A DNA stretch of 64,000 nt from a virus. The notes below the pieces were generated by a model. The model was given only the letters and a program-made list of their open reading frames with translations. It did not search any database and was not told where the DNA came from. Both the position numbers and the translations under genes were made by a program. Of this stretch, positions 1 to 64,000 are shown piece after piece. The stretch is from positions 1 to 64,000 of IMG/VR virus record IMGVR_UViG_3300030060_008003; one strand, written 5' to 3'. Within the stretch, counting starts at the first letter, position 1. Every line of letters starts with the position of its first letter.

Positions 1-23
1 AAATATTCTTTAAATGTCCTCAT
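1..23 (-). CDS. 5' end of a late gene, cut by the window edge
   Basis: An ATG at 21-23 on the minus strand overlaps the TGA stop of the preceding gene (ATGA arrangement) and opens a frame that runs off the window. Only MRTFKEY plus part of a codon is visible. The peptide resembles the start of T4 capsid-targeting sequences (MKTYQEF...), which fits the neighbouring gene group. The rest of the protein cannot be seen. Confidence 0.5.
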
Positions 24-1228
24 GACCCGGGTTTATCTTTTTGAAAGTTAGCTGAACTAAAATCTAATCTATTAACCAGCTTAACAGCATTACCATCTCT
101 ATCAACTGCTACATATCCCTCCGGAGATGTTACTCTCAACACACCTTCACCCTCATCAATGAAGTGCTTTGTGTTATATACAGCATTATTATACTTGTTA
201 ATGAAGATTTGCTTAGCTTGTGACAATAAACTACTAACTTTAAACAAATTAACTATGTCATCCTTTTGAGATTCAAATTGAGCCGTCTTTTGCTTAAGTG
301 TCTCTTCTAATTTTTGTTTCCCGCGTACAGATTTTCTTTTATCTATTTCTTTTTTAATCCTAGTAGTATACCACTCAATAAAGTTCCTATATGATTCTTC
401 AGGATCATTTAAAAACTTACCTTCTCTAATTTCTGTATTGATATAAGGATTGAGAAGGTCGGAAGGTAGGTCTTTATAATCTATTTTAATTGAATCAGCA
501 GTCTTAATTAAGTCTCTAACCTGTTTTACTTCATCTTTTGTTAAATTTACAATGCCAGTATCGTCTTTAAAGAAAGCATCATCAAACCAAACACCAGGCA
601 CTTTATTCAACCGGTTAACCTTAGCACCAAATGATGCAGGGCTGTCTAATCCATCGTATTCAGTGTGGAATATAATACCAAACACAGAGTTAGCTATCTG
701 TTTACCTAAATCCGAGTCAGCTTCTACTGCATACTTAATTGTATTTGGTTGAAAGGTATAATGTACCTCCCCGTCGATGTTCTCTTTCTTAACTGATGAA
801 GAGTCAAACATGAAATCACCTTGCATTATGTTTTTAATACCTAATTTAGGTAAATGCTTAAGAGCTTTTTTAAGCTTATCTGCTAAACCAGGAGAATGTC
901 CATGATTTATTTCAATATCTTGCTCGTTATAGTTAATTTTAGGATCTCTATTAAAGATAGACTTGGTACCAACAAAGAATTTACCGTTATCAGGGTGTTT
1001 TCCAACAAAGATAGCAGGTGCGCCATCCCATTTTACTGTAGTACCGATCTTTCTTTTACTCTTTCCTTGTAAATGACCTAATAAATTAACTAAAAAGCCC
1101 TTAGCTTGATCATAACCACCCTTACCTTTAGTAAGAATTAGCTCTTCTAAGTGTGTGAGATGTGTATTAGCTTTACCTTCTTCAAGGAGCTCTAAATAAC
1201 TTTCGTAATATAGTTTAAATTTTTTCAT
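20..1228 (-). CDS. Nucleotidyltransferase/ligase-like protein with a candidate capsid-targeting N-terminus
   Basis: About 402 residues. K66 sits in KWDGAPA, which fits motif I (KxDG) of the covalent nucleotidyltransferases (DNA/RNA ligases, capping enzymes). It is followed by QGDFMFD near residue 138, a possible motif III, and a basic C-terminal half. The start at 1228 (MKKFKLYY) was preferred over an in-frame ATG 120 nt upstream because it begins 4 nt after the stop of the preceding gene. The first 17 residues (MKKFKLYYESYLELLEE) look like a T4-type capsid-targeting peptide with an LLE prohead-protease site. The family is uncertain: motifs IV and V are not clear and no substrate can be inferred. 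It is the penultimate visible gene of a minus-strand late run. Confidence 0.7.
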   Translation of the reverse strand: MKKFKLYYESYLELLEEGKANTHLTHLEELILTKGKGGYDQAKGFLVNLLGHLQGKSKRKIGTTVKWDGAPAIFVGKHPDNGKFFVGTKSIFNRDPKINYNEQDIEINHGHSPGLADKLKKALKHLPKLGIKNIMQGDFMFDSSSVKKENIDGEVHYTFQPNTIKYAVEADSDLGKQIANSVFGIIFHTEYDGLDSPASFGAKVNRLNKVPGVWFDDAFFKDDTGIVNLTKDEVKQVRDLIKTADSIKIDYKDLPSDLLNPYINTEIREGKFLNDPEESYRNFIEWYTTRIKKEIDKRKSVRGKQKLEETLKQKTAQFESQKDDIVNLFKVSSLLSQAKQIFINKYNNAVYNTKHFIDEGEGVLRVTSPEGYVAVDRDGNAVKLVNRLDFSSANFQKDKPGS

Positions 1229-1232
1229 TTTA

Positions 1233-2582
1233 TTATATTGTGACCTGGTAAGCTGCTTTAAAGGCTCCCGATGTATTACTACCCGGGTAGAATATGTATA
1301 TTCCATCCCCCTCCGGTAAAAACCTGACTTTCCCGCTATTAATAGCATCTAGAATATTTTTGTAATCTTTTACATTTATATAATTAGCTAAGCTAAAAGT
1401 ACCTTCTTCCATTCTTGCAGGTCTATCCGGGTTAGGCACGCCTTTAATTTCTCCCTGCTTATATCCTTTTTGAAATACCGTCAAGAGAATATCAAATCCC
1501 TTTTTCGAAGCTTCATACGAATCCGGATCCCCTGGATTACCATCTCTTCCATACTCATAAAGCATAAGTCCACCAAAGTGTTGGATTCGTGTTTTCGCAT
1601 CTTTGCGCTCTGTTTTGGCATCTTGCTCTAAAAACATTTTTAACTGCTCTGTATTTTGAAACGTCTTAGTAACTAAATCAAAATTATACTCCATATTAAA
1701 ATCATCTATAGATAGATCCGACTTATTAGCTAGGTACTCAAATTTATCACGATCCTTCTTAAACCCACCCTTTCTACTACTAATAATTCTAGCTTTACCT
1801 GTTTTTACCTCTACATTTAACCCGTTAGGTAATTTTAAGTCACCAACATCACCTTTAAAGGCCTCTGTAAACAAACTCATCGCTAATTCACCATCTCCAA
1901 CACCCACTGTCCCTTCTTGAAAAGACTTAGAAAATATTTCATTATATACTTGCGATCTATCTTCTTCATTTTCTAAAAATGCTAATTGAGGCTTCATAAC
2001 GTCATATAAATTTACCTCCCCAAATGGTTCTTCAGTTATTGCCTCTGTTAAAACTTTTTTATTTTCTATATCCGTACCTAATTTAGCTAACAACTTATCA
2101 TCTAGGTCATACCGCTGTAATACCATCTTTACAAAGTTATATGTTTGCTCGTTATCAAACCCGGATTTTTTGACTAAGTCTCTTATGGCTGTAGCTGCTT
2201 CATTTGTTAATAACTCCCCTTGGTGAGTGTCTGCAATATAACCTATTCCTTTAGTTATTTTTTCAAAGCATTTCCGAGCTTCATCTTCGTTCTCTATTTC
2301 TCTACACTTCCTAAATGCAGCCTTAAGCTTTTCCGCTCCATCCCTTTCAGTAAATTCACCCTCTGCATCTAGCTCATCAATATCCTCTTCACTATTAATT
2401 TGCTTACCAATAAACGATAAATTAGCTCGTATAGGCTGCTCCCCACTAAGCTGTTTTCTTACACGTGCAAAGCCCGGCGCATCTCCTAAATTAAACTTTT
2501 CACCCAACACATGAAGGTGTCTACGCGGTGGAATCTTACCACGTACCTGCTTTTTATAAATGTCTTCTAATGACCACTGCAT
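1233..2582 (-). CDS. Unknown late protein with a possible PD-(D/E)XK nuclease core
   Basis: 449 residues, acidic in the first third (a run rich in E and D near residues 65-80). Around residues 235-265 the order GDGELA...GDLKL...VEVKTGKARI matches the D...ExK pattern of PD-(D/E)XK nucleases: Asp, about ten residues, then Glu-x-Lys on a predicted strand, with an upstream helix carrying GE. This is motif reading only. It sits 1 nt downstream of the 115-residue gene and just upstream of the KWDG protein, so it is probably cotranscribed. Unlike its neighbours, its N-terminus (MQWSLEDIYKK) is not a clear capsid-targeting peptide. Confidence 0.7.
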   Translation of the reverse strand: MQWSLEDIYKKQVRGKIPPRRHLHVLGEKFNLGDAPGFARVRKQLSGEQPIRANLSFIGKQINSEEDIDELDAEGEFTERDGAEKLKAAFRKCREIENEDEARKCFEKITKGIGYIADTHQGELLTNEAATAIRDLVKKSGFDNEQTYNFVKMVLQRYDLDDKLLAKLGTDIENKKVLTEAITEEPFGEVNLYDVMKPQLAFLENEEDRSQVYNEIFSKSFQEGTVGVGDGELAMSLFTEAFKGDVGDLKLPNGLNVEVKTGKARIISSRKGGFKKDRDKFEYLANKSDLSIDDFNMEYNFDLVTKTFQNTEQLKMFLEQDAKTERKDAKTRIQHFGGLMLYEYGRDGNPGDPDSYEASKKGFDILLTVFQKGYKQGEIKGVPNPDRPARMEEGTFSLANYINVKDYKNILDAINSGKVRFLPEGDGIYIFYPGSNTSGAFKAAYQVTI

Positions 2583-2583
2583 G

Positions 2584-2931
2584 TTATTGTGCGTCTAAGT
2601 CTTCAAGTTCTTGTTCAACCTCTTCATTTGAAAATTCGATCAATCTTTCAATCGTTTCAATGACCTTTCTAGGCTGTGTCCTACCAAATTCTTTATTCAC
2701 CTGTGCAGCAATGTTAATATCTTGCATAGCTGGTGCATATATAAAGGCATTAGTTAACAGATCAGCGACATATACCTCACCTTCAGGTGAAATACCAGTA
2801 GGCTCTGGGGGAATGTCCTCTGCATCAGTAGCATCAGCTTCAACATCAACGTCAACATCGACTTCTTCGATTTCGTCCTGCTCTGAATAAAGCTTTTTAT
2901 ACTGTTCAAATAATTGTAACGTCTTTTTCAT
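2584..2931 (-). CDS. Small acidic late protein with candidate capsid-targeting peptide
   Basis: 115 residues, not recognised. The N-terminus MKKTLQLFEQYKKLYSEQDE contains LFE and YSE sites of the prohead-protease type. It is followed by an acidic stretch of alternating D/E and V (residues 20-35) and a C-terminal helix rich in E. A small acidic protein of this sort could be a prohead core component such as the T4 gp67/gp68 group, but that is inference from composition and context. It lies 5 nt after the preceding gene and has no late-promoter octamer of its own. Confidence 0.65.
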   Translation of the reverse strand: MKKTLQLFEQYKKLYSEQDEIEEVDVDVDVEADATDAEDIPPEPTGISPEGEVYVADLLTNAFIYAPAMQDINIAAQVNKEFGRTQPRKVIETIERLIEFSNEEVEQELEDLDAQ

Positions 2932-2936
2932 GATTT

Positions 2937-3350
2937 TTATACTTTTGCGTCGTCTATTGCGTTAGATAACTTACCAGTTTGTTGTTTATATAGTTCTACA
3001 GCCTTTTTTGCAAGGTCAGATCTCATTTTTACAGCCTTTTTAGCTTCTTGCGGTGCTGTTCCCATTGCTCCTGCAATCTTACCCATTACACCACCCTTAG
3101 CTTGATTAGCTAACTTATTAACTTCCTTATCAACATCGTATGGATTTTTATTTCCCATGGTAACTTCTTGATCTTCTACCGGAATATCAGGGGCATACTC
3201 TCGCTTAAAGCTATCAAAAATATCGAAAGGGCTACTCACACCAAACATATCAAAAGAATCGACTATTTCACCGTTTACGTCTCTTAACTCCACAGTATAT
3301 TTATCTTCACCTGGTCGATTCTCTTCTACCAGTCTTAGAAACTTACTCAT
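2937..3350 (-). CDS. Small late protein, possible internal head protein
   Basis: 137 residues, no known family recognised. It begins MSKFLRLVEENRPG, with an LVE site shortly after the start, then an acidic first half and a Lys/Ala-rich C-terminal half (residues 70-130). A late-promoter octamer ends 5 nt before the ATG. It starts a run with the next two genes downstream on the minus strand. Confidence 0.7.
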   Translation of the reverse strand: MSKFLRLVEENRPGEDKYTVELRDVNGEIVDSFDMFGVSSPFDIFDSFKREYAPDIPVEDQEVTMGNKNPYDVDKEVNKLANQAKGGVMGKIAGAMGTAPQEAKKAVKMRSDLAKKAVELYKQQTGKLSNAIDDAKV

Positions 3351-3355
3351 GTATA

Positions 3356-3363
3356 TATTTATG
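3356..3363 (-). promoter_or_regulatory. Late-promoter octamer
   Basis: CATAAATA on the minus strand, 5 nt before the ATG at 3350. Confidence 0.55.
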
Positions 3364-3841
3364 GAAGTAGTGAGAGTTTTATATTTATATTAGATAGAAA
3401 CTCACTTTCAATTTGCTGTAATTCGTATCGTCGAAGGAAAAGTCTAAACTTATAGAAAGAAACAGCTGATGTATCTTTCTTTTTAAACGAAATGTAGTCT
3501 CTTTCTTCTAAAAACGTATCAAAGCTATCTTCACTGTATGATATATTAGTAGGTAGTGCATTAAAAATACGCTTAACAAGTGTATGTTCAATTGTTTTAC
3601 CATCTGTCTTGTAGTAAAACCACTTCTTATTACTTGTTTTTGAACATACTCTTATAAGCTCTTTAATAATGAAGTGTATACCAAGCTTATTCTTTTCTTT
3701 TCGAGTTAATTTTAGCTCATGCTCGGTAATATAAAGAATATATTCATTGAAAGACTTATTAAGACATTTATTAAGGTTAATAAACTCAAAACCACGTACA
3801 GTATCATTTACGCCTTCCGATTCTGACGTTGATAATTCCAT
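3359..3841 (-). CDS. Hypothetical protein overlapping the GIY-YIG gene
   Basis: 160 residues from the ATG at 3841 (MELSTSESEGVND); an ATG four codons earlier is also possible. Either start overlaps the end of the GIY-YIG gene by about 40-50 nt. The sequence is Lys/Phe/Leu rich and likely helical, without motifs I can name. Its tight linkage suggests cotranslation with the nuclease gene. Confidence 0.6.
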   Translation of the reverse strand: MELSTSESEGVNDTVRGFEFINLNKCLNKSFNEYILYITEHELKLTRKEKNKLGIHFIIKELIRVCSKTSNKKWFYYKTDGKTIEHTLVKRIFNALPTNISYSEDSFDTFLEERDYISFKKKDTSAVSFYKFRLFLRRYELQQIESEFLSNINIKLSLLP

Positions 3842-4202
3842 TGTAGTAGTCATCTCTTAGTAATACCTCTTCTTCAAATTGTAATCTAGTTTCATGATAA
3901 CTCAACTCCCACTTGGAGTCACACCATCTGAGGATTTCAAACTTAAAATTACCCTTTCCGAGTATTCTTATATGTTCGTTGAGTTCGTTTGATGAAGAAG
4001 TATAGGTCTTCCAGTCAGTTTCTATTTTTTCGTGTCGTTTATTCTTTCTACCCTTTAAAGGAGGACGCTTTCTTATTGACTGGCACTGTTTTTTACCAAT
4101 ATACTTCTTATCATTAGTAAGATTTGTTATCTTATAAATGAAACCATAAGGTAAATCTACATTTTCTTCAAGAATTCCTTCCCAGTGACCTAAATCTTTC
4201 AT
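3804..4202 (-). CDS. GIY-YIG family nuclease (Seg-like)
   Basis: 132 residues from the ATG at 4202, chosen because it overlaps the preceding stop as ATGA. The N-terminal GIY-YIG core is clear: GFIYKITN (residues ~20-27), then KKYIGKKQ about ten residues later, followed by Arg residues in RKRP and a helix WKTYTSSSNELNEHI. The C-terminal part (EEEVLLRDDYYNGIINVR) has the conserved Glu and Asn expected for metal and scaffold roles. Such proteins in T4-like phages are often free-standing homing nucleases. Here it lies inside a late operon and has no obvious intron or target site beside it. Confidence 0.85.
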   Translation of the reverse strand: MKDLGHWEGILEENVDLPYGFIYKITNLTNDKKYIGKKQCQSIRKRPPLKGRKNKRHEKIETDWKTYTSSSNELNEHIRILGKGNFKFEILRWCDSKWELSYHETRLQFEEEVLLRDDYYNGIINVRIGRRK

Positions 4203-4978
4203 AAATGATATCGCATAATACACTCTTGCGTAGGGTCATTAAATTTAGTATTAAAATGCATATATTCTAATGGTATATCTCTTGGCGATATAGATTGTTT
4301 TTTATTTGTAGCTAAAATAAACCCATCACCGAAAGCCCATCCAGGTGCCGGCTGAGGTACATCAAACACCACGTGGCCATTATTTTCTAATTCACTCAAC
4401 ACCCTTAAATGTTTGTCACCCCCATGTGTAGAAATAAAATAATAACCAATTTTATCATATAAATCTTCATCAATAATTTCCGTAATTAACTCTTCTTCCC
4501 CGCCCTGAATATCAATATGCAAAAAATTTAAATAATCTAACTTATTTTCTGTAAAAAGCTCACGCATTGTAATTTTCTTCGTGCTAATATTGTCTTCTGG
4601 AATTGTCTCATCTTCATGAGCCTCTTTATCGAACGCGCCTGTGTACCCGTGATATACTTTTACATTTTCACCTTTAAATCTATCCTCTAAGTCTTGAACT
4701 CTATGTAACATAGCATCAGTACACACATTAAAGCTTTTTTTGTTAAACAAAGAAACTACCTTACGAAAAATATGCGTATACTCACCGTCATCAGCACCCA
4801 ATTCAATCATACTAACAGTGCTATTTTTAGCGCACTCCTGTTCTATAAGATAAGAAAGCAACCTTACCTGAAGTACCTCGAATGCTTGAGTTAAATAATT
4901 AATGCCTCTCTGTTTACATTCTTCTTGAGTTAAAGCACCTGCGAAACTATTGTTGAGATATTTATCTACGACCGCCAT
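4199..4978 (-). CDS. FkbM-type SAM-dependent methyltransferase
   Basis: 259 residues. The SAM-binding motif I is MIELGADDGEYT (about residues 57-68), and LNFLHIDIQGGEEELI (about 150-165) is the characteristic FkbM post-motif carrying the Asp and Glu. Family members O-methylate sugars and related small molecules. A late octamer ends 6 nt before the start, so it is probably expressed with structural genes. It overlaps the GIY-YIG gene by 4 nt. The acceptor is unknown; virion or host-surface glycan is one possibility given three glycosyltransferases in the window. Confidence 0.8.
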   Translation of the reverse strand: MAVVDKYLNNSFAGALTQEECKQRGINYLTQAFEVLQVRLLSYLIEQECAKNSTVSMIELGADDGEYTHIFRKVVSLFNKKSFNVCTDAMLHRVQDLEDRFKGENVKVYHGYTGAFDKEAHEDETIPEDNISTKKITMRELFTENKLDYLNFLHIDIQGGEEELITEIIDEDLYDKIGYYFISTHGGDKHLRVLSELENNGHVVFDVPQPAPGWAFGDGFILATNKKQSISPRDIPLEYMHFNTKFNDPTQECIMRYHL

Positions 4979-4984
4979 ATGGCG

Positions 4985-4992
4985 TATTTATC
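4985..4992 (-). promoter_or_regulatory. Late-promoter octamer
   Basis: GATAAATA on the minus strand, 6 nt before the methyltransferase ATG at 4978. Confidence 0.55.
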
Positions 4993-5426
4993 TACCATTT
5001 CTTACAACTCCAATAACCAGCAGAAAATTTATCCTTCTTTTGATCACACTTATGGCGCGCCCGGAACGACTTTCTACGTTTAGGATTGCTCTTTTTGATC
5101 TTCATATTTGGATCTCCAAAACGAACAATCTTTTCTTTACCATCTTTACAAGCTTTAACAACGAACTTCTTAGAACCACCTGATGTACGGCGAGGACTGT
5201 TACACTTCATACGATCCTTATCGACTTTCTCAGCGTCTTCAGCAGGAATCTCCTCATCATCCGGATCATTAGGGTTATTGTAAGTAGGATCAGACCTATA
5301 TTTTGGACCTCCACGGCCATCTGAATCAGCATCGCCTTTTCTCAACTGACCGGCAGAGTTATAATGCTTACCCTTTGGTGCTTCTTTAGCTTCTAAGATT
5401 TGCTTTACTAATTCGTCGAATTGCAT
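4992..5426 (-). CDS. Basic Cys-containing late protein with candidate capsid-targeting peptide
   Basis: 144 residues. The N-terminus MQFDELVKQILEAKEAPKG has an ILE site followed by AKE. The middle is acidic (DPDDEEIPAEDAEKVDKD) and the C-terminal third is strongly basic with four Cys (VKACKDGKE, RARHKCDQKK, YWSCKKW). The basic Cys domain looks like a nucleic-acid-binding module that recurs in marine T4-like phages, but I cannot assign a function. A perfect TATAAATA stands 5 nt upstream of the start. Confidence 0.75.
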   Translation of the reverse strand: MQFDELVKQILEAKEAPKGKHYNSAGQLRKGDADSDGRGGPKYRSDPTYNNPNDPDDEEIPAEDAEKVDKDRMKCNSPRRTSGGSKKFVVKACKDGKEKIVRFGDPNMKIKKSNPKRRKSFRARHKCDQKKDKFSAGYWSCKKW

Positions 5427-5431
5427 AATAA

Positions 5432-5439
5432 TATTTATA
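5432..5439 (-). promoter_or_regulatory. Late-promoter octamer
   Basis: TATAAATA on the minus strand, the exact T4 late consensus, 5 nt before the ATG at 5426. Confidence 0.65.
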
Positions 5440-5871
5440 CTAACAATGATAATTTAAATAGCGTTGTAGTGCTTTCGCGTAATGAGTACCTTTATCCTTC
5501 AACTTACTCTTCGCACCTCTCACCTTACTACAAGACAATTTACCTAATCTCTTTTTTAAGATACCAGGCTTAACAGGCTTATGCACATCTTCAGCGTTTT
5601 CACTCTTTTTCTTTTTTTTCTTCCAGTTAACACGCTTAGGTCCTTTTTTCTTATACATCTTACCCTTAATACTCTTACAAGCCGCTTTAGTTGGTCGACA
5701 AGCCGGGTAACTACCACCGGATTTTTTAGATTTACGACCACATGGGCCACCAGTCTTGCAATTTACCCACCCTTTAAACTTCTTACCAGTCTTAGGATCA
5801 GTTCCACCTCTCTTAAACCACTGTCGCAAAGAGTCACTAGCTTCAAGAACCTCTTTTTGTGACATGCTCAT
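5440..5871 (-). CDS. Basic Cys/Lys-rich late protein (DUF5872-like)
   Basis: 143 residues. It starts MSMSQKEVLEASDSLRQW, with a VLE site near the start. Residues ~15-70 follow the pattern RQWFKRGG...GWVNCKTGGPCGR...YPACRP...ACK, which resembles a small Cys-rich domain found in phage and giant-virus proteins (I believe DUF5872; family name from memory). The rest is Lys-rich. Probable nucleic-acid binder. The start overlaps the stop of the gene at 5868-6254 by 4 nt. Confidence 0.75.
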   Translation of the reverse strand: MSMSQKEVLEASDSLRQWFKRGGTDPKTGKKFKGWVNCKTGGPCGRKSKKSGGSYPACRPTKAACKSIKGKMYKKKGPKRVNWKKKKKKSENAEDVHKPVKPGILKKRLGKLSCSKVRGAKSKLKDKGTHYAKALQRYLNYHC

Positions 5872-6254
5872 TTCTTTTTCCAGATTTTTCCCTGTCTACA
5901 CCTTACGATTGCTCCAGATTTGTAAGCAGAAGTCTTTTTACCATAAGCGGAATCAGCCCTACGCTTACATCTATCAGCTTTCTTTTTCTTTTCTGCATCT
6001 TCCTCAGGAAACCCCTCTTCGTTCTCCTCTTTTCTTTTCTTTTTCTTCTTCTTACCTGCTGTACCTTTACGTGTTTGGACTGCTCCAAGAGCCTTGGGTA
6101 ATCTAGCATCACCTGGAGCATAAGTATCACCAGAACTTATATCTCCGGGTGGATTGTATGAAGATCCGCTACCAAGTGCACCTCCAGCACCAGCTGTCAT
6201 CTCTTCTTTTAGCATTCTTAAAAAGATACGTTCAAATTTGCCACTTGATTCCAT
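5868..6254 (-). CDS. Lys-rich late protein, first gene of the minus-strand cluster
   Basis: 128 residues. N-terminal MESSGKFERIFLRMLKEEM is a candidate capsid-targeting peptide with an LKE site. A Gly/Ser/Pro linker follows (residues 22-55), then a long Lys run, and a C-terminal basic domain with two Cys (DRCKRRADSAYGKK...VRCRQGKIWKKK). It reads from a perfect TATAAATA 8 nt upstream, inside a divergent intergenic space of only 24 nt shared with uvsY. Confidence 0.75.
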   Translation of the reverse strand: MESSGKFERIFLRMLKEEMTAGAGGALGSGSSYNPPGDISSGDTYAPGDARLPKALGAVQTRKGTAGKKKKKKRKEENEEGFPEEDAEKKKKADRCKRRADSAYGKKTSAYKSGAIVRCRQGKIWKKK

Positions 6255-6262
6255 TATAATTA

Positions 6263-6270
6263 TATTTATA
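6263..6270 (-). promoter_or_regulatory. Late-promoter octamer
   Basis: TATAAATA on the minus strand, 8 nt before the ATG at 6254, in the divergent gap with uvsY. Confidence 0.65.
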
Positions 6271-6278
6271 ATAATAGA

Positions 6279-6674
6279 GTGGAATTGCTAAAAAAGTATA
6301 TGCAAGAAATTGGTGAAGATCTTGTACTAAACGATCTCAACCTTAAACAACAACAGCAAAGACTCCCAGCTCGTAAGCATTTTTGGGTTGGTAGACTTGT
6401 AGAAGCAAAGATTAAACGCAATAAACTGATTGCTCAGAAGAGTAAGCTTAAAAAGGACCTAGTTAAGAAGGTAATTGCTGATTCTCCTGTACGTATTAAT
6501 CAAGCTTCAGCAGAATCAGCTGCTGAAAGGTATGAATCTGTCGCAAAACTTAACGATAACATAAAAGAACAAGATACTATTATAGAATATCTTGAAAAGG
6601 TCGAAAAAATTCTTAGTAATATGCATTGGGAGATCAAAAATGTTATCGATATGAATAAAATGGAGCAATATTAA
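6279..6674 (+). CDS. uvsY: UvsY-like recombination mediator
   Basis: 131 residues, close to the 137 of T4 UvsY, which loads UvsX onto gp32-coated ssDNA. The sequence is mostly helical and charged, with a basic middle (AKIKRNKLIAQKSKLKKD) and a C-terminal helix (KLNDNIKEQDTIIEYLEKVEKIL...). It ends EIKNVIDMNKMEQY, in the manner of UvsY C-termini (...IKHIQDMRAFE in T4). It starts with GTG at 6279. Its direct linkage to uvsW (TAATG overlap) copies the T4 order. Assignment rests on length, shape and neighbourhood. Confidence 0.65.
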   Translation: MELLKKYMQEIGEDLVLNDLNLKQQQQRLPARKHFWVGRLVEAKIKRNKLIAQKSKLKKDLVKKVIADSPVRINQASAESAAERYESVAKLNDNIKEQDTIIEYLEKVEKILSNMHWEIKNVIDMNKMEQY

Positions 6675-8095
6675 TGATAACTTTTGATTATAACCCCTCT
6701 ACACGTAAGATGTTACTAAAAACAGAGGATCTAGATCTGTTTAACCGTGTAAGACATCATTTTAGTATTATAAATGATGCAGCGCGCTTTGGTAGACGGT
6801 ATGGTCGATATGCACCTCAAAGAAAGTATGCTATAACTCCTGCTGGTGCATGTGAAGTTGGTTTATATTGGGAGATCAAGAAGTTTTTAACTAAAGAAGA
6901 TACAGAAACTACCGATAAACTACAAAAAGTGTTAAAGGTAGGTAAAGATATAGAGCTTTATAAAGACTTTGCATTTGATTTAAGGGAATATCAAGAAGAT
7001 GTTATTAAAAAAGCCCTTAAACTCGGCACCGGTACTTGTGTTTTGGGTACTGGCGCCGGTAAAACCTTTACAACAGCAGCGTTAATTGAAAATTACTTTA
7101 GAGATAGTAAGGATAAAGATACATTTAAGTGTGTTGTATTAGTTCCAGACTTAGGACTAGTTACTCAAACGTATGATGAGTTCTTAAACTGTGGTACTAC
7201 CTTTAAAATAACTAAATGGACGGGTAAAATTAAGCCAGACCTAACTGCAAACGTTATTATTTGTAATATAGGTATTGTTCAGAGTAGGTTTGAACAAAAT
7301 GACTGGTTAAAGCACATTGATCTACTTATAGTTGATGAGTGTCATAAGATAAAATCGTCTAATAAGATTAGTAAGATAGTATCTAGAATAAGAACACCTA
7401 ATAAGTATGGCTTTACTGGTACTCTCCCGGAGAACAACTTAGATAAGTGGTCAATTATAGGTAAATTAGGACCAGTTATATACGAAAAGACGAGTTATGA
7501 ACTTAGAATAGAAGATTACCTCGCTAATGTTAACGTTAAGATCTTAAATTTAGATTATCGTATACCACCGCCATATAATAGTGATAATTACTACAGAGAA
7601 GAGCTAGATTACATATATGAAAGTCATTTTAGAAACGATTTTATTACTAAATTATGTTCTAAACTCGAAAATAACACCCTAATACTTGTTAATCATATTT
7701 CTCACGGGGTAAATCTATCCGAATACCTCACTCAATGTAAAGATAAGCAAATTTACTTTATTAGAGGTGAAGTTGAAGTAGAAACACGTGAGGATATAAA
7801 GAGGATAATGGAGAAAGATAATGACGTTATATGTGTAGCAATGAGTTCTATTTTTTCCACCGGGGTTAATATTAAGAATATACATAATATTATTTTTGCC
7901 TCTGGTGGTAAGTCATTTGTACGTACAGTACAATCCATTGGCCGTGGTTTGAGAAAGCACAACTTAAAATCTAAGCTTATTATATTTGATCTCTGCGATA
8001 GGCTAAGATATGGTATTAGACACTGTGAAAAGCGTAAAGAAATTTACGACATAGAGAAGATAAAGTATAGTGAAACTAATATTGTTGAAAAATAA
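6674..8095 (+). CDS. uvsW: UvsW-like superfamily 2 DNA/RNA helicase
   Basis: 473 residues (T4 UvsW about 500). Helicase motifs appear in order: REYQED upstream (~105), Walker A GTGAGKT (~125), DECH box in LLIVDECHK (~221), motif III TGTL (~248) and motif VI QSIGRGLR (~418). UvsW unwinds branched DNA and R-loops and switches T4 from origin- to recombination-dependent replication. The ATG overlaps the uvsY stop, and GGAG 8 nt upstream provides a Shine-Dalgarno site, so translation is probably coupled. Confidence 0.93.
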   Translation: MITFDYNPSTRKMLLKTEDLDLFNRVRHHFSIINDAARFGRRYGRYAPQRKYAITPAGACEVGLYWEIKKFLTKEDTETTDKLQKVLKVGKDIELYKDFAFDLREYQEDVIKKALKLGTGTCVLGTGAGKTFTTAALIENYFRDSKDKDTFKCVVLVPDLGLVTQTYDEFLNCGTTFKITKWTGKIKPDLTANVIICNIGIVQSRFEQNDWLKHIDLLIVDECHKIKSSNKISKIVSRIRTPNKYGFTGTLPENNLDKWSIIGKLGPVIYEKTSYELRIEDYLANVNVKILNLDYRIPPPYNSDNYYREELDYIYESHFRNDFITKLCSKLENNTLILVNHISHGVNLSEYLTQCKDKQIYFIRGEVEVETREDIKRIMEKDNDVICVAMSSIFSTGVNIKNIHNIIFASGGKSFVRTVQSIGRGLRKHNLKSKLIIFDLCDRLRYGIRHCEKRKEIYDIEKIKYSETNIVEK

Positions 8096-8112
8096 AATTT
8101 TTATACTATAAT
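8085..8112 (+). promoter_or_regulatory. Sigma70-type promoter for gene 55
   Basis: TTGAAA (8085-8090), 16 nt, TATAAT (8107-8112). The ATG of gene 55 lies 7 nt after the -10 box, so the transcript would start at the start codon. Confidence 0.55.
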
Positions 8113-8119
8113 TTAACAG

Positions 8120-8566
8120 ATGGCCGAAAAAAAGAAAAAAGAAAAAAAACCATATTATATAGAGCCAAAGGTCTTTAAAGAATCACTACAAAAGTACTAC
8201 GATACAGATATTCTTACAGATGATTTGGCGGAAAACATTAAAAAAATAGCATACGGTTTAAGCTATAACGCATCTTTCATCAATTATACGTATAAAGACG
8301 ATATGATTGGTGATGCACTTATTAAAATGTATTCAGCATTAAAACATAAAAAGTTTAACTTTGAAAAAGCTACTAATCCTTTCTCATATTTTACTACTAT
8401 TGCATATCATGCATTTATTAATAGAATAAAAAAGGAAAAGAAACATCATGAAGCCGTTACAAAATATAGAGAGCGTGTATACGAAGATTATATGTCTAAT
8501 CCGGACAATACTCACGGACACGTGTATGTAAAACCACCCGACGAGGAAAATTCTTTTGAAGATTAA
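8120..8566 (+). CDS. 55: Late-transcription sigma factor gp55
   Basis: 148 residues; shorter than T4 gp55 (185). After a Lys-rich start come helices typical of sigma region 2: DDMIGDALIKMYSALKH and FNFEKATNPFSYFTTIAYHAFINRIKKEKKH (~residues 55-115). gp55 recruits host RNA polymerase to late promoters of the TATAAATA type together with the clamp gp45. The acidic C-terminus (PPDEENSFED) is where T4 gp55 carries its clamp-binding end. It is the only sigma-like gene in the window and the obvious reader of the late octamers listed here. Confidence 0.9.
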   Translation: MAEKKKKEKKPYYIEPKVFKESLQKYYDTDILTDDLAENIKKIAYGLSYNASFINYTYKDDMIGDALIKMYSALKHKKFNFEKATNPFSYFTTIAYHAFINRIKKEKKHHEAVTKYRERVYEDYMSNPDNTHGHVYVKPPDEENSFED

Positions 8567-9605
8567 TAAGCCTAGAGTTGCTATTTTTTCAGATCTTCAC
8601 CTCGGCGTTCATACAAACAGTTCAGACTGGCATAATTATGCTGTAGAATGGGCTCATTGGTTTAAAGACGAGTGTAAGCGAAAAAATATCAAAGATATAA
8701 TCTTCTGCGGTGATTGGCACCATAACAGAAGTGAGATATCGGTTAATACGCTGCAAGTATCTGCAGATATACTAGATATATTATGTGACTTTAATATTAT
8801 AGCGATTACAGGTAACCATGATATCTACTATAAGCATAGAACTGATGTTAACTCGTTGTCCATTTTTAAGAAAAGACAAAATGTTACAATTTTAGATACT
8901 TTTGATACGATTGAAGCTTTTGATCGTACTATTACCCTTTGTCCTTGGAACACAAAAGTAAAAGACATACCAGAAAGTGATGTTATCTTCGGTCATTTTG
9001 AGATAGAAACTTTCAAGATGAACTCTTACAAAGTTTGTGAAGAAGGATTAAAGGTTAAAGATTTATTAAAGAAGAGTTCGTTAGTTATATCTGGTCACTT
9101 TCATACTAGACATGAAAAGAAGTTTGGTAAAGGAACAATACTGTATGTTGGTAACCCCTTTCAAATGGATTTTGGTGATGCTGGTAATGATAAAGGTTAT
9201 TATGTGTTAGATTTAGATACTTTAGAATATGAATTTACTCCTAATACTATTTCACCGTCTTATAAAAAGATAGCACTTAGTGAGTTAGTAAGAGAGGGTA
9301 ATATTACACATGAGGTAATAAACAATTTTGCCGGTAATATTACAAAGCTAAAAGTTGATATGAATATATCGCAAGCAGATATGGATATATTGATTAAAAA
9401 ATTAACGTTACTAAAACCCGAAGTGTTGACGGTAGATTATGATATAAACTTTAACAGACTTTTAGACGATACTGAAGATAAGGAAGATCTCTCAGGTATT
9501 GATATACCTCAAGCTATTGAAGAGTTTGTAAACTTGCTTGAAATTAAGAATAAAAAGGAGATAATAAAATACACTCTTGGCTTATATGAAAAAAGTAAAC
9601 TTTAA
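8556..9605 (+). CDS. 47: gp47-like recombination nuclease subunit (SbcD/Mre11 type)
   Basis: 349 residues (T4 339). Calcineurin-like phosphoesterase motifs: SDLHLG (~residue 12), CGDWHHNR (~48), TGNHD (~85), FGHFE (~147) and SGHFHTRHE (~178), giving the two-metal active site. With gp46 it resects double-strand ends for recombination-dependent replication. The start is TTG at 8556, supported by GAGG 9-10 nt upstream, and overlaps the end of gene 55 by 11 nt. Its own end overlaps gene 46. Confidence 0.93.
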   Translation: MKINKPRVAIFSDLHLGVHTNSSDWHNYAVEWAHWFKDECKRKNIKDIIFCGDWHHNRSEISVNTLQVSADILDILCDFNIIAITGNHDIYYKHRTDVNSLSIFKKRQNVTILDTFDTIEAFDRTITLCPWNTKVKDIPESDVIFGHFEIETFKMNSYKVCEEGLKVKDLLKKSSLVISGHFHTRHEKKFGKGTILYVGNPFQMDFGDAGNDKGYYVLDLDTLEYEFTPNTISPSYKKIALSELVREGNITHEVINNFAGNITKLKVDMNISQADMDILIKKLTLLKPEVLTVDYDINFNRLLDDTEDKEDLSGIDIPQAIEEFVNLLEIKNKKEIIKYTLGLYEKSKL

Positions 9606-11391
9606 AAAGCTTAGTATAGTAAATTTTTTATCTGTCGGTGAAGAACCTGTAACTGTTGAGTTTAGTAAGGGTCTTCATGTCATTACCGGTAAAAACAAAG
9701 ATAAGCCAGATCGTAGAAATGCTATTGGTAAGAGTACTATAGCAGATGCTTTATATTTTGCTATATTCGGTGAGACGTTACGTGAGCTTAAAAAAGATCT
9801 TATACCCAATAATTTAACAAACGGTAAGACTCATATTGAATTAGACTTTGAACTAGATTCACCTAAGGGTACTAATAGCTATAAAATTATTCGTACTTTA
9901 TCTCCCTCGAAGGTTTTAATTTTTAAGGATGGAGTTGACAGAACTCGTGACAGTATCAAAAATACAACTGCTTATATTAACAGTGTGTTAAGTGCTTCGC
10001 CATCTATATTTCAAAACTGCGTTATTATGACTGTAAACAATGCAGTTCCTTTTATGGCTAAAAATAAAATTGAAAAACGAAAGTTTATTGAGGATATTTT
10101 TGGTATGGAAATTTTCAGTACGATGTTAACGATGCTACGCACCGAATATAATGAAATTTCGAAAGAGCATGATACTCAGTTAACTAAGTTAGAAGAGATT
10201 GATAAAGCATATAAAAATTATGAAGATCAAAAACAAAGGATCCTTCAAACAAGAAAAGATAAAAGAGAAAAATATCTCGGTCGTCAAAAAGATAATACCG
10301 AAGAAAAAGAAAAGCTCGAAAACGAACTCAACGAAGTCGAAGAAGTAGATATTAGTAAGATACAAAATCAAATATCTTCTCTTGAAGAGGCTGTTTTAGA
10401 TCAAGATATAAGGATCGAAAGTAATTTAGAAGCTGTTGCTCGTAATAAAGCTTTAGCTGCAGAAAGAAAGGAAAGATATAAAAAGATGGGTACAGAAGAA
10501 GAAAAATGCCCAGTATGTCTTCGACCTATGGAAGAACACGATGCAGAGTTAATAGCTAAAGAGAAGGAAAACCTCAAAGAGTATATTCACGAGGCGATTG
10601 ACAATATTAAAAACTACTCTGATGGACTTAAGGAATTAAGAGTAAGAAAAGACAGGTTTGTAAGAGCTATAAGTCAGTGTCAAAACAAGATATCTGAAGC
10701 AAGGCTACAAGAACAAAATAAGAGGAATATTGAACAACGAATTGAGCAGTTGGATAAGTGGCAAGAAGAGTTAGAAGGTGACTTAGAGGCGATAGAGTCC
10801 ACAGAGACTGACTTTGATTCTCTTATTGTTGAAACTAAGAAGCGTGTTGATAAACTTCAAGGTAGAGTTGAAGAATATAGAGATGAATTAGCTAAGCTTG
10901 ATATTGTCAAGTATGTAGTTTCAGAGGAAGGTGTAAAATCTTATATTGTTAATAAGTTATTGGAACTTTTAAATAGTAAACTTCTACACTATCTTAAAAG
11001 ATTGGATTCAAACTCAATTTGTATTTTTAATGAATATTTTGAGGAAGAGATCCTTAATGAAAAAAATAAAGTATGTTCCTATTTTAACTTCTCAGGTGCT
11101 GAACGTAAATCAATTGACTTAGCATGCCTATTTACCTTTTCAGATATACGTAGACTGCAAGGAGGAGTACAGTATAATATTGCAATCTACGATGAGCTGT
11201 TTGACTCTTCGTTTGATGAAAAAGGTATCGAATTAATTACAAGCATACTGCAGGATAGAGTTGAAGAGCTTGATGAATGTTCAATAGTTATTTCACATCG
11301 TAAAGAGTCAATTAAAGCTGTAACTGGTGATGTAATATATCTTGAGAAGAAGAATGGTATTACTAAGAGGGTAGATTATACGGAACTTTAA
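9586..11391 (+). CDS. 46: gp46-like recombination ATPase subunit (SbcC/Rad50 type)
   Basis: 601 residues from the ATG at 9586 (MKKVNFKKLSI); T4 gp46 is 560. The ABC head is split around a coiled coil: a Walker A region RRNAIGKSTIADAL (~40-53), a zinc hook CPVC (~308) between long Glu/Lys-rich helices, the signature-like FSGAERKSIDLA (~500), and Walker B IAIYDELFD (~533). Partner of gp47 in DNA end resection. Overlaps gene 47 by 20 nt. Confidence 0.93.
   Translation: MKKVNFKKLSIVNFLSVGEEPVTVEFSKGLHVITGKNKDKPDRRNAIGKSTIADALYFAIFGETLRELKKDLIPNNLTNGKTHIELDFELDSPKGTNSYKIIRTLSPSKVLIFKDGVDRTRDSIKNTTAYINSVLSASPSIFQNCVIMTVNNAVPFMAKNKIEKRKFIEDIFGMEIFSTMLTMLRTEYNEISKEHDTQLTKLEEIDKAYKNYEDQKQRILQTRKDKREKYLGRQKDNTEEKEKLENELNEVEEVDISKIQNQISSLEEAVLDQDIRIESNLEAVARNKALAAERKERYKKMGTEEEKCPVCLRPMEEHDAELIAKEKENLKEYIHEAIDNIKNYSDGLKELRVRKDRFVRAISQCQNKISEARLQEQNKRNIEQRIEQLDKWQEELEGDLEAIESTETDFDSLIVETKKRVDKLQGRVEEYRDELAKLDIVKYVVSEEGVKSYIVNKLLELLNSKLLHYLKRLDSNSICIFNEYFEEEILNEKNKVCSYFNFSGAERKSIDLACLFTFSDIRRLQGGVQYNIAIYDELFDSSFDEKGIELITSILQDRVEELDECSIVISHRKESIKAVTGDVIYLEKKNGITKRVDYTEL
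11382..11387 (+). promoter_or_regulatory. GGAACT element before the glycosyltransferase gene
   Basis: GGAACT lies inside the end of gene 46, 18 nt before the ATG at 11406. A TATAAATA (11396-11403) follows it, only 2 nt from that ATG. Confidence 0.3.
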
Positions 11392-11395
11392 ACTA

Positions 11396-11403
11396 TATAA
11401 ATA
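11396..11403 (+). promoter_or_regulatory. Late-promoter octamer at atypical spacing
   Basis: TATAAATA, only 2 nt before the glycosyltransferase ATG at 11406; would suit translation from Met11 (11436). Confidence 0.35.
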
Positions 11404-11405
11404 AG

Positions 11406-12638
11406 ATGATTACTCCGTCTCCATATCCGCAACCAATGGTAGCACCGGTAGCTGCTCCAGTAGTAGGGCAACAAGCGCAAATGCCTGGCGTATCACTTAC
11501 TCCAAAAGCTCATACTCCAGCAGAAGCAGATTTACCTAGATATGTTAACTATCTTGCAGACTATTCCGGATGTGGACATTGGCGAATACTTTGGCCGGAA
11601 GCAACAATTAACGCGAGGGGTGATGGAATGTCACAATCTACCACTGCCATGGTTGCTGATCCAAAATGGTATCAAGGAGTAAAGACAGTAAAGGTACAAC
11701 GGCAAGCTTCTAGCCATCAGCTCGAGTTTATAAAATACCTAAAACAGATTCAGCAAGAATATGGCTTTAAAATAATATATGAAGTTGATGATGTTGTATT
11801 CAGAGAAGTTATACCTGACTATAATAAGTTTAAATTTGCATTTGATACAGATGAAATTCGACAAAACTGTGTTGATATAATTAATTTGGTTGATGAAGTT
11901 ACTGTAACTTGTGACTTTATGAGAAAGCTTTATCAGGAAAAAACCGGTCAGCAAAACATTACAGTTATTCCAAACTTTATACCACATGGCTGGATGGGAC
12001 AGCTTTTTAATCCAAGGGAAATAGAAAGAAATTACGATCAAAATAAAAGAAAGCCGCGTATACTTTATACAGGATCCGGGGCTCATTATGATGTAGATAA
12101 TAAAGTTGGTGGTAAAGATGATATGTCTGAAGTTCGTGATTTTATACGAAAAACAGTTGATAAATATCAATGGATTTTTGTAGGTGCATTTCCTCCACAA
12201 TTAGCAGATCTAGTACAACAGCAAAAGATTGAATTTTATCAATGGCAGACGTTACTGAGATATCCACATTTTATTAATAGTTTAAGAGCACAGTTAATGG
12301 TAGCACCACTACAGGTTAACGATTTTAATCGCGCTAAATCTGATATTAAATATATTGAAGGTTGCATATTAGGTATACCATGTCTTTGTCAAGACATGGA
12401 AACATATAGTAATGCTCCTGGTAACTTAAAATTTAGTTCAGTAGAGGAATTTGAAGATAAAATAGAGCGTATCTTAAGACCAAATAAGAAAAATAAATAC
12501 ATGCAAAATGTACATAAGCTCCGAGCTATAGGTGAAAAAAGAATTCTAGAGCTAGATGAAAATATAGGCGCGCATCTTGAAGCTCTAAATACTCCATATG
12601 GAAGTTCCGAAAGACGTTACCTAAGAGAGTGGAATTAG
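11406..12638 (+). CDS. GT4-like glycosyltransferase
   Basis: 410 residues. A Pro/Ala/Val-rich N-terminal tail (residues 1-40) leads into a Rossmann-type glycosyltransferase: IIYEVDDVVFR (~118), VTVIPNFIPHGW (~188), RILYTGSGAHYD (~220) and the donor-site region NRAKSDIKYIEGCILGIPCL (~310), where the Glu of the GT-B EX7E-type helix is expected. It probably transfers a nucleotide-activated sugar to DNA, a virion glycan or a host polymer; the acceptor cannot be told. TATAAATA is unusually close (2 nt) to this ATG, so translation may start at Met11 (11436). Confidence 0.8.
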   Translation: MITPSPYPQPMVAPVAAPVVGQQAQMPGVSLTPKAHTPAEADLPRYVNYLADYSGCGHWRILWPEATINARGDGMSQSTTAMVADPKWYQGVKTVKVQRQASSHQLEFIKYLKQIQQEYGFKIIYEVDDVVFREVIPDYNKFKFAFDTDEIRQNCVDIINLVDEVTVTCDFMRKLYQEKTGQQNITVIPNFIPHGWMGQLFNPREIERNYDQNKRKPRILYTGSGAHYDVDNKVGGKDDMSEVRDFIRKTVDKYQWIFVGAFPPQLADLVQQQKIEFYQWQTLLRYPHFINSLRAQLMVAPLQVNDFNRAKSDIKYIEGCILGIPCLCQDMETYSNAPGNLKFSSVEEFEDKIERILRPNKKNKYMQNVHKLRAIGEKRILELDENIGAHLEALNTPYGSSERRYLREWN

Positions 12639-12643
12639 GAACT
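12638..12643 (+). promoter_or_regulatory. GGAACT element before gene 43
   Basis: GGAACT directly after the upstream stop codon, 21 nt before the gene 43 ATG. TATAAT follows at 12651-12656, 8 nt before the ATG. Confidence 0.35.
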
Positions 12644-12644
12644 A

Positions 12645-12660
12645 TACTATTATAATAGTA
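12645..12660. promoter_or_regulatory. 16-nt palindrome before gene 43, possible operator
   Basis: TACTATTATAATAGTA is a perfect inverted repeat ending 4 nt before the gene 43 start codon. In RNA it can form a 6-bp stem with a UAUA loop. T4 gp43 represses its own translation by binding a hairpin at its ribosome-binding site, so an autoregulatory role is plausible. Confidence 0.35.
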
Positions 12661-12664
12661 GTAG

Positions 12665-15241
12665 ATGTCATATCGTAATGTTGTTTATAACGGTAGAAAC
12701 CGTTGTGTAAATTTATTTACTTGGGATAAAGACGGTAAGCGTGTAATGCACGAATGCTCTTTTGAGCCTTATCTCTATGTTGAAAATGCTGCAGGTGATA
12801 AAACGTCTATTTACGGTACTAAAGTATCAAAGCGTAAGTTTAATACTAGTTTTGATCGTTCTAGATTTGTTCGTGATTCAAATATAAAGCGTGTGTTTGA
12901 GAACATGCCTCCTGCTCAGCAATTCTTGCTCGATTTGTACTGGCAGCAAAACGAAGAGCCGGAGTTTAGTACTAACCCGCTTAAGACGTGCTTACTTGAT
13001 ATTGAGACATATTCCCCGGATTCGTTTCCTAATCCTGAAGATCCGACTCACATAGTGAATGTTATAACCTGTTATGATAACTTTAGTAAGAAGTTTCATA
13101 CGTTTGGTATTAAACCGTATAACGGTAAAGGTGCTGATAATTTAAACTATGTTCATTGTAGAGATGAACGTGAAATGTTTATACGGTTTATTGAATATCT
13201 TGAAAGTGATTATCCGGATATTTTAAGTGGTTGGAACTCTGAGTTCTTTGATATACCTTATATCATTAATCGAATCGAACGTATACTAGGTCAAGATTAT
13301 GTTGATAGATTATCCCCTCTCGGTAGGGTTCATTTTAGAACTGTAAAGGGTAAGTTCGGGCGTGATCTAAAAAGATACTATATTGATGGTATTGCTTGTT
13401 TGGATTATCTTGATGTATATAGACGTTTTTGTTTAAAGCTTCGTGAGTCTTATAAGTTAGACGCAATTGGTGAAGTTGAACTCGGTCAACGAAAGATTGA
13501 TTACGGTGATACTAACCTTGCAACTTTATCTGATGAAGACTGGGATACATTTATTGACTACAACATTCAAGACGTTAACCTTTTAGTAAGACTAGAAGAA
13601 AAGCTTCAATATGTTCCTTTATTAAGAATGCTTTCATATGTTGGGTTAACGACTCTTGAAGGAGCAATGGGAACTATTCAAGTGATCAACGGTGCTCTTT
13701 GCATTAAAGCAAGGCGTCGAGGTGAGGTTATTGCTACATTTCTACGTAATGCTGATACCGGTAAAAACCCCGGTGCGTATGTCGCTGAACCTAAGCAAGG
13801 TTTTAAGAATCATGTCGTGTCATTTGATGCTAATTCTCTATATCCAAATGTGATGATATCTTTGAATACTTCACCAGAAACTAAAGTGGGTAGAGTAGAG
13901 AAGACTGCAGATGATAAGGTTATTATACAGCATGTAACAGGTAAAGTGTTTGAACTTGACAAGCCGGCTTTTGTGAAGTTCCTAAAAGATGAAGAGTGTG
14001 CACTGTCTAAAGCTGGGTTCCTTTTTACACAAAAGAAGAAAGGTATTATACCAGAGTTTCTAGAGCACTATTACAATCAACGTGTTAAAATTAAGAAAGA
14101 CCTCTTTAAAGCTAAGACAAAACTTAAGAAGCTTAAAAAAGATTCTGCAGAATATACTAGTGCAAAGTATGAAGTAGAGAGACTGAATACATCACAAATG
14201 GTTATTAAGATTCTTATTAATTCGTGTTATGGTTACATGGGTAATAAGAATGCTCCTATTGGTGATGATGATATTGCATCTTCTGTTACGCTTACCGGGC
14301 AAGCTGTCATTAAATATTCAAATGAGCTTATTAAGCAATTTATTAAAAAAGAGATTCCTGACATCTCTGATAATGAGCTTGAAGAGTGTATTGTATACAA
14401 TGATACGGACTCGTCGTATGTTTCTATTACTCCTCTTGTTAGCAAGGGTTTAAACTTTTTAGATGGAAATGATGTACATCAAGATACGCATGATAAGATT
14501 CAAGAGATTGAGGACTATCTAAATAGAGGGGTACAAGATTGGGCTAAAAAATCCTTACTGTCAAAAGATAGTAGGTTTGTATTTAAGCGAGAATGTATTG
14601 CTGATGTAGGAGTCTTTTTGCAGAAGAAGAGATATGTTATGCACATCCTAGATGATGAAGGTATCAAGGAAAATAAATTTAAGTATACTGGTGTTGAGGT
14701 AGTTCGAACTACTATGCCTAATGCTATTAAGCCCTACGCTAAAAAAATTATTGAGACTATGTTAAGTACTCAGTCTTTAACTGAAACTAATAAGATACTT
14801 AATGAAACGTATGATATATTTAAAGGTCTATCTCCCGAAGAGCTTGCGTTTGTTATGGGGGTAAAGGGCTACGAAAAGTACGCTGTAGATTGCAATGAAT
14901 TTAATACTGTGAAGAGTATGCCTATACATGTTAAGTCTGCATATTTTTATAACTTACTTTTAGGTAAACTTAATACGGGTAACAAGTATGAATCGCTAGG
15001 TTCGGGTGATAAAGTTCGTTATATGTATGTTGAGAAACCAAATAAATATGGGTTGGATAGTATTGGCTTTAAGTACGACTACCCCTCTGAGTTTAAAGAT
15101 ACATTTAAAATTGATTACGATAAAATGTTCGAAAAGATCTTGTTTCAAGGCATTGAAAGATTTTATGATTGTGTAGGTTGGAATATTCGTAAGCCAGCTG
15201 AGAATGTTACAGTAGAACTTTTTGACTTGTTTAGTAAATAA
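12665..15241 (+). CDS. 43: Family B replicative DNA polymerase gp43
   Basis: 858 residues (T4 898). 3'-5' exonuclease motifs: LLDIETYSPD (Exo I, ~111), SGWNSEFFDIPY (Exo II, ~193) and DYNIQDVNLLVRLE (Exo III, ~303). Polymerase motifs: DANSLYPNVM (motif A, ~388), KILINSCYGYMG (motif B, ~515) and YNDTDSSY (motif C, ~577) with the two catalytic Asp. The C-terminus VELFDLFSK fits a clamp-binding peptide for gp45. No frameshift or intron is seen. Confidence 0.97.
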   Translation: MSYRNVVYNGRNRCVNLFTWDKDGKRVMHECSFEPYLYVENAAGDKTSIYGTKVSKRKFNTSFDRSRFVRDSNIKRVFENMPPAQQFLLDLYWQQNEEPEFSTNPLKTCLLDIETYSPDSFPNPEDPTHIVNVITCYDNFSKKFHTFGIKPYNGKGADNLNYVHCRDEREMFIRFIEYLESDYPDILSGWNSEFFDIPYIINRIERILGQDYVDRLSPLGRVHFRTVKGKFGRDLKRYYIDGIACLDYLDVYRRFCLKLRESYKLDAIGEVELGQRKIDYGDTNLATLSDEDWDTFIDYNIQDVNLLVRLEEKLQYVPLLRMLSYVGLTTLEGAMGTIQVINGALCIKARRRGEVIATFLRNADTGKNPGAYVAEPKQGFKNHVVSFDANSLYPNVMISLNTSPETKVGRVEKTADDKVIIQHVTGKVFELDKPAFVKFLKDEECALSKAGFLFTQKKKGIIPEFLEHYYNQRVKIKKDLFKAKTKLKKLKKDSAEYTSAKYEVERLNTSQMVIKILINSCYGYMGNKNAPIGDDDIASSVTLTGQAVIKYSNELIKQFIKKEIPDISDNELEECIVYNDTDSSYVSITPLVSKGLNFLDGNDVHQDTHDKIQEIEDYLNRGVQDWAKKSLLSKDSRFVFKRECIADVGVFLQKKRYVMHILDDEGIKENKFKYTGVEVVRTTMPNAIKPYAKKIIETMLSTQSLTETNKILNETYDIFKGLSPEELAFVMGVKGYEKYAVDCNEFNTVKSMPIHVKSAYFYNLLLGKLNTGNKYESLGSGDKVRYMYVEKPNKYGLDSIGFKYDYPSEFKDTFKIDYDKMFEKILFQGIERFYDCVGWNIRKPAENVTVELFDLFSK

Positions 15242-15248
15242 AATTATT

Positions 15249-15566
15249 ATGGCAGTACAACCAGGAGGGTATCTAGATAGACCACAAGACGACAACACGC
15301 ATAACGCACATCCGGCATGGAAAAGAGGTAAAATCGCCGGTATTTTAGAAACGTTAGCAATTTTAAAAGATGTAGTTACCGGTAGTGATGATGGTTCCGG
15401 AACTATTAACTCTCCAGAGATTGAAAAAATTAGGAGATCGGTTTTTCTTTTGAGGGATGCTTTATCGCACGCATCAGATAAATCTACATACCTTTCAAAG
15501 CAAGCAAAAGAAGCGCTTGATGAAGCAATTAAAGTAGCAGAAACGCTAAGATATCAAAAAGGTTAG
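15249..15566 (+). CDS. Small hypothetical protein
   Basis: 105 residues from the ATG at 15249 (MAVQPGGYLDRP), 7 nt after the gene 43 stop; an in-frame ATG 27 nt earlier would lie inside gene 43. It is helical from residue 25 on, with an Asp/Gly loop (TGSDDGSGTINSPE). No family recognised. Probably cotranscribed with the polymerase. Confidence 0.65.
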   Translation: MAVQPGGYLDRPQDDNTHNAHPAWKRGKIAGILETLAILKDVVTGSDDGSGTINSPEIEKIRRSVFLLRDALSHASDKSTYLSKQAKEALDEAIKVAETLRYQKG

Positions 15567-15600
15567 TGGACTTTTACAGAATTTAATTTAATATAATATT

Positions 15601-15966
15601 ATGGCAGATAAGAAACCAACAATCAAAACTATTATTGATCACATTGGACGTACAGTTGTAGGCTCAGTTAGTAAAGAGGATACAAAAACTATTACGTTGT
15701 TTAACCCTGTGATTATTCACGTACAACCTGACCCTCAATCCGGTCAACTTCAAGTACAGTCCTTCCCATACATTTTTATGGAGTTTTTGAAAGATAAAGA
15801 TAAGAACAACTGGACGTTTACCAAGAGTGCTATTAGTACTTCTGATGTTGAGCTTGATGAAAGAATCATCACACAGTACGAAAACATCAATAACCCTCAA
15901 CCGCCCATTCAAGAGCAGCAGGCTCCAGAAGAAGAGCCAGAAGTGATTAAGCTTTTTGATGATTAA
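15601..15966 (+). CDS. Small protein with possible Sm-like fold and acidic tail
   Basis: 121 residues. The N-terminal stretch GRTVVGSVSKEDTKTITLFNPVIIHV (residues ~16-41, interrupted here only for description) has the strand pattern of an Sm/Lsm/Hfq barrel. It is followed by FPYIFMEFL and a Pro/Gln/Glu-rich linker. The C-terminus EEPEVIKLFDD resembles the clamp-binding end of gp43 (ELFDLFSK). The fold reading is inference from sequence pattern alone. No late octamer precedes it; TATAAT lies 3 nt before the ATG. Confidence 0.65.
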   Translation: MADKKPTIKTIIDHIGRTVVGSVSKEDTKTITLFNPVIIHVQPDPQSGQLQVQSFPYIFMEFLKDKDKNNWTFTKSAISTSDVELDERIITQYENINNPQPPIQEQQAPEEEPEVIKLFDD

Positions 15967-15988
15967 TTAATAAAAATACATATTGTGT

Positions 15989-15996
15989 AATAAATA
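15989..15996 (+). promoter_or_regulatory. Late-promoter octamer for the Hsp20 gene
   Basis: AATAAATA, 8 nt before the ATG at 16005. Confidence 0.5.
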
Positions 15997-16004
15997 ATTT
16001 TACT

Positions 16005-16415
16005 ATGAAACTAACTAAATACACACACAATCCAATTGCAGAAATCGAAAGAGCCTTTGATGGTTTTTTCAATCTGACACCGGTCTTCCACCAGCTGGAA
16101 GAAGTATATAAAACAGGAGATCAAGTTCGATTTTCTTCGGACGAGAACACACTTAGTGTACAGATCGATCTACCTGGAGTTACGAAAGATGATCTAGATC
16201 TTTCCACAGACACAGACCAGCGTGAGGTTTATATTAAAGCCAAGCGTAAGGTTAAAGCCCATGATGGCGAAAAAGAGCAAACCTATAATAGGTCGTTCTC
16301 AGTCGGGAGGGAGTTTGATCTTAATAAGATTAAGTTCTCTTATATCAACGGAGTCCTTGAGGTAGATGTACCTCGTAGGAAGAAAGAAGAATATATTAAA
16401 ACATATACAGTCTAA
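16005..16415 (+). CDS. Hsp20 family small heat shock protein
   Basis: 136 residues with an alpha-crystallin domain: LSVQIDLPGVTKDDLDL (~46-62), VYIKAKRKVK (~70), RSFSVGREFDLNKIKFSYINGVLEV (residues ~91-115) and a short C-terminal tail. It is an ATP-independent holdase chaperone that oligomerises. Hsp20 genes are common in marine T4-like phages, where a role in virion assembly has been suggested. The AATAAATA upstream puts it in the late set although it lies among replication genes. A structured RNA and terminator follow. Confidence 0.93.
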   Translation: MKLTKYTHNPIAEIERAFDGFFNLTPVFHQLEEVYKTGDQVRFSSDENTLSVQIDLPGVTKDDLDLSTDTDQREVYIKAKRKVKAHDGEKEQTYNRSFSVGREFDLNKIKFSYINGVLEVDVPRRKKEEYIKTYTV

Positions 16416-16424
16416 AATTTATAT

Positions 16425-16647
16425 GGGCTTAGCTAGCCCAAACCCGGGTGTGCCTGAATAAACATTTTAAGCAAGAGTGTTAAAGGGACTGCTGACTTAC
16501 ATGGAGGGTCGACTGACTATTAAGTGTATAATGCGGGGCGCGAGTAGGTAAAAAGATGAAACTGCATCTTGCCTAACCAAAAGTTGGAGGTAACCAGAAA
16601 ATCCTCTCACCCACCTTTTTAAAAAGCCCCGAAAGGGGCTTTTTTTA
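16425..16647 (+). ncRNA. Structured non-coding RNA of unknown family, or long 3' UTR of hsp20
   Basis: The 247 nt between hsp20 and the next gene hold no long ORF but several helices. A 5-bp hairpin GGGCU/AGCCC lies at 16425-16439. AACAUU/AGUGUU (16461-16482) encloses a 9-nt loop. UAGG...AAGAUG/CAUCUU...CCUA lies at 16545-16575. A possible closing helix GGGUG (16446-16450)/CACCC (16608-16612) would bring the ends together. It is more GC-rich than its surroundings. It ends in an intrinsic terminator. It is not recognisable as tRNA, tmRNA, RNase P or 6S RNA. Confidence 0.6.
16621..16647 (+). terminator. Strong intrinsic terminator after hsp20 and the ncRNA
   Basis: AAAAAGCCCC, GAAA tetraloop, GGGGCTTTTT, then further T: a 10-bp stem and U-tract. 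It is the clearest terminator I noticed in the window. Confidence 0.93.
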
Positions 16648-16649
16648 TT

Positions 16650-16657
16650 AATAAATA
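16650..16657 (+). promoter_or_regulatory. Late-promoter octamer
   Basis: AATAAATA, 5 nt before the GTG start at 16663, immediately after the terminator. Confidence 0.55.
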
Positions 16658-16662
16658 ATTTT

Positions 16663-16980
16663 GTGAACTTAATTATTATAGCTGATTTAACTACAAATGA
16701 AGGGTTATATTTTAGGTATTTAACAATGATGGCTGATGCAAACGTTGTTGTTGAGACAGCTAAACCATTGGTTGATTATCATTATAAAAATCTTAAGAGT
16801 CAAGGTCTATATGACTTTGTGGATGATATGGTTACACCGGAATGTGACGTAGAAGGTATACGTATTGATACAGAATTAAACTATCCAATGACAATACAAA
16901 CAGATAGAATAAAAGTAACTAATGTATTCCATCTATTGGAGCAAATTAAACAGTTGAAAAGCATATATAAGAAAATATAA
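16663..16980 (+). CDS. Small hypothetical late protein
   Basis: 105 residues, GTG start. It opens with a hydrophobic strand and Asp (NLIIIADLTTNEG), then a helix and a basic C-terminal helix (LLEQIKQLKSIYKKI). No family recognised. The octamer upstream marks it as late, whereas uvsX just downstream has its own early-type promoter embedded in this gene's end. Confidence 0.65.
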   Translation: MNLIIIADLTTNEGLYFRYLTMMADANVVVETAKPLVDYHYKNLKSQGLYDFVDDMVTPECDVEGIRIDTELNYPMTIQTDRIKVTNVFHLLEQIKQLKSIYKKI

Positions 16981-16981
16981 T
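16954..16981 (+). promoter_or_regulatory. Sigma70-type promoter for uvsX
   Basis: TTGAAA (16954-16959), 16 nt, TATAAT (16976-16981), then 7 nt to the uvsX ATG. Geometry identical to the gene 55 promoter. Confidence 0.6.
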
Positions 16982-16988
16982 CTTATAT

Positions 16989-18104
16989 ATGGATAAAGAT
17001 ATTGCTAGCGCATTAGACGCTATAGATAAAGTAAACCCTTTTGCTACTTACCTCGATAATAATACTCTTAGTCATGTTGGAGAATGGATTGATACTGGAT
17101 CATATGTATTAAATGCGATTATCTCTGGTTCAATTAATGGTGGAATTCCTAAAGGTAGAGTAACTATGCTCGCTGGGGAATCTATGACTGGTAAGTCATT
17201 GTTTGTTCAAAAGATTTTAGCTAAAGCTCAAGAAGAAGGGCTTACTCCTGTTATTTTTGATACTGAAAATGCTATTGATCCAGATGGTGCAGCAAGACTT
17301 GGTTTAGATATTAGTAAAGTAAAATACGTACCTACTACTAGTATTGAACAAGCAAGAAACGCTCTATATAAATTTCTTACTTCTGTTAAAGAGAAAGGAC
17401 TTGAAGGTAAGTTCATCGTAGCTATTGATTCTCTTGCTAACTTACAATCTGAACTTGAACTTAGTCGTATGAGTAAAGATAGTACTTCTTCTGATATGGG
17501 TACTAAGGCTCGAGCTATGAAAACCTTGATGCAAACTTGTACCAACTTAGGTGCTATTACTCAGACTACAATCCTCTGTACTAACCATGTATATGACGAC
17601 CCTACTGCACTGTTTCCTTCTATTGAAAAGAACATGCCAGGTGGTAAGTCATGTGTATATCTACCCTCTGTAACTGTACAATTAGCGCGTAAGCCTATGA
17701 AATCAGATGGTGGTAAAACTGTTGATGGTGAATTGGCTGTAGGTCAGAAAAAATACTCTGGTATCATTATTAGAGCTTTAACACGTAAAAATAGATTTAT
17801 CAAACAATATCTAGAGGGTGAAATGTATCTTTCTTTCTCTACTGGTTTGGATAGATACTACGGACTAGTGGACTTAGCAGTTGGAGTAGGAGCAGTGATA
17901 CAAACTGGAGCTACCTATCAACTTGAAGATGGTAAAAAGTTAGGATATTATAAAAATTGGCGTAAAGATGAGAAACTCTGGGAAGAGACTATTTTACCTA
18001 AAGTAGAGGAAAGAATTAAAGACGAATGGTCGTATAGCAATAAAGAAGGTGAGGAAGCTCCTGATGAAATTGGATTAGAAGATTTATTAGATGGTGATAA
18101 ATAA
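16989..18104 (+). CDS. uvsX: UvsX recombinase (RecA family)
   Basis: 371 residues (T4 391). Walker A is GESMTGKSLF (~residue 60), Walker B is FIVAIDSLANL (~142), and the loop region SDMGTKARAMKTLMQT (~170) is typical of UvsX. It catalyses strand exchange in recombination-dependent replication with gp32 and UvsY. The acidic C-terminus (EIGLEDLLDGDK) resembles other UvsX proteins. Unlike T4, a late gene (methyltransferase) follows directly, reading from an octamer inside the uvsX 3' end. Confidence 0.95.
   Translation: MDKDIASALDAIDKVNPFATYLDNNTLSHVGEWIDTGSYVLNAIISGSINGGIPKGRVTMLAGESMTGKSLFVQKILAKAQEEGLTPVIFDTENAIDPDGAARLGLDISKVKYVPTTSIEQARNALYKFLTSVKEKGLEGKFIVAIDSLANLQSELELSRMSKDSTSSDMGTKARAMKTLMQTCTNLGAITQTTILCTNHVYDDPTALFPSIEKNMPGGKSCVYLPSVTVQLARKPMKSDGGKTVDGELAVGQKKYSGIIIRALTRKNRFIKQYLEGEMYLSFSTGLDRYYGLVDLAVGVGAVIQTGATYQLEDGKKLGYYKNWRKDEKLWEETILPKVEERIKDEWSYSNKEGEEAPDEIGLEDLLDGDK
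18096..18103 (+). promoter_or_regulatory. Late-promoter octamer inside the end of uvsX
   Basis: GATAAATA, 5 nt before the ATG at 18109. It overlaps the last uvsX codons. Confidence 0.5.
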
Positions 18105-18108
18105 CGTA

Positions 18109-18795
18109 ATGAAAATTGGTCATAAATTTCGCGAGCAAATACTAAGCGATATACGTCATGAAGCTTTTAAAAAAGCCGTAAGGTTTATTAACTATGAGTT
18201 AGTACCTGGTGATATATGTGAGTTCGGATGTTATACAGGAAGAAGCTTAGCTAGTTTAGCGTACTCCCATCAACAATACTTTCAAGACGAAAATCAACAT
18301 AATAGAAAGAGTAGTATAGATAGAAATATATACGGGTTTGATAGTTTTGAAGGGTTACAAGATTCAGAAGGTCATCCAAGATGGGAAAAAGGCGTATTTA
18401 AGATTAATCATTCCTTTCACCCTCTTATCGGTTATGGAGAAGACGTTACCCCGAAAAAAGTAGTTAACTTCTTCTCGCATTATAATCTTCAAACCCCTAT
18501 TATTAAGGCTGGTTATTTTGAAGATATAGAAATTGATGATATCAACGAAATTGCTATTCTACATATAGACTGCGATCTATATACAAGTACAAAAACTGTA
18601 TTAAACTTAACTAGAGATAAATTAGTACCTGGTAGTATAATTTTATTTGATGATTGGTTTCATTTTAGAGGTGATAGAAACAAAGGCGAACGATTAGCAT
18701 TTAAAGAATTTTTGGAAGAAAATAAAAATATTAAAACAGAAGAATTTTTAAGATACGGTACCTTCTGTAAAGCTTTTATAATTAATGAAACGTAA
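18109..18795 (+). CDS. TylF/MycF-like O-methyltransferase
   Basis: 228 residues from the ATG at 18109 (MKIGHKFREQIL). An in-frame ATG 18 nt upstream lies inside uvsX and the octamer. SAM site ICEFGCYTGRSLASLA (~40-55), IYGFDSFEG (~83), and the metal/acceptor region ILHIDCDLYTSTK...GSIILFDDWF (~146-180) match macrocin-type sugar O-methyltransferases. Acceptor unknown. It overlaps queC by 11 nt. Confidence 0.85.
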   Translation: MKIGHKFREQILSDIRHEAFKKAVRFINYELVPGDICEFGCYTGRSLASLAYSHQQYFQDENQHNRKSSIDRNIYGFDSFEGLQDSEGHPRWEKGVFKINHSFHPLIGYGEDVTPKKVVNFFSHYNLQTPIIKAGYFEDIEIDDINEIAILHIDCDLYTSTKTVLNLTRDKLVPGSIILFDDWFHFRGDRNKGERLAFKEFLEENKNIKTEEFLRYGTFCKAFIINET

Positions 18796-19543
18796 ACTAG
18801 TATTAACTCTTAGCGGTGGAATGGACTCGTCTGTGCTGTTGTATATGGCACAAGATCGAGGTTATGAAGAAATACATACTCTAACTTTTGATTATGGTCA
18901 GCGACATAAACGTGAATTAACGTGTGTTAATAAACAAATTAATAATTTTAACGAGCAGTTTTCCGGTTGGTTTAATTTAGAGGTAACTAATAAGGTCTTA
19001 GATGTAAAATACATTAGAGATATTGCTCCTACTTCATCTTTAACTAATGAAGATATTGATAATCCCAATATTAGTGAAATGGCCGGTGATGCACAACCTG
19101 TATCATATGTACCGTTTCGAAACTTAATGTTTTTATCTATCTGCTCTTCGTATGCTGAGAGTGTTGGTGCTGATACTGTTTGGTATGGTGCTGCTCAAGT
19201 AGATTCGCTAGCTGGTTATTGGGACGGTAGTGAAGAGTTTGTAGATGTAGTTAATAATGTAACTGATCTTAATAGAGAAAATAGGATTGTAATTGAAGCC
19301 CCGTTACTTGAAATGTCTAAAGCTGAAATTATTAAAGAGGGTGCTAGACTTGGTGTTAAGTTTAAAGATACTTGGACTTGTTATTCGGATAGAAAAGATA
19401 AACTAGCAGATGCTACTACGCCGTCGAGTAGTATGAGAGTAAAAGGGTTTGTGGATGCTGGTTTAAAAGACCCTATTGCTTACATCCAACAAGAAAAGTT
19501 GGATAAGCTATACGAAGAAAATAATTGTAAAGAGTGCGCTTAA
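18785..19543 (+). CDS. queC: QueC, 7-cyano-7-deazaguanine (preQ0) synthase
   Basis: 252 residues. The N-terminal PP-loop SGGMDSSVLLY (~10-20) and TLTFDYGQRHKRE (~34) are those of QueC. PYVPFRNLMFL is seen as SYVPFRNLMFL (~108). The C-terminal zinc ligands are TWTCYSD and NNCKEC at the end. QueC converts carboxydeazaguanine to preQ0 using ATP and ammonia. In phages it can feed 7-deazaguanine DNA modification that resists restriction. No queD, queE, folE or dpdA lies in the window, so those steps come from elsewhere or from the host. It converges on the minus gene, sharing TTAA at the stops. Confidence 0.93.
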   Translation: MKRKLVLTLSGGMDSSVLLYMAQDRGYEEIHTLTFDYGQRHKRELTCVNKQINNFNEQFSGWFNLEVTNKVLDVKYIRDIAPTSSLTNEDIDNPNISEMAGDAQPVSYVPFRNLMFLSICSSYAESVGADTVWYGAAQVDSLAGYWDGSEEFVDVVNNVTDLNRENRIVIEAPLLEMSKAEIIKEGARLGVKFKDTWTCYSDRKDKLADATTPSSSMRVKGFVDAGLKDPIAYIQQEKLDKLYEENNCKECA

Positions 19544-21150
19544 AGACCGTAACGTCTAAGCTCTTCTAACTGCCAAGATGTCTTTGGCTTATATTTTTCT
19601 TTAAAGGACTGATTCTTAGTCTCGGTCCTTTTATTACGCTTATCAGAAGCAGTTTGCTCAGTAAGATATACTGATGTATTGGTTTTATGTGACTCAAGCA
19701 TAGGTTGCATCCTTATAGCCTCATCACCACCTTCTTCATCTTCAATCATATTTTTAGCTAAGTCTTCTTTATCTTTAGTAACCATAGCTTTAAGAACTTC
19801 TTCATAATCGTCAGGCACATCTTCATCTGATTGTGGTCCGATATCAAAGTCATCAAACTCATTATCTTCACTAGCAGCATGCATAATAATTACTGTATCT
19901 TCATCTACTCCGTACTCTTTAGTACCATCACCCATATCATCCCACTCACCAGAGATACAATCTTTTACGTCAACACCAGCATGATTGCAAGCGTCTTCTA
20001 AAGAGTCAAATGTTTTATCTTTCATCATAATTTGACCATGTTGTCCTCCTACGGAGCCTACGGAAAATTTAATGTTAAACTCATCCTCTGCGCCTTCATA
20101 ATTACCTCTCATCTTAGCTAATACAGCACCAGCCACTCTTTCTCCAGCTGCTTTTGAGCCATACTTTTTACCAGCGCTTTTTGCTATTTTAGAAAAATTC
20201 TTTCCCGGTTTACCGATATCTTTTCCTGCTCTAGCCTTCTTAGCACTAAGATCTTCTGCATCTTCTACTTCAGTAATTCCTCCACCTTCTTCACCCATTG
20301 AATATTCATCCGGCTCTTCAGGACTATCAAAACCATATCCCATCTCCTCATAATCCTCATCAGGTGACATAACAACAACTACACTATCACTAATTCTATC
20401 AACGTCTCTCTTTAACGCTGCTTCAATTTTATCAATACCGTGTGCTGTAACAGCCTTAGCTAATGGAGTATCTGGATCAACCGAAAACTGAACTGTATTA
20501 CCACTAATATCTAACCCATCTTCATTAGCATACTTTGAAACAATATTACCAACATCTTCAACACGCTCTGCATCTCTGATTTTAATCTCAATAAACGTTG
20601 TTGGATCTTCTTTTGACATTTGTAAACTTTGAGCTAACTCAGATTCTGCAGCATCCATTTGACCTACAGCACCTTCAACAGCATCACCCATATCTTCACC
20701 TGCTTTAATGTCTTTAGCTAATTCCAAAGCAGCTTTTTGTGCTGCATATTTTTCTTCCCTACCTCTATCAGTTGTTGCTCTATTAATATAACGAGCGAGA
20801 TTATCTTCAACCTCTTTAGCTATCGCATCTTTATTTTGTTCGATAACATCCTCTTTTGCATCCAATAAGGCTAGAAGATTTTTCTTTTTGGCAGCAAACC
20901 CAGCTCCTCTCTTAGCAGCAGCTAATTCATCATCGCTTATAAGCTCTAAGTTATACAGTGCTGTTCTAATAAAGTTAATTGTATCCAGCGGAGCAGAACT
21001 GAACCCAGCTGATCTTAGATCTTTAGTAACACCACCAAAAGAAGGATGGTATTTAGCATAAGGTGATTTTTTAGCTTCCGTAAGGAACTCTGCCCTGTTG
21101 AATAAATCATTAAAGCCACTAAAATTATCGGTGAAATCGAAGGAACTCAT
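19540..21150 (-). CDS. Large acidic late protein, candidate internal head protein
   Basis: 536 residues, unrecognised. It has alternating acidic and Ala/Lys-rich segments: a helical first third (residues 70-180), acidic patches near 265-300 and 420-470, and a basic patch RAGKDIGKPGKNFSKIAKSA (~307). The N-terminus FNRAEFLTEAKKSPYAKYHP (~17-36) contains LTE-A, a prohead-protease-type site after an F-rich helix. Perfect TATAAATA lies 6 nt upstream. A late, acidic, possibly processed protein would suit a head-interior role. Isolated on the minus strand between plus-strand replication genes. Confidence 0.75.
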   Translation of the reverse strand: MSSFDFTDNFSGFNDLFNRAEFLTEAKKSPYAKYHPSFGGVTKDLRSAGFSSAPLDTINFIRTALYNLELISDDELAAAKRGAGFAAKKKNLLALLDAKEDVIEQNKDAIAKEVEDNLARYINRATTDRGREEKYAAQKAALELAKDIKAGEDMGDAVEGAVGQMDAAESELAQSLQMSKEDPTTFIEIKIRDAERVEDVGNIVSKYANEDGLDISGNTVQFSVDPDTPLAKAVTAHGIDKIEAALKRDVDRISDSVVVVMSPDEDYEEMGYGFDSPEEPDEYSMGEEGGGITEVEDAEDLSAKKARAGKDIGKPGKNFSKIAKSAGKKYGSKAAGERVAGAVLAKMRGNYEGAEDEFNIKFSVGSVGGQHGQIMMKDKTFDSLEDACNHAGVDVKDCISGEWDDMGDGTKEYGVDEDTVIIMHAASEDNEFDDFDIGPQSDEDVPDDYEEVLKAMVTKDKEDLAKNMIEDEEGGDEAIRMQPMLESHKTNTSVYLTEQTASDKRNKRTETKNQSFKEKYKPKTSWQLEELRRYGL

Positions 21151-21156
21151 ATAATA

Positions 21157-21164
21157 TATTTATA
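21157..21164 (-). promoter_or_regulatory. Late-promoter octamer
   Basis: TATAAATA on the minus strand, 6 nt before the ATG at 21150, in a 17-nt divergent gap. Confidence 0.65.
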
Positions 21165-21167
21165 CCC

Positions 21168-21620
21168 ATGAAGCTAAATTATAAGGATTTTAATAAAATG
21201 ACTGAAAAAGAACTGTGTAAACTGCCTGGTGTAGGGAGGACCACAGCTAAACGTATTGTAGGCTTTAGACCTTTTAGAAACAATGACGACCTGTTTAAGG
21301 TAAAGGGTCTAGGTAGAAAGACACTTAAGAATCTAGGAATCGAAAAAACTAAAAAGAAAAAGAAAAAATGGTTTACTATTGATGGTGTCGATTACCCGGA
21401 TTATAGTCTAGCCAAAGACAAGAGATATGGTAATATTGATTTGTTTTGGAGGATACCTAAGGAGCATAGACAATCTATCGGCGAACCAAGTGCCCATGTA
21501 TTACGAATGAGAAAAATTTGCGAAAGAATTAGAGCTGAGGGACCTGAAGGTACTATGAGTAGATATGTTGATAATTCACATATGTGGGAGCCAGGATTTA
21601 AGTTTGATTGGGAAGATTGA
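21168..21620 (+). CDS. Helix-hairpin-helix DNA-binding protein
   Basis: 150 residues. Residues ~14-58 form a ComEA-type double HhH: LCKLPGVGRTTAKRIVGF followed by LFKVKGLGRKTLKNLGI, each with the GxGxxT/K hairpin that contacts the DNA backbone. A Lys run (KKTKKKKKK) then links to an unrecognised C-terminal domain (residues 68-150) with many Arg and Trp. Possible role in DNA repair or replication; no catalytic motif seen. Confidence 0.8.
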   Translation: MKLNYKDFNKMTEKELCKLPGVGRTTAKRIVGFRPFRNNDDLFKVKGLGRKTLKNLGIEKTKKKKKKWFTIDGVDYPDYSLAKDKRYGNIDLFWRIPKEHRQSIGEPSAHVLRMRKICERIRAEGPEGTMSRYVDNSHMWEPGFKFDWED

Positions 21621-21644
21621 TTATTGCACAAAATATATTAACAT
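21617..21644 (+). promoter_or_regulatory. Possible sigma70-type promoter
   Basis: TTGATT, 16 nt, TAACAT, then 5 nt to the ATG at 21650. Weak -10, but the same geometry as the uvsX and gene 55 promoters. Confidence 0.3.
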
Positions 21645-21649
21645 AAATT

Positions 21650-22312
21650 ATGTGTGCAATTTTCGGATCGTTTGATAAGACTATGTTAGAGGTCTTATAC
21701 GACGCAAATAAGGAACGTGGTAATTTTGCTAGTAGTATTGTATGCTTGTCAGATGATGATCAGTATATTGCTAAATATGAAGGTGATATAAATTTTGATA
21801 AATTTAACTATGCTGGTAGAAAAGACATAGAATATCTTCTAGGGCATGTACAAGCTCCTACCTCAGCTAAAAGAACTTGGAATTATAATACATCACATCC
21901 GTTCGAATCTATGACTTGGTTAGTGAGTCATAATGGCGTTCTAACGAATGAAAAAAAGCTAAGAAGAAAGCATACAAGATTTTTAGAAAATCCTGTTGAT
22001 ACAGCTGTTATAGTTGAGTTACTTGAGAAATATTCACAAGTTAATAAAACACCTATCAATACTATTAAGCAAGTACTACCGATGCTTGAAGGTTCGTTTG
22101 CTTTAAGTGTTGTTAATTGTGATACGAACGATGTGTTTATTGCTAGAGTAGGATCTGTATTACATTACAATAACAAAGGTAACTACACTACAATGCCAGG
22201 AGCTGGTTATAAGGTTTTACCAGAAGGTGTAATAATGAAGTTAAATAAGAGAACAAAACGTTGGAATAAAGCTGGGACTTTTGAAGTTAAGTCTCCATTT
22301 ACATTTGTATGA
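21650..22312 (+). CDS. Class II glutamine amidotransferase
   Basis: 220 residues, one Ntn-type domain. After Met removal Cys2 (MCAIFGSF) would be the N-terminal nucleophile. LLGHVQAPTS (~62), FESMTWLVSHNGVLTNEKKL (residues ~85-104, glutamine site) and PMLEGSFALSVV (~144) match the GATase-II fold of GlmS/PurF/AsnB. It frees ammonia from glutamine, normally for a synthase partner. None is fused here; QueC, 2.1 kb upstream on the same strand, is one ammonia-using candidate. Overlaps the next gene by 4 nt. Confidence 0.88.
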   Translation: MCAIFGSFDKTMLEVLYDANKERGNFASSIVCLSDDDQYIAKYEGDINFDKFNYAGRKDIEYLLGHVQAPTSAKRTWNYNTSHPFESMTWLVSHNGVLTNEKKLRRKHTRFLENPVDTAVIVELLEKYSQVNKTPINTIKQVLPMLEGSFALSVVNCDTNDVFIARVGSVLHYNNKGNYTTMPGAGYKVLPEGVIMKLNKRTKRWNKAGTFEVKSPFTFV

Positions 22313-22968
22313 GCAACACATTTATATTTTCTGCTACAGCAGGTAAAAAAGAAGATTCAATGCTTTATAATACTTGTAAAGATGAAGGAATTGATATCTT
22401 CATTAAAGAGCATAATAAAGAATCGTTACAAAAAACATATAACAAAGCAATCGATTTTGCAATTAAGGAAAGAGTTGAAAATCTAGTTCTTGTTCATGAT
22501 GATGTAATATTAGAAGCTTTTTCAGAGAGAAGAATAGAAAAAAACTTTGAAAAATTTGATATAGTAGGTGTCGCCGGTTGTAATAAAGTAACTCTTAAAA
22601 AACCAGTATTGTGGCATTTACTTGGAGGAGGATTTGAAGGCGGGCATTTAATCGGTGCAGTTGCACATGGTACAGTAAATCAAAAACACATGGGTGGTTT
22701 TGGATTTTACCCTAACAGAGCTATTCTTATTGATGGAGTCTTTTTGGTTATAAAGAGAAAGGTATTTGAAAAAATACGATTTGATGAGTCGTGTCCATCT
22801 AAGTGGCATTTTTATGATTTAGATTATTCTATGCAATGTCACAAAGCTGGGTTTAAAGTTGGCGTTGGTGATTTTATTATAACACACAAATCTCCCGGTC
22901 TTACAGAGTTTACTGAAGAGTTTCAAAAAGGCGAAGACTGGTTTCTTGATAAGTGGAAAACTCAATAA
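22309..22968 (+). CDS. Glycosyltransferase-like protein (GT-A type)
   Basis: 219 residues. LVLVHDDVILEA (~60) supplies the DD of a GT-A donor site. AILIDGVFLVIKRKVFEKIRFDE (residues ~143-165) and WHFYDLDYSMQCHKAGFKVGVGD (~170) match the acceptor and EDxD-like region of GT2-family enzymes. HKS near the end could be the metal-binding His. ATGA overlap with the amidotransferase suggests one operon. Substrate unknown. Confidence 0.8.
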   Translation: MSNTFIFSATAGKKEDSMLYNTCKDEGIDIFIKEHNKESLQKTYNKAIDFAIKERVENLVLVHDDVILEAFSERRIEKNFEKFDIVGVAGCNKVTLKKPVLWHLLGGGFEGGHLIGAVAHGTVNQKHMGGFGFYPNRAILIDGVFLVIKRKVFEKIRFDESCPSKWHFYDLDYSMQCHKAGFKVGVGDFIITHKSPGLTEFTEEFQKGEDWFLDKWKTQ

Positions 22969-22987
22969 TCTATTATACCATTAAATT

Positions 22988-24295
22988 GTGAGTAAATTAG
23001 ACTTAGATTATTTCGAAAATATTCTTATTTATAAGTCTCTTACTGATAGTGGTTATTTGGCTTCTATTGCTGATTTTGTTAAGCCAGAATACTTTAAAAA
23101 TAAATCGATTGCAAGTATCTTTAATATTATTAAAGAGTTTTCTGAAAATAGGAATAAACTTCCAACTGCTACTGAAATAAAATCTTATCTTGTTTCTGAC
23201 GAGCAGAAAGAGTCGTTTAAGGAACTTGTTAAGTCATTTTCCGATATTGATAATACTTTAGATAAAGACGAACTGTATGATAATACTGAACAGTTCCTAA
23301 AGGAAAAGGCTGTCTATCATACAATGCTAAATGTTGCTGAAGATGTATCAAGTGGTAAAGTAGATACGTCTGTTGTGTTGGATAAGTTTGAAAAGTCTTG
23401 TAATATTAACCTTGTAACCGATCTCGGTTTAGACTTTTACGGCGATGTTGATAAACTTATTGATGATCTTAACTCTGTAGAAAGATATGTTCCAAGTAAG
23501 TGGGAATGGCTAGATAATTGTTTAGGTGGAGGCTTTCTAGAAGCGGGTAAGGCTCTATATGTCTTTGCAGGTGAAACTAATATTGGTAAATCTATCTTTT
23601 TAGGTAATATTGCGAGTAATATAGCTGAAGAAGGTAAGAACGTTTTATTGGTTACTCTTGAGATGTCTGAGCTATTGTATGCTAGACGTATTTGTAGTAA
23701 CGTTACTAAGATTCCAATGAAAGAACTAGCTCAAAACTCTGCCAGCATTAAGCATGGTATGAGTAATGAAGATGGTAAAATTTTTATTAAAGAGTTTCCT
23801 CCTGCAACTATTACTGCTAATCAACTTAAAGCATTTGTTAAGAAGTTTGAAGAGCAGGGCATTAAGCTAGATGCTATTGTACTTGATTACCTTAATCTAA
23901 TGCACTCTACTGTGGGTAATAATTCATATGAACGTATAAAGCATGTAACAGAGCAAGTACGTGCTATGAGTTACTTGTTTAATTGTCCTATTATTTCAGC
24001 TACTCAATTGAATAGAGCTGGGTTTGATACAGATAATCCTGACTTAGCTACTATTTCTGAATCTATTGGTCTAGCTGCTACTGCTGATGCAATTATTTCT
24101 ATCTTTCAGAATGAAGAAGATAGAGGTATAGGTGTTATTAGACTTGGTATGATGAAAAATCGTTATGGTCCGAGAGGTAATACTCAAGCTATGAGGATTG
24201 ATTACTCTACTCTAACTATTGAACAAGCAGATGATATTGAGATAGGGGAAGATATGGATGATACCCTTAACGTGCTGGCTGGACTTGCACAATAA
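22988..24295 (+). CDS. 41: Replicative DNA helicase gp41 (DnaB-like)
   Basis: 435 residues, GTG start (T4 475). An N-terminal helical domain (1-150), then a RecA-like core: Walker A FAGETNIGKSIFLG (~196), LLVTLEMSELLYARR (~222), Walker B AIVLDYLNLMHS (~297), ISATQLNRAG (~336), and an arginine-finger region LGMMKNRYGPRG (~392). It unwinds the fork 5'-3' on the lagging strand and partners with the gp61 primase. A loader gp59 is not seen in the window. Confidence 0.94.
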   Translation: MSKLDLDYFENILIYKSLTDSGYLASIADFVKPEYFKNKSIASIFNIIKEFSENRNKLPTATEIKSYLVSDEQKESFKELVKSFSDIDNTLDKDELYDNTEQFLKEKAVYHTMLNVAEDVSSGKVDTSVVLDKFEKSCNINLVTDLGLDFYGDVDKLIDDLNSVERYVPSKWEWLDNCLGGGFLEAGKALYVFAGETNIGKSIFLGNIASNIAEEGKNVLLVTLEMSELLYARRICSNVTKIPMKELAQNSASIKHGMSNEDGKIFIKEFPPATITANQLKAFVKKFEEQGIKLDAIVLDYLNLMHSTVGNNSYERIKHVTEQVRAMSYLFNCPIISATQLNRAGFDTDNPDLATISESIGLAATADAIISIFQNEEDRGIGVIRLGMMKNRYGPRGNTQAMRIDYSTLTIEQADDIEIGEDMDDTLNVLAGLAQ

Positions 24296-24301
24296 GGAAC
24301 T
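24296..24301 (+). promoter_or_regulatory. GGAACT element before the DHH gene
   Basis: GGAACT right after the gene 41 stop, 18 nt before the GTG start at 24320. Confidence 0.3.
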
Positions 24302-24319
24302 TTTAGTAAATACTAGAAA

Positions 24320-25195
24320 GTGAATATCCAAGTATGGACAGATACAGATTTACATGGCGCAGGTTCTGCTCTTGTATTAAAGTGGTTATATAAAGATGCT
24401 AAAATATTTAGCATTAATGACGTTTCTGAGTATACTTTTACCGGTAAGTTTAAAGGTGCACAGGAATCCTTAGATCATTATGATAGGGTTTACATTATTG
24501 ACCTAGATTTAACACCCGAGCAAATTAAGTTAGCTGATAAACCAAATGTAGTAGTAGTTGATGCGCATAAAAATCACGCTAAACATAAAGAACTTTATAG
24601 TAAAGCAAAAACTATACTTGATGATAGTTATTATTCTTGCGTAGATCTAATCTTGGATAAATTTAATAAGCATTTACAGCATTTAACAGATAAACAAAAA
24701 GAGTTGTTAGAGTATATTAGTACATATGACTGGTATAATACAAAACATAAAGAGTCGTTAAAGTTAAATGCTATATACTATAATCTAAATTCTCCTAAAA
24801 CCGAAAAATTTATAGCGGCGTTTATAGATGGATATAGAGAATTTACTATACATGAAAAGAATGCTATAAAGTTATATTTTAAAAAGTTTAAAGACCAAAT
24901 TGATACGGGTGAAGTCTTTACAGGTATGATAAAAGACTATAGTGTCGTCGCTACATTTGCAAACTATGCAATTAATGAACTTGCGCACTTCTTATTAAAG
25001 AAGTATAACACAGATATAAGCATTATTGTAAACACACAAGCTAAGACTGTATCATTTAGACGTTCAAAAGAGAGTAACATAGATGTAAGTATATTAGCTA
25101 CAAAACTATGCGGTGGTGGAGGACATGCAGCGGCAGCTGGCGGTAAGTTGACTGAACAATTCGCGAATTTAACCAAAACATTTGTACCGTGTTAA
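24320..25195 (+). CDS. DHH/DHHA1 family phosphoesterase
   Basis: 291 residues, GTG start. The N-terminal metal motifs are WTDTDLHGAGSALVL (DxD, ~6-20), VYIIDLDLT (~56) and VVVDAHKNH (~77, in place of the DHH triad as D-A-H...H). The C-terminal DHHA1 domain ends with CGGGGHAAAAGGKL, the glycine-rich nucleotide-binding loop. Relatives are RecJ, NrnA nanoRNases and cyclic-dinucleotide phosphodiesterases. The short size and isolated DHHA1 favour an oligonucleotide or dinucleotide hydrolase. Lies between gp41 and gp32, a place where T4 has nothing similar. Confidence 0.85.
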   Translation: MNIQVWTDTDLHGAGSALVLKWLYKDAKIFSINDVSEYTFTGKFKGAQESLDHYDRVYIIDLDLTPEQIKLADKPNVVVVDAHKNHAKHKELYSKAKTILDDSYYSCVDLILDKFNKHLQHLTDKQKELLEYISTYDWYNTKHKESLKLNAIYYNLNSPKTEKFIAAFIDGYREFTIHEKNAIKLYFKKFKDQIDTGEVFTGMIKDYSVVATFANYAINELAHFLLKKYNTDISIIVNTQAKTVSFRRSKESNIDVSILATKLCGGGGHAAAAGGKLTEQFANLTKTFVPC

Positions 25196-25488
25196 CAACA
25201 TCAAATATATCACCAAATCCCTCCAAAACTTTAATAAAGGATGAAACGGAGCATCTACTACTTTGCTTTTGCACGTTTTGTTCAATGTTAAAAGGCAAAA
25301 AACTATCCTTGCAAAATATTTTTATATTAGTACTGCAAGAAGAGAGATTAAGAAATATTCTAAAGGAACTATTAACAATAGAAACAAATTTTGATATAGT
25401 AAAACTGTTTATTGACTTCGAGCCAGCAATTACAAAGTCGAAGTATATTACTAAGTTCCTTAATTCGAATTCAAATATACAGTTGTAA
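25189..25488 (+). CDS. Small hypothetical protein
   Basis: 99 residues from a GTG that overlaps the DHH gene stop. Three Cys lie in LLLCFCTFCS (~28), followed by Leu/Ile-rich helices. No family recognised. It fills the space before gene 32 and has no competing frame. I cannot connect it to gp59 or gp33, whose T4 genes lie near gene 32. Confidence 0.5.
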   Translation: MLTTSNISPNPSKTLIKDETEHLLLCFCTFCSMLKGKKLSLQNIFILVLQEERLRNILKELLTIETNFDIVKLFIDFEPAITKSKYITKFLNSNSNIQL

Positions 25489-25495
25489 AAAACTG

Positions 25496-25523
25496 TTGAT
25501 ATCCTTTTCGTAGGTCATATAAT
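25496..25523 (+). promoter_or_regulatory. Sigma70-type promoter for gene 32
   Basis: TTGATA (25496-25501), 16 nt, TATAAT (25518-25523), then 6 nt to the gene 32 ATG at 25530. Confidence 0.6.
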
Positions 25524-25529
25524 AATGAC

Positions 25530-26366
25530 ATGAGTACTTTTAATACTTCAATGTTTCAATCAATTAAAGACGCGTTAGCGAGCTCCGATAGTAAGGGTTC
25601 TGCTACATTTAACGAAATTATGCCTACTAAAGTAGGTAATACTTATACGGTAAGACTTTTGCCTTATGCAAAAGATCCTAGTAAGACATTCTTTCATTAT
25701 TACAATCATGGATGGAATTCTTTCGCTACTGGCCAATATGTTCAGACGCTTAGCCCACAGACGTTCGGTGAAAGAGATCCGATTGCTGAGGAGAGGTTTA
25801 AGGTTCTTAGAACAGGTAGTGAAGAAGAGAAAGAAAAGATGCAAGCTATTCGTCGTTTGGAAAAGTGGCTTGTTAACGTATATGTTATCGATGATCCTGC
25901 TAATCCGGATAATAACGGTAAAGTAAAAATTCTTCGATACGGTAAGCAGCTTCAAAAAATTATTACTGAAGCTATTGAAGGTGAAGATGCTGAAGAGTTT
26001 GGTCCTCGTATCTTTGATCTAGGTAGTGAAGGTGTTAACTTTAAGATCAAGGTAGAGCAGCAAGGAGACTTTCCTACATATGTCTCATCGAGATTTACTA
26101 CTGCTGGTAAGATTGATATTTCTGATGATAAGCAGAAAGAAATCTACGAAAGTGCATTTGATCTTACTGACGTGTTTACTCAAAAGTCTTACGATGAACT
26201 CAAAGATATGCTTAACGAGCATTATTATTGTAAGACTGAAGATGAAGTACCTGCTACTTCAGCTCCAGAACCTGCTCCAACACCAGCTGAGCCTGAGCCA
26301 GTAGTAGCAGCTGCTACCAATGATAGTGTTGAAGAGGATATTGATGACCTATTGAAGGATCTTTAA
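25530..26366 (+). CDS. 32: Single-stranded DNA-binding protein gp32
   Basis: 278 residues (T4 301). The OB-fold core includes KVGNTYTVRLLPY (~33) and FFHYYNHGWNSF (~53). The LAST-like basic N-terminus is weak. The zinc-ligand Cys of T4 gp32 are absent, as I recall is usual in marine relatives. A Pro/Glu linker (APEPAPTPAEPEP) leads to the acidic C-terminal tail EEDIDDLLKDL that contacts gp43, gp61 and UvsY in T4. It coats the lagging-strand template. Confidence 0.93.
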   Translation: MSTFNTSMFQSIKDALASSDSKGSATFNEIMPTKVGNTYTVRLLPYAKDPSKTFFHYYNHGWNSFATGQYVQTLSPQTFGERDPIAEERFKVLRTGSEEEKEKMQAIRRLEKWLVNVYVIDDPANPDNNGKVKILRYGKQLQKIITEAIEGEDAEEFGPRIFDLGSEGVNFKIKVEQQGDFPTYVSSRFTTAGKIDISDDKQKEIYESAFDLTDVFTQKSYDELKDMLNEHYYCKTEDEVPATSAPEPAPTPAEPEPVVAAATNDSVEEDIDDLLKDL

Positions 26367-26367
26367 T

Positions 26368-26844
26368 ATGGACACCCAAGGAATGACACCAGAAGAGAAA
26401 GCTGTAGTAATGCAGTTTATGGGCCAAACATACGGTCAATTACATCAACAAGATCAAAATATTGTTGGGAATGCTGGTAATTTAAAACCAAAATCCCACG
26501 AGATGAAACAAGTATTTGAACAAACTGCTCATATGCCTGTTGTGCAAAAAATTCCACAAGCTCCGCCATCACAGCCTCAAGCTGCACCGGTGCAACCCGT
26601 ACAGCAAATCACACCAGAACAAGCAGCTGTTGAGTTACAACAAGCCCCACCGGTTGTAGAACCAGTAAAACAACTTAATAACGAGCCAGTTCATAATCCA
26701 AATCAAATGGAATTAGATCTATCTGAACCCACTGTCACGGATAAGTTACTTGATCTCTTAAAAGAGCAAAATTTGCTATTGAAAGAAATTAGCTTAAAAT
26801 TAGATAATGGAAAAAAGACAACTAAAGGTCGCAAACAAAGCTGA
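26368..26844 (+). CDS. Pro/Gln-rich hypothetical protein
   Basis: 158 residues. A helical head, a low-complexity Pro/Gln/Val middle (residues 60-110), then an amphipathic helix LDLLKEQNLLLKEISLKL and a basic end. The long C-terminal leucine heptads suggest oligomerisation. It begins 1 nt after the gene 32 stop and overlaps gene 45 by 38 nt, so it is translated in the replication operon. Function unknown. Confidence 0.65.
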   Translation: MDTQGMTPEEKAVVMQFMGQTYGQLHQQDQNIVGNAGNLKPKSHEMKQVFEQTAHMPVVQKIPQAPPSQPQAAPVQPVQQITPEQAAVELQQAPPVVEPVKQLNNEPVHNPNQMELDLSEPTVTDKLLDLLKEQNLLLKEISLKLDNGKKTTKGRKQS

Positions 26845-27532
26845 ATTTCTAAAGTTATTAGACGCTATTTCAAAAATAAATGATAGTGGCGTTATTCTTG
26901 ATTTACAAGAAGATAAAATAACTAGCTTGGTATCGAGTATCGATAGTACTTTAATCCTGTGCTCTGAATATAAAACTAAGCTTGGTTTTAATAGCTCATT
27001 AAACGTACCCGATGTTAAGAAGTTGCGCAATGTCTTAGATACTATTGAAGATACAGATGTATCCTTAGATATTAATTCGAATAATCTCGAGTATAAGGGG
27101 GATAGTGTTAAATTTAAGTATCATTTATTTGAAGAAGGCTTTATAACTAGACCTAATATTAATTTAGAAAAAATTAATTCATTTAAATTTGATGTGGTTT
27201 TTAAACTTAATAAAAATACCTTACAACGACTGTTTAAGGGTAGTACTTTTGCATCAGAAACTAATAAGATATATTTTTATACTGAAAACGGTAATTTAAT
27301 GGCAGAGCTTACAGATCGAGCTCGACATAATACTGATAACTTTACTCTAAGTTTAGGTAAGGTGGATATAGAGTTAAAGCCTATACCGGTTAATTTAGAT
27401 AATATTAGATTACTCTCTATTATAAACGAAGAGTTTAATGTTAAAGTAAATACTGAATACGGTGTTGTTGTATTTGATATTGAAGATAAGGATATTAAAT
27501 TAAAATATATTATATCAGCCCTAACTCAATGA
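26807..27532 (+). CDS. 45: Sliding clamp gp45
   Basis: 241 residues (T4 228). It has the repeated beta-rich pattern of a processivity clamp: FLKLLDAISKINDSGVILDL...ITSLVSSIDSTLILCSEY in the first half, and FVFKLNKNTLQRLF-like (seen as VVFKLNKNTLQRLFKG) with a Lys/Asp C-terminal strand in the second. It tethers gp43 and, in T4, activates late transcription with gp55/gp33. Assigned from pattern, size and place between gene 32 and the next replication genes; similarity to T4 is distant. Confidence 0.8.
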   Translation: MEKRQLKVANKAEFLKLLDAISKINDSGVILDLQEDKITSLVSSIDSTLILCSEYKTKLGFNSSLNVPDVKKLRNVLDTIEDTDVSLDINSNNLEYKGDSVKFKYHLFEEGFITRPNINLEKINSFKFDVVFKLNKNTLQRLFKGSTFASETNKIYFYTENGNLMAELTDRARHNTDNFTLSLGKVDIELKPIPVNLDNIRLLSIINEEFNVKVNTEYGVVVFDIEDKDIKLKYIISALTQ

Positions 27533-27867
27533 TAATGCAACAAAAAAAGAATAAGCTTAAAACTGCAGGTTATTTTATTAAGAGATTAAAAGATAACGAC
27601 TTCGTAACGTTACGAATATTTGACAAATATAGTGAATCAGATCCACGAAAGTGGACTGTTTTGGTCGACCCGGGAGGAGCTTCTGTTTTTGTTACATGTT
27701 TTGAGAATACTCCATTTAAGGGAGAATATCTGTTTAACTTTAATGATGGAAATCAAATATTCAATAATAATTTTAGCTTAAAAACTGATTCTATTGAGGT
27801 TGTTGTAAGTAAGTTATTAAAATCGGGAGTGCAGCAAAAGGATAAGAATGATTTTTTGAATAAATAA
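27529..27867 (+). CDS. Small hypothetical protein linked to gene 45
   Basis: 112 residues, starting in an ATGA overlap with gene 45. Beta-rich: YFIKRLKDNDFVTLRIFDKY, RKWTVLVDPGGASVFVTCF, GEYLFNFNDG. Unrecognised. The place after gp45 would suit the clamp-loader small subunit gp62, but the length (T4 gp62 187) and sequence do not match what I know of gp62. Confidence 0.6.
   Translation: MIMQQKKNKLKTAGYFIKRLKDNDFVTLRIFDKYSESDPRKWTVLVDPGGASVFVTCFENTPFKGEYLFNFNDGNQIFNNNFSLKTDSIEVVVSKLLKSGVQQKDKNDFLNK
27859..27866 (+). promoter_or_regulatory. Late-promoter octamer
   Basis: AATAAATA, 5 nt before the ATG at 27872, overlapping the previous stop codon. Confidence 0.5.
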
Positions 27868-27871
27868 TTAT

Positions 27872-28216
27872 ATGAGTGATGATCAACCAGAAAAAGATTC
27901 CGAAGATTTTGAGGATCCGGTTGAAAATGATGAGGAATTAAGAGAATTGGTTGAAAAAGCTCTTAAGCAAAGTTTAGTTGAGAAAAAAACATTTAAGAGA
28001 AGACAAGATTTAGCGCACAGACTAAGCAACATTATTAGCGAATATTTAGATTGTTATATTTTATTAGGTTATGATTTTCAAGGGCAATATTTAGACATTA
28101 AAGCGTCTAAAACACCACAACAACAAGAAGCATTACATTCGTTTTTATTAAAATACTTTGCATCTGAAATGCATCATATAAAAGGTCATGGGTTCGGTCC
28201 AGATGAAATATCGTAA
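27872..28216 (+). CDS. Small hypothetical late protein
   Basis: 114 residues: a very acidic first 30 residues, then a mixed helical region (LVEKKTFKRRQDLAHRLSNI) and an aromatic C-terminal helix ending HHIKGHGFGPDEIS. Late octamer upstream. A small acidic protein expressed late could be a transcription co-activator such as gp33, but no sequence match supports that. Confidence 0.6.
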   Translation: MSDDQPEKDSEDFEDPVENDEELRELVEKALKQSLVEKKTFKRRQDLAHRLSNIISEYLDCYILLGYDFQGQYLDIKASKTPQQQEALHSFLLKYFASEMHHIKGHGFGPDEIS

Positions 28217-28544
28217 AAGAGATATATACGCAGTTGAGACGGGAGACTACGTAGGTAAAATGTTTGCAGTGGTAAAATTAAAAAAAGACACTATTGGCTG
28301 TCTTATTTTACCACAAATGGAAAACGTTGATGTTCCGATAGAATCATTTGATAACGGAAGGAACAATGATATAATTAAATTAGTAGAGAAGCTTCCTAAA
28401 GACGTGTATTCTGTTATAGAGGCTCAATATAATAAAAATGAAAACTCTAATAATAGACGGGAACAATTTAATACACCGAACATATCATACAGCGAAAATC
28501 CAGTCGAAGAAGACGAAGAATCACACGGATTACCAAGTAAGTAA
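28203..28544 (+). CDS. Hypothetical protein deeply overlapping rnh
   Basis: 113 residues from the ATG at 28203 (MKYRKRDIYAVET), which overlaps the previous gene's end. A beta-rich first 60 residues are followed by a hydrophilic Asn/Glu tail. The last 107 nt overlap the start of rnh in another frame. The overlapped part encodes an acidic, plausible tail, so I keep the gene whole, but the end could be non-essential. Confidence 0.6.
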   Translation: MKYRKRDIYAVETGDYVGKMFAVVKLKKDTIGCLILPQMENVDVPIESFDNGRNNDIIKLVEKLPKDVYSVIEAQYNKNENSNNRREQFNTPNISYSENPVEEDEESHGLPSK

Positions 28545-29322
28545 CTTCCATATTTACTTTACGCTTAACGCTGTTAGCTCCTACGTGAAGCAGTTTGTTC
28601 CTGATACTACAATATTTGTATGGGATGAAAAGCAAGACTATAAACCCAATATACGAAAGAGTATCCTTAAGGAATATAAGGGTAATCGATCTAAAGATTC
28701 TTCACCTCATCAAAATAACGAGGTAATTAAGTCCATACTCTACTCAATGGGTATCAATTCTATCTTTCCTCGCGAACTAGAGGCAGATGATATTGTTGCA
28801 TACATTTGTAGAGAGCACGAAGGTTCAAAAGTAATTATCTCAGTAGATAGAGACTTTCTGCAGTTAGTTAGTTCCGAGTGTACCTTATACGATCCGATAC
28901 GTAAGAGATTCTTTGAAGATAGTAATTTTGAAGAGCAGACAGGATATAAGGATGTTGAGCAATGGTTTACTGCAAAATGTTTAACAGGTGATAAGTCGGA
29001 TAATGTACCAGGTATACCTCGCTTTGGTAAAGCTTCAGTTAAAAAATATTTTGAAGATCCTGGATTTATGCTAGATGATTCTCAACGCGAAATATTCAAA
29101 CGAAACGTAGATATATTTTGTTTAGATAAGTATGAGTCTCTACCTGATGAAGCACAATACTATAAAGATCAATTAGCTGTTAAAGTTGATCCTTCATATA
29201 AGGTATTTCTTGAATATTGTGAGGAATATTCCTTTAAGAGAATTCTAGATAAAAAAGAAGATTGGCATAATTTGTTTTTCATGAAAAGCTTATATAATAA
29301 GTTAAATGATATCGCTTCCTGA
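28438..29322 (+). CDS. rnh: RNase H / 5'-3' exonuclease (FEN family)
   Basis: 294 residues (T4 Rnh 305). FEN/T5-type motifs: LIIDGNNLIHRTYH (~3), FVWDEKQDYKPN (~59) with KEYKGNR, the acidic cluster LEADDIVAYI (~115), IISVDRDFLQLVS (~134) and the H3TH region CLTGDKSDNVPGIPRFGKASVKKYF (residues ~180-205, key Asp in GDKSDN). It removes RNA primers from Okazaki fragments. Directly upstream of the primase gene, overlapping it by 17 nt. Confidence 0.94.
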   Translation: MKTLIIDGNNLIHRTYHTAKIQSKKTKNHTDYQVSNFHIYFTLNAVSSYVKQFVPDTTIFVWDEKQDYKPNIRKSILKEYKGNRSKDSSPHQNNEVIKSILYSMGINSIFPRELEADDIVAYICREHEGSKVIISVDRDFLQLVSSECTLYDPIRKRFFEDSNFEEQTGYKDVEQWFTAKCLTGDKSDNVPGIPRFGKASVKKYFEDPGFMLDDSQREIFKRNVDIFCLDKYESLPDEAQYYKDQLAVKVDPSYKVFLEYCEEYSFKRILDKKEDWHNLFFMKSLYNKLNDIAS

Positions 29323-30367
29323 AGATTTTGTTATACTAAAATTCTTTGAGCTAGGTTTTTATCCTAAGTATAACAAATTTAATAACGTCTACCAATGCAG
29401 CTGCCCTATCTGCAGAGAAGGTAAGTCGTTAGGTAAAAAAAGACGATGTTATTATATACCTAAAAATGAGAATATATTTTGTCATAACTGTGGATGGTCT
29501 GGTAAACCGTTAAGATGGATAAAAGAGGTATCAGGTACTACAGATAAAGATATAATTAAAGAATTAAAAGATCATGTTCCGGACGCTGCAGATATTATTG
29601 AAAGAAGTGAAGATACTAAACCAAACTTTAAAGTCGCTACCTTACCTAAGGATAGTATTAATTTGTCTGATGAGCTTCAGCTTAACTTTTATAATAGTAG
29701 TAACGTTGTTACAGCTGTTAGACATCTAATTAAAGAGCGGCGATTAGATACAGCGATAAATAAACCTTCATCGTTATATGTATCATTAACTGATATGGTA
29801 CATAAAAATAGACTCGTTATACCCTTCTTTAACGAGCATGATGAAATTGAGTTCTATCAAACAAGGACGGTTCTAAACAAAGATAATAAAGTTAAACCGA
29901 AATACTTAGGAAAGGTAAATGCTGAAAAAACTCTCTTTAATATTGATCGTGTAAGTAATGATCATGACTGCGTTTATATATTTGAAGGACCGATTAATGC
30001 TTTTTTTACGAAAAATTCAATTGCTGTAGCAGGTATTACTGAACGTGGTAAATCATTTACACAGCGACAAGAGGAGCAGTTAAATACAACGCTTAAATGG
30101 TATGATAAGACGTGGATACTTGATTCACAGTGGGTTGATCAAGCATCCTTAGTAAAGTCTGAAGTACTACTCAAACAAGGGGAGAGAGTGTTTATATGGC
30201 CGGAAAAGTTTGGCAAGAGATTTAAAGACTTTAATGATATTGCTATTGCTTGTAAGATAGATGAAATAAAGTGGAGCTTTATAGAAAAAAATACCTTCGA
30301 CGGAATCGAAGGTATTGTGAGATTATCTGAGATTAAAAAGTACCGTAATCAAACGTATTTAAATTGA
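29306..30367 (+). CDS. 61: DNA primase gp61
   Basis: 353 residues (T4 342). An N-terminal zinc-binding domain has two CxxC pairs, CSCPICREG (~30) and FCHNCGWSG (~58), followed by WIKEV. The Toprim core has VYIFEGPINAFF (~222, catalytic Glu) and TWILDSQW (~271), where the second Toprim acidic motif is reduced to a single Asp. It synthesises primers with gp41. Ends convergent with a minus-strand gene, overlapping by 19 nt. Confidence 0.92.
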   Translation: MISLPEDFVILKFFELGFYPKYNKFNNVYQCSCPICREGKSLGKKRRCYYIPKNENIFCHNCGWSGKPLRWIKEVSGTTDKDIIKELKDHVPDAADIIERSEDTKPNFKVATLPKDSINLSDELQLNFYNSSNVVTAVRHLIKERRLDTAINKPSSLYVSLTDMVHKNRLVIPFFNEHDEIEFYQTRTVLNKDNKVKPKYLGKVNAEKTLFNIDRVSNDHDCVYIFEGPINAFFTKNSIAVAGITERGKSFTQRQEEQLNTTLKWYDKTWILDSQWVDQASLVKSEVLLKQGERVFIWPEKFGKRFKDFNDIAIACKIDEIKWSFIEKNTFDGIEGIVRLSEIKKYRNQTYLN

Positions 30368-30786
30368 GCATTTCCAGTTTGAGCGATATAACCCTTAAAG
30401 GACTCATTTAGAGCAGCAAGCTCTGTAGCAACTCTAGCAATTTTACGTTGCTCGGAAGCTTTCATACGGTCAAAGATTGTATCGGGTTCGGCATTAGCTA
30501 ATAAAGTTTGAATAGAGTCTGGAGAAGAGCCGTTTAAGTACTCTAGAAACTGCTCAATTTCACCAACCCAACCTTCAAGCTTAGTTCTCATAGCCGCGTT
30601 GCGCTCACTAACAGCTTGTGCAGCCTTTACATTTGGATCTTCATCAACAGCAACTTCATCAACTTCAACATCTACGTCAAAATCACCAGCTTCAGTATTA
30701 TCCTCTAACTCCGCTTCAAAAGCTGCTCTCTCCTCTTCAGCTTGCTCGTTAAGAGATTTTAAAAAACGTTTCTCAAATTTGGTCAT
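30349..30786 (-). CDS. Acidic late protein with candidate capsid-targeting peptide
   Basis: 145 residues. The N-terminus MTKFEKRFLKSLNEQAEEE shows an LNE site in an F/L-rich helix. An acidic Val/Asp/Glu repeat (DFDVDVEVDEVAVDED) at ~34-49 is nearly the same in style as that of the 115-residue protein at 2584-2931. A helical C-terminal half follows. It fits a prohead core or internal protein, by inference. Late octamer 5 nt upstream. Confidence 0.7.
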   Translation of the reverse strand: MTKFEKRFLKSLNEQAEEERAAFEAELEDNTEAGDFDVDVEVDEVAVDEDPNVKAAQAVSERNAAMRTKLEGWVGEIEQFLEYLNGSSPDSIQTLLANAEPDTIFDRMKASEQRKIARVATELAALNESFKGYIAQTGNAQFKYV

Positions 30787-30791
30787 AAAAT

Positions 30792-30799
30792 TATTTAGT
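30792..30799 (-). promoter_or_regulatory. Late-promoter-like octamer
   Basis: ACTAAATA on the minus strand, 5 nt before the ATG at 30786. One mismatch to NATAAATA. Confidence 0.45.
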
Positions 30800-30805
30800 C
30801 TCTAG

Positions 30806-30813
30806 CATAAATA
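30806..30813 (+). promoter_or_regulatory. Late-promoter octamer
   Basis: CATAAATA, 5 nt before the ATG at 30819. It is back to back with the minus-strand octamer at 30792-30799 in a 32-nt divergent gap. Confidence 0.55.
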
Positions 30814-30818
30814 ATTAC

Positions 30819-31145
30819 ATGGATGGACCAGAATTTCCTTACAGTGTAGGCCCAGAAGATAAGCCTATCAACTTTCATATGAATGCTTCAGATCAAATGG
30901 GTATGTATAAGGATAATGAAAAACACCAAAAAGCTCCACCTATTTTACCGTATCACTTACAGCAAATGAATCAGCTCCTAGGAGACACGTTTACAAATTT
31001 AGTTGAAGTAAGAAATATGTTAGCCGCGGCAAAATCTAATGAAAATATTGCTGGTGGTGTTATTGATCAAATTAACAATAAAATTGATCAAATTAACGAA
31101 CTACTACTTGATATTCCGGAGGATATGGCTAAAATAGCTATATGA
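30819..31145 (+). CDS. Small hypothetical late protein
   Basis: 108 residues. A hydrophilic Pro/Met/Asp N-terminal half (MDGPEFPYSVGPEDKP), then helices with heptad-like Ile/Leu (GGVIDQINNKIDQINELLLD), probably a coiled coil. No family recognised. Joined to the next gene by an ATGA overlap. Confidence 0.6.
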   Translation: MDGPEFPYSVGPEDKPINFHMNASDQMGMYKDNEKHQKAPPILPYHLQQMNQLLGDTFTNLVEVRNMLAAAKSNENIAGGVIDQINNKIDQINELLLDIPEDMAKIAI

Positions 31146-31597
31146 CTATCTTAAGGTCGCTTTTTATTACCATATTAGTATCTCTTGCTATTGGTTTTGG
31201 ATTACGTAATATATTTGGATTTTGGGAGACTGCAGTTCTCGTATTTGTTTGCCAGTTTTTAATTGCTTTTATTGTTTCATCTCTAAAGATTAACAGAGTA
31301 GATAATCTTACTGCAGAGTTTGAAGGAGAATTACAACAACTTCTTGATCTCAATGAAGCGACAATTGTATGCCCATGTAATAATAATACCTTTCAGCAAA
31401 ATGTATTTATTAATATGGATAATACATTTACTTGTGACAAATGTAATAACACATATAGAATAGATGTTAACTTAGTACCGACACTCCTAACAGAAACTAT
31501 TGATGTTAATAAGACATTTACTGATTTAGCTAAAGAAATAAAAGAAAGCGATGATATAAAAATAACATCTGACTATAAGCCAGGAACGGAACTATAA
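31142..31597 (+). CDS. Membrane protein with a C-terminal zinc-ribbon-like module
   Basis: 151 residues. Two hydrophobic segments, SLFITILVSLAIGFGL (~6-21) and TAVLVFVCQFLIAFIVSS (~30-47), predict a membrane hairpin. A soluble domain follows with CPCNNN (~77) and CDKCNN (~98), a four-Cys arrangement that could bind zinc. Inner-membrane location inferred. T4-like phages carry several small membrane proteins for lysis control or superinfection exclusion, but nothing here decides between these. Confidence 0.7.
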   Translation: MTILRSLFITILVSLAIGFGLRNIFGFWETAVLVFVCQFLIAFIVSSLKINRVDNLTAEFEGELQQLLDLNEATIVCPCNNNTFQQNVFINMDNTFTCDKCNNTYRIDVNLVPTLLTETIDVNKTFTDLAKEIKESDDIKITSDYKPGTEL

Positions 31598-31607
31598 TAT
31601 AATTATA
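31588..31607 (+). promoter_or_regulatory. GGAACT element within a 20-nt sequence also found at 57375
   Basis: GGAACTATAATATAATTATA is identical to 57375-57394 and in both cases stands directly before a plus-strand ATG (2 nt here). It includes TATAAT and overlaps the preceding stop. An 18-nt palindrome (31594-31611) overlaps it. Confidence 0.4.
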
Positions 31608-31609
31608 TT

Positions 31610-31843
31610 ATGAATAAACATGAATTTAAACTGAAAGACGGTACAACGAAGACGATGGACTTTGATGAACTAGTTCGTTGGGCTTGTCTAATTGAAGCGC
31701 TTGAAGTAGTAGGTGGTAGAGAAGATATCGATATTGAAAGTAATAACTGGATTAAGCCTCTCGCTTTTCAAAAGTATATTGATGAAAGATTTCATTCAAT
31801 GAAGCATGATCTCAAGGTAGAAGCTACTTTAGGTAACTTATAA
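31610..31843 (+). CDS. Small hypothetical protein
   Basis: 77 residues (MNKHEFKLKDGTTKTMDFDELVRW...). Mixed strand-helix composition with an acidic central segment. No family recognised. Expressed from the GGAACT-type upstream sequence rather than a late octamer. Convergent with the glycosyltransferase gene, overlapping by 6 nt. Confidence 0.6.
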   Translation: MNKHEFKLKDGTTKTMDFDELVRWACLIEALEVVGGREDIDIESNNWIKPLAFQKYIDERFHSMKHDLKVEATLGNL

Positions 31844-32665
31844 ACCTAATTCTTCTTTTACAGTTTGGATATATTCTGCTGATACTTTGTCTTTAAATCT
31901 TTTGATTATTTCATTAGTATCTTTTCCAATTTCTTGGAATCCAATCATATAATTACGGAATCTATCTTCTTTAGTTGGGCGATAAGGAACACCAGTGGGT
32001 CTACCAAAGCGATGTAACCATCGAAGAAATGGTAAACAAACAGCCTTTCGCCCAGCTAATCTATATTTTTCATGAATATAGCCTTCTTCACCACCAAACC
32101 CTCTAAACTTTTTATTAAAGCCTAACCAGCTATCTTTTCTACATGTAAATAAACCTAAACCTTGTGCTGGTATTTCAAATGGTTTATTATTAGGATCTTT
32201 ACCTCGTTTATCTGTATCCCAAACACCCCACATATCACTGCCCCACTTATCGAGATTAAAGTGGGTGCTTACGTTCTTCATATCATCGTATATTAACGGT
32301 CCCTGTAAAAGGTTTTGATGATCTTTACCCGCGTCGTAAAAATCTAAAAGCTTTTTTAAGCTGCCAGGATCTAATAATACATGACAATCTAATACTAATA
32401 CGTATTCAGTGTTAGCTAAACCAAATATTTTATCTCTTAAAGAGGTTGCTGAAAAACCATCAAACTCAACATATGTTACAGGCTCTTTAAGCCAGTCGAC
32501 AAACTTACGGATCTCTCTTCCTTGTGCTGATTTAGGATTATTGTTAATGATAACAAATTCTAACCTATCTAATACCTCTTTATGGTGTAATCTTAAGGAT
32601 TGAATTGTAAAATAGAGACCTTCATAGTCATCGTAAACGCAAGTTCCAATAGTTAGTTTTCCCAC
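31838..32665 (-). CDS. Family 2 glycosyltransferase
   Basis: 275 residues, GTG start. GT-A fold: LTIGTCVYDDYEGLYFTIQSL (residues ~3-23), FVIINNNP (~37), YVLVLDCHVLLDPGSL (~88, DxH-type metal site), a Trp/Gly-rich acceptor region and FRGFGGEEGYIHEKYRLAG (~187) holding the catalytic Glu-Glu. It probably adds a sugar to a virion or cell-surface component. It lies just downstream of the giant tail protein gene, so tail glycosylation is one possibility. No octamer upstream. Confidence 0.85.
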   Translation of the reverse strand: MGKLTIGTCVYDDYEGLYFTIQSLRLHHKEVLDRLEFVIINNNPKSAQGREIRKFVDWLKEPVTYVEFDGFSATSLRDKIFGLANTEYVLVLDCHVLLDPGSLKKLLDFYDAGKDHQNLLQGPLIYDDMKNVSTHFNLDKWGSDMWGVWDTDKRGKDPNNKPFEIPAQGLGLFTCRKDSWLGFNKKFRGFGGEEGYIHEKYRLAGRKAVCLPFLRWLHRFGRPTGVPYRPTKEDRFRNYMIGFQEIGKDTNEIIKRFKDKVSAEYIQTVKEELGL

Positions 32666-32676
32666 ACTAATAATTA

Positions 32677-35600
32677 CTAAAACTGCAAGTTATTGCAATC
32701 TTCATCCTCCGGACAAATAGTTGTAGTCACCGTTAATACAGGAGGAACTGTCGTTGTCGTAGTAGTTGTCGTTGTCGTAGTAGTCGTAGTTGTAAGCTCG
32801 TCCATTATGAACGGTGTTTGTAACGGTAAAATAGGAGCCGGATATATAAATGTCGGTGGTTCCGGTGGTTCTGGCGGTTCCGGTGGTTCCGGTGGTTCGG
32901 GAGGCAGAGTAACTACTGGGTCACGAGGGTCCGGAGGACCGCCAAAGTCATTCGGTGTAACAATATGTGGTGGAATAGTCGTACACGGAGGTGGAGGAGT
33001 AGTATATACTGGCGGCGTCGTATACGGGGGAGTAGTGTACGGAGGTGTAGTGTATGGGGGTGTCGTATACGGAGGAGTAGTTTTATAAGGTGGTTCAGTT
33101 GTAGGATCTTCATATATCCTAAAATCACTACCACTTCCGTCAGTTGGATCAGAAAATATTAATCCAGGTAAATCAATTGTTATATCAATCGGGCTACCGT
33201 TTAATGAACCATCTGATTCGTCATCTGGCTCAGGGTAAGGATTATAGCATATACCCTCTTCATTACGCCTCCAGCCATCAGGGCAAACATCCACACATTC
33301 TCCGTTAACTCTTTCCTTACCTTCAGGACACGGTGGTGGGGTTACTGGAGGCGTTGTATCATCCGGTGGAGGAGTCGTACCATCATCCGGTGGAGGAGTC
33401 GTACCATCATCCGGTGGAGGAGTTGTATAACCACCACCTGGATCAGGTGTAGTGTCTGTACCGTCCCCTGCACCCTTTAAAAGTTCTTCATCAATATCAA
33501 CTGTGTTAGGTGTATAATCACCACCGTACACACCCATCGTTTCACCTGCTAGTCTAGTTATTGCATTGTTTATAAGCTCCTGTATTGCAAGTGTACCGTA
33601 GAAAGGACCACCGCTAGTAGTAAAATGAGTTTCAATTAGAATCGGTGTATTATTTGTATATATAAAAGTAGGGGAACTACTATCGCCTTTTTGTAATGGT
33701 TCATTGATGTAATTATCAGACTCTCGATATTCTTCGTCAACTTGATCGTGTGGTGGAAATGTAATATTAACACCATTATTAGATCCCCCTCCATATTTTA
33801 CAATAAGCGCTTTTCTTTCTTGATCCGTGCGTACAAAATGACCACCTTTTAGAATTTCTGAATATTCAGTCAAACTCTTAGGTTGAGGTAGTGAGTAAAT
33901 TGTTACATTATCAACCGGTTCATTGAGTAAACCAACAGTTACATCATACTTATCAGAACCTCCGACTTCCCGATCTAGATTTTGCGTTAAAACTATCCTT
34001 CTAGTAATTCTATTTCCATTTTTATCTACAAAAACTACTTCACCGCCAAATGGATCATTAGGACCATATAAAACAGGCCAATGTTTTGATATGACGACAT
34101 GCTGCGGGGTTATTAATGTAGCTGCCTTTCTCCATGGAGGTGGTCTATCATTTTGATTTTGTGGTGACCATGTTTCTGCACCAGCCTCATTAACTCCGGA
34201 AAAATCTACTTTTGACAGCCCATTACCAAAGTTAATAGGCATTGCATCTAAAAGAACCTTATTTATATTCTTAGCTGTTTGTGATGGCTCTCGCGCAGCT
34301 AGCTGCGACTCTATAGTCTCTGGGTCTTCAAATACTAAATCCGGATTATCGTCTAAAAACTTTTGGATAATACCGAGATCATCGTCTAGAAAACGCATCT
34401 GTATAAGCTTAGCATCCGCCGGCAGATTACTATCTCTGATTTCTACGTACTTTGCGTATGTTTCCTCAGCCAGTTCAACTATTTTTGTCCAGGTTAATAA
34501 CTCTAATTGACTAATTAGCCTTCGTTCACGAGCCTCGAAGCGTTTAGCAGCAATTTCTTCAATTCTAGCCGCTCGATCTATACCTTGTTGTCTTTGAGAT
34601 TCTAATTCTAGCTCAGCCTGCGATGTTCGATCCTCTTCTTCTTGTCTTTTCGCTTCAGCACGAGCTTCTGCTTCCTTTACTTTATCATCACTAACTTGCT
34701 GAATAGCTTGTTGTCGAGCTTGAGCTGCATTAAATAAAAACTGATTTATTAATACTGTTGTTGTACCTAACGAATTAATTTGATCAATATACTCTTGCTT
34801 TCTATAATAAGGTATAACATCCTCGCCTAATGAACTTATCGCCCGGTCTTTTATTGCATTAAGTCTTTCGAGCCTTTCTGCTACAACTCGCGCAGCAGCA
34901 TCTGCTGAAGCCTTATCAGCAGCGCGCTGCGCTGCATCCACCGCCCCTTTAAGTGATTCTATTTTTGCAAGTATGCTAACAAAAGCTGCCGCAAGGTTAA
35001 GAGCTGTAATTTTACTAGCATTTGTCCTCTGTGTAATTTGCCAGACAGCTGCTTGACTCCCAACTTGGCCTGTTTTATATGTTTCCTCTGCAAAAACAGC
35101 TGCAGCGTCTATAGCTTGTGATGCGCTTACAATATTATTATAAACATCTGTTATCGCAGTATTTGATAATACATTAAAATTATTAGCTGTAGTTAACCAT
35201 TGGTTAACACTCATCAAAGCCATAGCAACCTTTCCATTTGCTAAGTTCGCTGAGTCTCTGGCTCTTTCAGCCATGTCATTTAGATTTGTAACTCGATCTA
35301 CAAAACTTTGCGGAAATTCATTAGGCCTTCTTTGATTTTGTGCTCTTAATGACAAGCCAAGTGTTCCGGGTGAGTAACCGCGACCTCCGGAGGCGTTCGT
35401 ACCTGCTCCAATTGTATTCTCAGCAGCAGTAACTGATTCTTCAGCTAACACAGCTGCCGCTGCTAACGGATCGCGTATTGTATCAACAATATCACTCTTA
35501 CTAATCGTAACAGTTTCCGTCTCTGGAGCTGATTCGAGGTCTTCAGTAAGGCCACTTAACCCACTGTCACCAGGATAAGTTACCGTTGGGGTAGTTCCTC

Positions 35601-36306
35601 CCCCTGGTGGAGGTGTAACTTCATCAGGCGGTTGTGTAACACCCGTGTTTTCAACAATAGAAGGACGTGATGGTTCTGATTCCAAAACATCCGTAATAAT
35701 CTCTACTTCCCTTACAGTTACCCCCTCGCTCTGTGTATTATTAAAAAGGCCAGATATTAAATCTTGACTCTCTTGATTTAATCCTTCACTCTCTCGAGCC
35801 GGTGGTGGAGTAACACCAGGTGTCGATGGATCGTAATTAGGGTTAGGTATGTTTAAAGTTTGAGATTTAACATATGGCCTACCATCTACAATTTGCTGAA
35901 GAGATACAGTAACATCCATGCTACCGTCTTTAGCAACTTCATCAGCACCTAAAGTTAATCTTGCAGCATTTATAGTTATCTGCGCAGTACCAGCCGATAC
36001 TGCTGAATCACCATCTTCAAGTTCTGTCTTATTGTTAAAATCTTCAACAAAATATTCTACTTCCCCATCAAACCCTTTACTCAATGAAACGTAATCAACA
36101 TTAATGACCCCAGTGGTGTTATCAAATGAGCCCTCAACGCCACCAGCGCCGAGTTGCGGATAAGATATAACAGTTACAAAAACGTCTTGTATCTGTACAT
36201 CTGGATCTCCTAAATGCACAGAAGCCGGCGCCGGGGTTCCAGACGACAACCCCATTGGATCAGGAGTTGTTTGATATTGAGAAAAATCTGGAGCCGGTGT
36301 TTCCAT
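32677..36306 (-). CDS. Giant late tail/virion protein with an embedded trypsin-like protease domain
   Basis: 1209 residues. Parts in order: beta-rich Pro/Thr segment (1-170); Ala-rich coiled coil (~270-680); a chymotrypsin-fold domain with His in VISKHW (~740), Asp in KYDVTVGLL 46 residues later, and Ser in KGDSSSPTF 88 residues after that, close to the 45/93 spacing of trypsin; a Pro/Thr linker with a Cys-rich insert (CPEGKERVNGECVDVCPDGW); and TTPPY, PPE and Thr repeats. It ends ICPEDEDCNNLQF. Follows the gene at 36306-37232 without a gap. Fibre or whisker-like role inferred from position; protease activity inferred from motifs. Confidence 0.8.
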   Translation of the reverse strand: METPAPDFSQYQTTPDPMGLSSGTPAPASVHLGDPDVQIQDVFVTVISYPQLGAGGVEGSFDNTTGVINVDYVSLSKGFDGEVEYFVEDFNNKTELEDGDSAVSAGTAQITINAARLTLGADEVAKDGSMDVTVSLQQIVDGRPYVKSQTLNIPNPNYDPSTPGVTPPPARESEGLNQESQDLISGLFNNTQSEGVTVREVEIITDVLESEPSRPSIVENTGVTQPPDEVTPPPGGGTTPTVTYPGDSGLSGLTEDLESAPETETVTISKSDIVDTIRDPLAAAAVLAEESVTAAENTIGAGTNASGGRGYSPGTLGLSLRAQNQRRPNEFPQSFVDRVTNLNDMAERARDSANLANGKVAMALMSVNQWLTTANNFNVLSNTAITDVYNNIVSASQAIDAAAVFAEETYKTGQVGSQAAVWQITQRTNASKITALNLAAAFVSILAKIESLKGAVDAAQRAADKASADAAARVVAERLERLNAIKDRAISSLGEDVIPYYRKQEYIDQINSLGTTTVLINQFLFNAAQARQQAIQQVSDDKVKEAEARAEAKRQEEEDRTSQAELELESQRQQGIDRAARIEEIAAKRFEARERRLISQLELLTWTKIVELAEETYAKYVEIRDSNLPADAKLIQMRFLDDDLGIIQKFLDDNPDLVFEDPETIESQLAAREPSQTAKNINKVLLDAMPINFGNGLSKVDFSGVNEAGAETWSPQNQNDRPPPWRKAATLITPQHVVISKHWPVLYGPNDPFGGEVVFVDKNGNRITRRIVLTQNLDREVGGSDKYDVTVGLLNEPVDNVTIYSLPQPKSLTEYSEILKGGHFVRTDQERKALIVKYGGGSNNGVNITFPPHDQVDEEYRESDNYINEPLQKGDSSSPTFIYTNNTPILIETHFTTSGGPFYGTLAIQELINNAITRLAGETMGVYGGDYTPNTVDIDEELLKGAGDGTDTTPDPGGGYTTPPPDDGTTPPPDDGTTPPPDDTTPPVTPPPCPEGKERVNGECVDVCPDGWRRNEEGICYNPYPEPDDESDGSLNGSPIDITIDLPGLIFSDPTDGSGSDFRIYEDPTTEPPYKTTPPYTTPPYTTPPYTTPPYTTPPVYTTPPPPCTTIPPHIVTPNDFGGPPDPRDPVVTLPPEPPEPPEPPEPPEPPTFIYPAPILPLQTPFIMDELTTTTTTTTTTTTTTTVPPVLTVTTTICPEDEDCNNLQF
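32749..32793 (-). repeat. Poly-threonine codon run
   Basis: Fifteen consecutive ACN codons of mixed synonymous use (ACA, ACG, ACT), near the 3' end of the giant tail gene. Confidence 0.85.
32853..32909 (-). repeat. PPE tandem codon repeat
   Basis: A 9-nt unit encoding PPE/PEP repeated about six times with third-base changes. Confidence 0.8.
32998..33085 (-). repeat. TTPPY tandem repeat
   Basis: A 15-nt unit encoding TTPPY/TTPPV repeated about five to six times, imperfect at third positions. Confidence 0.85.
33360..33427 (-). repeat. DDGTTPPP tandem repeat
   Basis: A 24-nt unit repeated nearly three times with almost no base change; the most recently duplicated-looking of the four repeats in this gene. 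Confidence 0.8.
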
Positions 36307-37232
36307 TATGCAGTAATATTAGTGACAGTTGTAAATGGATTATTAGGTACAGTACTCAGACTCGGAGTTCGAATAGTTTCAGTAAGTACCTCACTTCCTT
36401 CGTATCCTTCAACATGAAAATTTCTTAAAAAGAAATCTTTTGCGCTCAATTGATAAGCTGCGGCAGTTGATGCATAATTTGCTGAAATTGGAGTAGTAAA
36501 GGCAAATCCACAATAAATGTTTTCTATATTAGAAAGAGTACTATATCTTGTACCGAGGCTAATTGCCGTTAGTAAGGTGTAAGTTGTTGTATCACTCTCA
36601 CGTGAATCAATAAATAGCGTTCGTCCAAGATTAACATATCTAAATCTTAAAGTCCTGTATGTGTCTGTAGATATAGTACTAAACGTAGTAGATATAGAAG
36701 AAAGATGATTATTAACAATTACGTTATGTAAAAAGTCTCGCGTTATAATTGATTCTCTTAATACTTTATTTGGTTGTACCCCGGGTCGATCATCTCTACC
36801 TGTTAACGCGTATTTACCAGTAGAATCAAACGCTACTTTAACTAACATACCACTAAGTACAGCCCCTTCGAGTAAAACTGTAGAATCGCCTTCTGTTTTC
36901 AAAGGTTCAGAAGAGGATAAAACACCTGCTTTGGTATACCCTTCCGTCAGCAGTGCATTTGCTGATAATATAAATTCTGGGTCTTGATCACCAATATATT
37001 GCCCGGGTAGACAAGATAAAGGTCTAGGTAAATTAGTTAAAAACGTTGAAAAACCTAATTCGTAATTATGAGATTTAGCTGTTGCACCAAAACTAGTACT
37101 CGGTAGCTTGTATTGAAAAGACCACGTAATATCATAATTTGAATTAAAAGATTTACCAACTTCGACGAAGGTATAATATCTTGCCTCCGCGGGTAATGAT
37201 ATATCTGTTGGAAATCCTGCTAATGCTGCCAT
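36306..37232 (-). CDS. Hypothetical virion protein
   Basis: 308 residues, beta-rich, with many Ser/Thr/Asn and no motif I recognise. It starts MAALAGFPTDISLPAEARYY and ends NNPFTTVTNITA. Position between the collar-domain fibres and the giant tail gene, plus a late-type octamer, supports a tail-fibre or fibre-attachment role. Its stop overlaps the start of the giant gene. Confidence 0.65.
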   Translation of the reverse strand: MAALAGFPTDISLPAEARYYTFVEVGKSFNSNYDITWSFQYKLPSTSFGATAKSHNYELGFSTFLTNLPRPLSCLPGQYIGDQDPEFILSANALLTEGYTKAGVLSSSEPLKTEGDSTVLLEGAVLSGMLVKVAFDSTGKYALTGRDDRPGVQPNKVLRESIITRDFLHNVIVNNHLSSISTTFSTISTDTYRTLRFRYVNLGRTLFIDSRESDTTTYTLLTAISLGTRYSTLSNIENIYCGFAFTTPISANYASTAAAYQLSAKDFFLRNFHVEGYEGSEVLTETIRTPSLSTVPNNPFTTVTNITA

Positions 37233-37237
37233 ATATA

Positions 37238-37245
37238 TATTTAAT
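37238..37245 (-). promoter_or_regulatory. Late-promoter-like octamer
   Basis: ATTAAATA on the minus strand, 5 nt before the ATG at 37232. Confidence 0.4.
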
Positions 37246-37248
37246 TAC

Positions 37249-37461
37249 TCATTCCTTTATAAAAGTACAGGTTAGAGATTTTGTTTTTTTGATTTGTGTT
37301 TTAAACACTAACATGTAACCTAACTTTGATAACTCTAAATGTACCGTTTTAAAGTGTTCGAATGGTATATTGACAAGGATACTTTCAAACTCGTTATCAT
37401 ATATAACGTAGTCGGAAAATTCTTCACAGAGTGCATTAGCTCTGCAAACACTTGTATTCAT
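37249..37461 (-). CDS. Small hypothetical late protein
   Basis: 70 residues (MNTSVCRANALCEEF...). Two Cys early, strand-rich middle, basic end. No family recognised. The octamer before it overlaps the stop of the 55-residue gene upstream. Confidence 0.55.
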   Translation of the reverse strand: MNTSVCRANALCEEFSDYVIYDNEFESILVNIPFEHFKTVHLELSKLGYMLVFKTQIKKTKSLTCTFIKE

Positions 37462-37466
37462 ACAAG

Positions 37467-37474
37467 TATTTATT
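37467..37474 (-). promoter_or_regulatory. Late-promoter octamer
   Basis: AATAAATA on the minus strand, 5 nt before the ATG at 37461. Confidence 0.5.
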
Positions 37475-37637
37475 CATCATCAAAGACTTGAAGAATTTTA
37501 TCTATCTTTTCAATTAAAATATTCGTATCAGCATGTAGCTGACTTTCACTATATTTAAAGCTAGTGTTATTAGATAAAATTTCTTTTAGAGTTACAAAAT
37601 CTTCAAAATTAAGACCTTCAACTATAACTTCTTCCAT
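37470..37637 (-). CDS. Very small protein, 55 residues
   Basis: An open frame starting MEEVIVEGLNFEDFVTLKEI and ending IDKILQVFDDE. Acidic and helical, amphipathic in the second half. It exactly fills the gap between the first fibre gene and the 70-residue gene, and its stop overlaps the next gene's late octamer, which supports it being real. No octamer or Shine-Dalgarno site of its own was found. Confidence 0.5.
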   Translation of the reverse strand: MEEVIVEGLNFEDFVTLKEILSNNTSFKYSESQLHADTNILIEKIDKILQVFDDE

Positions 37638-37669
37638 ATTGTAGTTATATTCTCTACGCTATAAAGCAA

Positions 37670-39331
37670 CTAGTTCCACTCAAACACAACAACACCAGTT
37701 GCAACAGGAGCACTTGCGGGCCCATCAGCATGTGACCCTCCACCCCCGCCATATGCAGGCGAGTGTCCATAAAATCCAGCTCCACCAACATCTTCTTCAT
37801 CTCCACCATCGTCTGTATCGATAAATCCAACCCCACCTAAAATCTTTAATGTACCTGTCGGTAAATATACACTTTCAGCAATTGTTGGAGACGCAGCGTC
37901 TATTAAACCAAACGCGCCACCTGGCGCTGTAACTATTGGATTATTACCATCTGCTTTAGGTTCATATATGTAACTAGTTTGTCCGCTAGTGTTTCCAACC
38001 GGAGCTGCTCCAACAACAACGGGGAATTCTTTTCCAGGAGCCGCTGAAAGATACCCGATAGCTGTAGCGCCAGCATTACCCGATGTCTTATCACCGGGAG
38101 ATCCTGACCCGGTTACATAAAACTTAACATAAGATACACCACCTGGCATTTTAAAGGTATGTTCTATACCTGGTGTGTCAAAAACCTGTATACCTGGCTG
38201 TGGTCTTGTTATTTTTACCGTACCACTAAGCGGATTAAAAGACGTATCTGTTACATTTTGTGTAACACCTGATCCAGATGTTATAGTAGCAGAAAGATTT
38301 TTACCAATTGTATATGCTGGACTAGTTACACCACCAAAAGCTTTGATAATAAAATTCATACCAACAGCAGAAAGTGTTGTCTTTCGAGCTGATAAACCTG
38401 CTCCACGTGCTGGAAATTGACCACCGAGACTATTTGTTGTTGAATCAAAGCCGTGTATAAATGTAGAACTTAAATTTGGAACATTGAAAGTATTATCTGC
38501 AAAATTACGCCCATATTGTCCATTAAGAGCAGTAAGAAGCTCAGAATATGTTACAGCATTAACAGCTTGCCCGTTACAGTTCAACCAACCATGCGGTGCA
38601 CTAGTTAATGGACCGGCATATGTCTGAATAGAACCAACAGGAATTAAAGCTGCTGTGGTTGGTGCAACAGCTGTAAGGACTTCTTTTGGTACTTTCCAAG
38701 TAAGTTGAGATCCACCGCCGCTATCTATTGCATCATAAGCTAGGAAATCTTCTTGTTGCGGTGACCCAGCTGGAAAAGTATAATTAACTGCACCTACGCG
38801 TAATTTAGATGGTAGTGTAAGATAATCAGTTAAACCAGTGCTATTTTGTGTAATTTTATCGATACTAATTGTAGCACTTAATGCTAGTTTTTCAGAACCA
38901 TCAATAGTTAATGAGTTGCCTATTGCATTTAAAGAAAAATTACCTGCAGATAATGTTCCAACTGATATTCTATTATTAGCATCAATAGTTATTGTTTTAT
39001 TATATGCGCTTAAGTAAGTTGCAACAGTTACCCAATCCGCCCCTACGCTTCCTGTACCTTTAGTTAAAACTTTAAAACATCTGTTATCTGTATCATACGC
39101 ATAATCACCACTAGCCACAGGCGCGAGCGATGTTAAGTCCGCTGCCTCACCTGCCCATTTGTTACCAACTATAACACCACCTACTGTTGTACCATCACCA
39201 ATATACAACCTTTTTGTATCAGTGGCATACCCTAGTTCTCCAGTTTCTAATGTTATTTGCTGTCGATCATGATTTGTCCCTCTTCTAACAAGAAGTTTTA
39301 ATAATGTGTTTTCTAAAATTTGTATGGACAT
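37670..39331 (-). CDS. Tail fibre with Mtd-like N-terminus and phage tail collar domain
   Basis: 553 residues. The N-terminal LKLLVRRGTNHDRQQITLE...GELGYATDTKRLYIGDGTT (residues ~10-48) resembles the N-terminal domain of Bordetella phage Mtd-type fibres. Beta-rich repeats follow, then a collar domain (IPVGSIQTYAGPLTSAPHGW...LNGQYG...FNVPNLSSTFIHG, ~232-300) and a Gly-rich end (VGGAGFYGHSPAYGGGGG) of the receptor-binding type. Paralogue of the next gene. Probably a short or side tail fibre. Confidence 0.85.
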   Translation of the reverse strand: MSIQILENTLLKLLVRRGTNHDRQQITLETGELGYATDTKRLYIGDGTTVGGVIVGNKWAGEAADLTSLAPVASGDYAYDTDNRCFKVLTKGTGSVGADWVTVATYLSAYNKTITIDANNRISVGTLSAGNFSLNAIGNSLTIDGSEKLALSATISIDKITQNSTGLTDYLTLPSKLRVGAVNYTFPAGSPQQEDFLAYDAIDSGGGSQLTWKVPKEVLTAVAPTTAALIPVGSIQTYAGPLTSAPHGWLNCNGQAVNAVTYSELLTALNGQYGRNFADNTFNVPNLSSTFIHGFDSTTNSLGGQFPARGAGLSARKTTLSAVGMNFIIKAFGGVTSPAYTIGKNLSATITSGSGVTQNVTDTSFNPLSGTVKITRPQPGIQVFDTPGIEHTFKMPGGVSYVKFYVTGSGSPGDKTSGNAGATAIGYLSAAPGKEFPVVVGAAPVGNTSGQTSYIYEPKADGNNPIVTAPGGAFGLIDAASPTIAESVYLPTGTLKILGGVGFIDTDDGGDEEDVGGAGFYGHSPAYGGGGGSHADGPASAPVATGVVVFEWN

Positions 39332-39340
39332 ATGTTAAAA

Positions 39341-39348
39341 TATTTAGT
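39341..39348 (-). promoter_or_regulatory. Late-promoter-like octamer
   Basis: ACTAAATA on the minus strand, 9 nt before the ATG at 39331. Confidence 0.35.
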
Positions 39349-40906
39349 AGCTATAAACCGGTATTGCAAATCTATCAAATGTTTCATTACTAGCACTATT
39401 ACGTACATTACCAGATAACGCCATAGTAATAAATCCTGCTGAACTTAAACTAAGCACTTGACCGCCTGAGTTAAGGCCGTTACATACTTGCTGTGCATAT
39501 TTACCTAAAAATCCTTGACTTACTTGATTTGGCGCGCCATTGAAGATATTTAAAACAGGATCTTCAGCATACTTAATAATAAAGTTAACACCAAATGCGC
39601 TAAGAGTATTGTAAGGAGGCTTTTTATCAGGTCCGGAGACAGCACCATCTGTAGCACTCAAGAATAATGTTCTTGTACTCGCAGTAATGGCTCCTTCAGA
39701 GCCATATAGCATAACATCGCCACCGGTTAAACTCGGTACTCTAAAGAGAGACATTCCCGTGCCGCCATATACAGTGCCTATTTTATCAAAAAGCTGTCTA
39801 TACTCTGTATTAGTAGTTGCATCATATGCATGACCATCACATAATAGATAACCTGCAGGAGGGCTGCTAAACGCTTGCGCATGCGGTAAAATAGAACCAA
39901 TAGGTACACCATCACCAGCTCCAGCGCCTGATAAGCCAGTAGCTGTTACAACATCAAATATAGAGCTTTGTACGTCTGTAACTAAACCTTTTTCTACATT
40001 TACATAAGGCAGCTCTTGAAATGCTGAAGTAGATCCATTTAATGATACAACCCCGTTATCATTTATTAAGAGTTCACCGTCTACAGATTGCAATGTTGTT
40101 TCGAGTCTATTAGATGCCGTGTTTACGGTTAATCCACCACCCAATCTACCCTCTGTAGTGGATGTTCCATCACCCGGTCCAGCCCATGTAGATATAGGAA
40201 ATGATAATGATCCGACACTCTTAAGTTCTAATTTATTATTAGCATCAAACTTAAATTGATCCTCATTAACACTAAGAGCTAGCTCTTCACCGTTACCTCC
40301 CTTTAAACCGCTTGCTGATGGAAATAAAGCTTTTATTTCTCGTTTTGTTATAGAGTTTTGCTTTGGGGTTAATCGACCTGTAGTGCCGGTTGCACTAGAT
40401 AATTCTATATAGTCTGTATTAAATGCTACACTTGCTTCTCCAGCCGTAGTGTTTGATGATAATAAACCAGCTCCAAAAAATGTTGTACCTATATTTTGTG
40501 AATCTAAACCTTGTTTTTTAACAGAAAGCTTATTATTACTATCAAACTCGATAGATGTATCATTAGGTACACTACCAATATATGCCCACCCTGATAAAGC
40601 ATTAGTATATGCTTTACCAGTTGAACTAGCCCCAGTTAAAATATACAAGCGACTATCTGCATACCCTATATCACCGACTTGAAGATGAGGAGATTCGCCA
40701 GCAGCTGGTCCTAAACTAGCAACTGTTGCAAAAGGACCTACTGCTTTATTACCAGCAACAGTCCCGCCGTAAGTTGCTCCATCACCAACAAATAATCTCT
40801 TAGAATCAAGAGTGTAACCAACCTCCCCTTGATCTAATACAATGTCCTGGCGCTGACTATCAGTACCTCTTCTAACTTTTAATTTTACTATAGTAATATT
40901 TGCCAT
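39344..40906 (-). CDS. Tail fibre with Mtd-like N-terminus and tail collar domain
   Basis: 520 residues. Same N-terminal module as the gene at 37670 (LKVRRGTDSQRQDIVLDQ...GEVGYTLDSKRLFVGDGAT), a long beta-helix-like middle, and a collar domain (VPIGSILPHAQAFSSPPAGY...LCDGHAYDATTNTEYRQLF, ~330-390). The C-terminus differs fully from its paralogue (FAIPVYSY), as expected for fibres with different targets. 6 nt after the preceding gene; no octamer of its own. Confidence 0.85.
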   Translation of the reverse strand: MANITIVKLKVRRGTDSQRQDIVLDQGEVGYTLDSKRLFVGDGATYGGTVAGNKAVGPFATVASLGPAAGESPHLQVGDIGYADSRLYILTGASSTGKAYTNALSGWAYIGSVPNDTSIEFDSNNKLSVKKQGLDSQNIGTTFFGAGLLSSNTTAGEASVAFNTDYIELSSATGTTGRLTPKQNSITKREIKALFPSASGLKGGNGEELALSVNEDQFKFDANNKLELKSVGSLSFPISTWAGPGDGTSTTEGRLGGGLTVNTASNRLETTLQSVDGELLINDNGVVSLNGSTSAFQELPYVNVEKGLVTDVQSSIFDVVTATGLSGAGAGDGVPIGSILPHAQAFSSPPAGYLLCDGHAYDATTNTEYRQLFDKIGTVYGGTGMSLFRVPSLTGGDVMLYGSEGAITASTRTLFLSATDGAVSGPDKKPPYNTLSAFGVNFIIKYAEDPVLNIFNGAPNQVSQGFLGKYAQQVCNGLNSGGQVLSLSSAGFITMALSGNVRNSASNETFDRFAIPVYSY

Positions 40907-40912
40907 GATTTT

Positions 40913-41992
40913 TTATGCTATTCTTCTCCATACATATGCACCGTATGATGGAGGAATGTTATTATGTTTTTTACCTTCACCTACAGACGTAGATTGTCTA
41001 ATGCTCTCAGATCCTTCATTAAAATTAACTTGCTGATTATCTCTTGTTACAACACTTGCACGGTTAGCATTATTAGCTAGCTCTCCAGCTTGTGCTGACC
41101 CTACATCTACAGCTCCTTTCTCAATACACCAGGCATATGCATTAAAGTCCCACTGCGATCCATTACCTAAAGGCGATTTACTCGCTACAAATCGCGTTTC
41201 ACCATTCCATAGTCCGATTACTTCTTTATATTGAAACTGTGTATTATTTAGATATCTACTTCTTGTATCCGGGTCATAGTTTGCAGCAGAACCTAATTGA
41301 AAGTTAAGATCAAGAGATCTTCTTACAATATCTTGTGGATCATTATTATTTGCTGTTCTGTTTCCAAACTGATTATTCCAATTCCACCCACTCGCTGCTC
41401 CTAACGCGTTTCTTGACCGTTGCTGCTCTTGCCATGCTTGTGTTGAATTCGTTACACCTACCCCTGTTGCAACAAAGGGCTGGCCATTAGCAACACTTGT
41501 ACCGGTAGATACAAATACGTCATTAGAACCAACATTAGTTGTATGTGTATGAGCTGGCATGTTACCAACATTAAGCTCTGTCATATATTCACCTGCTCTG
41601 TTACCAGACTCAGGAGGTAAGCCATCTTCACAAAATTTTCTATAATCGGTGTTTTTATCTGTATGACCACCAACACCCACTAAAAACCTTCCTTCTGCAG
41701 CTATCTCCCAAGTAGTTCCAGCTATTCTTGTTTGAGGGTTTATATTATCAAGAGTTAATTGGAGACAACCAACAGGGAAAAACGCATCTAACCATTCTGT
41801 TGGTTCAGATAAAGGTCCTTTAGGGTATATATAATTATTAATTATAACTCTATCACCGCTTAGTGCCAATCCAGTAGAGTTGCCGGCACCATCAAAAACT
41901 TTATTTAAAGTATCCCCTAACTCCGCACCACTTAAATGAAGCAAAGAAGTGTAAAAATCAGATATAAATTGATCTGTTAAACTTTCTGGCAT
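40913..41992 (-). CDS. Collar-type tail fibre, second N-terminal family
   Basis: 359 residues. The N-terminus MPESLTDQFISDFYTSLLHLSG is shared with the next gene (MPESLSQQRISDQYTSLLHI). WLDAFFPVGCLQLT...IAGTTWEIAAEGRFLVGVG (residues ~68-110) is a collar-like domain, and MPAHTHTTN (~148) gives the His-rich site typical of gp12-type fibres. It ends NNIPPSYGAYVWRRIA, also as its neighbour's central domain does. Probably a short fibre. Confidence 0.82.
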   Translation of the reverse strand: MPESLTDQFISDFYTSLLHLSGAELGDTLNKVFDGAGNSTGLALSGDRVIINNYIYPKGPLSEPTEWLDAFFPVGCLQLTLDNINPQTRIAGTTWEIAAEGRFLVGVGGHTDKNTDYRKFCEDGLPPESGNRAGEYMTELNVGNMPAHTHTTNVGSNDVFVSTGTSVANGQPFVATGVGVTNSTQAWQEQQRSRNALGAASGWNWNNQFGNRTANNNDPQDIVRRSLDLNFQLGSAANYDPDTRSRYLNNTQFQYKEVIGLWNGETRFVASKSPLGNGSQWDFNAYAWCIEKGAVDVGSAQAGELANNANRASVVTRDNQQVNFNEGSESIRQSTSVGEGKKHNNIPPSYGAYVWRRIA

Positions 41993-42000
41993 ACTACTAT

Positions 42001-42008
42001 TATTTATG
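42001..42008 (-). promoter_or_regulatory. Late-promoter octamer
   Basis: CATAAATA on the minus strand, 8 nt before the ATG at 41992. Confidence 0.5.
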
Positions 42009-42024
42009 TCACAATTTGAAAATA

Positions 42025-44814
42025 CTATCTAATGTTGACATTTCCTTGAGTTTCACCATATACTAAACCACCTATTATATTAACAGTACCAGCCGTAGCT
42101 TTTACTGTAAGTCCACCATTTCCAGGTTTTCTTGGATTAGTAGAAGCCCATGACTGGCCTCCAGCTGCTCCCCAGCCACCGCCACCTGCACTAACATATT
42201 CAGTCCATCGCGCCGCCCAAAGATCTTGCCCACCTATTCTACGAACTGGTGCAATCTCATATACACCAGGTTGATTAGTACTACCACCACGTACTAAAGC
42301 AGATCTATGGTTATAACCATCCCAACCGGTTGGTGATAGATATGAAAATCCATTATAATCTAAAGTTATTGTAGTACCAAACTCTGTATGAGATCCCCTA
42401 CCTGGTTTATTTACACCAGCTACAATATAAGGAAGTCCAGGTGTACTATTATTAACCTGATCTGCTCTCCAGTGAGGACCTACTGCCCAGCTTCGACCAG
42501 CACCAAAACCTCTTGCTTGTCTTAACGTATAACCAGAGTTCCAACCACGGTATGGTTGACTTCTATTATAAGCTGTTACATATGTTTCAATTACTTTATC
42601 TCTTGATCTACCTGGCCTAGGTATTACCTGTACATTAACTGATCCGTTATTACGCGGTGCTGTATTACTCCACTCCGGGCCATCAGTTTTTAAGTTACCA
42701 TCAGCATCTATAGCACCGAAACGTGCTCCAGGAATACCACCTGTCCCGCCACCATAAGCAGTAGCTGTTAGTATACGGCCACCTCCACCACCAGTCCCTT
42801 GATCATCGTAGCCTTTTCTTCTTCTTCCATGAGCACCGCTCCCTCCGGCTTGTCCACCTACACCTGGTAATGCAGGCCACAATGGTCCCCAGCCAATTGT
42901 TACAATATCACCTCTAGATTTAAATAATTGTAATGAATACTGACTAGTAAACTTATTATACCACCGACCGTTACTGCCAAGTTCACCAGGCGCGCCACCT
43001 GCTCCCCCAGCAGCAGTAGTTTTCCATAAATCATTCCTTGCACCTCTTACTGTAGATATATCTACTAGACCGCCATCTCCATCACCGAAATCCCACCCGG
43101 GGTATTGAAATATTGTAGACGTACCGCCCCAACCACCACCGGCACCACCACCGCCTCCTGATTCCCCTTCTAGAGAAGCAGAACCACCTCCACCTCCACC
43201 ACCGATACCACCAGCAGTATTATCGATAGTAATTTCAGAGTTTCCAATAACATGTATAGCATCTCCACCATCTTGCGCGTCAGAATAAAAACTACCGCCG
43301 TTACCGCCTCTACCCATAATAAATCCCTTGTTTATTAAGGTTAAACCACCAGGAAAATCATCTATGACCATTGCAGGAACTTTATCATTATTTGGATCAT
43401 CAGAGTAAATGTAAACGCCATTATCAATAATAATTCGACAAGCAGCTTGCCCGTTCCATCCATTATCTACTGCCCATTGATTTAAATTAAATACGTTATT
43501 TTTAGTTGATATTTGATTACGATCAATGATAAACTCAAATGGTAAGTTTTCTCTTGGTCGTTCAGCTGGTGGTATATTATCAACAGAATCAAGAGGTACA
43601 CGTCTCCAGAAATATACTGGGTAATTAGGTGGTATATTATTATGTCCTATACACTGACCTGTTGTTGTAGATTCAACAACTCTCGAACCTGGAACTAATC
43701 CATAATATAAATTTTCACCAAAACGTGCTTGCTCCGGTAATTCGTTTAACTCTATCAACCTATTAACACCCGCTAACGCTTTTTGTGCTTCTTTTACCCC
43801 GAGAACACCGATGATAAAATCACGTGCTTTAAGTAAATCTGCATCCGTAAACCTACCTGGATGCACTCTACTCTGTGTACGAGGATCAAATATAGGTCTA
43901 GCAATAAAATACTCTGTACCTTGAAATGTCCATCTCACACCAATTGGTCTTGGACTATTGCCAATAAATTTACCTGTTGTATTTAACATACCACCCCAAC
44001 CAGGACCACCAGCAGATGGTTGCGCCCAGCCTCTCAGTGATTGATTTGAATATTGTGGATCAAAATCTGCATCAGTATATGTTCTACCCTGCTCATGACG
44101 AGCTTTAATTAAATAATCACGGTAATTTAATTGATCGTTGTATTCGGTATTATTTTGAAATGCTACAATAGCATCACTATCTAGATAACGCTCATCCTCA
44201 CCAGTTAATTGTTTCGGGTTAATAGTATCTCCGAAGTAATGTATAAAACCAACATTTGTACCTTCACCTTGTTTACCAGCTGGAACTATCTCTGTCCTAG
44301 TATTAGTTGTGTGGGTATGGTTTGGTAGATCTTCTAATAATATAGGGGCTCTATACTCACCAGCTATATCACCCTGTTGAAGATTATTACCATTTCTTTG
44401 TCTACTACCGCCCGCTGTAAAAGTAAAAGTATCGTTATTTTTATCTGTATACGTTCCAGCACCAACTGCAAATAGCCCTTCTGATTGTAAAATCCATCTT
44501 GTACCCATTATTCTAGATCCTGGGTTTACAAAATCTGTTGTCATTATTATAACATTAATAGGGAAAAAAGCATCTAACCATTCTTTTTGATATGACCATC
44601 CTATAGGCTCCACAAAGCTATTAATTATAAATCTGTTGTCAGCTGAACTTAGAGATATACCGGTTACATTTCCCACCCCGTCGTACACTTTTGCTACCCC
44701 AGCTGGGTGTTCTCCAGCATCACGTCTATCCCAAGAAGCAATACTACCACCGCTTATATGTAATAAAGATGTGTATTGATCTGATATACGTTGTTGTGAA
44801 AGGCTTTCTGGCAT
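42025..44814 (-). CDS. Large tail fibre/adhesin with Gly-rich C-terminus
   Basis: 929 residues. The first ~410 residues are a longer version of the 40913 fibre (MPESLSQQRISDQYTSLLHI, GTRWILQSEGLFAVGAG, LPNHTHTTNTR, NNIPPNYPVYFWRRVP). The rest adds a beta-rich part and several Gly-rich stretches (GGGGGGGSASLEGESGGGGG, TGGGGGRIL, AGGGGWGAAGGQ) like the polyglycine sandwich of T4-type adhesins such as gp38. It ends NIIGGLVYGETQGNVNIR. Looks like a fusion of short fibre and adhesin, likely receptor binding. Confidence 0.85.
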   Translation of the reverse strand: MPESLSQQRISDQYTSLLHISGGSIASWDRRDAGEHPAGVAKVYDGVGNVTGISLSSADNRFIINSFVEPIGWSYQKEWLDAFFPINVIIMTTDFVNPGSRIMGTRWILQSEGLFAVGAGTYTDKNNDTFTFTAGGSRQRNGNNLQQGDIAGEYRAPILLEDLPNHTHTTNTRTEIVPAGKQGEGTNVGFIHYFGDTINPKQLTGEDERYLDSDAIVAFQNNTEYNDQLNYRDYLIKARHEQGRTYTDADFDPQYSNQSLRGWAQPSAGGPGWGGMLNTTGKFIGNSPRPIGVRWTFQGTEYFIARPIFDPRTQSRVHPGRFTDADLLKARDFIIGVLGVKEAQKALAGVNRLIELNELPEQARFGENLYYGLVPGSRVVESTTTGQCIGHNNIPPNYPVYFWRRVPLDSVDNIPPAERPRENLPFEFIIDRNQISTKNNVFNLNQWAVDNGWNGQAACRIIIDNGVYIYSDDPNNDKVPAMVIDDFPGGLTLINKGFIMGRGGNGGSFYSDAQDGGDAIHVIGNSEITIDNTAGGIGGGGGGGSASLEGESGGGGGAGGGWGGTSTIFQYPGWDFGDGDGGLVDISTVRGARNDLWKTTAAGGAGGAPGELGSNGRWYNKFTSQYSLQLFKSRGDIVTIGWGPLWPALPGVGGQAGGSGAHGRRRKGYDDQGTGGGGGRILTATAYGGGTGGIPGARFGAIDADGNLKTDGPEWSNTAPRNNGSVNVQVIPRPGRSRDKVIETYVTAYNRSQPYRGWNSGYTLRQARGFGAGRSWAVGPHWRADQVNNSTPGLPYIVAGVNKPGRGSHTEFGTTITLDYNGFSYLSPTGWDGYNHRSALVRGGSTNQPGVYEIAPVRRIGGQDLWAARWTEYVSAGGGGWGAAGGQSWASTNPRKPGNGGLTVKATAGTVNIIGGLVYGETQGNVNIR

Positions 44815-44820
44815 TATGTA

Positions 44821-44828
44821 TATTTATT
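44821..44828 (-). promoter_or_regulatory. Late-promoter octamer
   Basis: AATAAATA on the minus strand, 6 nt before the ATG at 44814. Confidence 0.5.
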
Positions 44829-46799
44829 TTAGTAATTAGGAGTACCACTATCAGTACTACCTGGATTTATTTCATCAAATTCTACCCCACCAATAACTAT
44901 GTCACCAAAAAAGTCTTCTTCCGGACCTTCTAATAGTTCTGATTTATCTATTATACTATTTAAAACTTGTTGCTGTAATTCAAAAAGTTGGTTAATAACC
45001 CGTGAAACAACATTATAATCAACTGCTTCATTTTCATGGAATTCAATATCTCTAAAATTAATATCTAATCCTTTGTAAGTTATATAATCTCTTAGTATAG
45101 GTATACCGGATGCTACTGTTGCTGCTGGTATGAGGCTGAGACTTAAAAAGATGTTTACTGTGTCTTTAATAATATTTTGTATTTCGCTATTTAATGTGCT
45201 TCCTAAACTCGACTCACAGCTCGTAATTTTTTCATATAAATTTTTAAGATCTAATGGTACGAAGTTTTGATACAATAGATTACTTTCTTTAAACAGATAT
45301 ATACGACCGATATTATGTAAAAGGAAAAATAAATCTGTTTCATTTTTAGTTACTATATAGTTTATATAGTTAAAGTAGTTTGATTTAAGTATATTAGAAT
45401 TAAACTTCTTTTCAATTAAATTAAAACGTTCCCCAGTATTATTAAAGTACATATCAGGTAGATATTGTAAATTTTCTGGATCTGCAAAGCCAGAAACTTC
45501 TTGTGGATTTGATATAAATCTTGTTGTTATAAAACCTCTATCATTTATTATAAAAACGTTTGAATCGTTTTGCGAGAAAAATATTTCAATATCATCTTCT
45601 TCAACTGCAGTAAATTTATATGTCGGTCTATGTCTAAAAACGTATTTTGGATTTAAACTCGAACTTAAATTAGTTATTTTTTCAGCGTCTAATTGATATA
45701 GGTAAAATACACCTTGACCACTAGTATCTTTTTCACTAACTTCTGGCGACACCTGTCCCGGCTCGGTTAAAATTAAAATAGAATCATCTGAGTCTCTTAT
45801 ATCGAAAGAAACTATATCTTCATCTTCTTCAGCTGTAATCGTTGCAATTAATTTATTCGAGTATTTGTTTCTAACAGAAATAGCTATTGTATCAATTCCT
45901 TCCTCTTCATTTATTTCACGGTATCTATAACCCAATAAATTGTTTCCTATTTTAACTGTTTTATCGATTACATCTTCACGTAGAGTTATTTTATCTACAA
46001 GCTTTAACTTTCCGCAAGGGTTAATAAAACTATTGTCGTATAAGTTAAGATCTACTTCTACTGAGCCAGCTGATAAACTGTATAATATATCTGCTGAATT
46101 ATCATACGTAAATCTAGTACCACCTTTGAATAAGGTTTCACCAGTATCCTCGTCAGGTGTAATAGGTACTAAGTTACTGTTTTTAACAAAGCTACCTGAG
46201 AAAGTGTGTGAAGTCGTCGGCGTTGTCGTAAAATAAAAATATGTCTCATCATTATAAACAAATAAAGTACTATCGATAGTGTTATCTAGTACATTAACAC
46301 CTTGTACCTTATCGATAAAACTAAATGGATCGATTTGAATAGGAAATTGATTATCTTTAGCTAGTTTTGTATCATCATTACGCGTATCATTTTTACCACT
46401 CGATAATCCTAAAAAGTACGCATTTCCATTTTTTGCAGAGTTTTTGAAGTTAAGCAAATCATTACGCGATGTTATATTTAATGCATATAGATTAAGGTTA
46501 TTTTGATTTAGAAGACCTAAATTTGTATCAATAAAAGATTGATCAATAACACTTCTTGGAGATATAGTAGGTCTTGTTAGTATGTTAGACTCTACTGTTG
46601 GTGTTGTTGTTCTATCGAACTCTAACTTATGTAAAATACTATTTGCAAAAAAAGTATCAGTAGATTGTAAGATTCGTGAAGATTCAGTAAGAGACTTTCC
46701 GGTATAAGCTACACCATCTCTTACGTTAACAAATCCCGTATACGGCGCGCCACTTAAAGTAAAACTACCAGCAGCAGCATATTTAAAGTATTCAATCAT
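44829..46799 (-). CDS. Large virion protein, probably baseplate or fibre linked
   Basis: 656 residues, Asn/Ile/Ser-rich and beta-rich, with no recognised domain. Acidic segments occur near 330-400 (EEDEDIVSFDIRDSDD) and at the C-terminus (ELLEGPEEDFFGDIVIGG). ATGA overlap with the gene upstream shows translational coupling. Position between baseplate genes and fibres suggests a wedge-outer or fibre-attachment protein. Confidence 0.65.
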   Translation of the reverse strand: MIEYFKYAAAGSFTLSGAPYTGFVNVRDGVAYTGKSLTESSRILQSTDTFFANSILHKLEFDRTTTPTVESNILTRPTISPRSVIDQSFIDTNLGLLNQNNLNLYALNITSRNDLLNFKNSAKNGNAYFLGLSSGKNDTRNDDTKLAKDNQFPIQIDPFSFIDKVQGVNVLDNTIDSTLFVYNDETYFYFTTTPTTSHTFSGSFVKNSNLVPITPDEDTGETLFKGGTRFTYDNSADILYSLSAGSVEVDLNLYDNSFINPCGKLKLVDKITLREDVIDKTVKIGNNLLGYRYREINEEEGIDTIAISVRNKYSNKLIATITAEEDEDIVSFDIRDSDDSILILTEPGQVSPEVSEKDTSGQGVFYLYQLDAEKITNLSSSLNPKYVFRHRPTYKFTAVEEDDIEIFFSQNDSNVFIINDRGFITTRFISNPQEVSGFADPENLQYLPDMYFNNTGERFNLIEKKFNSNILKSNYFNYINYIVTKNETDLFFLLHNIGRIYLFKESNLLYQNFVPLDLKNLYEKITSCESSLGSTLNSEIQNIIKDTVNIFLSLSLIPAATVASGIPILRDYITYKGLDINFRDIEFHENEAVDYNVVSRVINQLFELQQQVLNSIIDKSELLEGPEEDFFGDIVIGGVEFDEINPGSTDSGTPNY

Positions 46800-49174
46800 T
46801 TTTTGTAGTCTATAAATTTAATATCGTTAATGTTCGTCGTTTTTGGAATAGAGTTTTTAATATTTGTCAAAACAATATTTTTAACTTCATCACGAATATT
46901 ACTATCTGTTATATTTAAATTTTTAATATTAATATCCACCTCATTACTCTTATGTTTGAGGTTTGTGTTTATTGAGTTTACAAGTTGTATATTATCTGTT
47001 AAATTTCTCTGACCGCATGGTAGAGATATAGTTATGTCTTGTATATTATTAAGATTGGAACTAAACAAGAAAGCTATTCGTTCATTCTCATTAAGAGGTT
47101 CGAGAGAAAGATATAAATTATCAATAGCTATTCTATCCTCTGGATCACTAGCAGCATTACGTAATATTTCAATACTTTGCTGTACATTATCTTCATCTGT
47201 ATAATATATAAAGATGTCGCCAAAAAGAAGTCGCTTAGTGTACATTTGAAAAGCGTTAATTTCAAATGTATACAACTCAATTGAATTTAGATATAATTTA
47301 AACTCACCTAATACAGCATCAAAGGATAAGAAAACATTATTTTGTTCAAATAAATCAATACTAAATTCATACTCATACGTTGTTTGGGCTATTCTAGCTG
47401 ATAAACTTAAACCTTCAGTACTATTATCAAATAACTTATAGCTAAACTTACAAGTTTTTCCATTTTTCTTAAAACAAATACCACCGTCAATCGCATTATA
47501 CTCTGACTCTATATAAAAATCATTTGTATCATTTTGTATTGTAAATCCTAATCCAAAGCCACCATTTTCATTTATAGTAGAAAAATAATTATTAATCTTT
47601 CTATCCACAACCGAAGTTTCGCAGAAATTTGTCGGAGATTTTCTAGTAAAATTTTGTTTTGCAATTCTTACATATTTGTATCTTTTTGACGGTTCAAAAA
47701 CTAAATCACTCTTTTTATCAAAATAATATTTTTCAGTTACTGATGTTTTGAGACTTGAATTAGTCATAATTAAATTTTCAACAGCTTGATCATAAGTTAT
47801 ATTAAATGAACCAACACCACCCAGGGCCTCTTCTTTTGAAACGAGATCTGGGTAAAAATACCTATCAACCCACGTTCCGCGTTTACCTATACCACCGGAT
47901 AACCATGTGCAAAGGTAGGTGACATTTTCACCTTTAACAGAATTATCATCTAAACTATATACTCTATCTGATAAATCTGGTGCAGTAAACGAAAAAGAAC
48001 CGCAATCTGCAAACTTAGTATCATTAATGTTTATTTTATCAAAAGGCTGCAGGGACGATGGAGTTGTAAAATGTGTTGTACCTGATCTGATAATTATATC
48101 ATAGTTATTATAAACATAGTTTAAGGCTAATGTTTCATTTTCCTCACTATCTATATCTGCAAAAATACTAGTGTAGTTTCTTAAATTTTGCGCAAATGTG
48201 GTTGTCTCAGAAGTTGATAAAAGGTTATTTGATGATGTAAACGAGTCTTGTGTATTTACTATATTTTTTAGCGTTAAAAAATTAAAAATTTGTTTATCAT
48301 TATTACTCGAACTGTAGAGTAAGTAGTTAGAAGGTAAATTAAAATCACTTGTTGTATTTTTAATCTTTCCAGAATTATCGTATGTTATGTATGATGTATT
48401 ATACGGCGACGGTATAGTTAAATTTAGCTCTTGATCGAGTCTTATACTAAAAGCAGTAACAGCAAACTCATTATATTGATTTATGGGATTGAGTCTCGTA
48501 GCAACAACCTTATCCCCGTTACTAGTTAATGCATACACAGTTTTTGTCCCAGATTTAATTTTTGTAGAATATAAATTAATGTAACTTATTGATGTATACT
48601 TACATAAATTATAATTTAAATTAAACCCAGATAGTGGTAATTGACTTTCTGAAACAAATAACACTTCACGTGTATCTGTAAACTCACTATCGTTGTCATT
48701 TTCTACAACAAGAAAGTATCGAATATTATTTACCCTAGTTGCAACTCTACAATTAAAATCATCTATTAATTCAATTTCAAAAACACTACCCTCACTAGGA
48801 TTAATCGTTGCCGTTCCGTAGTTTTCTGCTGCGTAAATATTATTTTCTATTTTAAACGTACTTAAAGAAGCTTGCTTAAAGGAACAAAATGCATTAGCAC
48901 TGAATCCAAAATTTAATGTTGAAGTGTATCTTTTTGGTTTTACTTTTGGCGCATTATATGTTGTAACGCTATCTAATAAAACGTTATTAGTAAGGTAAAA
49001 GTTAGTGTAGTTTAAATTTTTAAAGCTTTGTGAGCTAGAGAGGGCCTGTATAAAATTTATCTTAAAGCCTCCATTAAATGTCCGTGGGAATTGATCTAAT
49101 TCAATATTCATCGGACAAAAGCTAGCCTCTGCTGAGCTAAGTGCACTTAGACTAGATTTTACTAAAGATCCCAT
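46796..49174 (-). CDS. Large virion protein, possible lectin-like domain
   Basis: 792 residues from the ATG at 49174 (MGSLVKSS). A TTG two codons upstream is in frame, but the octamer spacing favours the ATG. Mostly beta. Residues ~560-660 (GFGLGFTIQNDTNDFYIE...FSIDLFEQNNVFLSFD...LYLNSIELYTFEI) have the strand pattern of a concanavalin/LamG-like sandwich, a weak reading. Coupled to the next gene by ATGA. Confidence 0.65.
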   Translation of the reverse strand: MGSLVKSSLSALSSAEASFCPMNIELDQFPRTFNGGFKINFIQALSSSQSFKNLNYTNFYLTNNVLLDSVTTYNAPKVKPKRYTSTLNFGFSANAFCSFKQASLSTFKIENNIYAAENYGTATINPSEGSVFEIELIDDFNCRVATRVNNIRYFLVVENDNDSEFTDTREVLFVSESQLPLSGFNLNYNLCKYTSISYINLYSTKIKSGTKTVYALTSNGDKVVATRLNPINQYNEFAVTAFSIRLDQELNLTIPSPYNTSYITYDNSGKIKNTTSDFNLPSNYLLYSSSNNDKQIFNFLTLKNIVNTQDSFTSSNNLLSTSETTTFAQNLRNYTSIFADIDSEENETLALNYVYNNYDIIIRSGTTHFTTPSSLQPFDKININDTKFADCGSFSFTAPDLSDRVYSLDDNSVKGENVTYLCTWLSGGIGKRGTWVDRYFYPDLVSKEEALGGVGSFNITYDQAVENLIMTNSSLKTSVTEKYYFDKKSDLVFEPSKRYKYVRIAKQNFTRKSPTNFCETSVVDRKINNYFSTINENGGFGLGFTIQNDTNDFYIESEYNAIDGGICFKKNGKTCKFSYKLFDNSTEGLSLSARIAQTTYEYEFSIDLFEQNNVFLSFDAVLGEFKLYLNSIELYTFEINAFQMYTKRLLFGDIFIYYTDEDNVQQSIEILRNAASDPEDRIAIDNLYLSLEPLNENERIAFLFSSNLNNIQDITISLPCGQRNLTDNIQLVNSINTNLKHKSNEVDINIKNLNITDSNIRDEVKNIVLTNIKNSIPKTTNINDIKFIDYKK

Positions 49175-49180
49175 TAACAA

Positions 49181-49188
49181 TATTTATG
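49181..49188 (-). promoter_or_regulatory. Late-promoter octamer
   Basis: CATAAATA on the minus strand, 6 nt before the ATG at 49174. Confidence 0.55.
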
Positions 49189-49720
49189 CTGTGTCTTCTT
49201 TATAAGATTCGTTATCCAATTGAACGATATAATTATCTTTTTTAGTAAGAAATGTAAATCTAGAGCTATTATAGCTTTTGTTTAAGAGATCCAGCCCTAC
49301 TAAGTCAATATCTTCAACAGTTTGATAATAACCGCCCGTTCGTATATTTATAGGTGCGCTTAATTGCGTTGTTTCACCTGTAACATACCCCACATTAATT
49401 TTTAATACTACAGACTTGTTAAGCGCGTAATTAGACGGCTCGTATATATGATTATATAGATCTGATAGATATTTTGGTGCAATACCTCTATTTACTTCAG
49501 GATATATTGAATCCTTTAAATAGTCGCGAAAAATAGTAACATCAGGCTCTAGTACAGGTGTACCGTCGCCCCAATCAATTGCTAGATAGTTTGGAAATGT
49601 ACCGGTAAATATATCTACCAAATTTATATTAAAGTTAGTAACATCAAAAAGATCGATAGTATCGTAAAGTATAGAGCCACCAACTTCTGTTGTAGATATA
49701 GAGAAAGTAAATGTATTCAT
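49184..49720 (-). CDS. Small virion protein with a PKD-like strand motif
   Basis: 178 residues, beta-rich. YLAIDWGDGTPVLEPD (~43-58) is the WDFGDGT-type signature of PKD domains, also seen as DFGDGTYG in the 760-residue protein at 52726. Starts in an ATGA overlap with the 997-residue gene. Probably a baseplate component working with those two. Confidence 0.65.
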   Translation of the reverse strand: MNTFTFSISTTEVGGSILYDTIDLFDVTNFNINLVDIFTGTFPNYLAIDWGDGTPVLEPDVTIFRDYLKDSIYPEVNRGIAPKYLSDLYNHIYEPSNYALNKSVVLKINVGYVTGETTQLSAPINIRTGGYYQTVEDIDLVGLDLLNKSYNSSRFTFLTKKDNYIVQLDNESYKEDTA

Positions 49721-52710
49721 AGTATTAAAGCTGCTCCGGATAAGGGTGAGGGTGTAACGTTAGTTGTTGTTAAGGTAGGTACAATAGATGATAGTACAAA
49801 ATTGATATTATTTAAATTGCGTATATTTTTTGCTGATTGTGTAAAGTTAAAAGTAAATCTACTATTATTACAAACATATGCCTCTGTATTTAAAAACTTA
49901 ACGTCATCAACATACTCAAAGAGATAATTTAATAAGACCGGTCCTTTATTTTGATCCTTTAAAACTACAGCAAGATTAAATTGATTATTATCACTGCTAT
50001 ACGTCAGTTGAGGGCGGCTACACTCAATGTATACTGAATCATCAGCCGTTAATGCAAAGTACGCTGCTGATGAAAGGACAGGGTTACCGGTTGTTGGATA
50101 TATTTGTTCACTCTTATCGTTTGCGTAATTATATTTGTAGATCTCTGGGTAAAAATTATCACCTTTATAACCTACTTGTTGCCTCGCCATCCGACAGTAG
50201 AAAACATCATCCTGTACCTTTAGCCTATTACTAGCCTTATCAAAGAAATTTGTATTTATTGTTAATGAATTTGTAAAAGTATTTGGCGTTTTAAATGTTT
50301 CATTATCGTAATTAGTTCTCTCAATAACTACGTAACTACTAGTTTCGATAAATAATGTACTATAGAAGATATCGAAATTAACAACAGCCGTGGATAATTC
50401 ATTACAAACAGCTTTGTTATACTTTGTAGAGATATAAGGTAACCACTCTGTAAGCTCCTTTACTGCTGGTTTATTTGGCGCTTGATTTACATTTTTAATG
50501 TATATCTTACCTAAGTGCTCCCTTTTATCAAAAAATCTTGATGTCGCAGACGTAACGTCAGCTATAGACGTTTTCGCGAAAACGTCTGTTTCATAATCAA
50601 ATTTTTCTCTATTTTGCGAATAGTTAAATATAATTTTATCTGTAAATAAACCACCGTCGTAATTTTTAACATCATTCCCAGAGTTGCCAGATCCGCCTGA
50701 TAGTCGAACATTATAACTAAAATTACCTACAAGGCTTTTAGTAAATGCATCAGTTGGATCGCATAATGCTGTAAAGATAGTTTTACCAGGGAAGGAGGTA
50801 GGGTAAGGAGGATTTGTATTGAACAAACCAATACCTGCTTCTGTTAATTCAGAAAAATAAAATTGATCTGTACTAGCAGCGTAGGAGCTTAAATCAGAGA
50901 TATTTGAAACGCCTATATCTGTTGCACTTGTTGGGTCTACGAGAGCTTCTGTATCTGAAAAAGCAAAATATGCGCCTTCTTTTACATCAGCATCAATAGT
51001 AAATCCTGCAGGTCTTTTATAGTCGACTTCTAAGTAATTAGATGGCTCTTTTAACCCTTGATAGGGATTAAAATATCTGTAAAATATATTGTAAGCAGAA
51101 GTTGGAAAACTAGTCCAACTACCCGGTGTATCGGGTATTAAGCCAGGTGTAGATCGGCCAGTAAACCCATTTGTAAAGGTAGAAAGACCAGATCTTATAG
51201 TCTCAGCAAATGTAGCAGAATCTGATATTTTATATGAAAATTTATAACCTTCACCGTATAGGTCATCGAAAAATTGATAACCGTTCATTAACAAGCTCTT
51301 AACTTGCTTACGCGTTTCAACTGTTACATTATTTCGATAGTAATTTGAATCTTTTACCAACCCAAATATATTACCGAATAGATCTTTCTTACTATCAAAA
51401 ATATAGCCTTCATCAAACAGATAAGATAGATCAGTATTTAAATTTCTATCCTGACCCATTTCAGAATTATAACCTATAAAAGCAGTACTATCTCTATCTG
51501 TGTTAGGTTGATTAACTGCAATACCCTTACTGGCATTATTAATGGCACGTGACGTATCGATAATAAATGTAAGAACATTTTCTGTATTTGTAAATAAATT
51601 AGGATCTGGAAAAATATATAATTGATTTGGTGGATATTTTTTTCTCGTGAAAAACTGTAATCGTTTACCTTCAATAACTACAATTGCAGAATTTTGTGGT
51701 CTAAAAAATCCTAGATCTCGCTCGCTAACTATATCATTAGAAAAAATTGATGCTGTAGATGGAAAATCTTGATTTAAGAAATTAGCATATGGCTTTTGTG
51801 CTTTAAACAACATTTTTATATTGTTGTTTTCGTCAAGTTCAGGGTTACCCTCCCCATCTGTTGCAATATAATAGAAGTCAGCTCCCATGAACTTTTCTGT
51901 AAGCTTCCTTTTATTGCTAAATAAAGAATCTTCTTTTACATTAAAATTTAAAGTTTGTTGAGCTTCTTTAAGCTCAATTAGATCACTAGCAACATTAGCA
52001 AAGACCTGTTGTATAAGCGACTCATCATTTAATAAAAATATATTATCTCGTGGTAACTGCGAAGGATCATACCCTTGAAAAGTTTCACCGTAAGATGATG
52101 CATCAGGAGTTTTATTAAAGTACTGTGCGAAGTTATCAAAGTACTCTGTCATCGATATTGATAAATGTTCTTTAATTTTATCTATATCATAATCCTTAGC
52201 AGATGTACTACGGTTTTCTAGAAATTCTAAAATAAGATCTATAGCAGCTTGCTCTGCACCTAATGTACTACCTTTTACTTTTGCTTTTGTAGTTGCATAA
52301 TGTAGTTTTTGTCTTTTACTTTTGTAGTACGATATAATACTTCGTATCTTCTTACTGTAAAAAGACATTGCTACTTCTAAATCATGAGGATCAGAAAAAT
52401 CTAATTGTGTGAGAAATCTTTGCTCTGCGTTAGTAGAAAAATTTAAAGTAATATCTTTTAAAAAGTCACGATAACGTTCAATTATTATACCTTTATTATC
52501 ACTATCTTGACCTTCAATTATAACGTTCCACCTACTAATGTATGTATTATAAAAACTGGTTAATGTATCCGGATCGTATTGCTCAGTTACAGTTTCTATA
52601 AACTGAACAAAAGAAAATGGAGTAAATCTATCTAATGCATCATCACGATTAACATTAGGATTAGTTATAGATAAATCTACTTCAGGGTAGCCTGTAACAA
52701 TAGTATCCAT
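49717..52710 (-). CDS. Very large baseplate-region protein
   Basis: 997 residues. The N-terminal third is helical and charged (FIETVTEQYDPDTLTSFYNT, FYSKKIRSIISYYKSKRQKL), the remainder beta-rich with Asn/Ser/Tyr. No domain I can name. In T4 gene 6 is followed by 7 (1032 residues) and 8; size and place make this a candidate for a gp7/gp10-like wedge role, which is positional inference only. Late octamer 6 nt upstream. Confidence 0.7.
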   Translation of the reverse strand: MDTIVTGYPEVDLSITNPNVNRDDALDRFTPFSFVQFIETVTEQYDPDTLTSFYNTYISRWNVIIEGQDSDNKGIIIERYRDFLKDITLNFSTNAEQRFLTQLDFSDPHDLEVAMSFYSKKIRSIISYYKSKRQKLHYATTKAKVKGSTLGAEQAAIDLILEFLENRSTSAKDYDIDKIKEHLSISMTEYFDNFAQYFNKTPDASSYGETFQGYDPSQLPRDNIFLLNDESLIQQVFANVASDLIELKEAQQTLNFNVKEDSLFSNKRKLTEKFMGADFYYIATDGEGNPELDENNNIKMLFKAQKPYANFLNQDFPSTASIFSNDIVSERDLGFFRPQNSAIVVIEGKRLQFFTRKKYPPNQLYIFPDPNLFTNTENVLTFIIDTSRAINNASKGIAVNQPNTDRDSTAFIGYNSEMGQDRNLNTDLSYLFDEGYIFDSKKDLFGNIFGLVKDSNYYRNNVTVETRKQVKSLLMNGYQFFDDLYGEGYKFSYKISDSATFAETIRSGLSTFTNGFTGRSTPGLIPDTPGSWTSFPTSAYNIFYRYFNPYQGLKEPSNYLEVDYKRPAGFTIDADVKEGAYFAFSDTEALVDPTSATDIGVSNISDLSSYAASTDQFYFSELTEAGIGLFNTNPPYPTSFPGKTIFTALCDPTDAFTKSLVGNFSYNVRLSGGSGNSGNDVKNYDGGLFTDKIIFNYSQNREKFDYETDVFAKTSIADVTSATSRFFDKREHLGKIYIKNVNQAPNKPAVKELTEWLPYISTKYNKAVCNELSTAVVNFDIFYSTLFIETSSYVVIERTNYDNETFKTPNTFTNSLTINTNFFDKASNRLKVQDDVFYCRMARQQVGYKGDNFYPEIYKYNYANDKSEQIYPTTGNPVLSSAAYFALTADDSVYIECSRPQLTYSSDNNQFNLAVVLKDQNKGPVLLNYLFEYVDDVKFLNTEAYVCNNSRFTFNFTQSAKNIRNLNNINFVLSSIVPTLTTTNVTPSPLSGAALIL

Positions 52711-52716
52711 TAAACA

Positions 52717-52724
52717 TATTTATC
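52717..52724 (-). promoter_or_regulatory. Late-promoter octamer
   Basis: GATAAATA on the minus strand, 6 nt before the ATG at 52710. Confidence 0.55.
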
Positions 52725-52725
52725 T

Positions 52726-55008
52726 CTAGAACAGAGATAGACTACTAAATAAGGAGTTTCGAATCATAACATCAAATACATTGTTATCACCCTCTAGTGC
52801 ACTAAGTGGTGTATTGTAATCGAGTGTTGTTAAGCCATTTTTATAATCAATCAACCCTCCTTCTATAGTATTATCAAACCCAGCAGATAGACTGTAAAAT
52901 TTATAAAATTTATCTACTTCTGTTGTATCATACGACGCTGGTAATACTAAAGGCCACCCCCAATACGAGCCACTACTCGTTATAGCAGATCCTGTAGGTA
53001 CGGTCGTACTAAGATCACTCAACATATACGTATTAGTATTACGTGAACGTGAATATGCCGCACCAAACTCACCAGACCCACCACTAAGCGCACATAACGG
53101 TTGATACGTATTTAACCTTGTATACGTTTCACTAAATTTTTCATAAGCGACTATATCAGTCCCGGCAGAAACTTCATACGTTAATGTATCTAACAACCCA
53201 TTTAAATTTTTACCATATGTGACTTTTGTTGTATGCCCTTGAGGGTCATAATTTTCATCAAATTTATTTTGCGTACCTCTAAATTTATTATAATTAACAC
53301 TCAAAACGCTCATCAACCTATCTACCATTTCTGGTTGTTGTGCTAAAGCTCTATCAAAAACCAAACCATCATCATCTGTTAAACTAGCTAAATTAATGAG
53401 AGAGTTTATATCGCAATAATCTATGTCATTAGTATTTGATGTAAAATTTTGAATCTTAGACCATAGCTTTTTACCCAAAACAGTATAATCACTACTTACA
53501 CTACCAAAGATAGTTCCTATAAAATCAGTAAATAATATATCTTTATCTAATAAAATTTCTTGGAATCTCAAATCTTTTATTGTTTGTTCAAAATCAAAAT
53601 TTTCATTTTGTTTGTACGCTTCATAATAATTTTTAGGGTAACAAGTAAATGGAGCAAAACCAGTTACAGTATTTTTTAATGTTGGGCTTGTGGCAGTGTC
53701 TTCATATAGGCATTTTGCGCTTAAAGTTAAGACTGATGGTTTGCCAGAAAGCGTCGCTAGAGTTTTGTCATTAAATGTTAATAATCCCCTATACCAAAAT
53801 CTTGTATCAAAAGCAGATAAAGGCGCAGCACTTAAACTCTGTATATCGTAATGAGTTGTAGACACAACAACACCACTGACACCAGGTATAACTTCTGGCG
53901 ATGTCCCGGATAATAATTCAAATGTAGGTGTTGTGTTACTTGACAAAGACTTCATTGTAAAGTAGCCTGTGTTCTTTGGTGATAAAATAAATGGGATACC
54001 TAATCCTTTAAATTGAATCGGTGAAACTTCAAAAGTTTCAACACTATCACCTTCACCGGGTATACCATTTGACGTAATTGCTATACTACTAATAGTTTGC
54101 GAAGAAACTGTTCCGACTAAAGAGGAGAGAGTAATAGTAAAGTTATTTGAATAATCGTTATTTTTAAATCCTGATGTAGTATCTGAAAAAATATTATCTC
54201 TATCTTTAAAGAGAGATATGTTAACAGGCCTATAGGGTTGTTTTTGTCTGTCAGTTTTAAAATAAAATATATCTTTACCAGAACTACCAGCGTGAAAGCT
54301 TGAAATATGTGAACTAGTAGTGTTAACTATAGAGAAGGCTGTCGGACCTTTACCTGATGTGTGATTGTTTCCGCTTAAACGTACATATATGTTTGTAGAT
54401 GATAAAGACATTTTCTTTATCTCTTCATATTCAAATCCCGATAACGTGTCAATGTAGTTTTTCTTATAAAATGAGTGAAATGCTCTAAGATTATTAAATT
54501 TATTTGGCTTTATATTAAAAAAGTTAGGTACATCGCATCCTGATACAGAAAAGTAGATATCTTGAAAATCTTGATAAAAGGGTGTTTGAGAATTAATTGT
54601 TACCGGGTTTGAAAATTCACCTGCTGATAATTCTAATATATTTGATTTAGTCGGTCCCGCTGTTACAGAAAAGGTATTAGTAATGTAATCGTGTATTGTT
54701 ATATTAGTACTGTATGACGCTAGTATACTATTATTATCACAGTCGCGTAAAACCATTCGAACGTTGTATACACCTGGATATTGATATGCATGGGTACTTG
54801 TTAATGTGTTACCGTAGGTACCATCACCAAAGTCAAAGGTTGCTTTAAGAGTGTTATATTGTGTAGTTACAGCTTCACCACCTAAAGAGCTAGGTATACG
54901 CGCTTTAAATGTAAGAGGGGTAAAGGGTAAATTGTATGAAGATAATTTAGCTTCACGCTTAAAATCTTCTACATCAAAGGTTGCATAATTAACTTGTATA
55001 TTACTCAT
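52726..55008 (-). CDS. Baseplate-region protein with PKD-like domain
   Basis: 760 residues. Residues ~50-95 contain LKATFDFGDGTYGNTL...HAYQYPGVYNVRMVLRD, a clear PKD/Ig-like sandwich (DFGDGT, then HxY...G.Y.V). Further beta repeats rich in Ser/Thr follow, then a helical C-terminal third from ~470. The start overlaps the end of gene 6 by 8 nt, so it belongs to the 25-6 operon and is probably a wedge-associated protein. Confidence 0.72.
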   Translation of the reverse strand: MSNIQVNYATFDVEDFKREAKLSSYNLPFTPLTFKARIPSSLGGEAVTTQYNTLKATFDFGDGTYGNTLTSTHAYQYPGVYNVRMVLRDCDNNSILASYSTNITIHDYITNTFSVTAGPTKSNILELSAGEFSNPVTINSQTPFYQDFQDIYFSVSGCDVPNFFNIKPNKFNNLRAFHSFYKKNYIDTLSGFEYEEIKKMSLSSTNIYVRLSGNNHTSGKGPTAFSIVNTTSSHISSFHAGSSGKDIFYFKTDRQKQPYRPVNISLFKDRDNIFSDTTSGFKNNDYSNNFTITLSSLVGTVSSQTISSIAITSNGIPGEGDSVETFEVSPIQFKGLGIPFILSPKNTGYFTMKSLSSNTTPTFELLSGTSPEVIPGVSGVVVSTTHYDIQSLSAAPLSAFDTRFWYRGLLTFNDKTLATLSGKPSVLTLSAKCLYEDTATSPTLKNTVTGFAPFTCYPKNYYEAYKQNENFDFEQTIKDLRFQEILLDKDILFTDFIGTIFGSVSSDYTVLGKKLWSKIQNFTSNTNDIDYCDINSLINLASLTDDDGLVFDRALAQQPEMVDRLMSVLSVNYNKFRGTQNKFDENYDPQGHTTKVTYGKNLNGLLDTLTYEVSAGTDIVAYEKFSETYTRLNTYQPLCALSGGSGEFGAAYSRSRNTNTYMLSDLSTTVPTGSAITSSGSYWGWPLVLPASYDTTEVDKFYKFYSLSAGFDNTIEGGLIDYKNGLTTLDYNTPLSALEGDNNVFDVMIRNSLFSSLSLF

Positions 55009-56845
55009 CTGTTATAACAATGCGATCAGCTACAGATAGTGGCGAATATAAATATGGAAACTTAAAAAACGGTAACGTCTTATCTTGATTCACTAATTCT
55101 ATATCACTTTCTGGGTACTGTGGATTGAATGATAAAAATGATACACCACCGGTAAATATTTCACCCGTTGTTTCATTTCTAGTTTCGATACGTTTTATTC
55201 CCTCTAAAGAAAGAATGTCATTAGCAAGATTTATTAATTTTAAATTACCACCTAACACATTATCATCAGGATTAAAAAACTTTTTAATTAAACTACCAAT
55301 TCTTGTCTTTAGAGTTGTTTTATTTATTTTATTATTAGTTTCTCTTACAGCATATAGTTTTGTTTGGTCGAGTATATCTAATGTTAAATCTGCTGCGTCT
55401 CCTATACCTAGTCCAAAAGCCATGTATATAGGATCTCGTGGTACGACAGTATTTGATAACATTTTTCTATCTTGTGTTTGAGTAACAATATAATTTTTAA
55501 ACGAATTACTCAAAAAAGGTGGATAAGATTTATCTTCTGCTATTTTAAATTTAGGTACAACAAAAACATTTATATTATTAAAGTCACAAGAATCAGCAAA
55601 GTTAACTTGATTAATTATTACTCTGTTAACCTTATTTGGATCAACGCATATATCATAAAAATATTGTATATACTCATTAATATAGCTATCATTACTAACC
55701 ACTTTTGTACTAGCGATAACGTTGGCTAGGTTTTTTTGTAAAAATGATTGATAGTCTCCTTCTGTAACTAATCTTAATTGTGAAGAAAACATTTTTGGAG
55801 CATTTTGTCTGATTTGCTCTACTGTTTCTTCTGTAGAAAGTGCAGAAGAATTAAGTGGGTTATTAAATGTAATTTTCGGACTATTAGTAATATTTAAAAA
55901 GGTAGTTTCAGTTTTATTTGGGTATAAGTCTTGAAATAGTTCACGCTGCCTAGTAGAGTCGTAAACAAACAGTTTATTACCGTTGATAATATTCTTACTA
56001 ATAACACCAGCAGTATTATCAGATAGTATATAGTTTACTGATACTATATCTCCTCCATCGAGCTTCTTACCGAACACGCCGCTACCAAACTTTATTTCAT
56101 AGTGTCCATATTCATTTAATCTCAACTCACAAACCCTATCAACAGATTTTGTGAGATATAAACTCTCCACAATCTCATACTCATAATATGTGTTATTACT
56201 TAATTCTTTAACATATACGCTTAATGTACCGTCAGCAATAAATTTATCACTATTACTATCAACAATGTTATCAACTACAACAGGTAGAATTTCAAACTCT
56301 TCACCTTGAGCAGTGTAGTCAGGGTATTCTTTTATTGTACCTTGGTATAATATAGTTTCATCATTTACACTCTGTAGCGTCTCTACCCCGTTAGTTGATT
56401 TATTGAAAGATATATCTTTGTTAAAATTATACTGCACCCCATCAGCTAAAAAGTAAGAATATTTACGAATAGTATAGTTACCAATTGGTAAAGAAGCCGC
56501 AGCCACAGCATTTATTGGAACAATTGAAGTTTGCTTTCCAGCTGGCTTATAACCTATCAGCTTAACAATTTTATTCATGTTTTCATACAAAGTAGCTTGA
56601 TCGAAATTGACTTCTGCTGCTGTGTTGTTTAAGTAAAATAAGAGAACATGATATGAATAAGCGATTATATCAATAACCGCTGCCAGGTTACTACCTTCAT
56701 AGTTTTGATCTGTAAATTTTTGATTTTCATCTAATCGATTAATAATGTAGTCTTTTAAACTTACAGCATCAAACGCAACATACGCGTCCTGCGGAAGATT
56801 AAAATCTAAAAACTTGTTTGATGTCTCGTTTGTGTTAGTTGGCAT
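55001..56845 (-). CDS. 6: Baseplate wedge protein gp6
   Basis: 614 residues (T4 660). The N-terminal part (FDAVSLKDYIINRLDENQKF...NYEGSNLAAVIDIIAYSYHVLLFYLN, residues ~23-72) and NMNKIVKLIGYKPAGKQTS (~92) are typical of gp6/baseplate J proteins. A LRLVTEGDYQSFL motif (seen as QLRLVTEGDYQSFLQ, ~355) is also diagnostic. gp6 dimers form the iris that joins the wedges around the hub. Directly after gene 25, as in many contractile systems. Confidence 0.93.
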   Translation of the reverse strand: MPTNTNETSNKFLDFNLPQDAYVAFDAVSLKDYIINRLDENQKFTDQNYEGSNLAAVIDIIAYSYHVLLFYLNNTAAEVNFDQATLYENMNKIVKLIGYKPAGKQTSIVPINAVAAASLPIGNYTIRKYSYFLADGVQYNFNKDISFNKSTNGVETLQSVNDETILYQGTIKEYPDYTAQGEEFEILPVVVDNIVDSNSDKFIADGTLSVYVKELSNNTYYEYEIVESLYLTKSVDRVCELRLNEYGHYEIKFGSGVFGKKLDGGDIVSVNYILSDNTAGVISKNIINGNKLFVYDSTRQRELFQDLYPNKTETTFLNITNSPKITFNNPLNSSALSTEETVEQIRQNAPKMFSSQLRLVTEGDYQSFLQKNLANVIASTKVVSNDSYINEYIQYFYDICVDPNKVNRVIINQVNFADSCDFNNINVFVVPKFKIAEDKSYPPFLSNSFKNYIVTQTQDRKMLSNTVVPRDPIYMAFGLGIGDAADLTLDILDQTKLYAVRETNNKINKTTLKTRIGSLIKKFFNPDDNVLGGNLKLINLANDILSLEGIKRIETRNETTGEIFTGGVSFLSFNPQYPESDIELVNQDKTLPFFKFPYLYSPLSVADRIVITDE

Positions 56846-56847
56846 GG

Positions 56848-57336
56848 TTATAATACGTAATATCCGTTACTATTTAATAATGATTTGAGAGTTATCCCAT
56901 AAGCATCTAATGAGGGAATGTTTATTTGCATTTCAATATAATATTCTTGTGCGTCTGTAATAGCATCTACATTAACATTTTCAAGTTGTATACGTGGCTC
57001 TTGTGAAGGTAGTAAGGTATCAATATCATATTTAATTTTATAAGCAGTAGAGCTATTAACCGGGTCAAATAGGTATCTTCTTAAATCTAAACCAAATTCT
57101 GGATTTAGGATTTTTTGACCCGGCGAAGTTAAAAATATATTAATAAGACTATTTTTAATAGCTTGTAAATCATATGATCCTTGAACATCTTTTAAAATTA
57201 CATCTTTCTTAAGCTGTTTATTATAGTATACTTCAGGCACGAGGTCTAAAAAGAGATCTTTGTAAAGATAGCCTCCCTCTAAGGCTGCTTCCCCACCTTT
57301 GTCTATTGTTACGTCCTTTATCTTAATTAAAGCCAT
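56848..57336 (-). CDS. 25: Baseplate wedge protein gp25
   Basis: 162 residues (T4 132). The gp25/GpW core is clear: AIKNSLINIFLTSPGQKILNP (residues ~60-80), FGLDLRRYLFDP (~83) and the hallmark EPR in LLPSQEPRIQLENV (~110). gp25 binds the end of the sheath and links it to gp6. A 40-residue N-terminal extension precedes the core. Octamer-like ATTAAATA is 6 nt upstream. Confidence 0.93.
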   Translation of the reverse strand: MALIKIKDVTIDKGGEAALEGGYLYKDLFLDLVPEVYYNKQLKKDVILKDVQGSYDLQAIKNSLINIFLTSPGQKILNPEFGLDLRRYLFDPVNSSTAYKIKYDIDTLLPSQEPRIQLENVNVDAITDAQEYYIEMQINIPSLDAYGITLKSLLNSNGYYVL

Positions 57337-57342
57337 TTATAA

Positions 57343-57350
57343 TATTTAAT
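57343..57350 (-). promoter_or_regulatory. Late-promoter-like octamer
   Basis: ATTAAATA on the minus strand, 6 nt before the ATG of gene 25. Confidence 0.4.
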
Positions 57351-57374
57351 ACCTCAGTGGTAAATCGAGATTAA

Positions 57375-57394
57375 GGAACTATAATATAATTATA
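57375..57394 (+). promoter_or_regulatory. GGAACT element within a 20-nt sequence also found at 31588
   Basis: GGAACTATAATATAATTATA, identical to 31588-31607. A TATAAT (57391-57396) abuts the ATG at 57397. Confidence 0.4.
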
Positions 57395-57396
57395 AT

Positions 57397-57663
57397 ATGC
57401 GTGTTAAAGGAAAGACCGAAGTAGATGTAGAAATAACTGTGTCAGAACTAGTATCTGCTCTTAAAGAAGAAATTTATGCAGCCTTAAATCTTCCTAAACC
57501 GAGAGAAGGGCGGGTGTATATTAAAGACGGTCGATTTGTTCATGAAAAGTCTGTATATACAACACACTCTTTCGAAATTGAAGAAGATCTAGGTCTTGCT
57601 ATAGAAGACGATACTGATGTGTTTACAGCGTTTCATACTATAGCAGAATTTCTTAGAGATTAA
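57397..57663 (+). CDS. Small hypothetical protein
   Basis: 88 residues: MRVKGKTEVDVEITVSELVS..., a strand-helix start, a basic middle (PKPREGRVYIKDG) and an acidic helix at the end (EEDLGLAIEDDTDVF). No family recognised. A lone plus-strand gene at the head of a divergent pair with gene 25. Confidence 0.6.
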   Translation: MRVKGKTEVDVEITVSELVSALKEEIYAALNLPKPREGRVYIKDGRFVHEKSVYTTHSFEIEEDLGLAIEDDTDVFTAFHTIAEFLRD

Positions 57664-57697
57664 GTTCCGTAATACCGTGTGATTATTTGCAGGTCTG

Positions 57698-57705
57698 CAT
57701 AAATA
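57698..57705 (+). promoter_or_regulatory. Late-promoter octamer
   Basis: CATAAATA, 5 nt before the ATG at 57711. Confidence 0.55.
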
Positions 57706-57710
57706 ATATT

Positions 57711-58271
57711 ATGGCAGATAAAAAGTTTGTTAACTTGCATGAATCTTATATGAGAAGATACGAGCGTGGTGGTTTCCTCGTTGGTGATGTTTTTGAGTTT
57801 AATGATGACTATGAATCAACTGATTGTTATAAAGAACTTCCAAAAGCTACAAAAGATCTTTTAACTAAAATGAAAGATTCCGGTCTTCATATTAGAGTTA
57901 CCGGTATTAAAGATACAGCACCTACTCGTTACCCTGCTAGTTCGCAACAGTCTTCCTTAGATGTAAATTTAAATCTCGCTCTAGATGAGGGCGGCGGGAG
58001 ATACTCACATTATGTTACTGTGCCCGGTTTGCTGGGACACGCTGTGCAATACGCTCCAAACCTTCTACCTATTCCGGATGCTTTAAAGAGAAAAAGCGAT
58101 GTTAATATTAAGCCTGAAGAAGCAGAAGAGACGACAGCCCCACAGGCCCCGGAGAACCCAGTAAGAGCATTACCAAAACAGAATACAGTAATTCCAAGTG
58201 ACCCAGCTACACCTTCCCCGGCTGCTACATCGTATACGAATCAGTATCTTGCTGACTTAAAAAAAGCTTAA
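57711..58271 (+). CDS. Hypothetical late protein
   Basis: 186 residues from the ATG at 57711 (MADKKFVNLHESYMRRYERG). A TTG 24 nt upstream is in frame but would lie across the octamer. Folded-looking first 120 residues (GGFLVGDVFEFNDDY, LHIRVTGIKD), then a Pro/Glu/Ala-rich tail. No family recognised. Converges on gene 44 with a 4-nt overlap. Confidence 0.65.
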   Translation: MADKKFVNLHESYMRRYERGGFLVGDVFEFNDDYESTDCYKELPKATKDLLTKMKDSGLHIRVTGIKDTAPTRYPASSQQSSLDVNLNLALDEGGGRYSHYVTVPGLLGHAVQYAPNLLPIPDALKRKSDVNIKPEEAEETTAPQAPENPVRALPKQNTVIPSDPATPSPAATSYTNQYLADLKKA

Positions 58272-59188
58272 ACCCTTTCTAGGTTAACTAAACAAGCAAA
58301 GGCGTTAATCTCTTTATCTACTACAAACGCACTTTTATAGAGATGATCTGCAATAATAGCAATCATCTCTTTCTTTTTGATATCATCAATATTAGCAGAG
58401 TAGATAAAATTTAGATAGTTACTTAATAAAGTATCATAATCACCTTGAAATCTGTCTTCGTTTTCAATTAGATATCTTCTTGCTTCTAAACATTGCTTAG
58501 AAGCTATTTTTTTGAAAACGGCTTCGAGCAGCTCGTTATCACTAACAACGCTAGTAATACACAACTCTGAATCAATGACGTTCTTCTGTAGCTCGTTGAT
58601 CGTTTTCCGTAAATCGGGGAAGTGACGCTTGACAAGTTGGACAAACTTCTTCTTTTGCTCTTCCGGTACTTTAACATTTTCATCTTTAAGAATATTATAA
58701 CATCTTTTAACTGCTAATTCAACAACAGGTTTAATAGTCAGTGATTGACATCTTGATTGTAGAGCTGGTATAATTTTATGTTTGTAATTTGCAGTAAGGA
58801 TAAACCGACAGTACTTAGCATACGTCTCCATAGTATTACGCAAAGCAGCTTGCGCCTGTGAAGTGAGACCATCAGCCTCATCTAGAATAACGACCTTAAC
58901 TCCACCATCAAAAGACTTAGTTTGTGCAAAATTAGTGATATTATGTCGAATAGTATCAATACCAGACTCATCAGAAGCATTAATATAAAGGTAATTACAT
59001 CCGAGAATATCGTTAACAATAACTCTAGCAAGGGTGGTCTTACCAGTACCAGGATTACCAACAAAAAGAAGATTAGGTATTTCATTCGTATATTCTTCGA
59101 CAACGCGTAATGTCTCATTATCTAAAATAACATCACTCAGCGTTTGCGGTCGATATTTTTCAACCCAAATTTTATCAAAATCAATCAT
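58268..59188 (-). CDS. 44: Clamp-loader ATPase gp44
   Basis: 306 residues (T4 319). AAA+ motifs: WVEKYRPQTLSDVI (~8), Walker A FVGNPGTGKTTLA (~42), Walker B VVILDEADGLT (~98), sensor 1 FILTANYKHKI (~133) and SRCQ (~147, arginine finger). It loads gp45 onto primer-template with gp62. Here gene 44 lies on the minus strand with dut, away from genes 45, 46 and 47, and no gene 62 is seen beside it. Confidence 0.94.
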   Translation of the reverse strand: MIDFDKIWVEKYRPQTLSDVILDNETLRVVEEYTNEIPNLLFVGNPGTGKTTLARVIVNDILGCNYLYINASDESGIDTIRHNITNFAQTKSFDGGVKVVILDEADGLTSQAQAALRNTMETYAKYCRFILTANYKHKIIPALQSRCQSLTIKPVVELAVKRCYNILKDENVKVPEEQKKKFVQLVKRHFPDLRKTINELQKNVIDSELCITSVVSDNELLEAVFKKIASKQCLEARRYLIENEDRFQGDYDTLLSNYLNFIYSANIDDIKKKEMIAIIADHLYKSAFVVDKEINAFACLVNLERV

Positions 59189-59190
59189 AA

Positions 59191-59613
59191 TTACTTACCA
59201 GATGAACCAAAGCCTTTTTCACCTCGAAGAGACTGTTCAATCTCACCTTCAATAACTTCAACATCATGATTATTATAAACTACAAACTGCGCAATTCTAT
59301 CACCAGCTTTGATTTCATAATCTTTATCAGTTAAGTTATACAGCTTGATTCCAGCGCTACCTCTGTAACCACTATCAATAATACCTGGATGAGGTAAAAT
59401 ACCATGCTTAAATCCTAAACCTGATCTACCTTCTATTCTCACCCAATAGCCTGGTTGAATATAAGCAAACTTTAGCCCCACGTCAATAACCGCGGACCCT
59501 TTTGCAGGAATAGTCTTATCCTCTACACACGTAACATCCAGTCCCGTGTCGTCCTTATGGTTTTTAGAAGGTAGAACTGCATTCTCAGTAATCTTCTTAA
59601 ATTTCAATATCAT
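59191..59613 (-). CDS. dut: dUTPase (trimeric type)
   Basis: 140 residues. All five motifs: DDTGLDVTC (I, ~21), GRSGLGFKHG (II, ~64), IIDSGYRGSAGIKLYN (III, ~79), GDRIAQFVV (IV, ~105) and RGEKGFGSSGK (V, end). It hydrolyses dUTP to dUMP, keeping uracil out of DNA and feeding dTMP synthesis. 2 nt before gene 44, so they form a small early-type operon without a late octamer. Confidence 0.96.
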   Translation of the reverse strand: MILKFKKITENAVLPSKNHKDDTGLDVTCVEDKTIPAKGSAVIDVGLKFAYIQPGYWVRIEGRSGLGFKHGILPHPGIIDSGYRGSAGIKLYNLTDKDYEIKAGDRIAQFVVYNNHDVEVIEGEIEQSLRGEKGFGSSGK

Positions 59614-59653
59614 ATACTTATGATAAGATATATTGTAAAAAATTCAAGTATAG

Positions 59654-59661
59654 ATTAAATA
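59654..59661 (+). promoter_or_regulatory. Late-promoter-like octamer
   Basis: ATTAAATA, 8 nt before the ATG at 59670. Confidence 0.4.
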
Positions 59662-59669
59662 TACGTGTA

Positions 59670-60113
59670 ATGGCTGAAGAAGAGCTAGATGAAGCAGTTA
59701 ACGATATTATTGCTCAAATAAAAGGTAATAACAATACTGTACGTGAAAAAAAGCAAGATGTAACTATCGATAAAGATAATCTTGAAGAGTTTATTATGAA
59801 GTCTTCCGGTAAACTGGTTGCTAAATCACTTGAAATTGTTGATAACGTTAATGATTACATTTCATCGGCTCCAGAAAATAGAGATGTTGCTGCATTAGCA
59901 GAAGTTATAAAAGCAACAGCCGGTTCAATTGATACACTTCAAAAACTTCATAGTTCAAATGAGAGAAATGAAACACAAAAAGAAGTAAAACGTATGGATG
60001 TCGAATCGAAGGAGAGATTAAACATTGCTGATAATCAAACTAAAATGCTATTATCTAGAGACGATATAATGAAAGCTTTAGTTGAAAAGGATGATGACGT
60101 TATTGATGTTTAA
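59670..60113 (+). CDS. 16: gp16-like small terminase subunit
   Basis: 147 residues (T4 gp16 164). An acidic head is followed by two long helices: LVAKSLEIVDNVNDYI and RDVAALAEVIKATAGSIDTLQKLHSS (residues ~78-103). This is the helical-hairpin pattern of T4 gp16 (AKIFLETAKN..., EVFATLMGQM...ILKLHKD). A KEVKRMDVESKERL helix follows. gp16 forms the ring that recognises DNA and stimulates the gp17 packaging motor. Assigned from helix pattern and late promoter. gene 17 does not follow, which is unlike T4. Confidence 0.6.
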   Translation: MAEEELDEAVNDIIAQIKGNNNTVREKKQDVTIDKDNLEEFIMKSSGKLVAKSLEIVDNVNDYISSAPENRDVAALAEVIKATAGSIDTLQKLHSSNERNETQKEVKRMDVESKERLNIADNQTKMLLSRDDIMKALVEKDDDVIDV

Positions 60114-61435
60114 AACTTAAGGTTATCGCAATTATCCTCGCTCGCACAAATATCTTTTTCTTTAGTTTGAGTTAGATAGTCTTCAAACTCTTTCATTGTT
60201 GGGAATGGCATCCATACTGTCTCACCTGTACTTGTCGGGTGAGAGTGCGAACCAGACAGAGCACCGTTAGTTAATTCAAGCGTCTTATTTGAAGCACTTT
60301 GTGGACTTGTAAAAGTTGTAACGTTTAACACGCCTGGAAAAGTACCAAGTCTATTGATAGCTGTTTGCTCAGGTGTAAATTGAGTTCCTCCTATGTTTGG
60401 ATTTTCGCGAGGTCTACCACCACCACTTCTAGCAGCACCTTGACCAGCTACAGTATATAAATCAAAAGAACCACTACTGGTGGAGAGTGTAAGTCCGAAG
60501 TTTGGTACCGATGGTCCGCAGCAACAGCTGCAACATACTTCAACACACTCTTCATCAATATATTCATTTCCTTGCTCATCAAAAACCTTCTTTAAAATTA
60601 AAAATGACTTACATACTTGCCCGTTCTCTGTTTTTGAGATATTTTGCTCAGGGTCAAAAAAGTTTATATTTCTCTTATATTCGAATAATCTAAATGCATC
60701 TAACCCCAGGTAGTCCTCAATTATTCCAATAATAGTGTTAGCAATACTGCGTAAGATATTACTAAAATTGATATCCTTTAACATAAGGTTACCTACAGCA
60801 ATTGTTGATGCCGTATACCTACCTAGATATTCTGTGTTAACGCGTTCAGCAGGGCGTTTATCGATATACGGGAGCGTGTTATCACTATAAACAGCACTCT
60901 CTGTATTGTATTGAATAACTTGCGCGCAAGTTCTTTGACAGTTACTAAGATTTCTGCGAATAAATGCTGGAGTCTTTTTAACTAGATTTAATGATATGTC
61001 GTTTGATTCGCCATAATAAATTGCTGTACCGGCATTTTGCTGAGCTGTATTCGCAAGACACCCTAATATATCGGGCGATGGAAAAAAGCAGTTCTGTACT
61101 CTTCCTCTACCTCTATAAGGATTTTGCGCATATATAGCTACTTGGTTAGTAAACGGACCATTATATAGTTGTCTTATATAATATAGAGCAGCTTGTTCAT
61201 CTATTTCAGGGTTACCCTTTATGAGGTCGTCAACAAAAACCTGTAGTTGGTTAAATCCTAGCTGATATACCTTTTTAAACGACTCACAAAGCTCTTTGTC
61301 TTTATTTGTAAATGTATAACCTAATATTGGACCTTTACTTTGATCCTTACAATCTGTCTCTATAACAGATACAAACTGATCTTTAGTTAATTCTAAAGCT
61401 CTTAACGTTTCTACACTTTTATTACATATCGCCAT
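60110..61435 (-). CDS. Baseplate-region protein with Cys cluster and shared C-terminal tag
   Basis: 441 residues, not recognised. Helical N-terminal 100 residues, many scattered Cys, and a cluster VCCSCCCG near residue 305. A Gly/Ser-rich stretch follows, then SHSHPTSTGETVWMPFPT (~398). It ends ICASEDNCDNLKF, position by position similar to the end of the 1209-residue protein (ICPEDEDCNNLQF). It abuts the hub-like gene upstream (start directly after that stop) and its own stop overlaps the gp16-like gene by 4 nt. Confidence 0.7.
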   Translation of the reverse strand: MAICNKSVETLRALELTKDQFVSVIETDCKDQSKGPILGYTFTNKDKELCESFKKVYQLGFNQLQVFVDDLIKGNPEIDEQAALYYIRQLYNGPFTNQVAIYAQNPYRGRGRVQNCFFPSPDILGCLANTAQQNAGTAIYYGESNDISLNLVKKTPAFIRRNLSNCQRTCAQVIQYNTESAVYSDNTLPYIDKRPAERVNTEYLGRYTASTIAVGNLMLKDINFSNILRSIANTIIGIIEDYLGLDAFRLFEYKRNINFFDPEQNISKTENGQVCKSFLILKKVFDEQGNEYIDEECVEVCCSCCCGPSVPNFGLTLSTSSGSFDLYTVAGQGAARSGGGRPRENPNIGGTQFTPEQTAINRLGTFPGVLNVTTFTSPQSASNKTLELTNGALSGSHSHPTSTGETVWMPFPTMKEFEDYLTQTKEKDICASEDNCDNLKF

Positions 61436-62824
61436 TTAACTTACATCTTTAACTTTCATTCCAGGTCCCGTACATGTCTTGATACACGACATTACGTTAT
61501 AGTACTTATCCTTATTGAATAGATGTCTCACTTTAGTAACAAACCATCTACCTAATAACTTTTTATCTACAATCTCTTCTTCTTTATTTCTTTTAAATAC
61601 ATCTATAAACTTACCAGGCTTTCTCGCCGTATCACCAATATTATCGATAGCTAGTTGAAGATTAAAAAATGTTAAGTTAGATACCATTTGAGCTTTAGCA
61701 ATATGCTTAACATGCTCTTTCTTGTATGGTAGAATAAAGGGTTTAAATATCTCACTTTTTGACTGGTTTAAAGGTAAGAAGGGCTCAGGCTTACCACCGA
61801 CATATTTAAAAACATCAACAAATGATTTTGTCCATGCTTCCTTCACGTCTTTAATTGTCATTAGCTTTTTAACTTCTATCCCTAACTCTCTATCAGTTGT
61901 AGCAATAGAATAATTAGTAAAAAATTCATTACTGTATGTTACCATAGGTGTAGTAAAGTTTGTACTCTTTAACGCGTTAGTGTATTCATTAGTAGGAATC
62001 TTTTCGTCAATTGGGTTATCTGGTGAATCACCAATATTTTGCATATTAGTTAAGTCACCTACACCAAAAGTCTCCTGCGTTAATTTAGAGTTTTCACCAA
62101 ATATTTTACTAATAGGTCGTAATTGATATTTTTTCTTTACTCTATCAAATGTAAGAAAGCCCTGACATGATAGATCACCATCAATAAAGTAATATATTCT
62201 AAGTAAATATTTTATTAAATCAGAATATCTAAATGATATAGGTGGTATAATATACTCTGGAAAATTATCTATAACCATATCACCTGGCTCCCAGTTTTCT
62301 TCATCAATGCAACCTGGCCCAATAACCTCTTCCAAAATTTCTTGAATTATATCACCAATAGCGACAGCAGGGCCTCCTCTACCACCGCCACCATACCTCT
62401 TTCCATAGGGAATTTTTTCATTTAACTTAAAATAATTTTCTTCTATTAACGTATATGTCTTAAAATTATTTGATCGGTCTGTTTTTGAGACACTATTGCT
62501 TTCATTAGCTATAACAAAGTCATATTCTAGTTTTATTTCATCTTTTGGTCTTGTATCTAAGTTATTAAAAAGTGTAATTTTAAACTTATCTCTACCATCA
62601 CCTCTTGTGAATACCGTGTTTTCAATAAAATCAAATGGGTTGTTAACAGTCACGCTTGCACTAGCAAACGGCTCAAAAAAGTTTTCTTCTAGCTCAAATG
62701 TAACAACTGCAGATTTTGTAAAGTTGATTTCAGCCGGACCACTCCCAGCACCCGGTCCAGTGAGATTAAACTTACAGAAAAACTCACTACCGTTAATTGG
62801 ATAGATGTCTTTACCTGGCTTCAT
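61436..62824 (-). CDS. Probable baseplate hub protein (gp27-like)
   Basis: 462 residues (T4 gp27 391). The N-terminal beta domain AVVTFELEENFFEPFASASVTVNNP (residues ~39-63) is in the style of hub proteins that resemble tube subunits. A central segment is ISFRYSDLIKYLLRIYYFIDGDLSCQGFLTF, then VKHIAKAQMVSNLTFFNLQLAI (~385) and a C-terminal GRWFVTKVRHLF. Starts in a 1-nt overlap with the gene 53 stop. Neighbours 53 and 48 place it in the baseplate; the gp27 label rests on layout and pattern. Confidence 0.6.
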   Translation of the reverse strand: MKPGKDIYPINGSEFFCKFNLTGPGAGSGPAEINFTKSAVVTFELEENFFEPFASASVTVNNPFDFIENTVFTRGDGRDKFKITLFNNLDTRPKDEIKLEYDFVIANESNSVSKTDRSNNFKTYTLIEENYFKLNEKIPYGKRYGGGGRGGPAVAIGDIIQEILEEVIGPGCIDEENWEPGDMVIDNFPEYIIPPISFRYSDLIKYLLRIYYFIDGDLSCQGFLTFDRVKKKYQLRPISKIFGENSKLTQETFGVGDLTNMQNIGDSPDNPIDEKIPTNEYTNALKSTNFTTPMVTYSNEFFTNYSIATTDRELGIEVKKLMTIKDVKEAWTKSFVDVFKYVGGKPEPFLPLNQSKSEIFKPFILPYKKEHVKHIAKAQMVSNLTFFNLQLAIDNIGDTARKPGKFIDVFKRNKEEEIVDKKLLGRWFVTKVRHLFNKDKYYNVMSCIKTCTGPGMKVKDVS

Positions 62825-63240
62825 TAGAAGTGTCTGTTACTAAAGGCAGTTGTCTCGGTAATCTGTTGATAGATTAAACCCCTTTCATTTTTCTTAATAT
62901 ACTTTAGCTGCATGCCTCCTTCAGCGTAAAATAAATTATTAAGAAGAGGCTTGTTTAGTAAATATATAATCCACCAACTATCAATATCACCGTATATATT
63001 ATGCGACGTAGTAGTTAAAGGTTCACGTGATTTAACTATATAAGTTTCAAGTAATTCAGGATCTATATTATTAGGAAATTCTATCTTATTGAGAATATTA
63101 TAAAAATAAAACTGCTTATTACTCTTCCCTTCTGTGTATATACGAAATATTCTCTCGTAACGAGTTAATGGAAGCCTATCAAGCGCTTCGATATCGTTTT
63201 GGTATTTTCCTGTTGTGCCTGTTAAACTCATTTTATTCAT
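62824..63240 (-). CDS. 53: Baseplate wedge protein gp53
   Basis: 138 residues from the ATG at 63240 (MNKMSLTG), which overlaps the end of the upstream gene; Met4 (63231) is equally possible. YERIFRIYTEGKSNKQFYFYN (residues ~30-50) and YGDIDSWWIIYLLNK (~87) match gp53, whose YGD...WW segment is strongly conserved. T4 gp53 (196) has a longer C-terminal LysM part, which is largely missing here. gp53 clamps neighbouring wedges together. Confidence 0.85.
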   Translation of the reverse strand: MNKMSLTGTTGKYQNDIEALDRLPLTRYERIFRIYTEGKSNKQFYFYNILNKIEFPNNIDPELLETYIVKSREPLTTTSHNIYGDIDSWWIIYLLNKPLLNNLFYAEGGMQLKYIKKNERGLIYQQITETTAFSNRHF

Positions 63241-64000
63241 TTGTTGTTGCTTGCCCTGTTGATCTTCTAGCAGCATTCAACTGAGCATCCGCTGCATCCG
63301 CCGCTAAATTAGTGGCCAGCTGGGCAAATTGGCTAAATGAGCCCCCCGTTCTCGCAGCCTGTGTTCTCAGTAGCCCGAGAGCTTCTGCACGTTTATATTC
63401 ATATTCTGCTGGATTCTGTCCTGGTGTCTTCACCATCTTCATAAAGTTAGCTGGCTCGATTGTGAGCGATGTAAAGGTTAGATTTACTATATAGGCTTCC
63501 GGGACAATAGATCCACCTATTCTTCTTCTTTGACCTTGCATTGAAATACTAAAGTTATCTAATGAAGCCCATTCTATATATCTCAAACCAGGTACTTCAA
63601 TATGATAGATTGCTGGGAAGGTCATACCGAGAGGGCCTTCACGTGTAGGTCTGTTTATCATAGTAAATTCCTTTATAAACTCAGCATTTTTAACTATCGC
63701 GTCATCATTAAGAGTATTAGATAAAGCAAAAGATAATTGTAACCCTTGATCAGTATTACCATACTGATAAAATTTAGGTGTTTCAATATAACTACCAGGG
63801 TCACCGATTGTTTTCGTACCTGCCATGCTACCTTGCATTGTCCTAGCCCCTGCGCCGATCTGATCTATTATTCCTTTAAAGCCTTCCGCACTAGCGCCGC
63901 CTCCGCCGCTTTCACCCATAGACTTTACGCCATCTACTAAGCTGCTGGTAACCGATAGCAGACCCTTACCTAACGCTACACCGCCACCAATAAGCTTTTC
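63233..64000 (-). CDS. 48: Baseplate tail-tube cap (gp48/gp54-like), 5' end outside window
   Basis: The frame stays open to the window edge: 27 codons before the first internal ATG (63919) encode LIGGGVALGKGLLSVTSSLV and similar, so the true start lies beyond 64000. The visible 255 residues hold a Gly-rich head and then a tube-fold domain: FALSNTLNDDAIVKNAEFIKE, FPAIYHIEVPGLRYIEWA, FSISMQGQRRRIGG and YIVNLTFTSLTIEPANFM. This is the gp19-like fold of tube initiators. It nucleates the tail tube on the hub. Confidence 0.75.
   Translation of the reverse strand, partial: EKLIGGGVALGKGLLSVTSSLVDGVKSMGESGGGGASAEGFKGIIDQIGAGARTMQGSMAGTKTIGDPGSYIETPKFYQYGNTDQGLQLSFALSNTLNDDAIVKNAEFIKEFTMINRPTREGPLGMTFPAIYHIEVPGLRYIEWASLDNFSISMQGQRRRIGGSIVPEAYIVNLTFTSLTIEPANFMKMVKTPGQNPAEYEYKRAEALGLLRTQAARTGGSFSQFAQLATNLAADAADAQLNAARRSTGQATTNE

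Follow-up and report, generated by a model that had tools for sequence, protein, structure and literature searches.

Beginning at the left end of the window (the whole stretch of 64,000 nucleotides analysed, positions 1 to 64,000 of the IMG/VR virus record IMGVR_UViG_3300030060_008003), several genes, named here by their lower coordinate, encode proteins whose N-terminal peptides are probably T4-type capsid-targeting sequences, carried by varied cargo that would be loaded into the prohead, cleaved and ejected with the DNA. This reading draws on the tags themselves, their modularity, the protease gene found in relatives and the presence of tagged homologues in virions, known from published mass spectrometry (MS); from these, we infer core binding, cleavage and ejection, as well as their operation in the window phage. 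Briefly, during late assembly, a peptide with aromatic residues or Leu around positions 4 and 7 would bind the prohead core, leading to the enclosure of the attached protein. The S77 protease would then cut behind the Glu in a hydrophobic-x-Glu motif, freeing the cargo inside the head, and the freed cargo would be ejected together with the DNA. The cargo would be lineage-specific and, in the window, would include a cytidylyltransferase, a DUF6267 ligase-type nucleotidyltransferase, a PD-(D/E)XK-like nuclease and basic proteins of small size; among these, 5868 would expose an N-arm copied from that of the capsid protein.

All the ORFs named in the initial annotation were found in the window, and their placement on the minus strand was confirmed; the same strand carries the long ORFs of the 32-57 and 60-64 kb regions, the reading of which points to tail and baseplate genes. 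The same annotation had described nine short F/L-rich starts. The nine ORFs do exist, but three of them do not conform to this description: the hydrophobic stretch of 5868 begins only at residue 7 (MESSGKFERIFLRMLKE), the putative site of 19540 lies at residue 25 (FLTE), and the N-terminus of 5440, MSMSQKEVLEA, has no aromatic residue. In addition, one gene was missing from that list (1233-2582), the conserved N-terminus of which ends in VLGE at residue 28. For the gene at 20, the start was placed at 1228 and not at the longest-ORF start (1348), and its relatives concur. A primase-like ORF was recognized by reading at 29306-30367, and a near-match search of window positions 1-20000 against phage records gave no match. 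For the families of related proteins, thinning was set to 80% identity across 30 residues.

Table 1. Tagged genes of the window, their N-terminal tags and related features.
Feature	Coordinates	Strand	Remarks
Cytidylyltransferase gene (gene 1), first codons (MRTFKEYF)	1..20	-	Cut by record end
DUF6267 protein	20..1228	-	PF19782, E 3.6e-98, 329.8 bits (cut-off 27)
DUF6267 tag MKKFKLYYESYLELLEE	1178-1228	-	Start and site conserved in relatives
Fast-evolving protein, PD-(D/E)XK-like nuclease candidate	1233..2582	-	
28-residue tag MQWSLEDIYKKQVRGKIPPRRHLHVLGE of 1233 protein	2499-2582	-	
Acidic protein	2584..2931	-	
2584 tag MKKTLQLFEQYKKLYSE	2881-2931	-	Relatives, e.g., MKTLKLIEQYKTLLE followed by Q
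2937 protein	2937..3350	-	
2937 tag MSKFLRLVEE	3321-3350	-	Strict 4-7-8-10 fit
Lys/Cys-rich protein, phrog_7595 domain	4992..5426	-	
4992 tag MQFDELVKQILE	5391-5426	-	MKSFKYYFFE at the equivalent place in relative L027
Lys/Cys-rich protein	5440..5871	-	Body nearly constant from E10-A11-S12
5440 short tag MSMSQKEVLE	5842-5871	-	FxxLxxxYLNE-type tags in some relatives
Lys-rich protein	5868..6254	-	
5868 tag MESSGKFERIFLRMLKE	6204-6254	-	
Copy of mature N-arm of major capsid protein (TAGAGGALGSGSSYNPPGDISSGDTYAPGDARLPKAL), within 5868 protein	6087..6197	-	
536-residue protein	19540..21150	-	
19540 N-terminal segment ending in FLTE, followed by A	21076-21150	-	
Acidic protein adjoining primase-like ORF	30349..30786	-	
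30349 tag MTKFEKRFLKSLNE	30745-30786	-	

Passages of a mutational study of the T4 capsid-targeting peptide assign residues 4 and 7 to targeting and residues 8 and 10 to processing. The tag considered here is likewise a short N-terminal peptide with F or Y at positions 4 and 7, a hydrophobic residue at 8 and Glu at 10, and its longer form resembles that of T4 IPI (MKTFKEFTSTTTPVSTITEA). It differs from the T4 internal proteins in being attached to other cargo, enzymes included, and a number of the window tags exceed the T4 length or are degenerate, their cleavage in the window phage being only predicted. This strict rule was satisfied by 17 of 2239 called proteins from 11 T4-like records, compared to 1.3 expected (p 4e-14), and by 14 of 1985 when T4 was left out; denominators are the genes called in the present analysis (183 for S-CREM2 and 185 for S-SZBM1, with published ORF counts of 219 and 218). 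A single called protein fitted in the IMG/VR relative G001 (1/228), and none in HTVC008M (0/187), P-HM2 (0/187) or S-PM2 (0/182). In the window record, one of 95 called N-termini fitted (expected 0.06, p = 0.055), and 2937 was the only one of the nine listed proteins to do so, the remaining tags being shifted or longer forms of the T4 pattern. Relatives of 20 and 4992 did satisfy the strict rule (Melnitz MINFSKYITE, L037 MKTLKQYITE and the L027 peptide of Table 1). The proposal that unrelated cargo carries a T4-type tag together with a prohead-protease site is, at the family level, well supported by rule enrichment, MS-detected tagged enzymes, differing tags ahead of constant bodies and the census described below, but by the strict rule it extends to one of nine proteins in the window. 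For a looser site pattern, [LIVMF][TASL]E[AEGDNS] within the first 36 residues, none of 10 genomes showed significant enrichment, and an extended F..F pattern showed only a weak excess.

An independent tag model, trained only on the T4 IPI/II-III tags and eight MS-detected cyanophage tags, served to rank the proteins of the window, with 8626 internal segments as the background. The resulting p values were 0.0020 (19540), 0.0056 (20), 0.0057 (4992), 0.0059 (2584), 0.021 (5868), 0.025 (30349), 0.088 (5440), 0.20 (2937), 0.11 for gene 1 (scored on its G001 relative) and 0.70 for the 1233 protein, these values being flattered because the listed proteins had been chosen by eye. When this selection was dispensed with, five of the 95 called N-termini scored higher than 99% of internal segments (1.0 expected, p = 0.003), and two of these five were absent from the initial list. 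The single strict fit in the record, the lack of enrichment of the looser pattern and the fact that 5440, 2937, 1233 and gene 1 are no outliers in the model would suit the notion that these are common amphipathic N-termini, selected by eye, in which LxE triplets occur by chance. We nevertheless consider this highly improbable, given the agreement of the tags with the MS tables, the change of tags ahead of a fixed Glu, and the result of the census. In the latter, 118 of the 124 IMG/VR matches listed for a DNA tag pattern coincided with ORF starts, compared to 25 of the 93 listed for a control pattern with the Glu changed to Lys (difference p 8e-28), the matches listed being a sample that spans at least 120 IMG/VR stretches.

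Among the matches listed, 77 tagged proteins of at least 70 residues, from the first 80 of at least 120 loci, fell into 26 blastp clusters (E < 1e-3), which bears out the claim that unrelated bodies stand behind one kind of tag. Their Pfam content comprised cytidylyltransferase-like (19), AAA_33/zeta-type kinase (3), DUF6267 (3), GNAT (1) and lytic transglycolase (1) domains. Constant bodies are preceded by differing tags in relatives of 4992 and of 5440, and fused relatives carry hydrophobic-x-E sites at domain junctions. As for the protease gene, which the initial annotation expected outside the window, a PF03420 search for the S77 prohead protease gave no match in the window's own record, a 91.5-kb fragment. 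The protease was present in seven of eight relatives, picked from 80 loci by the length of their contigs, and in seven of seven reference phages; gp23 was also present in relatives.

Gene 1 shows the tag residues F4, Y7 and F8, and its complete G001 relative reads MRTFREYFEDMETRVERIALLPGGFKPPTKGH. This gene has no clear (L/I)xE, its near relative in G001 reading MRTFREYFEDMETR. The family matched phrog_395 cytidyltransferase weakly (E 0.0069). A tagged cytidylyltransferase was found in S-SM1, S-SCSM1, S-CREM2 and S-SZBM1, the four T4-like phages with a virion-detected cytidylyltransferase in which the N-terminus was read, and the enzymes of P-HM2 and S-PM2 are tag-less. The four cyanophage enzymes are homologous to that of the window and bear a like tag, although the window-type protein, with 190 residues in G001, is the shorter one and its site is weaker. 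In S-CREM2, MS detected 28 virion proteins of a non-structural or unknown kind, five of which satisfied the strict rule, in comparison with one of the 131 called genes that went undetected (p 6.5e-4); for the whole virion table the figure was 5 of 52 (p 0.0075), and a SAM lyase is among the tagged bodies. The virion proteins of S-SZBM1 showed no enrichment of a simpler tag pattern (1/30 versus 3/155, p 0.51), and S-SZBM1_191 (MKSFKSFLSES) is tagged, yet missing from the virion table. The passages reporting the virion cytidylyltransferase/NMNAT, kinase and SAM hydrolase of these four phages give no packaging mechanism, and the S-CREM2 and S-SCSM1 authors themselves raised the possibility of carry-over after CsCl purification, in which case the tag would serve another role, such as membrane or host-target binding. 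Such an explanation appears distinctly improbable, since the tag fits the four positions found important in the passages of the T4 mutational study, and the tag-less DUF6267 proteins of S-CREM2 and S-SZBM1 are absent from both virion tables.

The DUF6267 protein is tagged in the window, G001, HTVC008M and Melnitz. Its K66-W-D-G69 is invariant in 26 sequences and conforms to KxDG, which we take to be a ligase motif. RNA/DNA ligases were frequent among the best 50 fold matches listed (Z up to 6.0, residues 66-221), the top match being Hsp70 (Z 6.3), above the ligases, and Foldseek returned nothing with E below 0.001. This protein is a candidate ligase-type nucleotidyltransferase. In the 1233 family (25 sequences, 20% mean identity), the conserved positions are the tag residues plus G229/E232/G247/D248/E258/K260, and the E...GD...ExK core is presumably a PD-(D/E)XK motif. 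Fold comparison yielded MspI (Z 3.9, rank 5) and NhoI (Z 3.3), with unrelated helical matches scoring higher; the protein is considered a candidate PD-(D/E)XK-like nuclease. The proteins 2584, 2937, 19540 and 30349 are, judging from their sequences, candidate head-targeted cargo; among the loci examined, 19540 has one full-length relative (G001) and partial matches in L034 and L025, and 30349 has one relative (G001). A relation between the 5440 family and S-CREM2 ORF160 was discarded (weak match, probability 4%, E 0.011).

The arm copy in 5868 scored 101 against the capsid protein of G001, while 500 shuffles reached at most 44; the window's own capsid gene lies outside the record, and G001's arm was the one used for the IMG/VR relatives. 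The mature capsid N-arm is also copied in T4 gp61.1 and in the virion-detected S-CREM2 ORF160, which matches a major-head-protein PHROG, and further mimics were found in KVP40, Syn9 and P-HM2, whose starts, as called, lack an F..F tag. The C-terminus of 5868 matched ORF160 moderately (probability 63%, E 7e-5, 21 columns). No mimic was found in S-PM2 (best 41, next 40) or S-SZBM1 (38, next 35), and the arm matches in Melnitz (37, next 35) and HTVC008M (30, third) were not significant by score, being positional leads only. The expectation that each mimic would match its own capsid arm best held only in part: gp61.1 scored 74 on the arm of KVP40 and 69 on that of T4, and the G001 mimic scored 45 on its own arm, with those of G000 and G002 reaching 101 and 92 on the G001 arm.

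Like 5868, T4 gp61.1 consists of a T4-type tag, a copy of the mature capsid N-arm and a Lys-rich tail, and the two arm sequences differ as their respective capsid proteins do. A direct profile relation between both proteins was weak (probability 39%, 12 columns), and they are linked because each matches a capsid arm. The gp61.1 gene adjoins the primase gene (gene 61), unlike 5868, which lies away from the primase-like ORF; therefore, 5868 is regarded as gp61.1-like in its putative mode of action and as no more than a possible orthologue. A model can be tentatively put forward, with somewhat less than even confidence, in which T4-like phages encode a capsid-arm mimic. This small Lys-rich protein would gain entry to the prohead, undergo cleavage by the protease that also cuts the major capsid protein and then display a copy of the mature N-arm of the latter. 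The mimic may dock onto the lattice on the inside of the capsid, tethering cargo or DNA. The copied arm, the PHROG match of ORF160 and the Lys-rich or acidic nature of the small tagged proteins would also be compatible with the tagged proteins being structural head or core components with protease sites, as gp22, gp67 and gp68, and not delivered cargo. This is unlikely, as the tagged bodies include enzymes (cytidylyltransferase-like, kinase, GNAT and lytic transglycolase, and the SAM lyase in S-CREM2).

The initial annotation had suggested an undescribed battery of head-packaged proteins. Within the literature searched, this applies to the set of cargo but not to the mechanism, which is that of T4 and whose wider use had already been suggested, as passages of a review propose that T4-like phages use capsid targeting for varied proteins (PMC9026906). 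According to the same passages, the phiKZ-type ejection proteins are likewise packaged in the head and processed by a prohead protease (PMC9026906), although in a different phage group and with an S/A-x-E cleavage motif. If the capsid-targeting reading is true, what was a T4 curiosity becomes a delivery route in wide use among marine T4-like phages, with a sequence rule to predict enzymes that reach the host with the DNA, ahead of any phage transcription. It would also offer a packaging mechanism for published virion enzymes that were left unexplained (cytidylyltransferase, kinase and SAM lyase), and the N-arm mimics would open the role of T4 gene 61.1 to direct tests in a phage that is grown in the laboratory.

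The nine late minus-strand genes to which the initial annotation had assigned candidate head-targeting peptides all proved to be real ORFs, with corrections to details (they are named here by their left coordinates). The window covers positions 1-64000 of a viral record of 91.5 kb. Its ORFs look like those of a T4-like marine myophage, the presumed replication genes lying mostly on the plus strand and the presumed genes for tail and baseplate on the minus strand. Neither the S77 prohead protease nor gp23 was found in the 91.5-kb record, but among eight long IMG/VR records of relatives, reached via a DUF6267 gene, seven carried the S77 prohead protease and six gp23.

The requirements of such tags come from T4 IPIII: according to a review (PMC9026906), a stretch of ten residues is enough for targeting, with positions 4 and 7 important for this step and positions 8 and 10 for processing, and an Asp in position 10 stops processing yet leaves targeting intact. 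A rule whose positions were drawn from these T4 data, though the S-CREM2 tags were already known beforehand, was satisfied by 17 of 2239 N-termini from 11 records, against 1.3 expected from internal segments (p 4e-14), and by 14 of 1985 when T4 was left out. The T4 proteins recovered were IPII, IPIII and gp61.1. In the window, gene 2937 satisfies the rule; gene 1, a cytidylyltransferase gene cut by the record end, has F4, Y7 and F8 in the version of the related record G001, but Asp at position 10.

Further information came from virion proteomics of related phages. Table 3 of the S-CREM2 study lists 52 virion proteins (PMC10665884), and the published starts of the SAM hydrolase (MKDFDSFLEE), the APH/ChoK kinase (MKRFDAFLTEE), the cytidylyltransferase (MKNFSSFLTEA), ORF13 (MKDLHSFLTEQ) and ORF136 (MQTFSMFFSED) fit the rule. 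This corresponds to 5/28 non-structural or unknown virion proteins versus 1/131 undetected called genes (p 6.5e-4), and to 5/52 over the whole table (p 0.0075). The 'Cas9' protein carries a shifted tag, FASFMAEA; the CRISPR-Cas9 label of ORF12 looks doubtful, as this ORF gave no Pfam family at E 0.01 and only an unknown one in PHROGs. According to the respective papers, cytidylyltransferases of the gene 1 family were found in virions of S-SM1 (gene T4-GC190; PMC3037559), S-SCSM1 (PMC9602691; also marked as a virion protein in the sequence record), S-CREM2 (PMC10665884) and S-SZBM1 (PMC9146016), those other than the S-CREM2 protein starting with MKKFSAFLNEA, MKSFLQFLKEA and MRFRQFIIEA, respectively. 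The cytidylyltransferases of S-PM2 and P-HM2 have no tag, and the S-PM2 protein was not detected in virions, by a remark of Sullivan and colleagues (PMC3037559), although the S-PM2 virion study also failed to detect known structural proteins. In S-CREM2 and S-SZBM1, DUF6267 is tag-less and missing from both virion tables. Weighing against packaging by the tag, the S-SZBM1 virion set as a whole showed no tag enrichment (1/30 vs 3/155), and one tagged S-SZBM1 protein is not listed in its table. The possibility that virion enzymes are carried over was raised by the authors of both the S-CREM2 (PMC10665884) and the S-SCSM1 (PMC9602691) studies.

The tag was also sought in IMG/VR at the DNA level, with a pattern encoding MK-x-F-x-x-F-(L/I/F/M)-x-E-A, which returned at least 120 stretches. 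Among the matches listed, 118 of 124 started an ORF of at least 60 residues, six were short and none lay inside a longer ORF (78 of 82 listed matches for the first 80 loci alone). When Glu was changed to Lys as a control, the full scan yielded 93 stretches, with 25 of 93 matches starting such an ORF, 56 short and 12 internal; the difference from the listed Glu matches (Fisher p 8e-28) is an imperfect contrast because base composition differs between the patterns. Among the matches listed for the first 80 loci, 77 tagged proteins of at least 70 residues fell into 26 clusters after tag removal, with Pfam assignments to cytidylyltransferase-like (19/77), DUF5661 (5), DUF6267 (3) and AAA_33/zeta-type kinase (3) families, and to DUF6321, WYL_2, lytic transglycolase and GNAT (one each). 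A small module, LGLxSDGHGGWYDxxGxxVAKTxxGxLKF, follows the tag in many census proteins (among loci L222-L300) and occurs in the cytidylyltransferases of S-SM1, Syn9 and S-SCSM1, in S-CREM2 ORF14 and in an ORF of the S-CRM01 locus L208; this module is possibly a second element for packaging or ejection.

Different tags may precede one body. In the 4992 family, MQFDELVKQILEA precedes KEAPKGKHY in the window, and MKSFKYYFFEA stands before nearly the same body in locus L027. In ten sequences of the 5440 family the body is nearly invariant from E-A-S-D-S-L-R onward, and the peptides ahead of its Glu vary (MSMSQKEVL, MTQKEIL, MSKFEQALESYLE, MKFDELANFYLN). Across 25 sequences of the 1233 family (20% mean identity), the conserved columns lie in the 28-residue tag, including its final Glu, and in a PD-(D/E)XK-like core. 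Such patterns are to be expected if selection acts on an address tag and leaves the bodies free to vary. Basic cargo proteins also exchange their C-terminal domains: FGDPNM...YWSC, a domain present in window 4992, recurs in two other proteins (see the table).

Window gene 20 encodes DUF6267. Among the 31 relatives displayed, its core (ANTHLTHLEEL) mostly lies directly behind a hydrophobic-x-Glu site, whatever precedes: a long tag in close relatives, the ten-residue T4-like MKTLKQYITE in L037, or the end of a different domain. In eight loci (L041, L044, L046, L050, L053, L055, L062, L078) cytidylyltransferase, a middle domain and DUF6267 are fused in a single ORF, and many of the sequences displayed have hydrophobic-x-Glu sites such as MLTE, FLTE and LLTE near the junctions, ahead of each part. 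The fused ORF resembles a polyprotein of cargo that the prohead protease would cut. KWDG is invariant in DUF6267, and residues 66-221 of its model (mean pLDDT 73.8) matched RNA and DNA ligase nucleotidyltransferase domains with Z up to 6.0, under an Hsp70 chain at 6.3; by the tool's warning, Z under 8 can reflect a common arrangement. The 1233 model (pLDDT 74.4) gave weak matches to the restriction enzymes MspI and NhoI, ranked under unrelated helical chains.

An additional turn came from window 5868, which after its tag reads TAGAGGALGSGSSYNPPGDISSGDTYAPGDARLPKAL, the G001 capsid protein reading STAGATPGGSFGNGATVGGVYNPITNDVNSSDSYATGDARLPKVL after its own IEE site (score 101, against at most 44 in 500 shuffles). 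The same kind of match links T4 gp61.1 to gp23 (69 against 42) and ORF160, present in the S-CREM2 virion table, to its own capsid protein (95 against 44). When eight genomes were scanned for ORFs resembling their own capsid arm, clear single matches appeared in Syn9 (98, next 38), P-HM2 (100, next 44) and S-CREM2 (95, next 39). In G001 the mimic led by a narrow margin (45, next 40), and HTVC008M, Melnitz, S-PM2 and S-SZBM1 gave no clear match; a KVP40 mimic was found separately (86, next 42). Arms vary among phages and the mimics broadly track them: the P-HM2 mimic reaches 100 with the arm of its own phage and no more than 47 with any other, and the arms of Syn9, S-CREM2 and S-SZBM1 are alike (cross-scores 64-72). 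As exceptions, gp61.1 scores 74 on the KVP40 arm and 69 on T4's own, and on the G001 arm the G001 mimic reaches 45, those of the related records G000 and G002 reaching 101 and 92. The mimic gene adjoins primase in T4 and, by reading, in KVP40, lying one gene away in Syn9 and S-CREM2 and two in P-HM2. In T4 the arm stands behind an F..F tag, as it does in the window lineage and S-CREM2, where the tag is shifted; none was found before the arm in the Syn9, P-HM2 and KVP40 mimics. Several T4-like phages thus have a Lys-rich protein that, if cut, would display the capsid protein's own N-arm. The Syn9 mimic gene is labelled 'major head protein', ORF160 matches a PHROG of that name and gp61.1 matches a 'putative major capsid protein' of a Cronobacter phage; these labels are traces of the arm likeness itself. 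A brief literature search at listing level found no paper on this likeness, and the mimic is probably unexplored so far.

A second N-terminal motif, hydrophobic-x-E-A-Y-x-x-hydrophobic (LAEAYxxI), occurs in 5 of 228 G001 proteins (0.14 expected) and is possibly another address tag. Three ORFs that we take to resemble QueC, class II glutamine amidotransferase and QueE represent a possible deazaguanine DNA-modification pathway. The G001 contig may contain an assembly artefact or mixture because similar copies of the same genes lie at both ends.

Coordinates of features in the window record and in related records
Feature	Record	Position	Strand	Remark
ORF12	S-CREM2 (L192)	7704-10313		annotated CRISPR-Cas9 nuclease
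BSV9_gp190	Syn9 (NC_008296)	154429-154953		174 residues; capsid N-arm likeness confined to first 27
5868-type protein	L011	5958-6443		ends in FGDPNM...YWSC domain
Tagged cytidylyltransferase	Melnitz	13662-15614		contains FGDPNM...YWSC domain
LAEAYxxI-motif proteins	G001	17625, 19292, 19773, 20254, 75206
LAEAYxxI-motif protein	window record	74551-75693		outside the window
Presumed QueC-like ORF	window	18785-19543	+
Presumed class II glutamine amidotransferase-like ORF	window	21650-22312	+
Presumed QueE-like ORF	G001	143633
Similar gene copies	G001 (196,877 bases)	3377-7241 and 192740-196640		contig ends

Taken as a group, the window cluster probably reflects T4-type capsid targeting of varied cargo, a reading held with less confidence for 2584, 2937, 19540 and 30349 taken singly. 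The mechanism is already known; the cargo and the phages are new. We infer that the cargo set may act at the moment of infection, in NAD/nucleotide metabolism, RNA/DNA end chemistry and DNA cutting.
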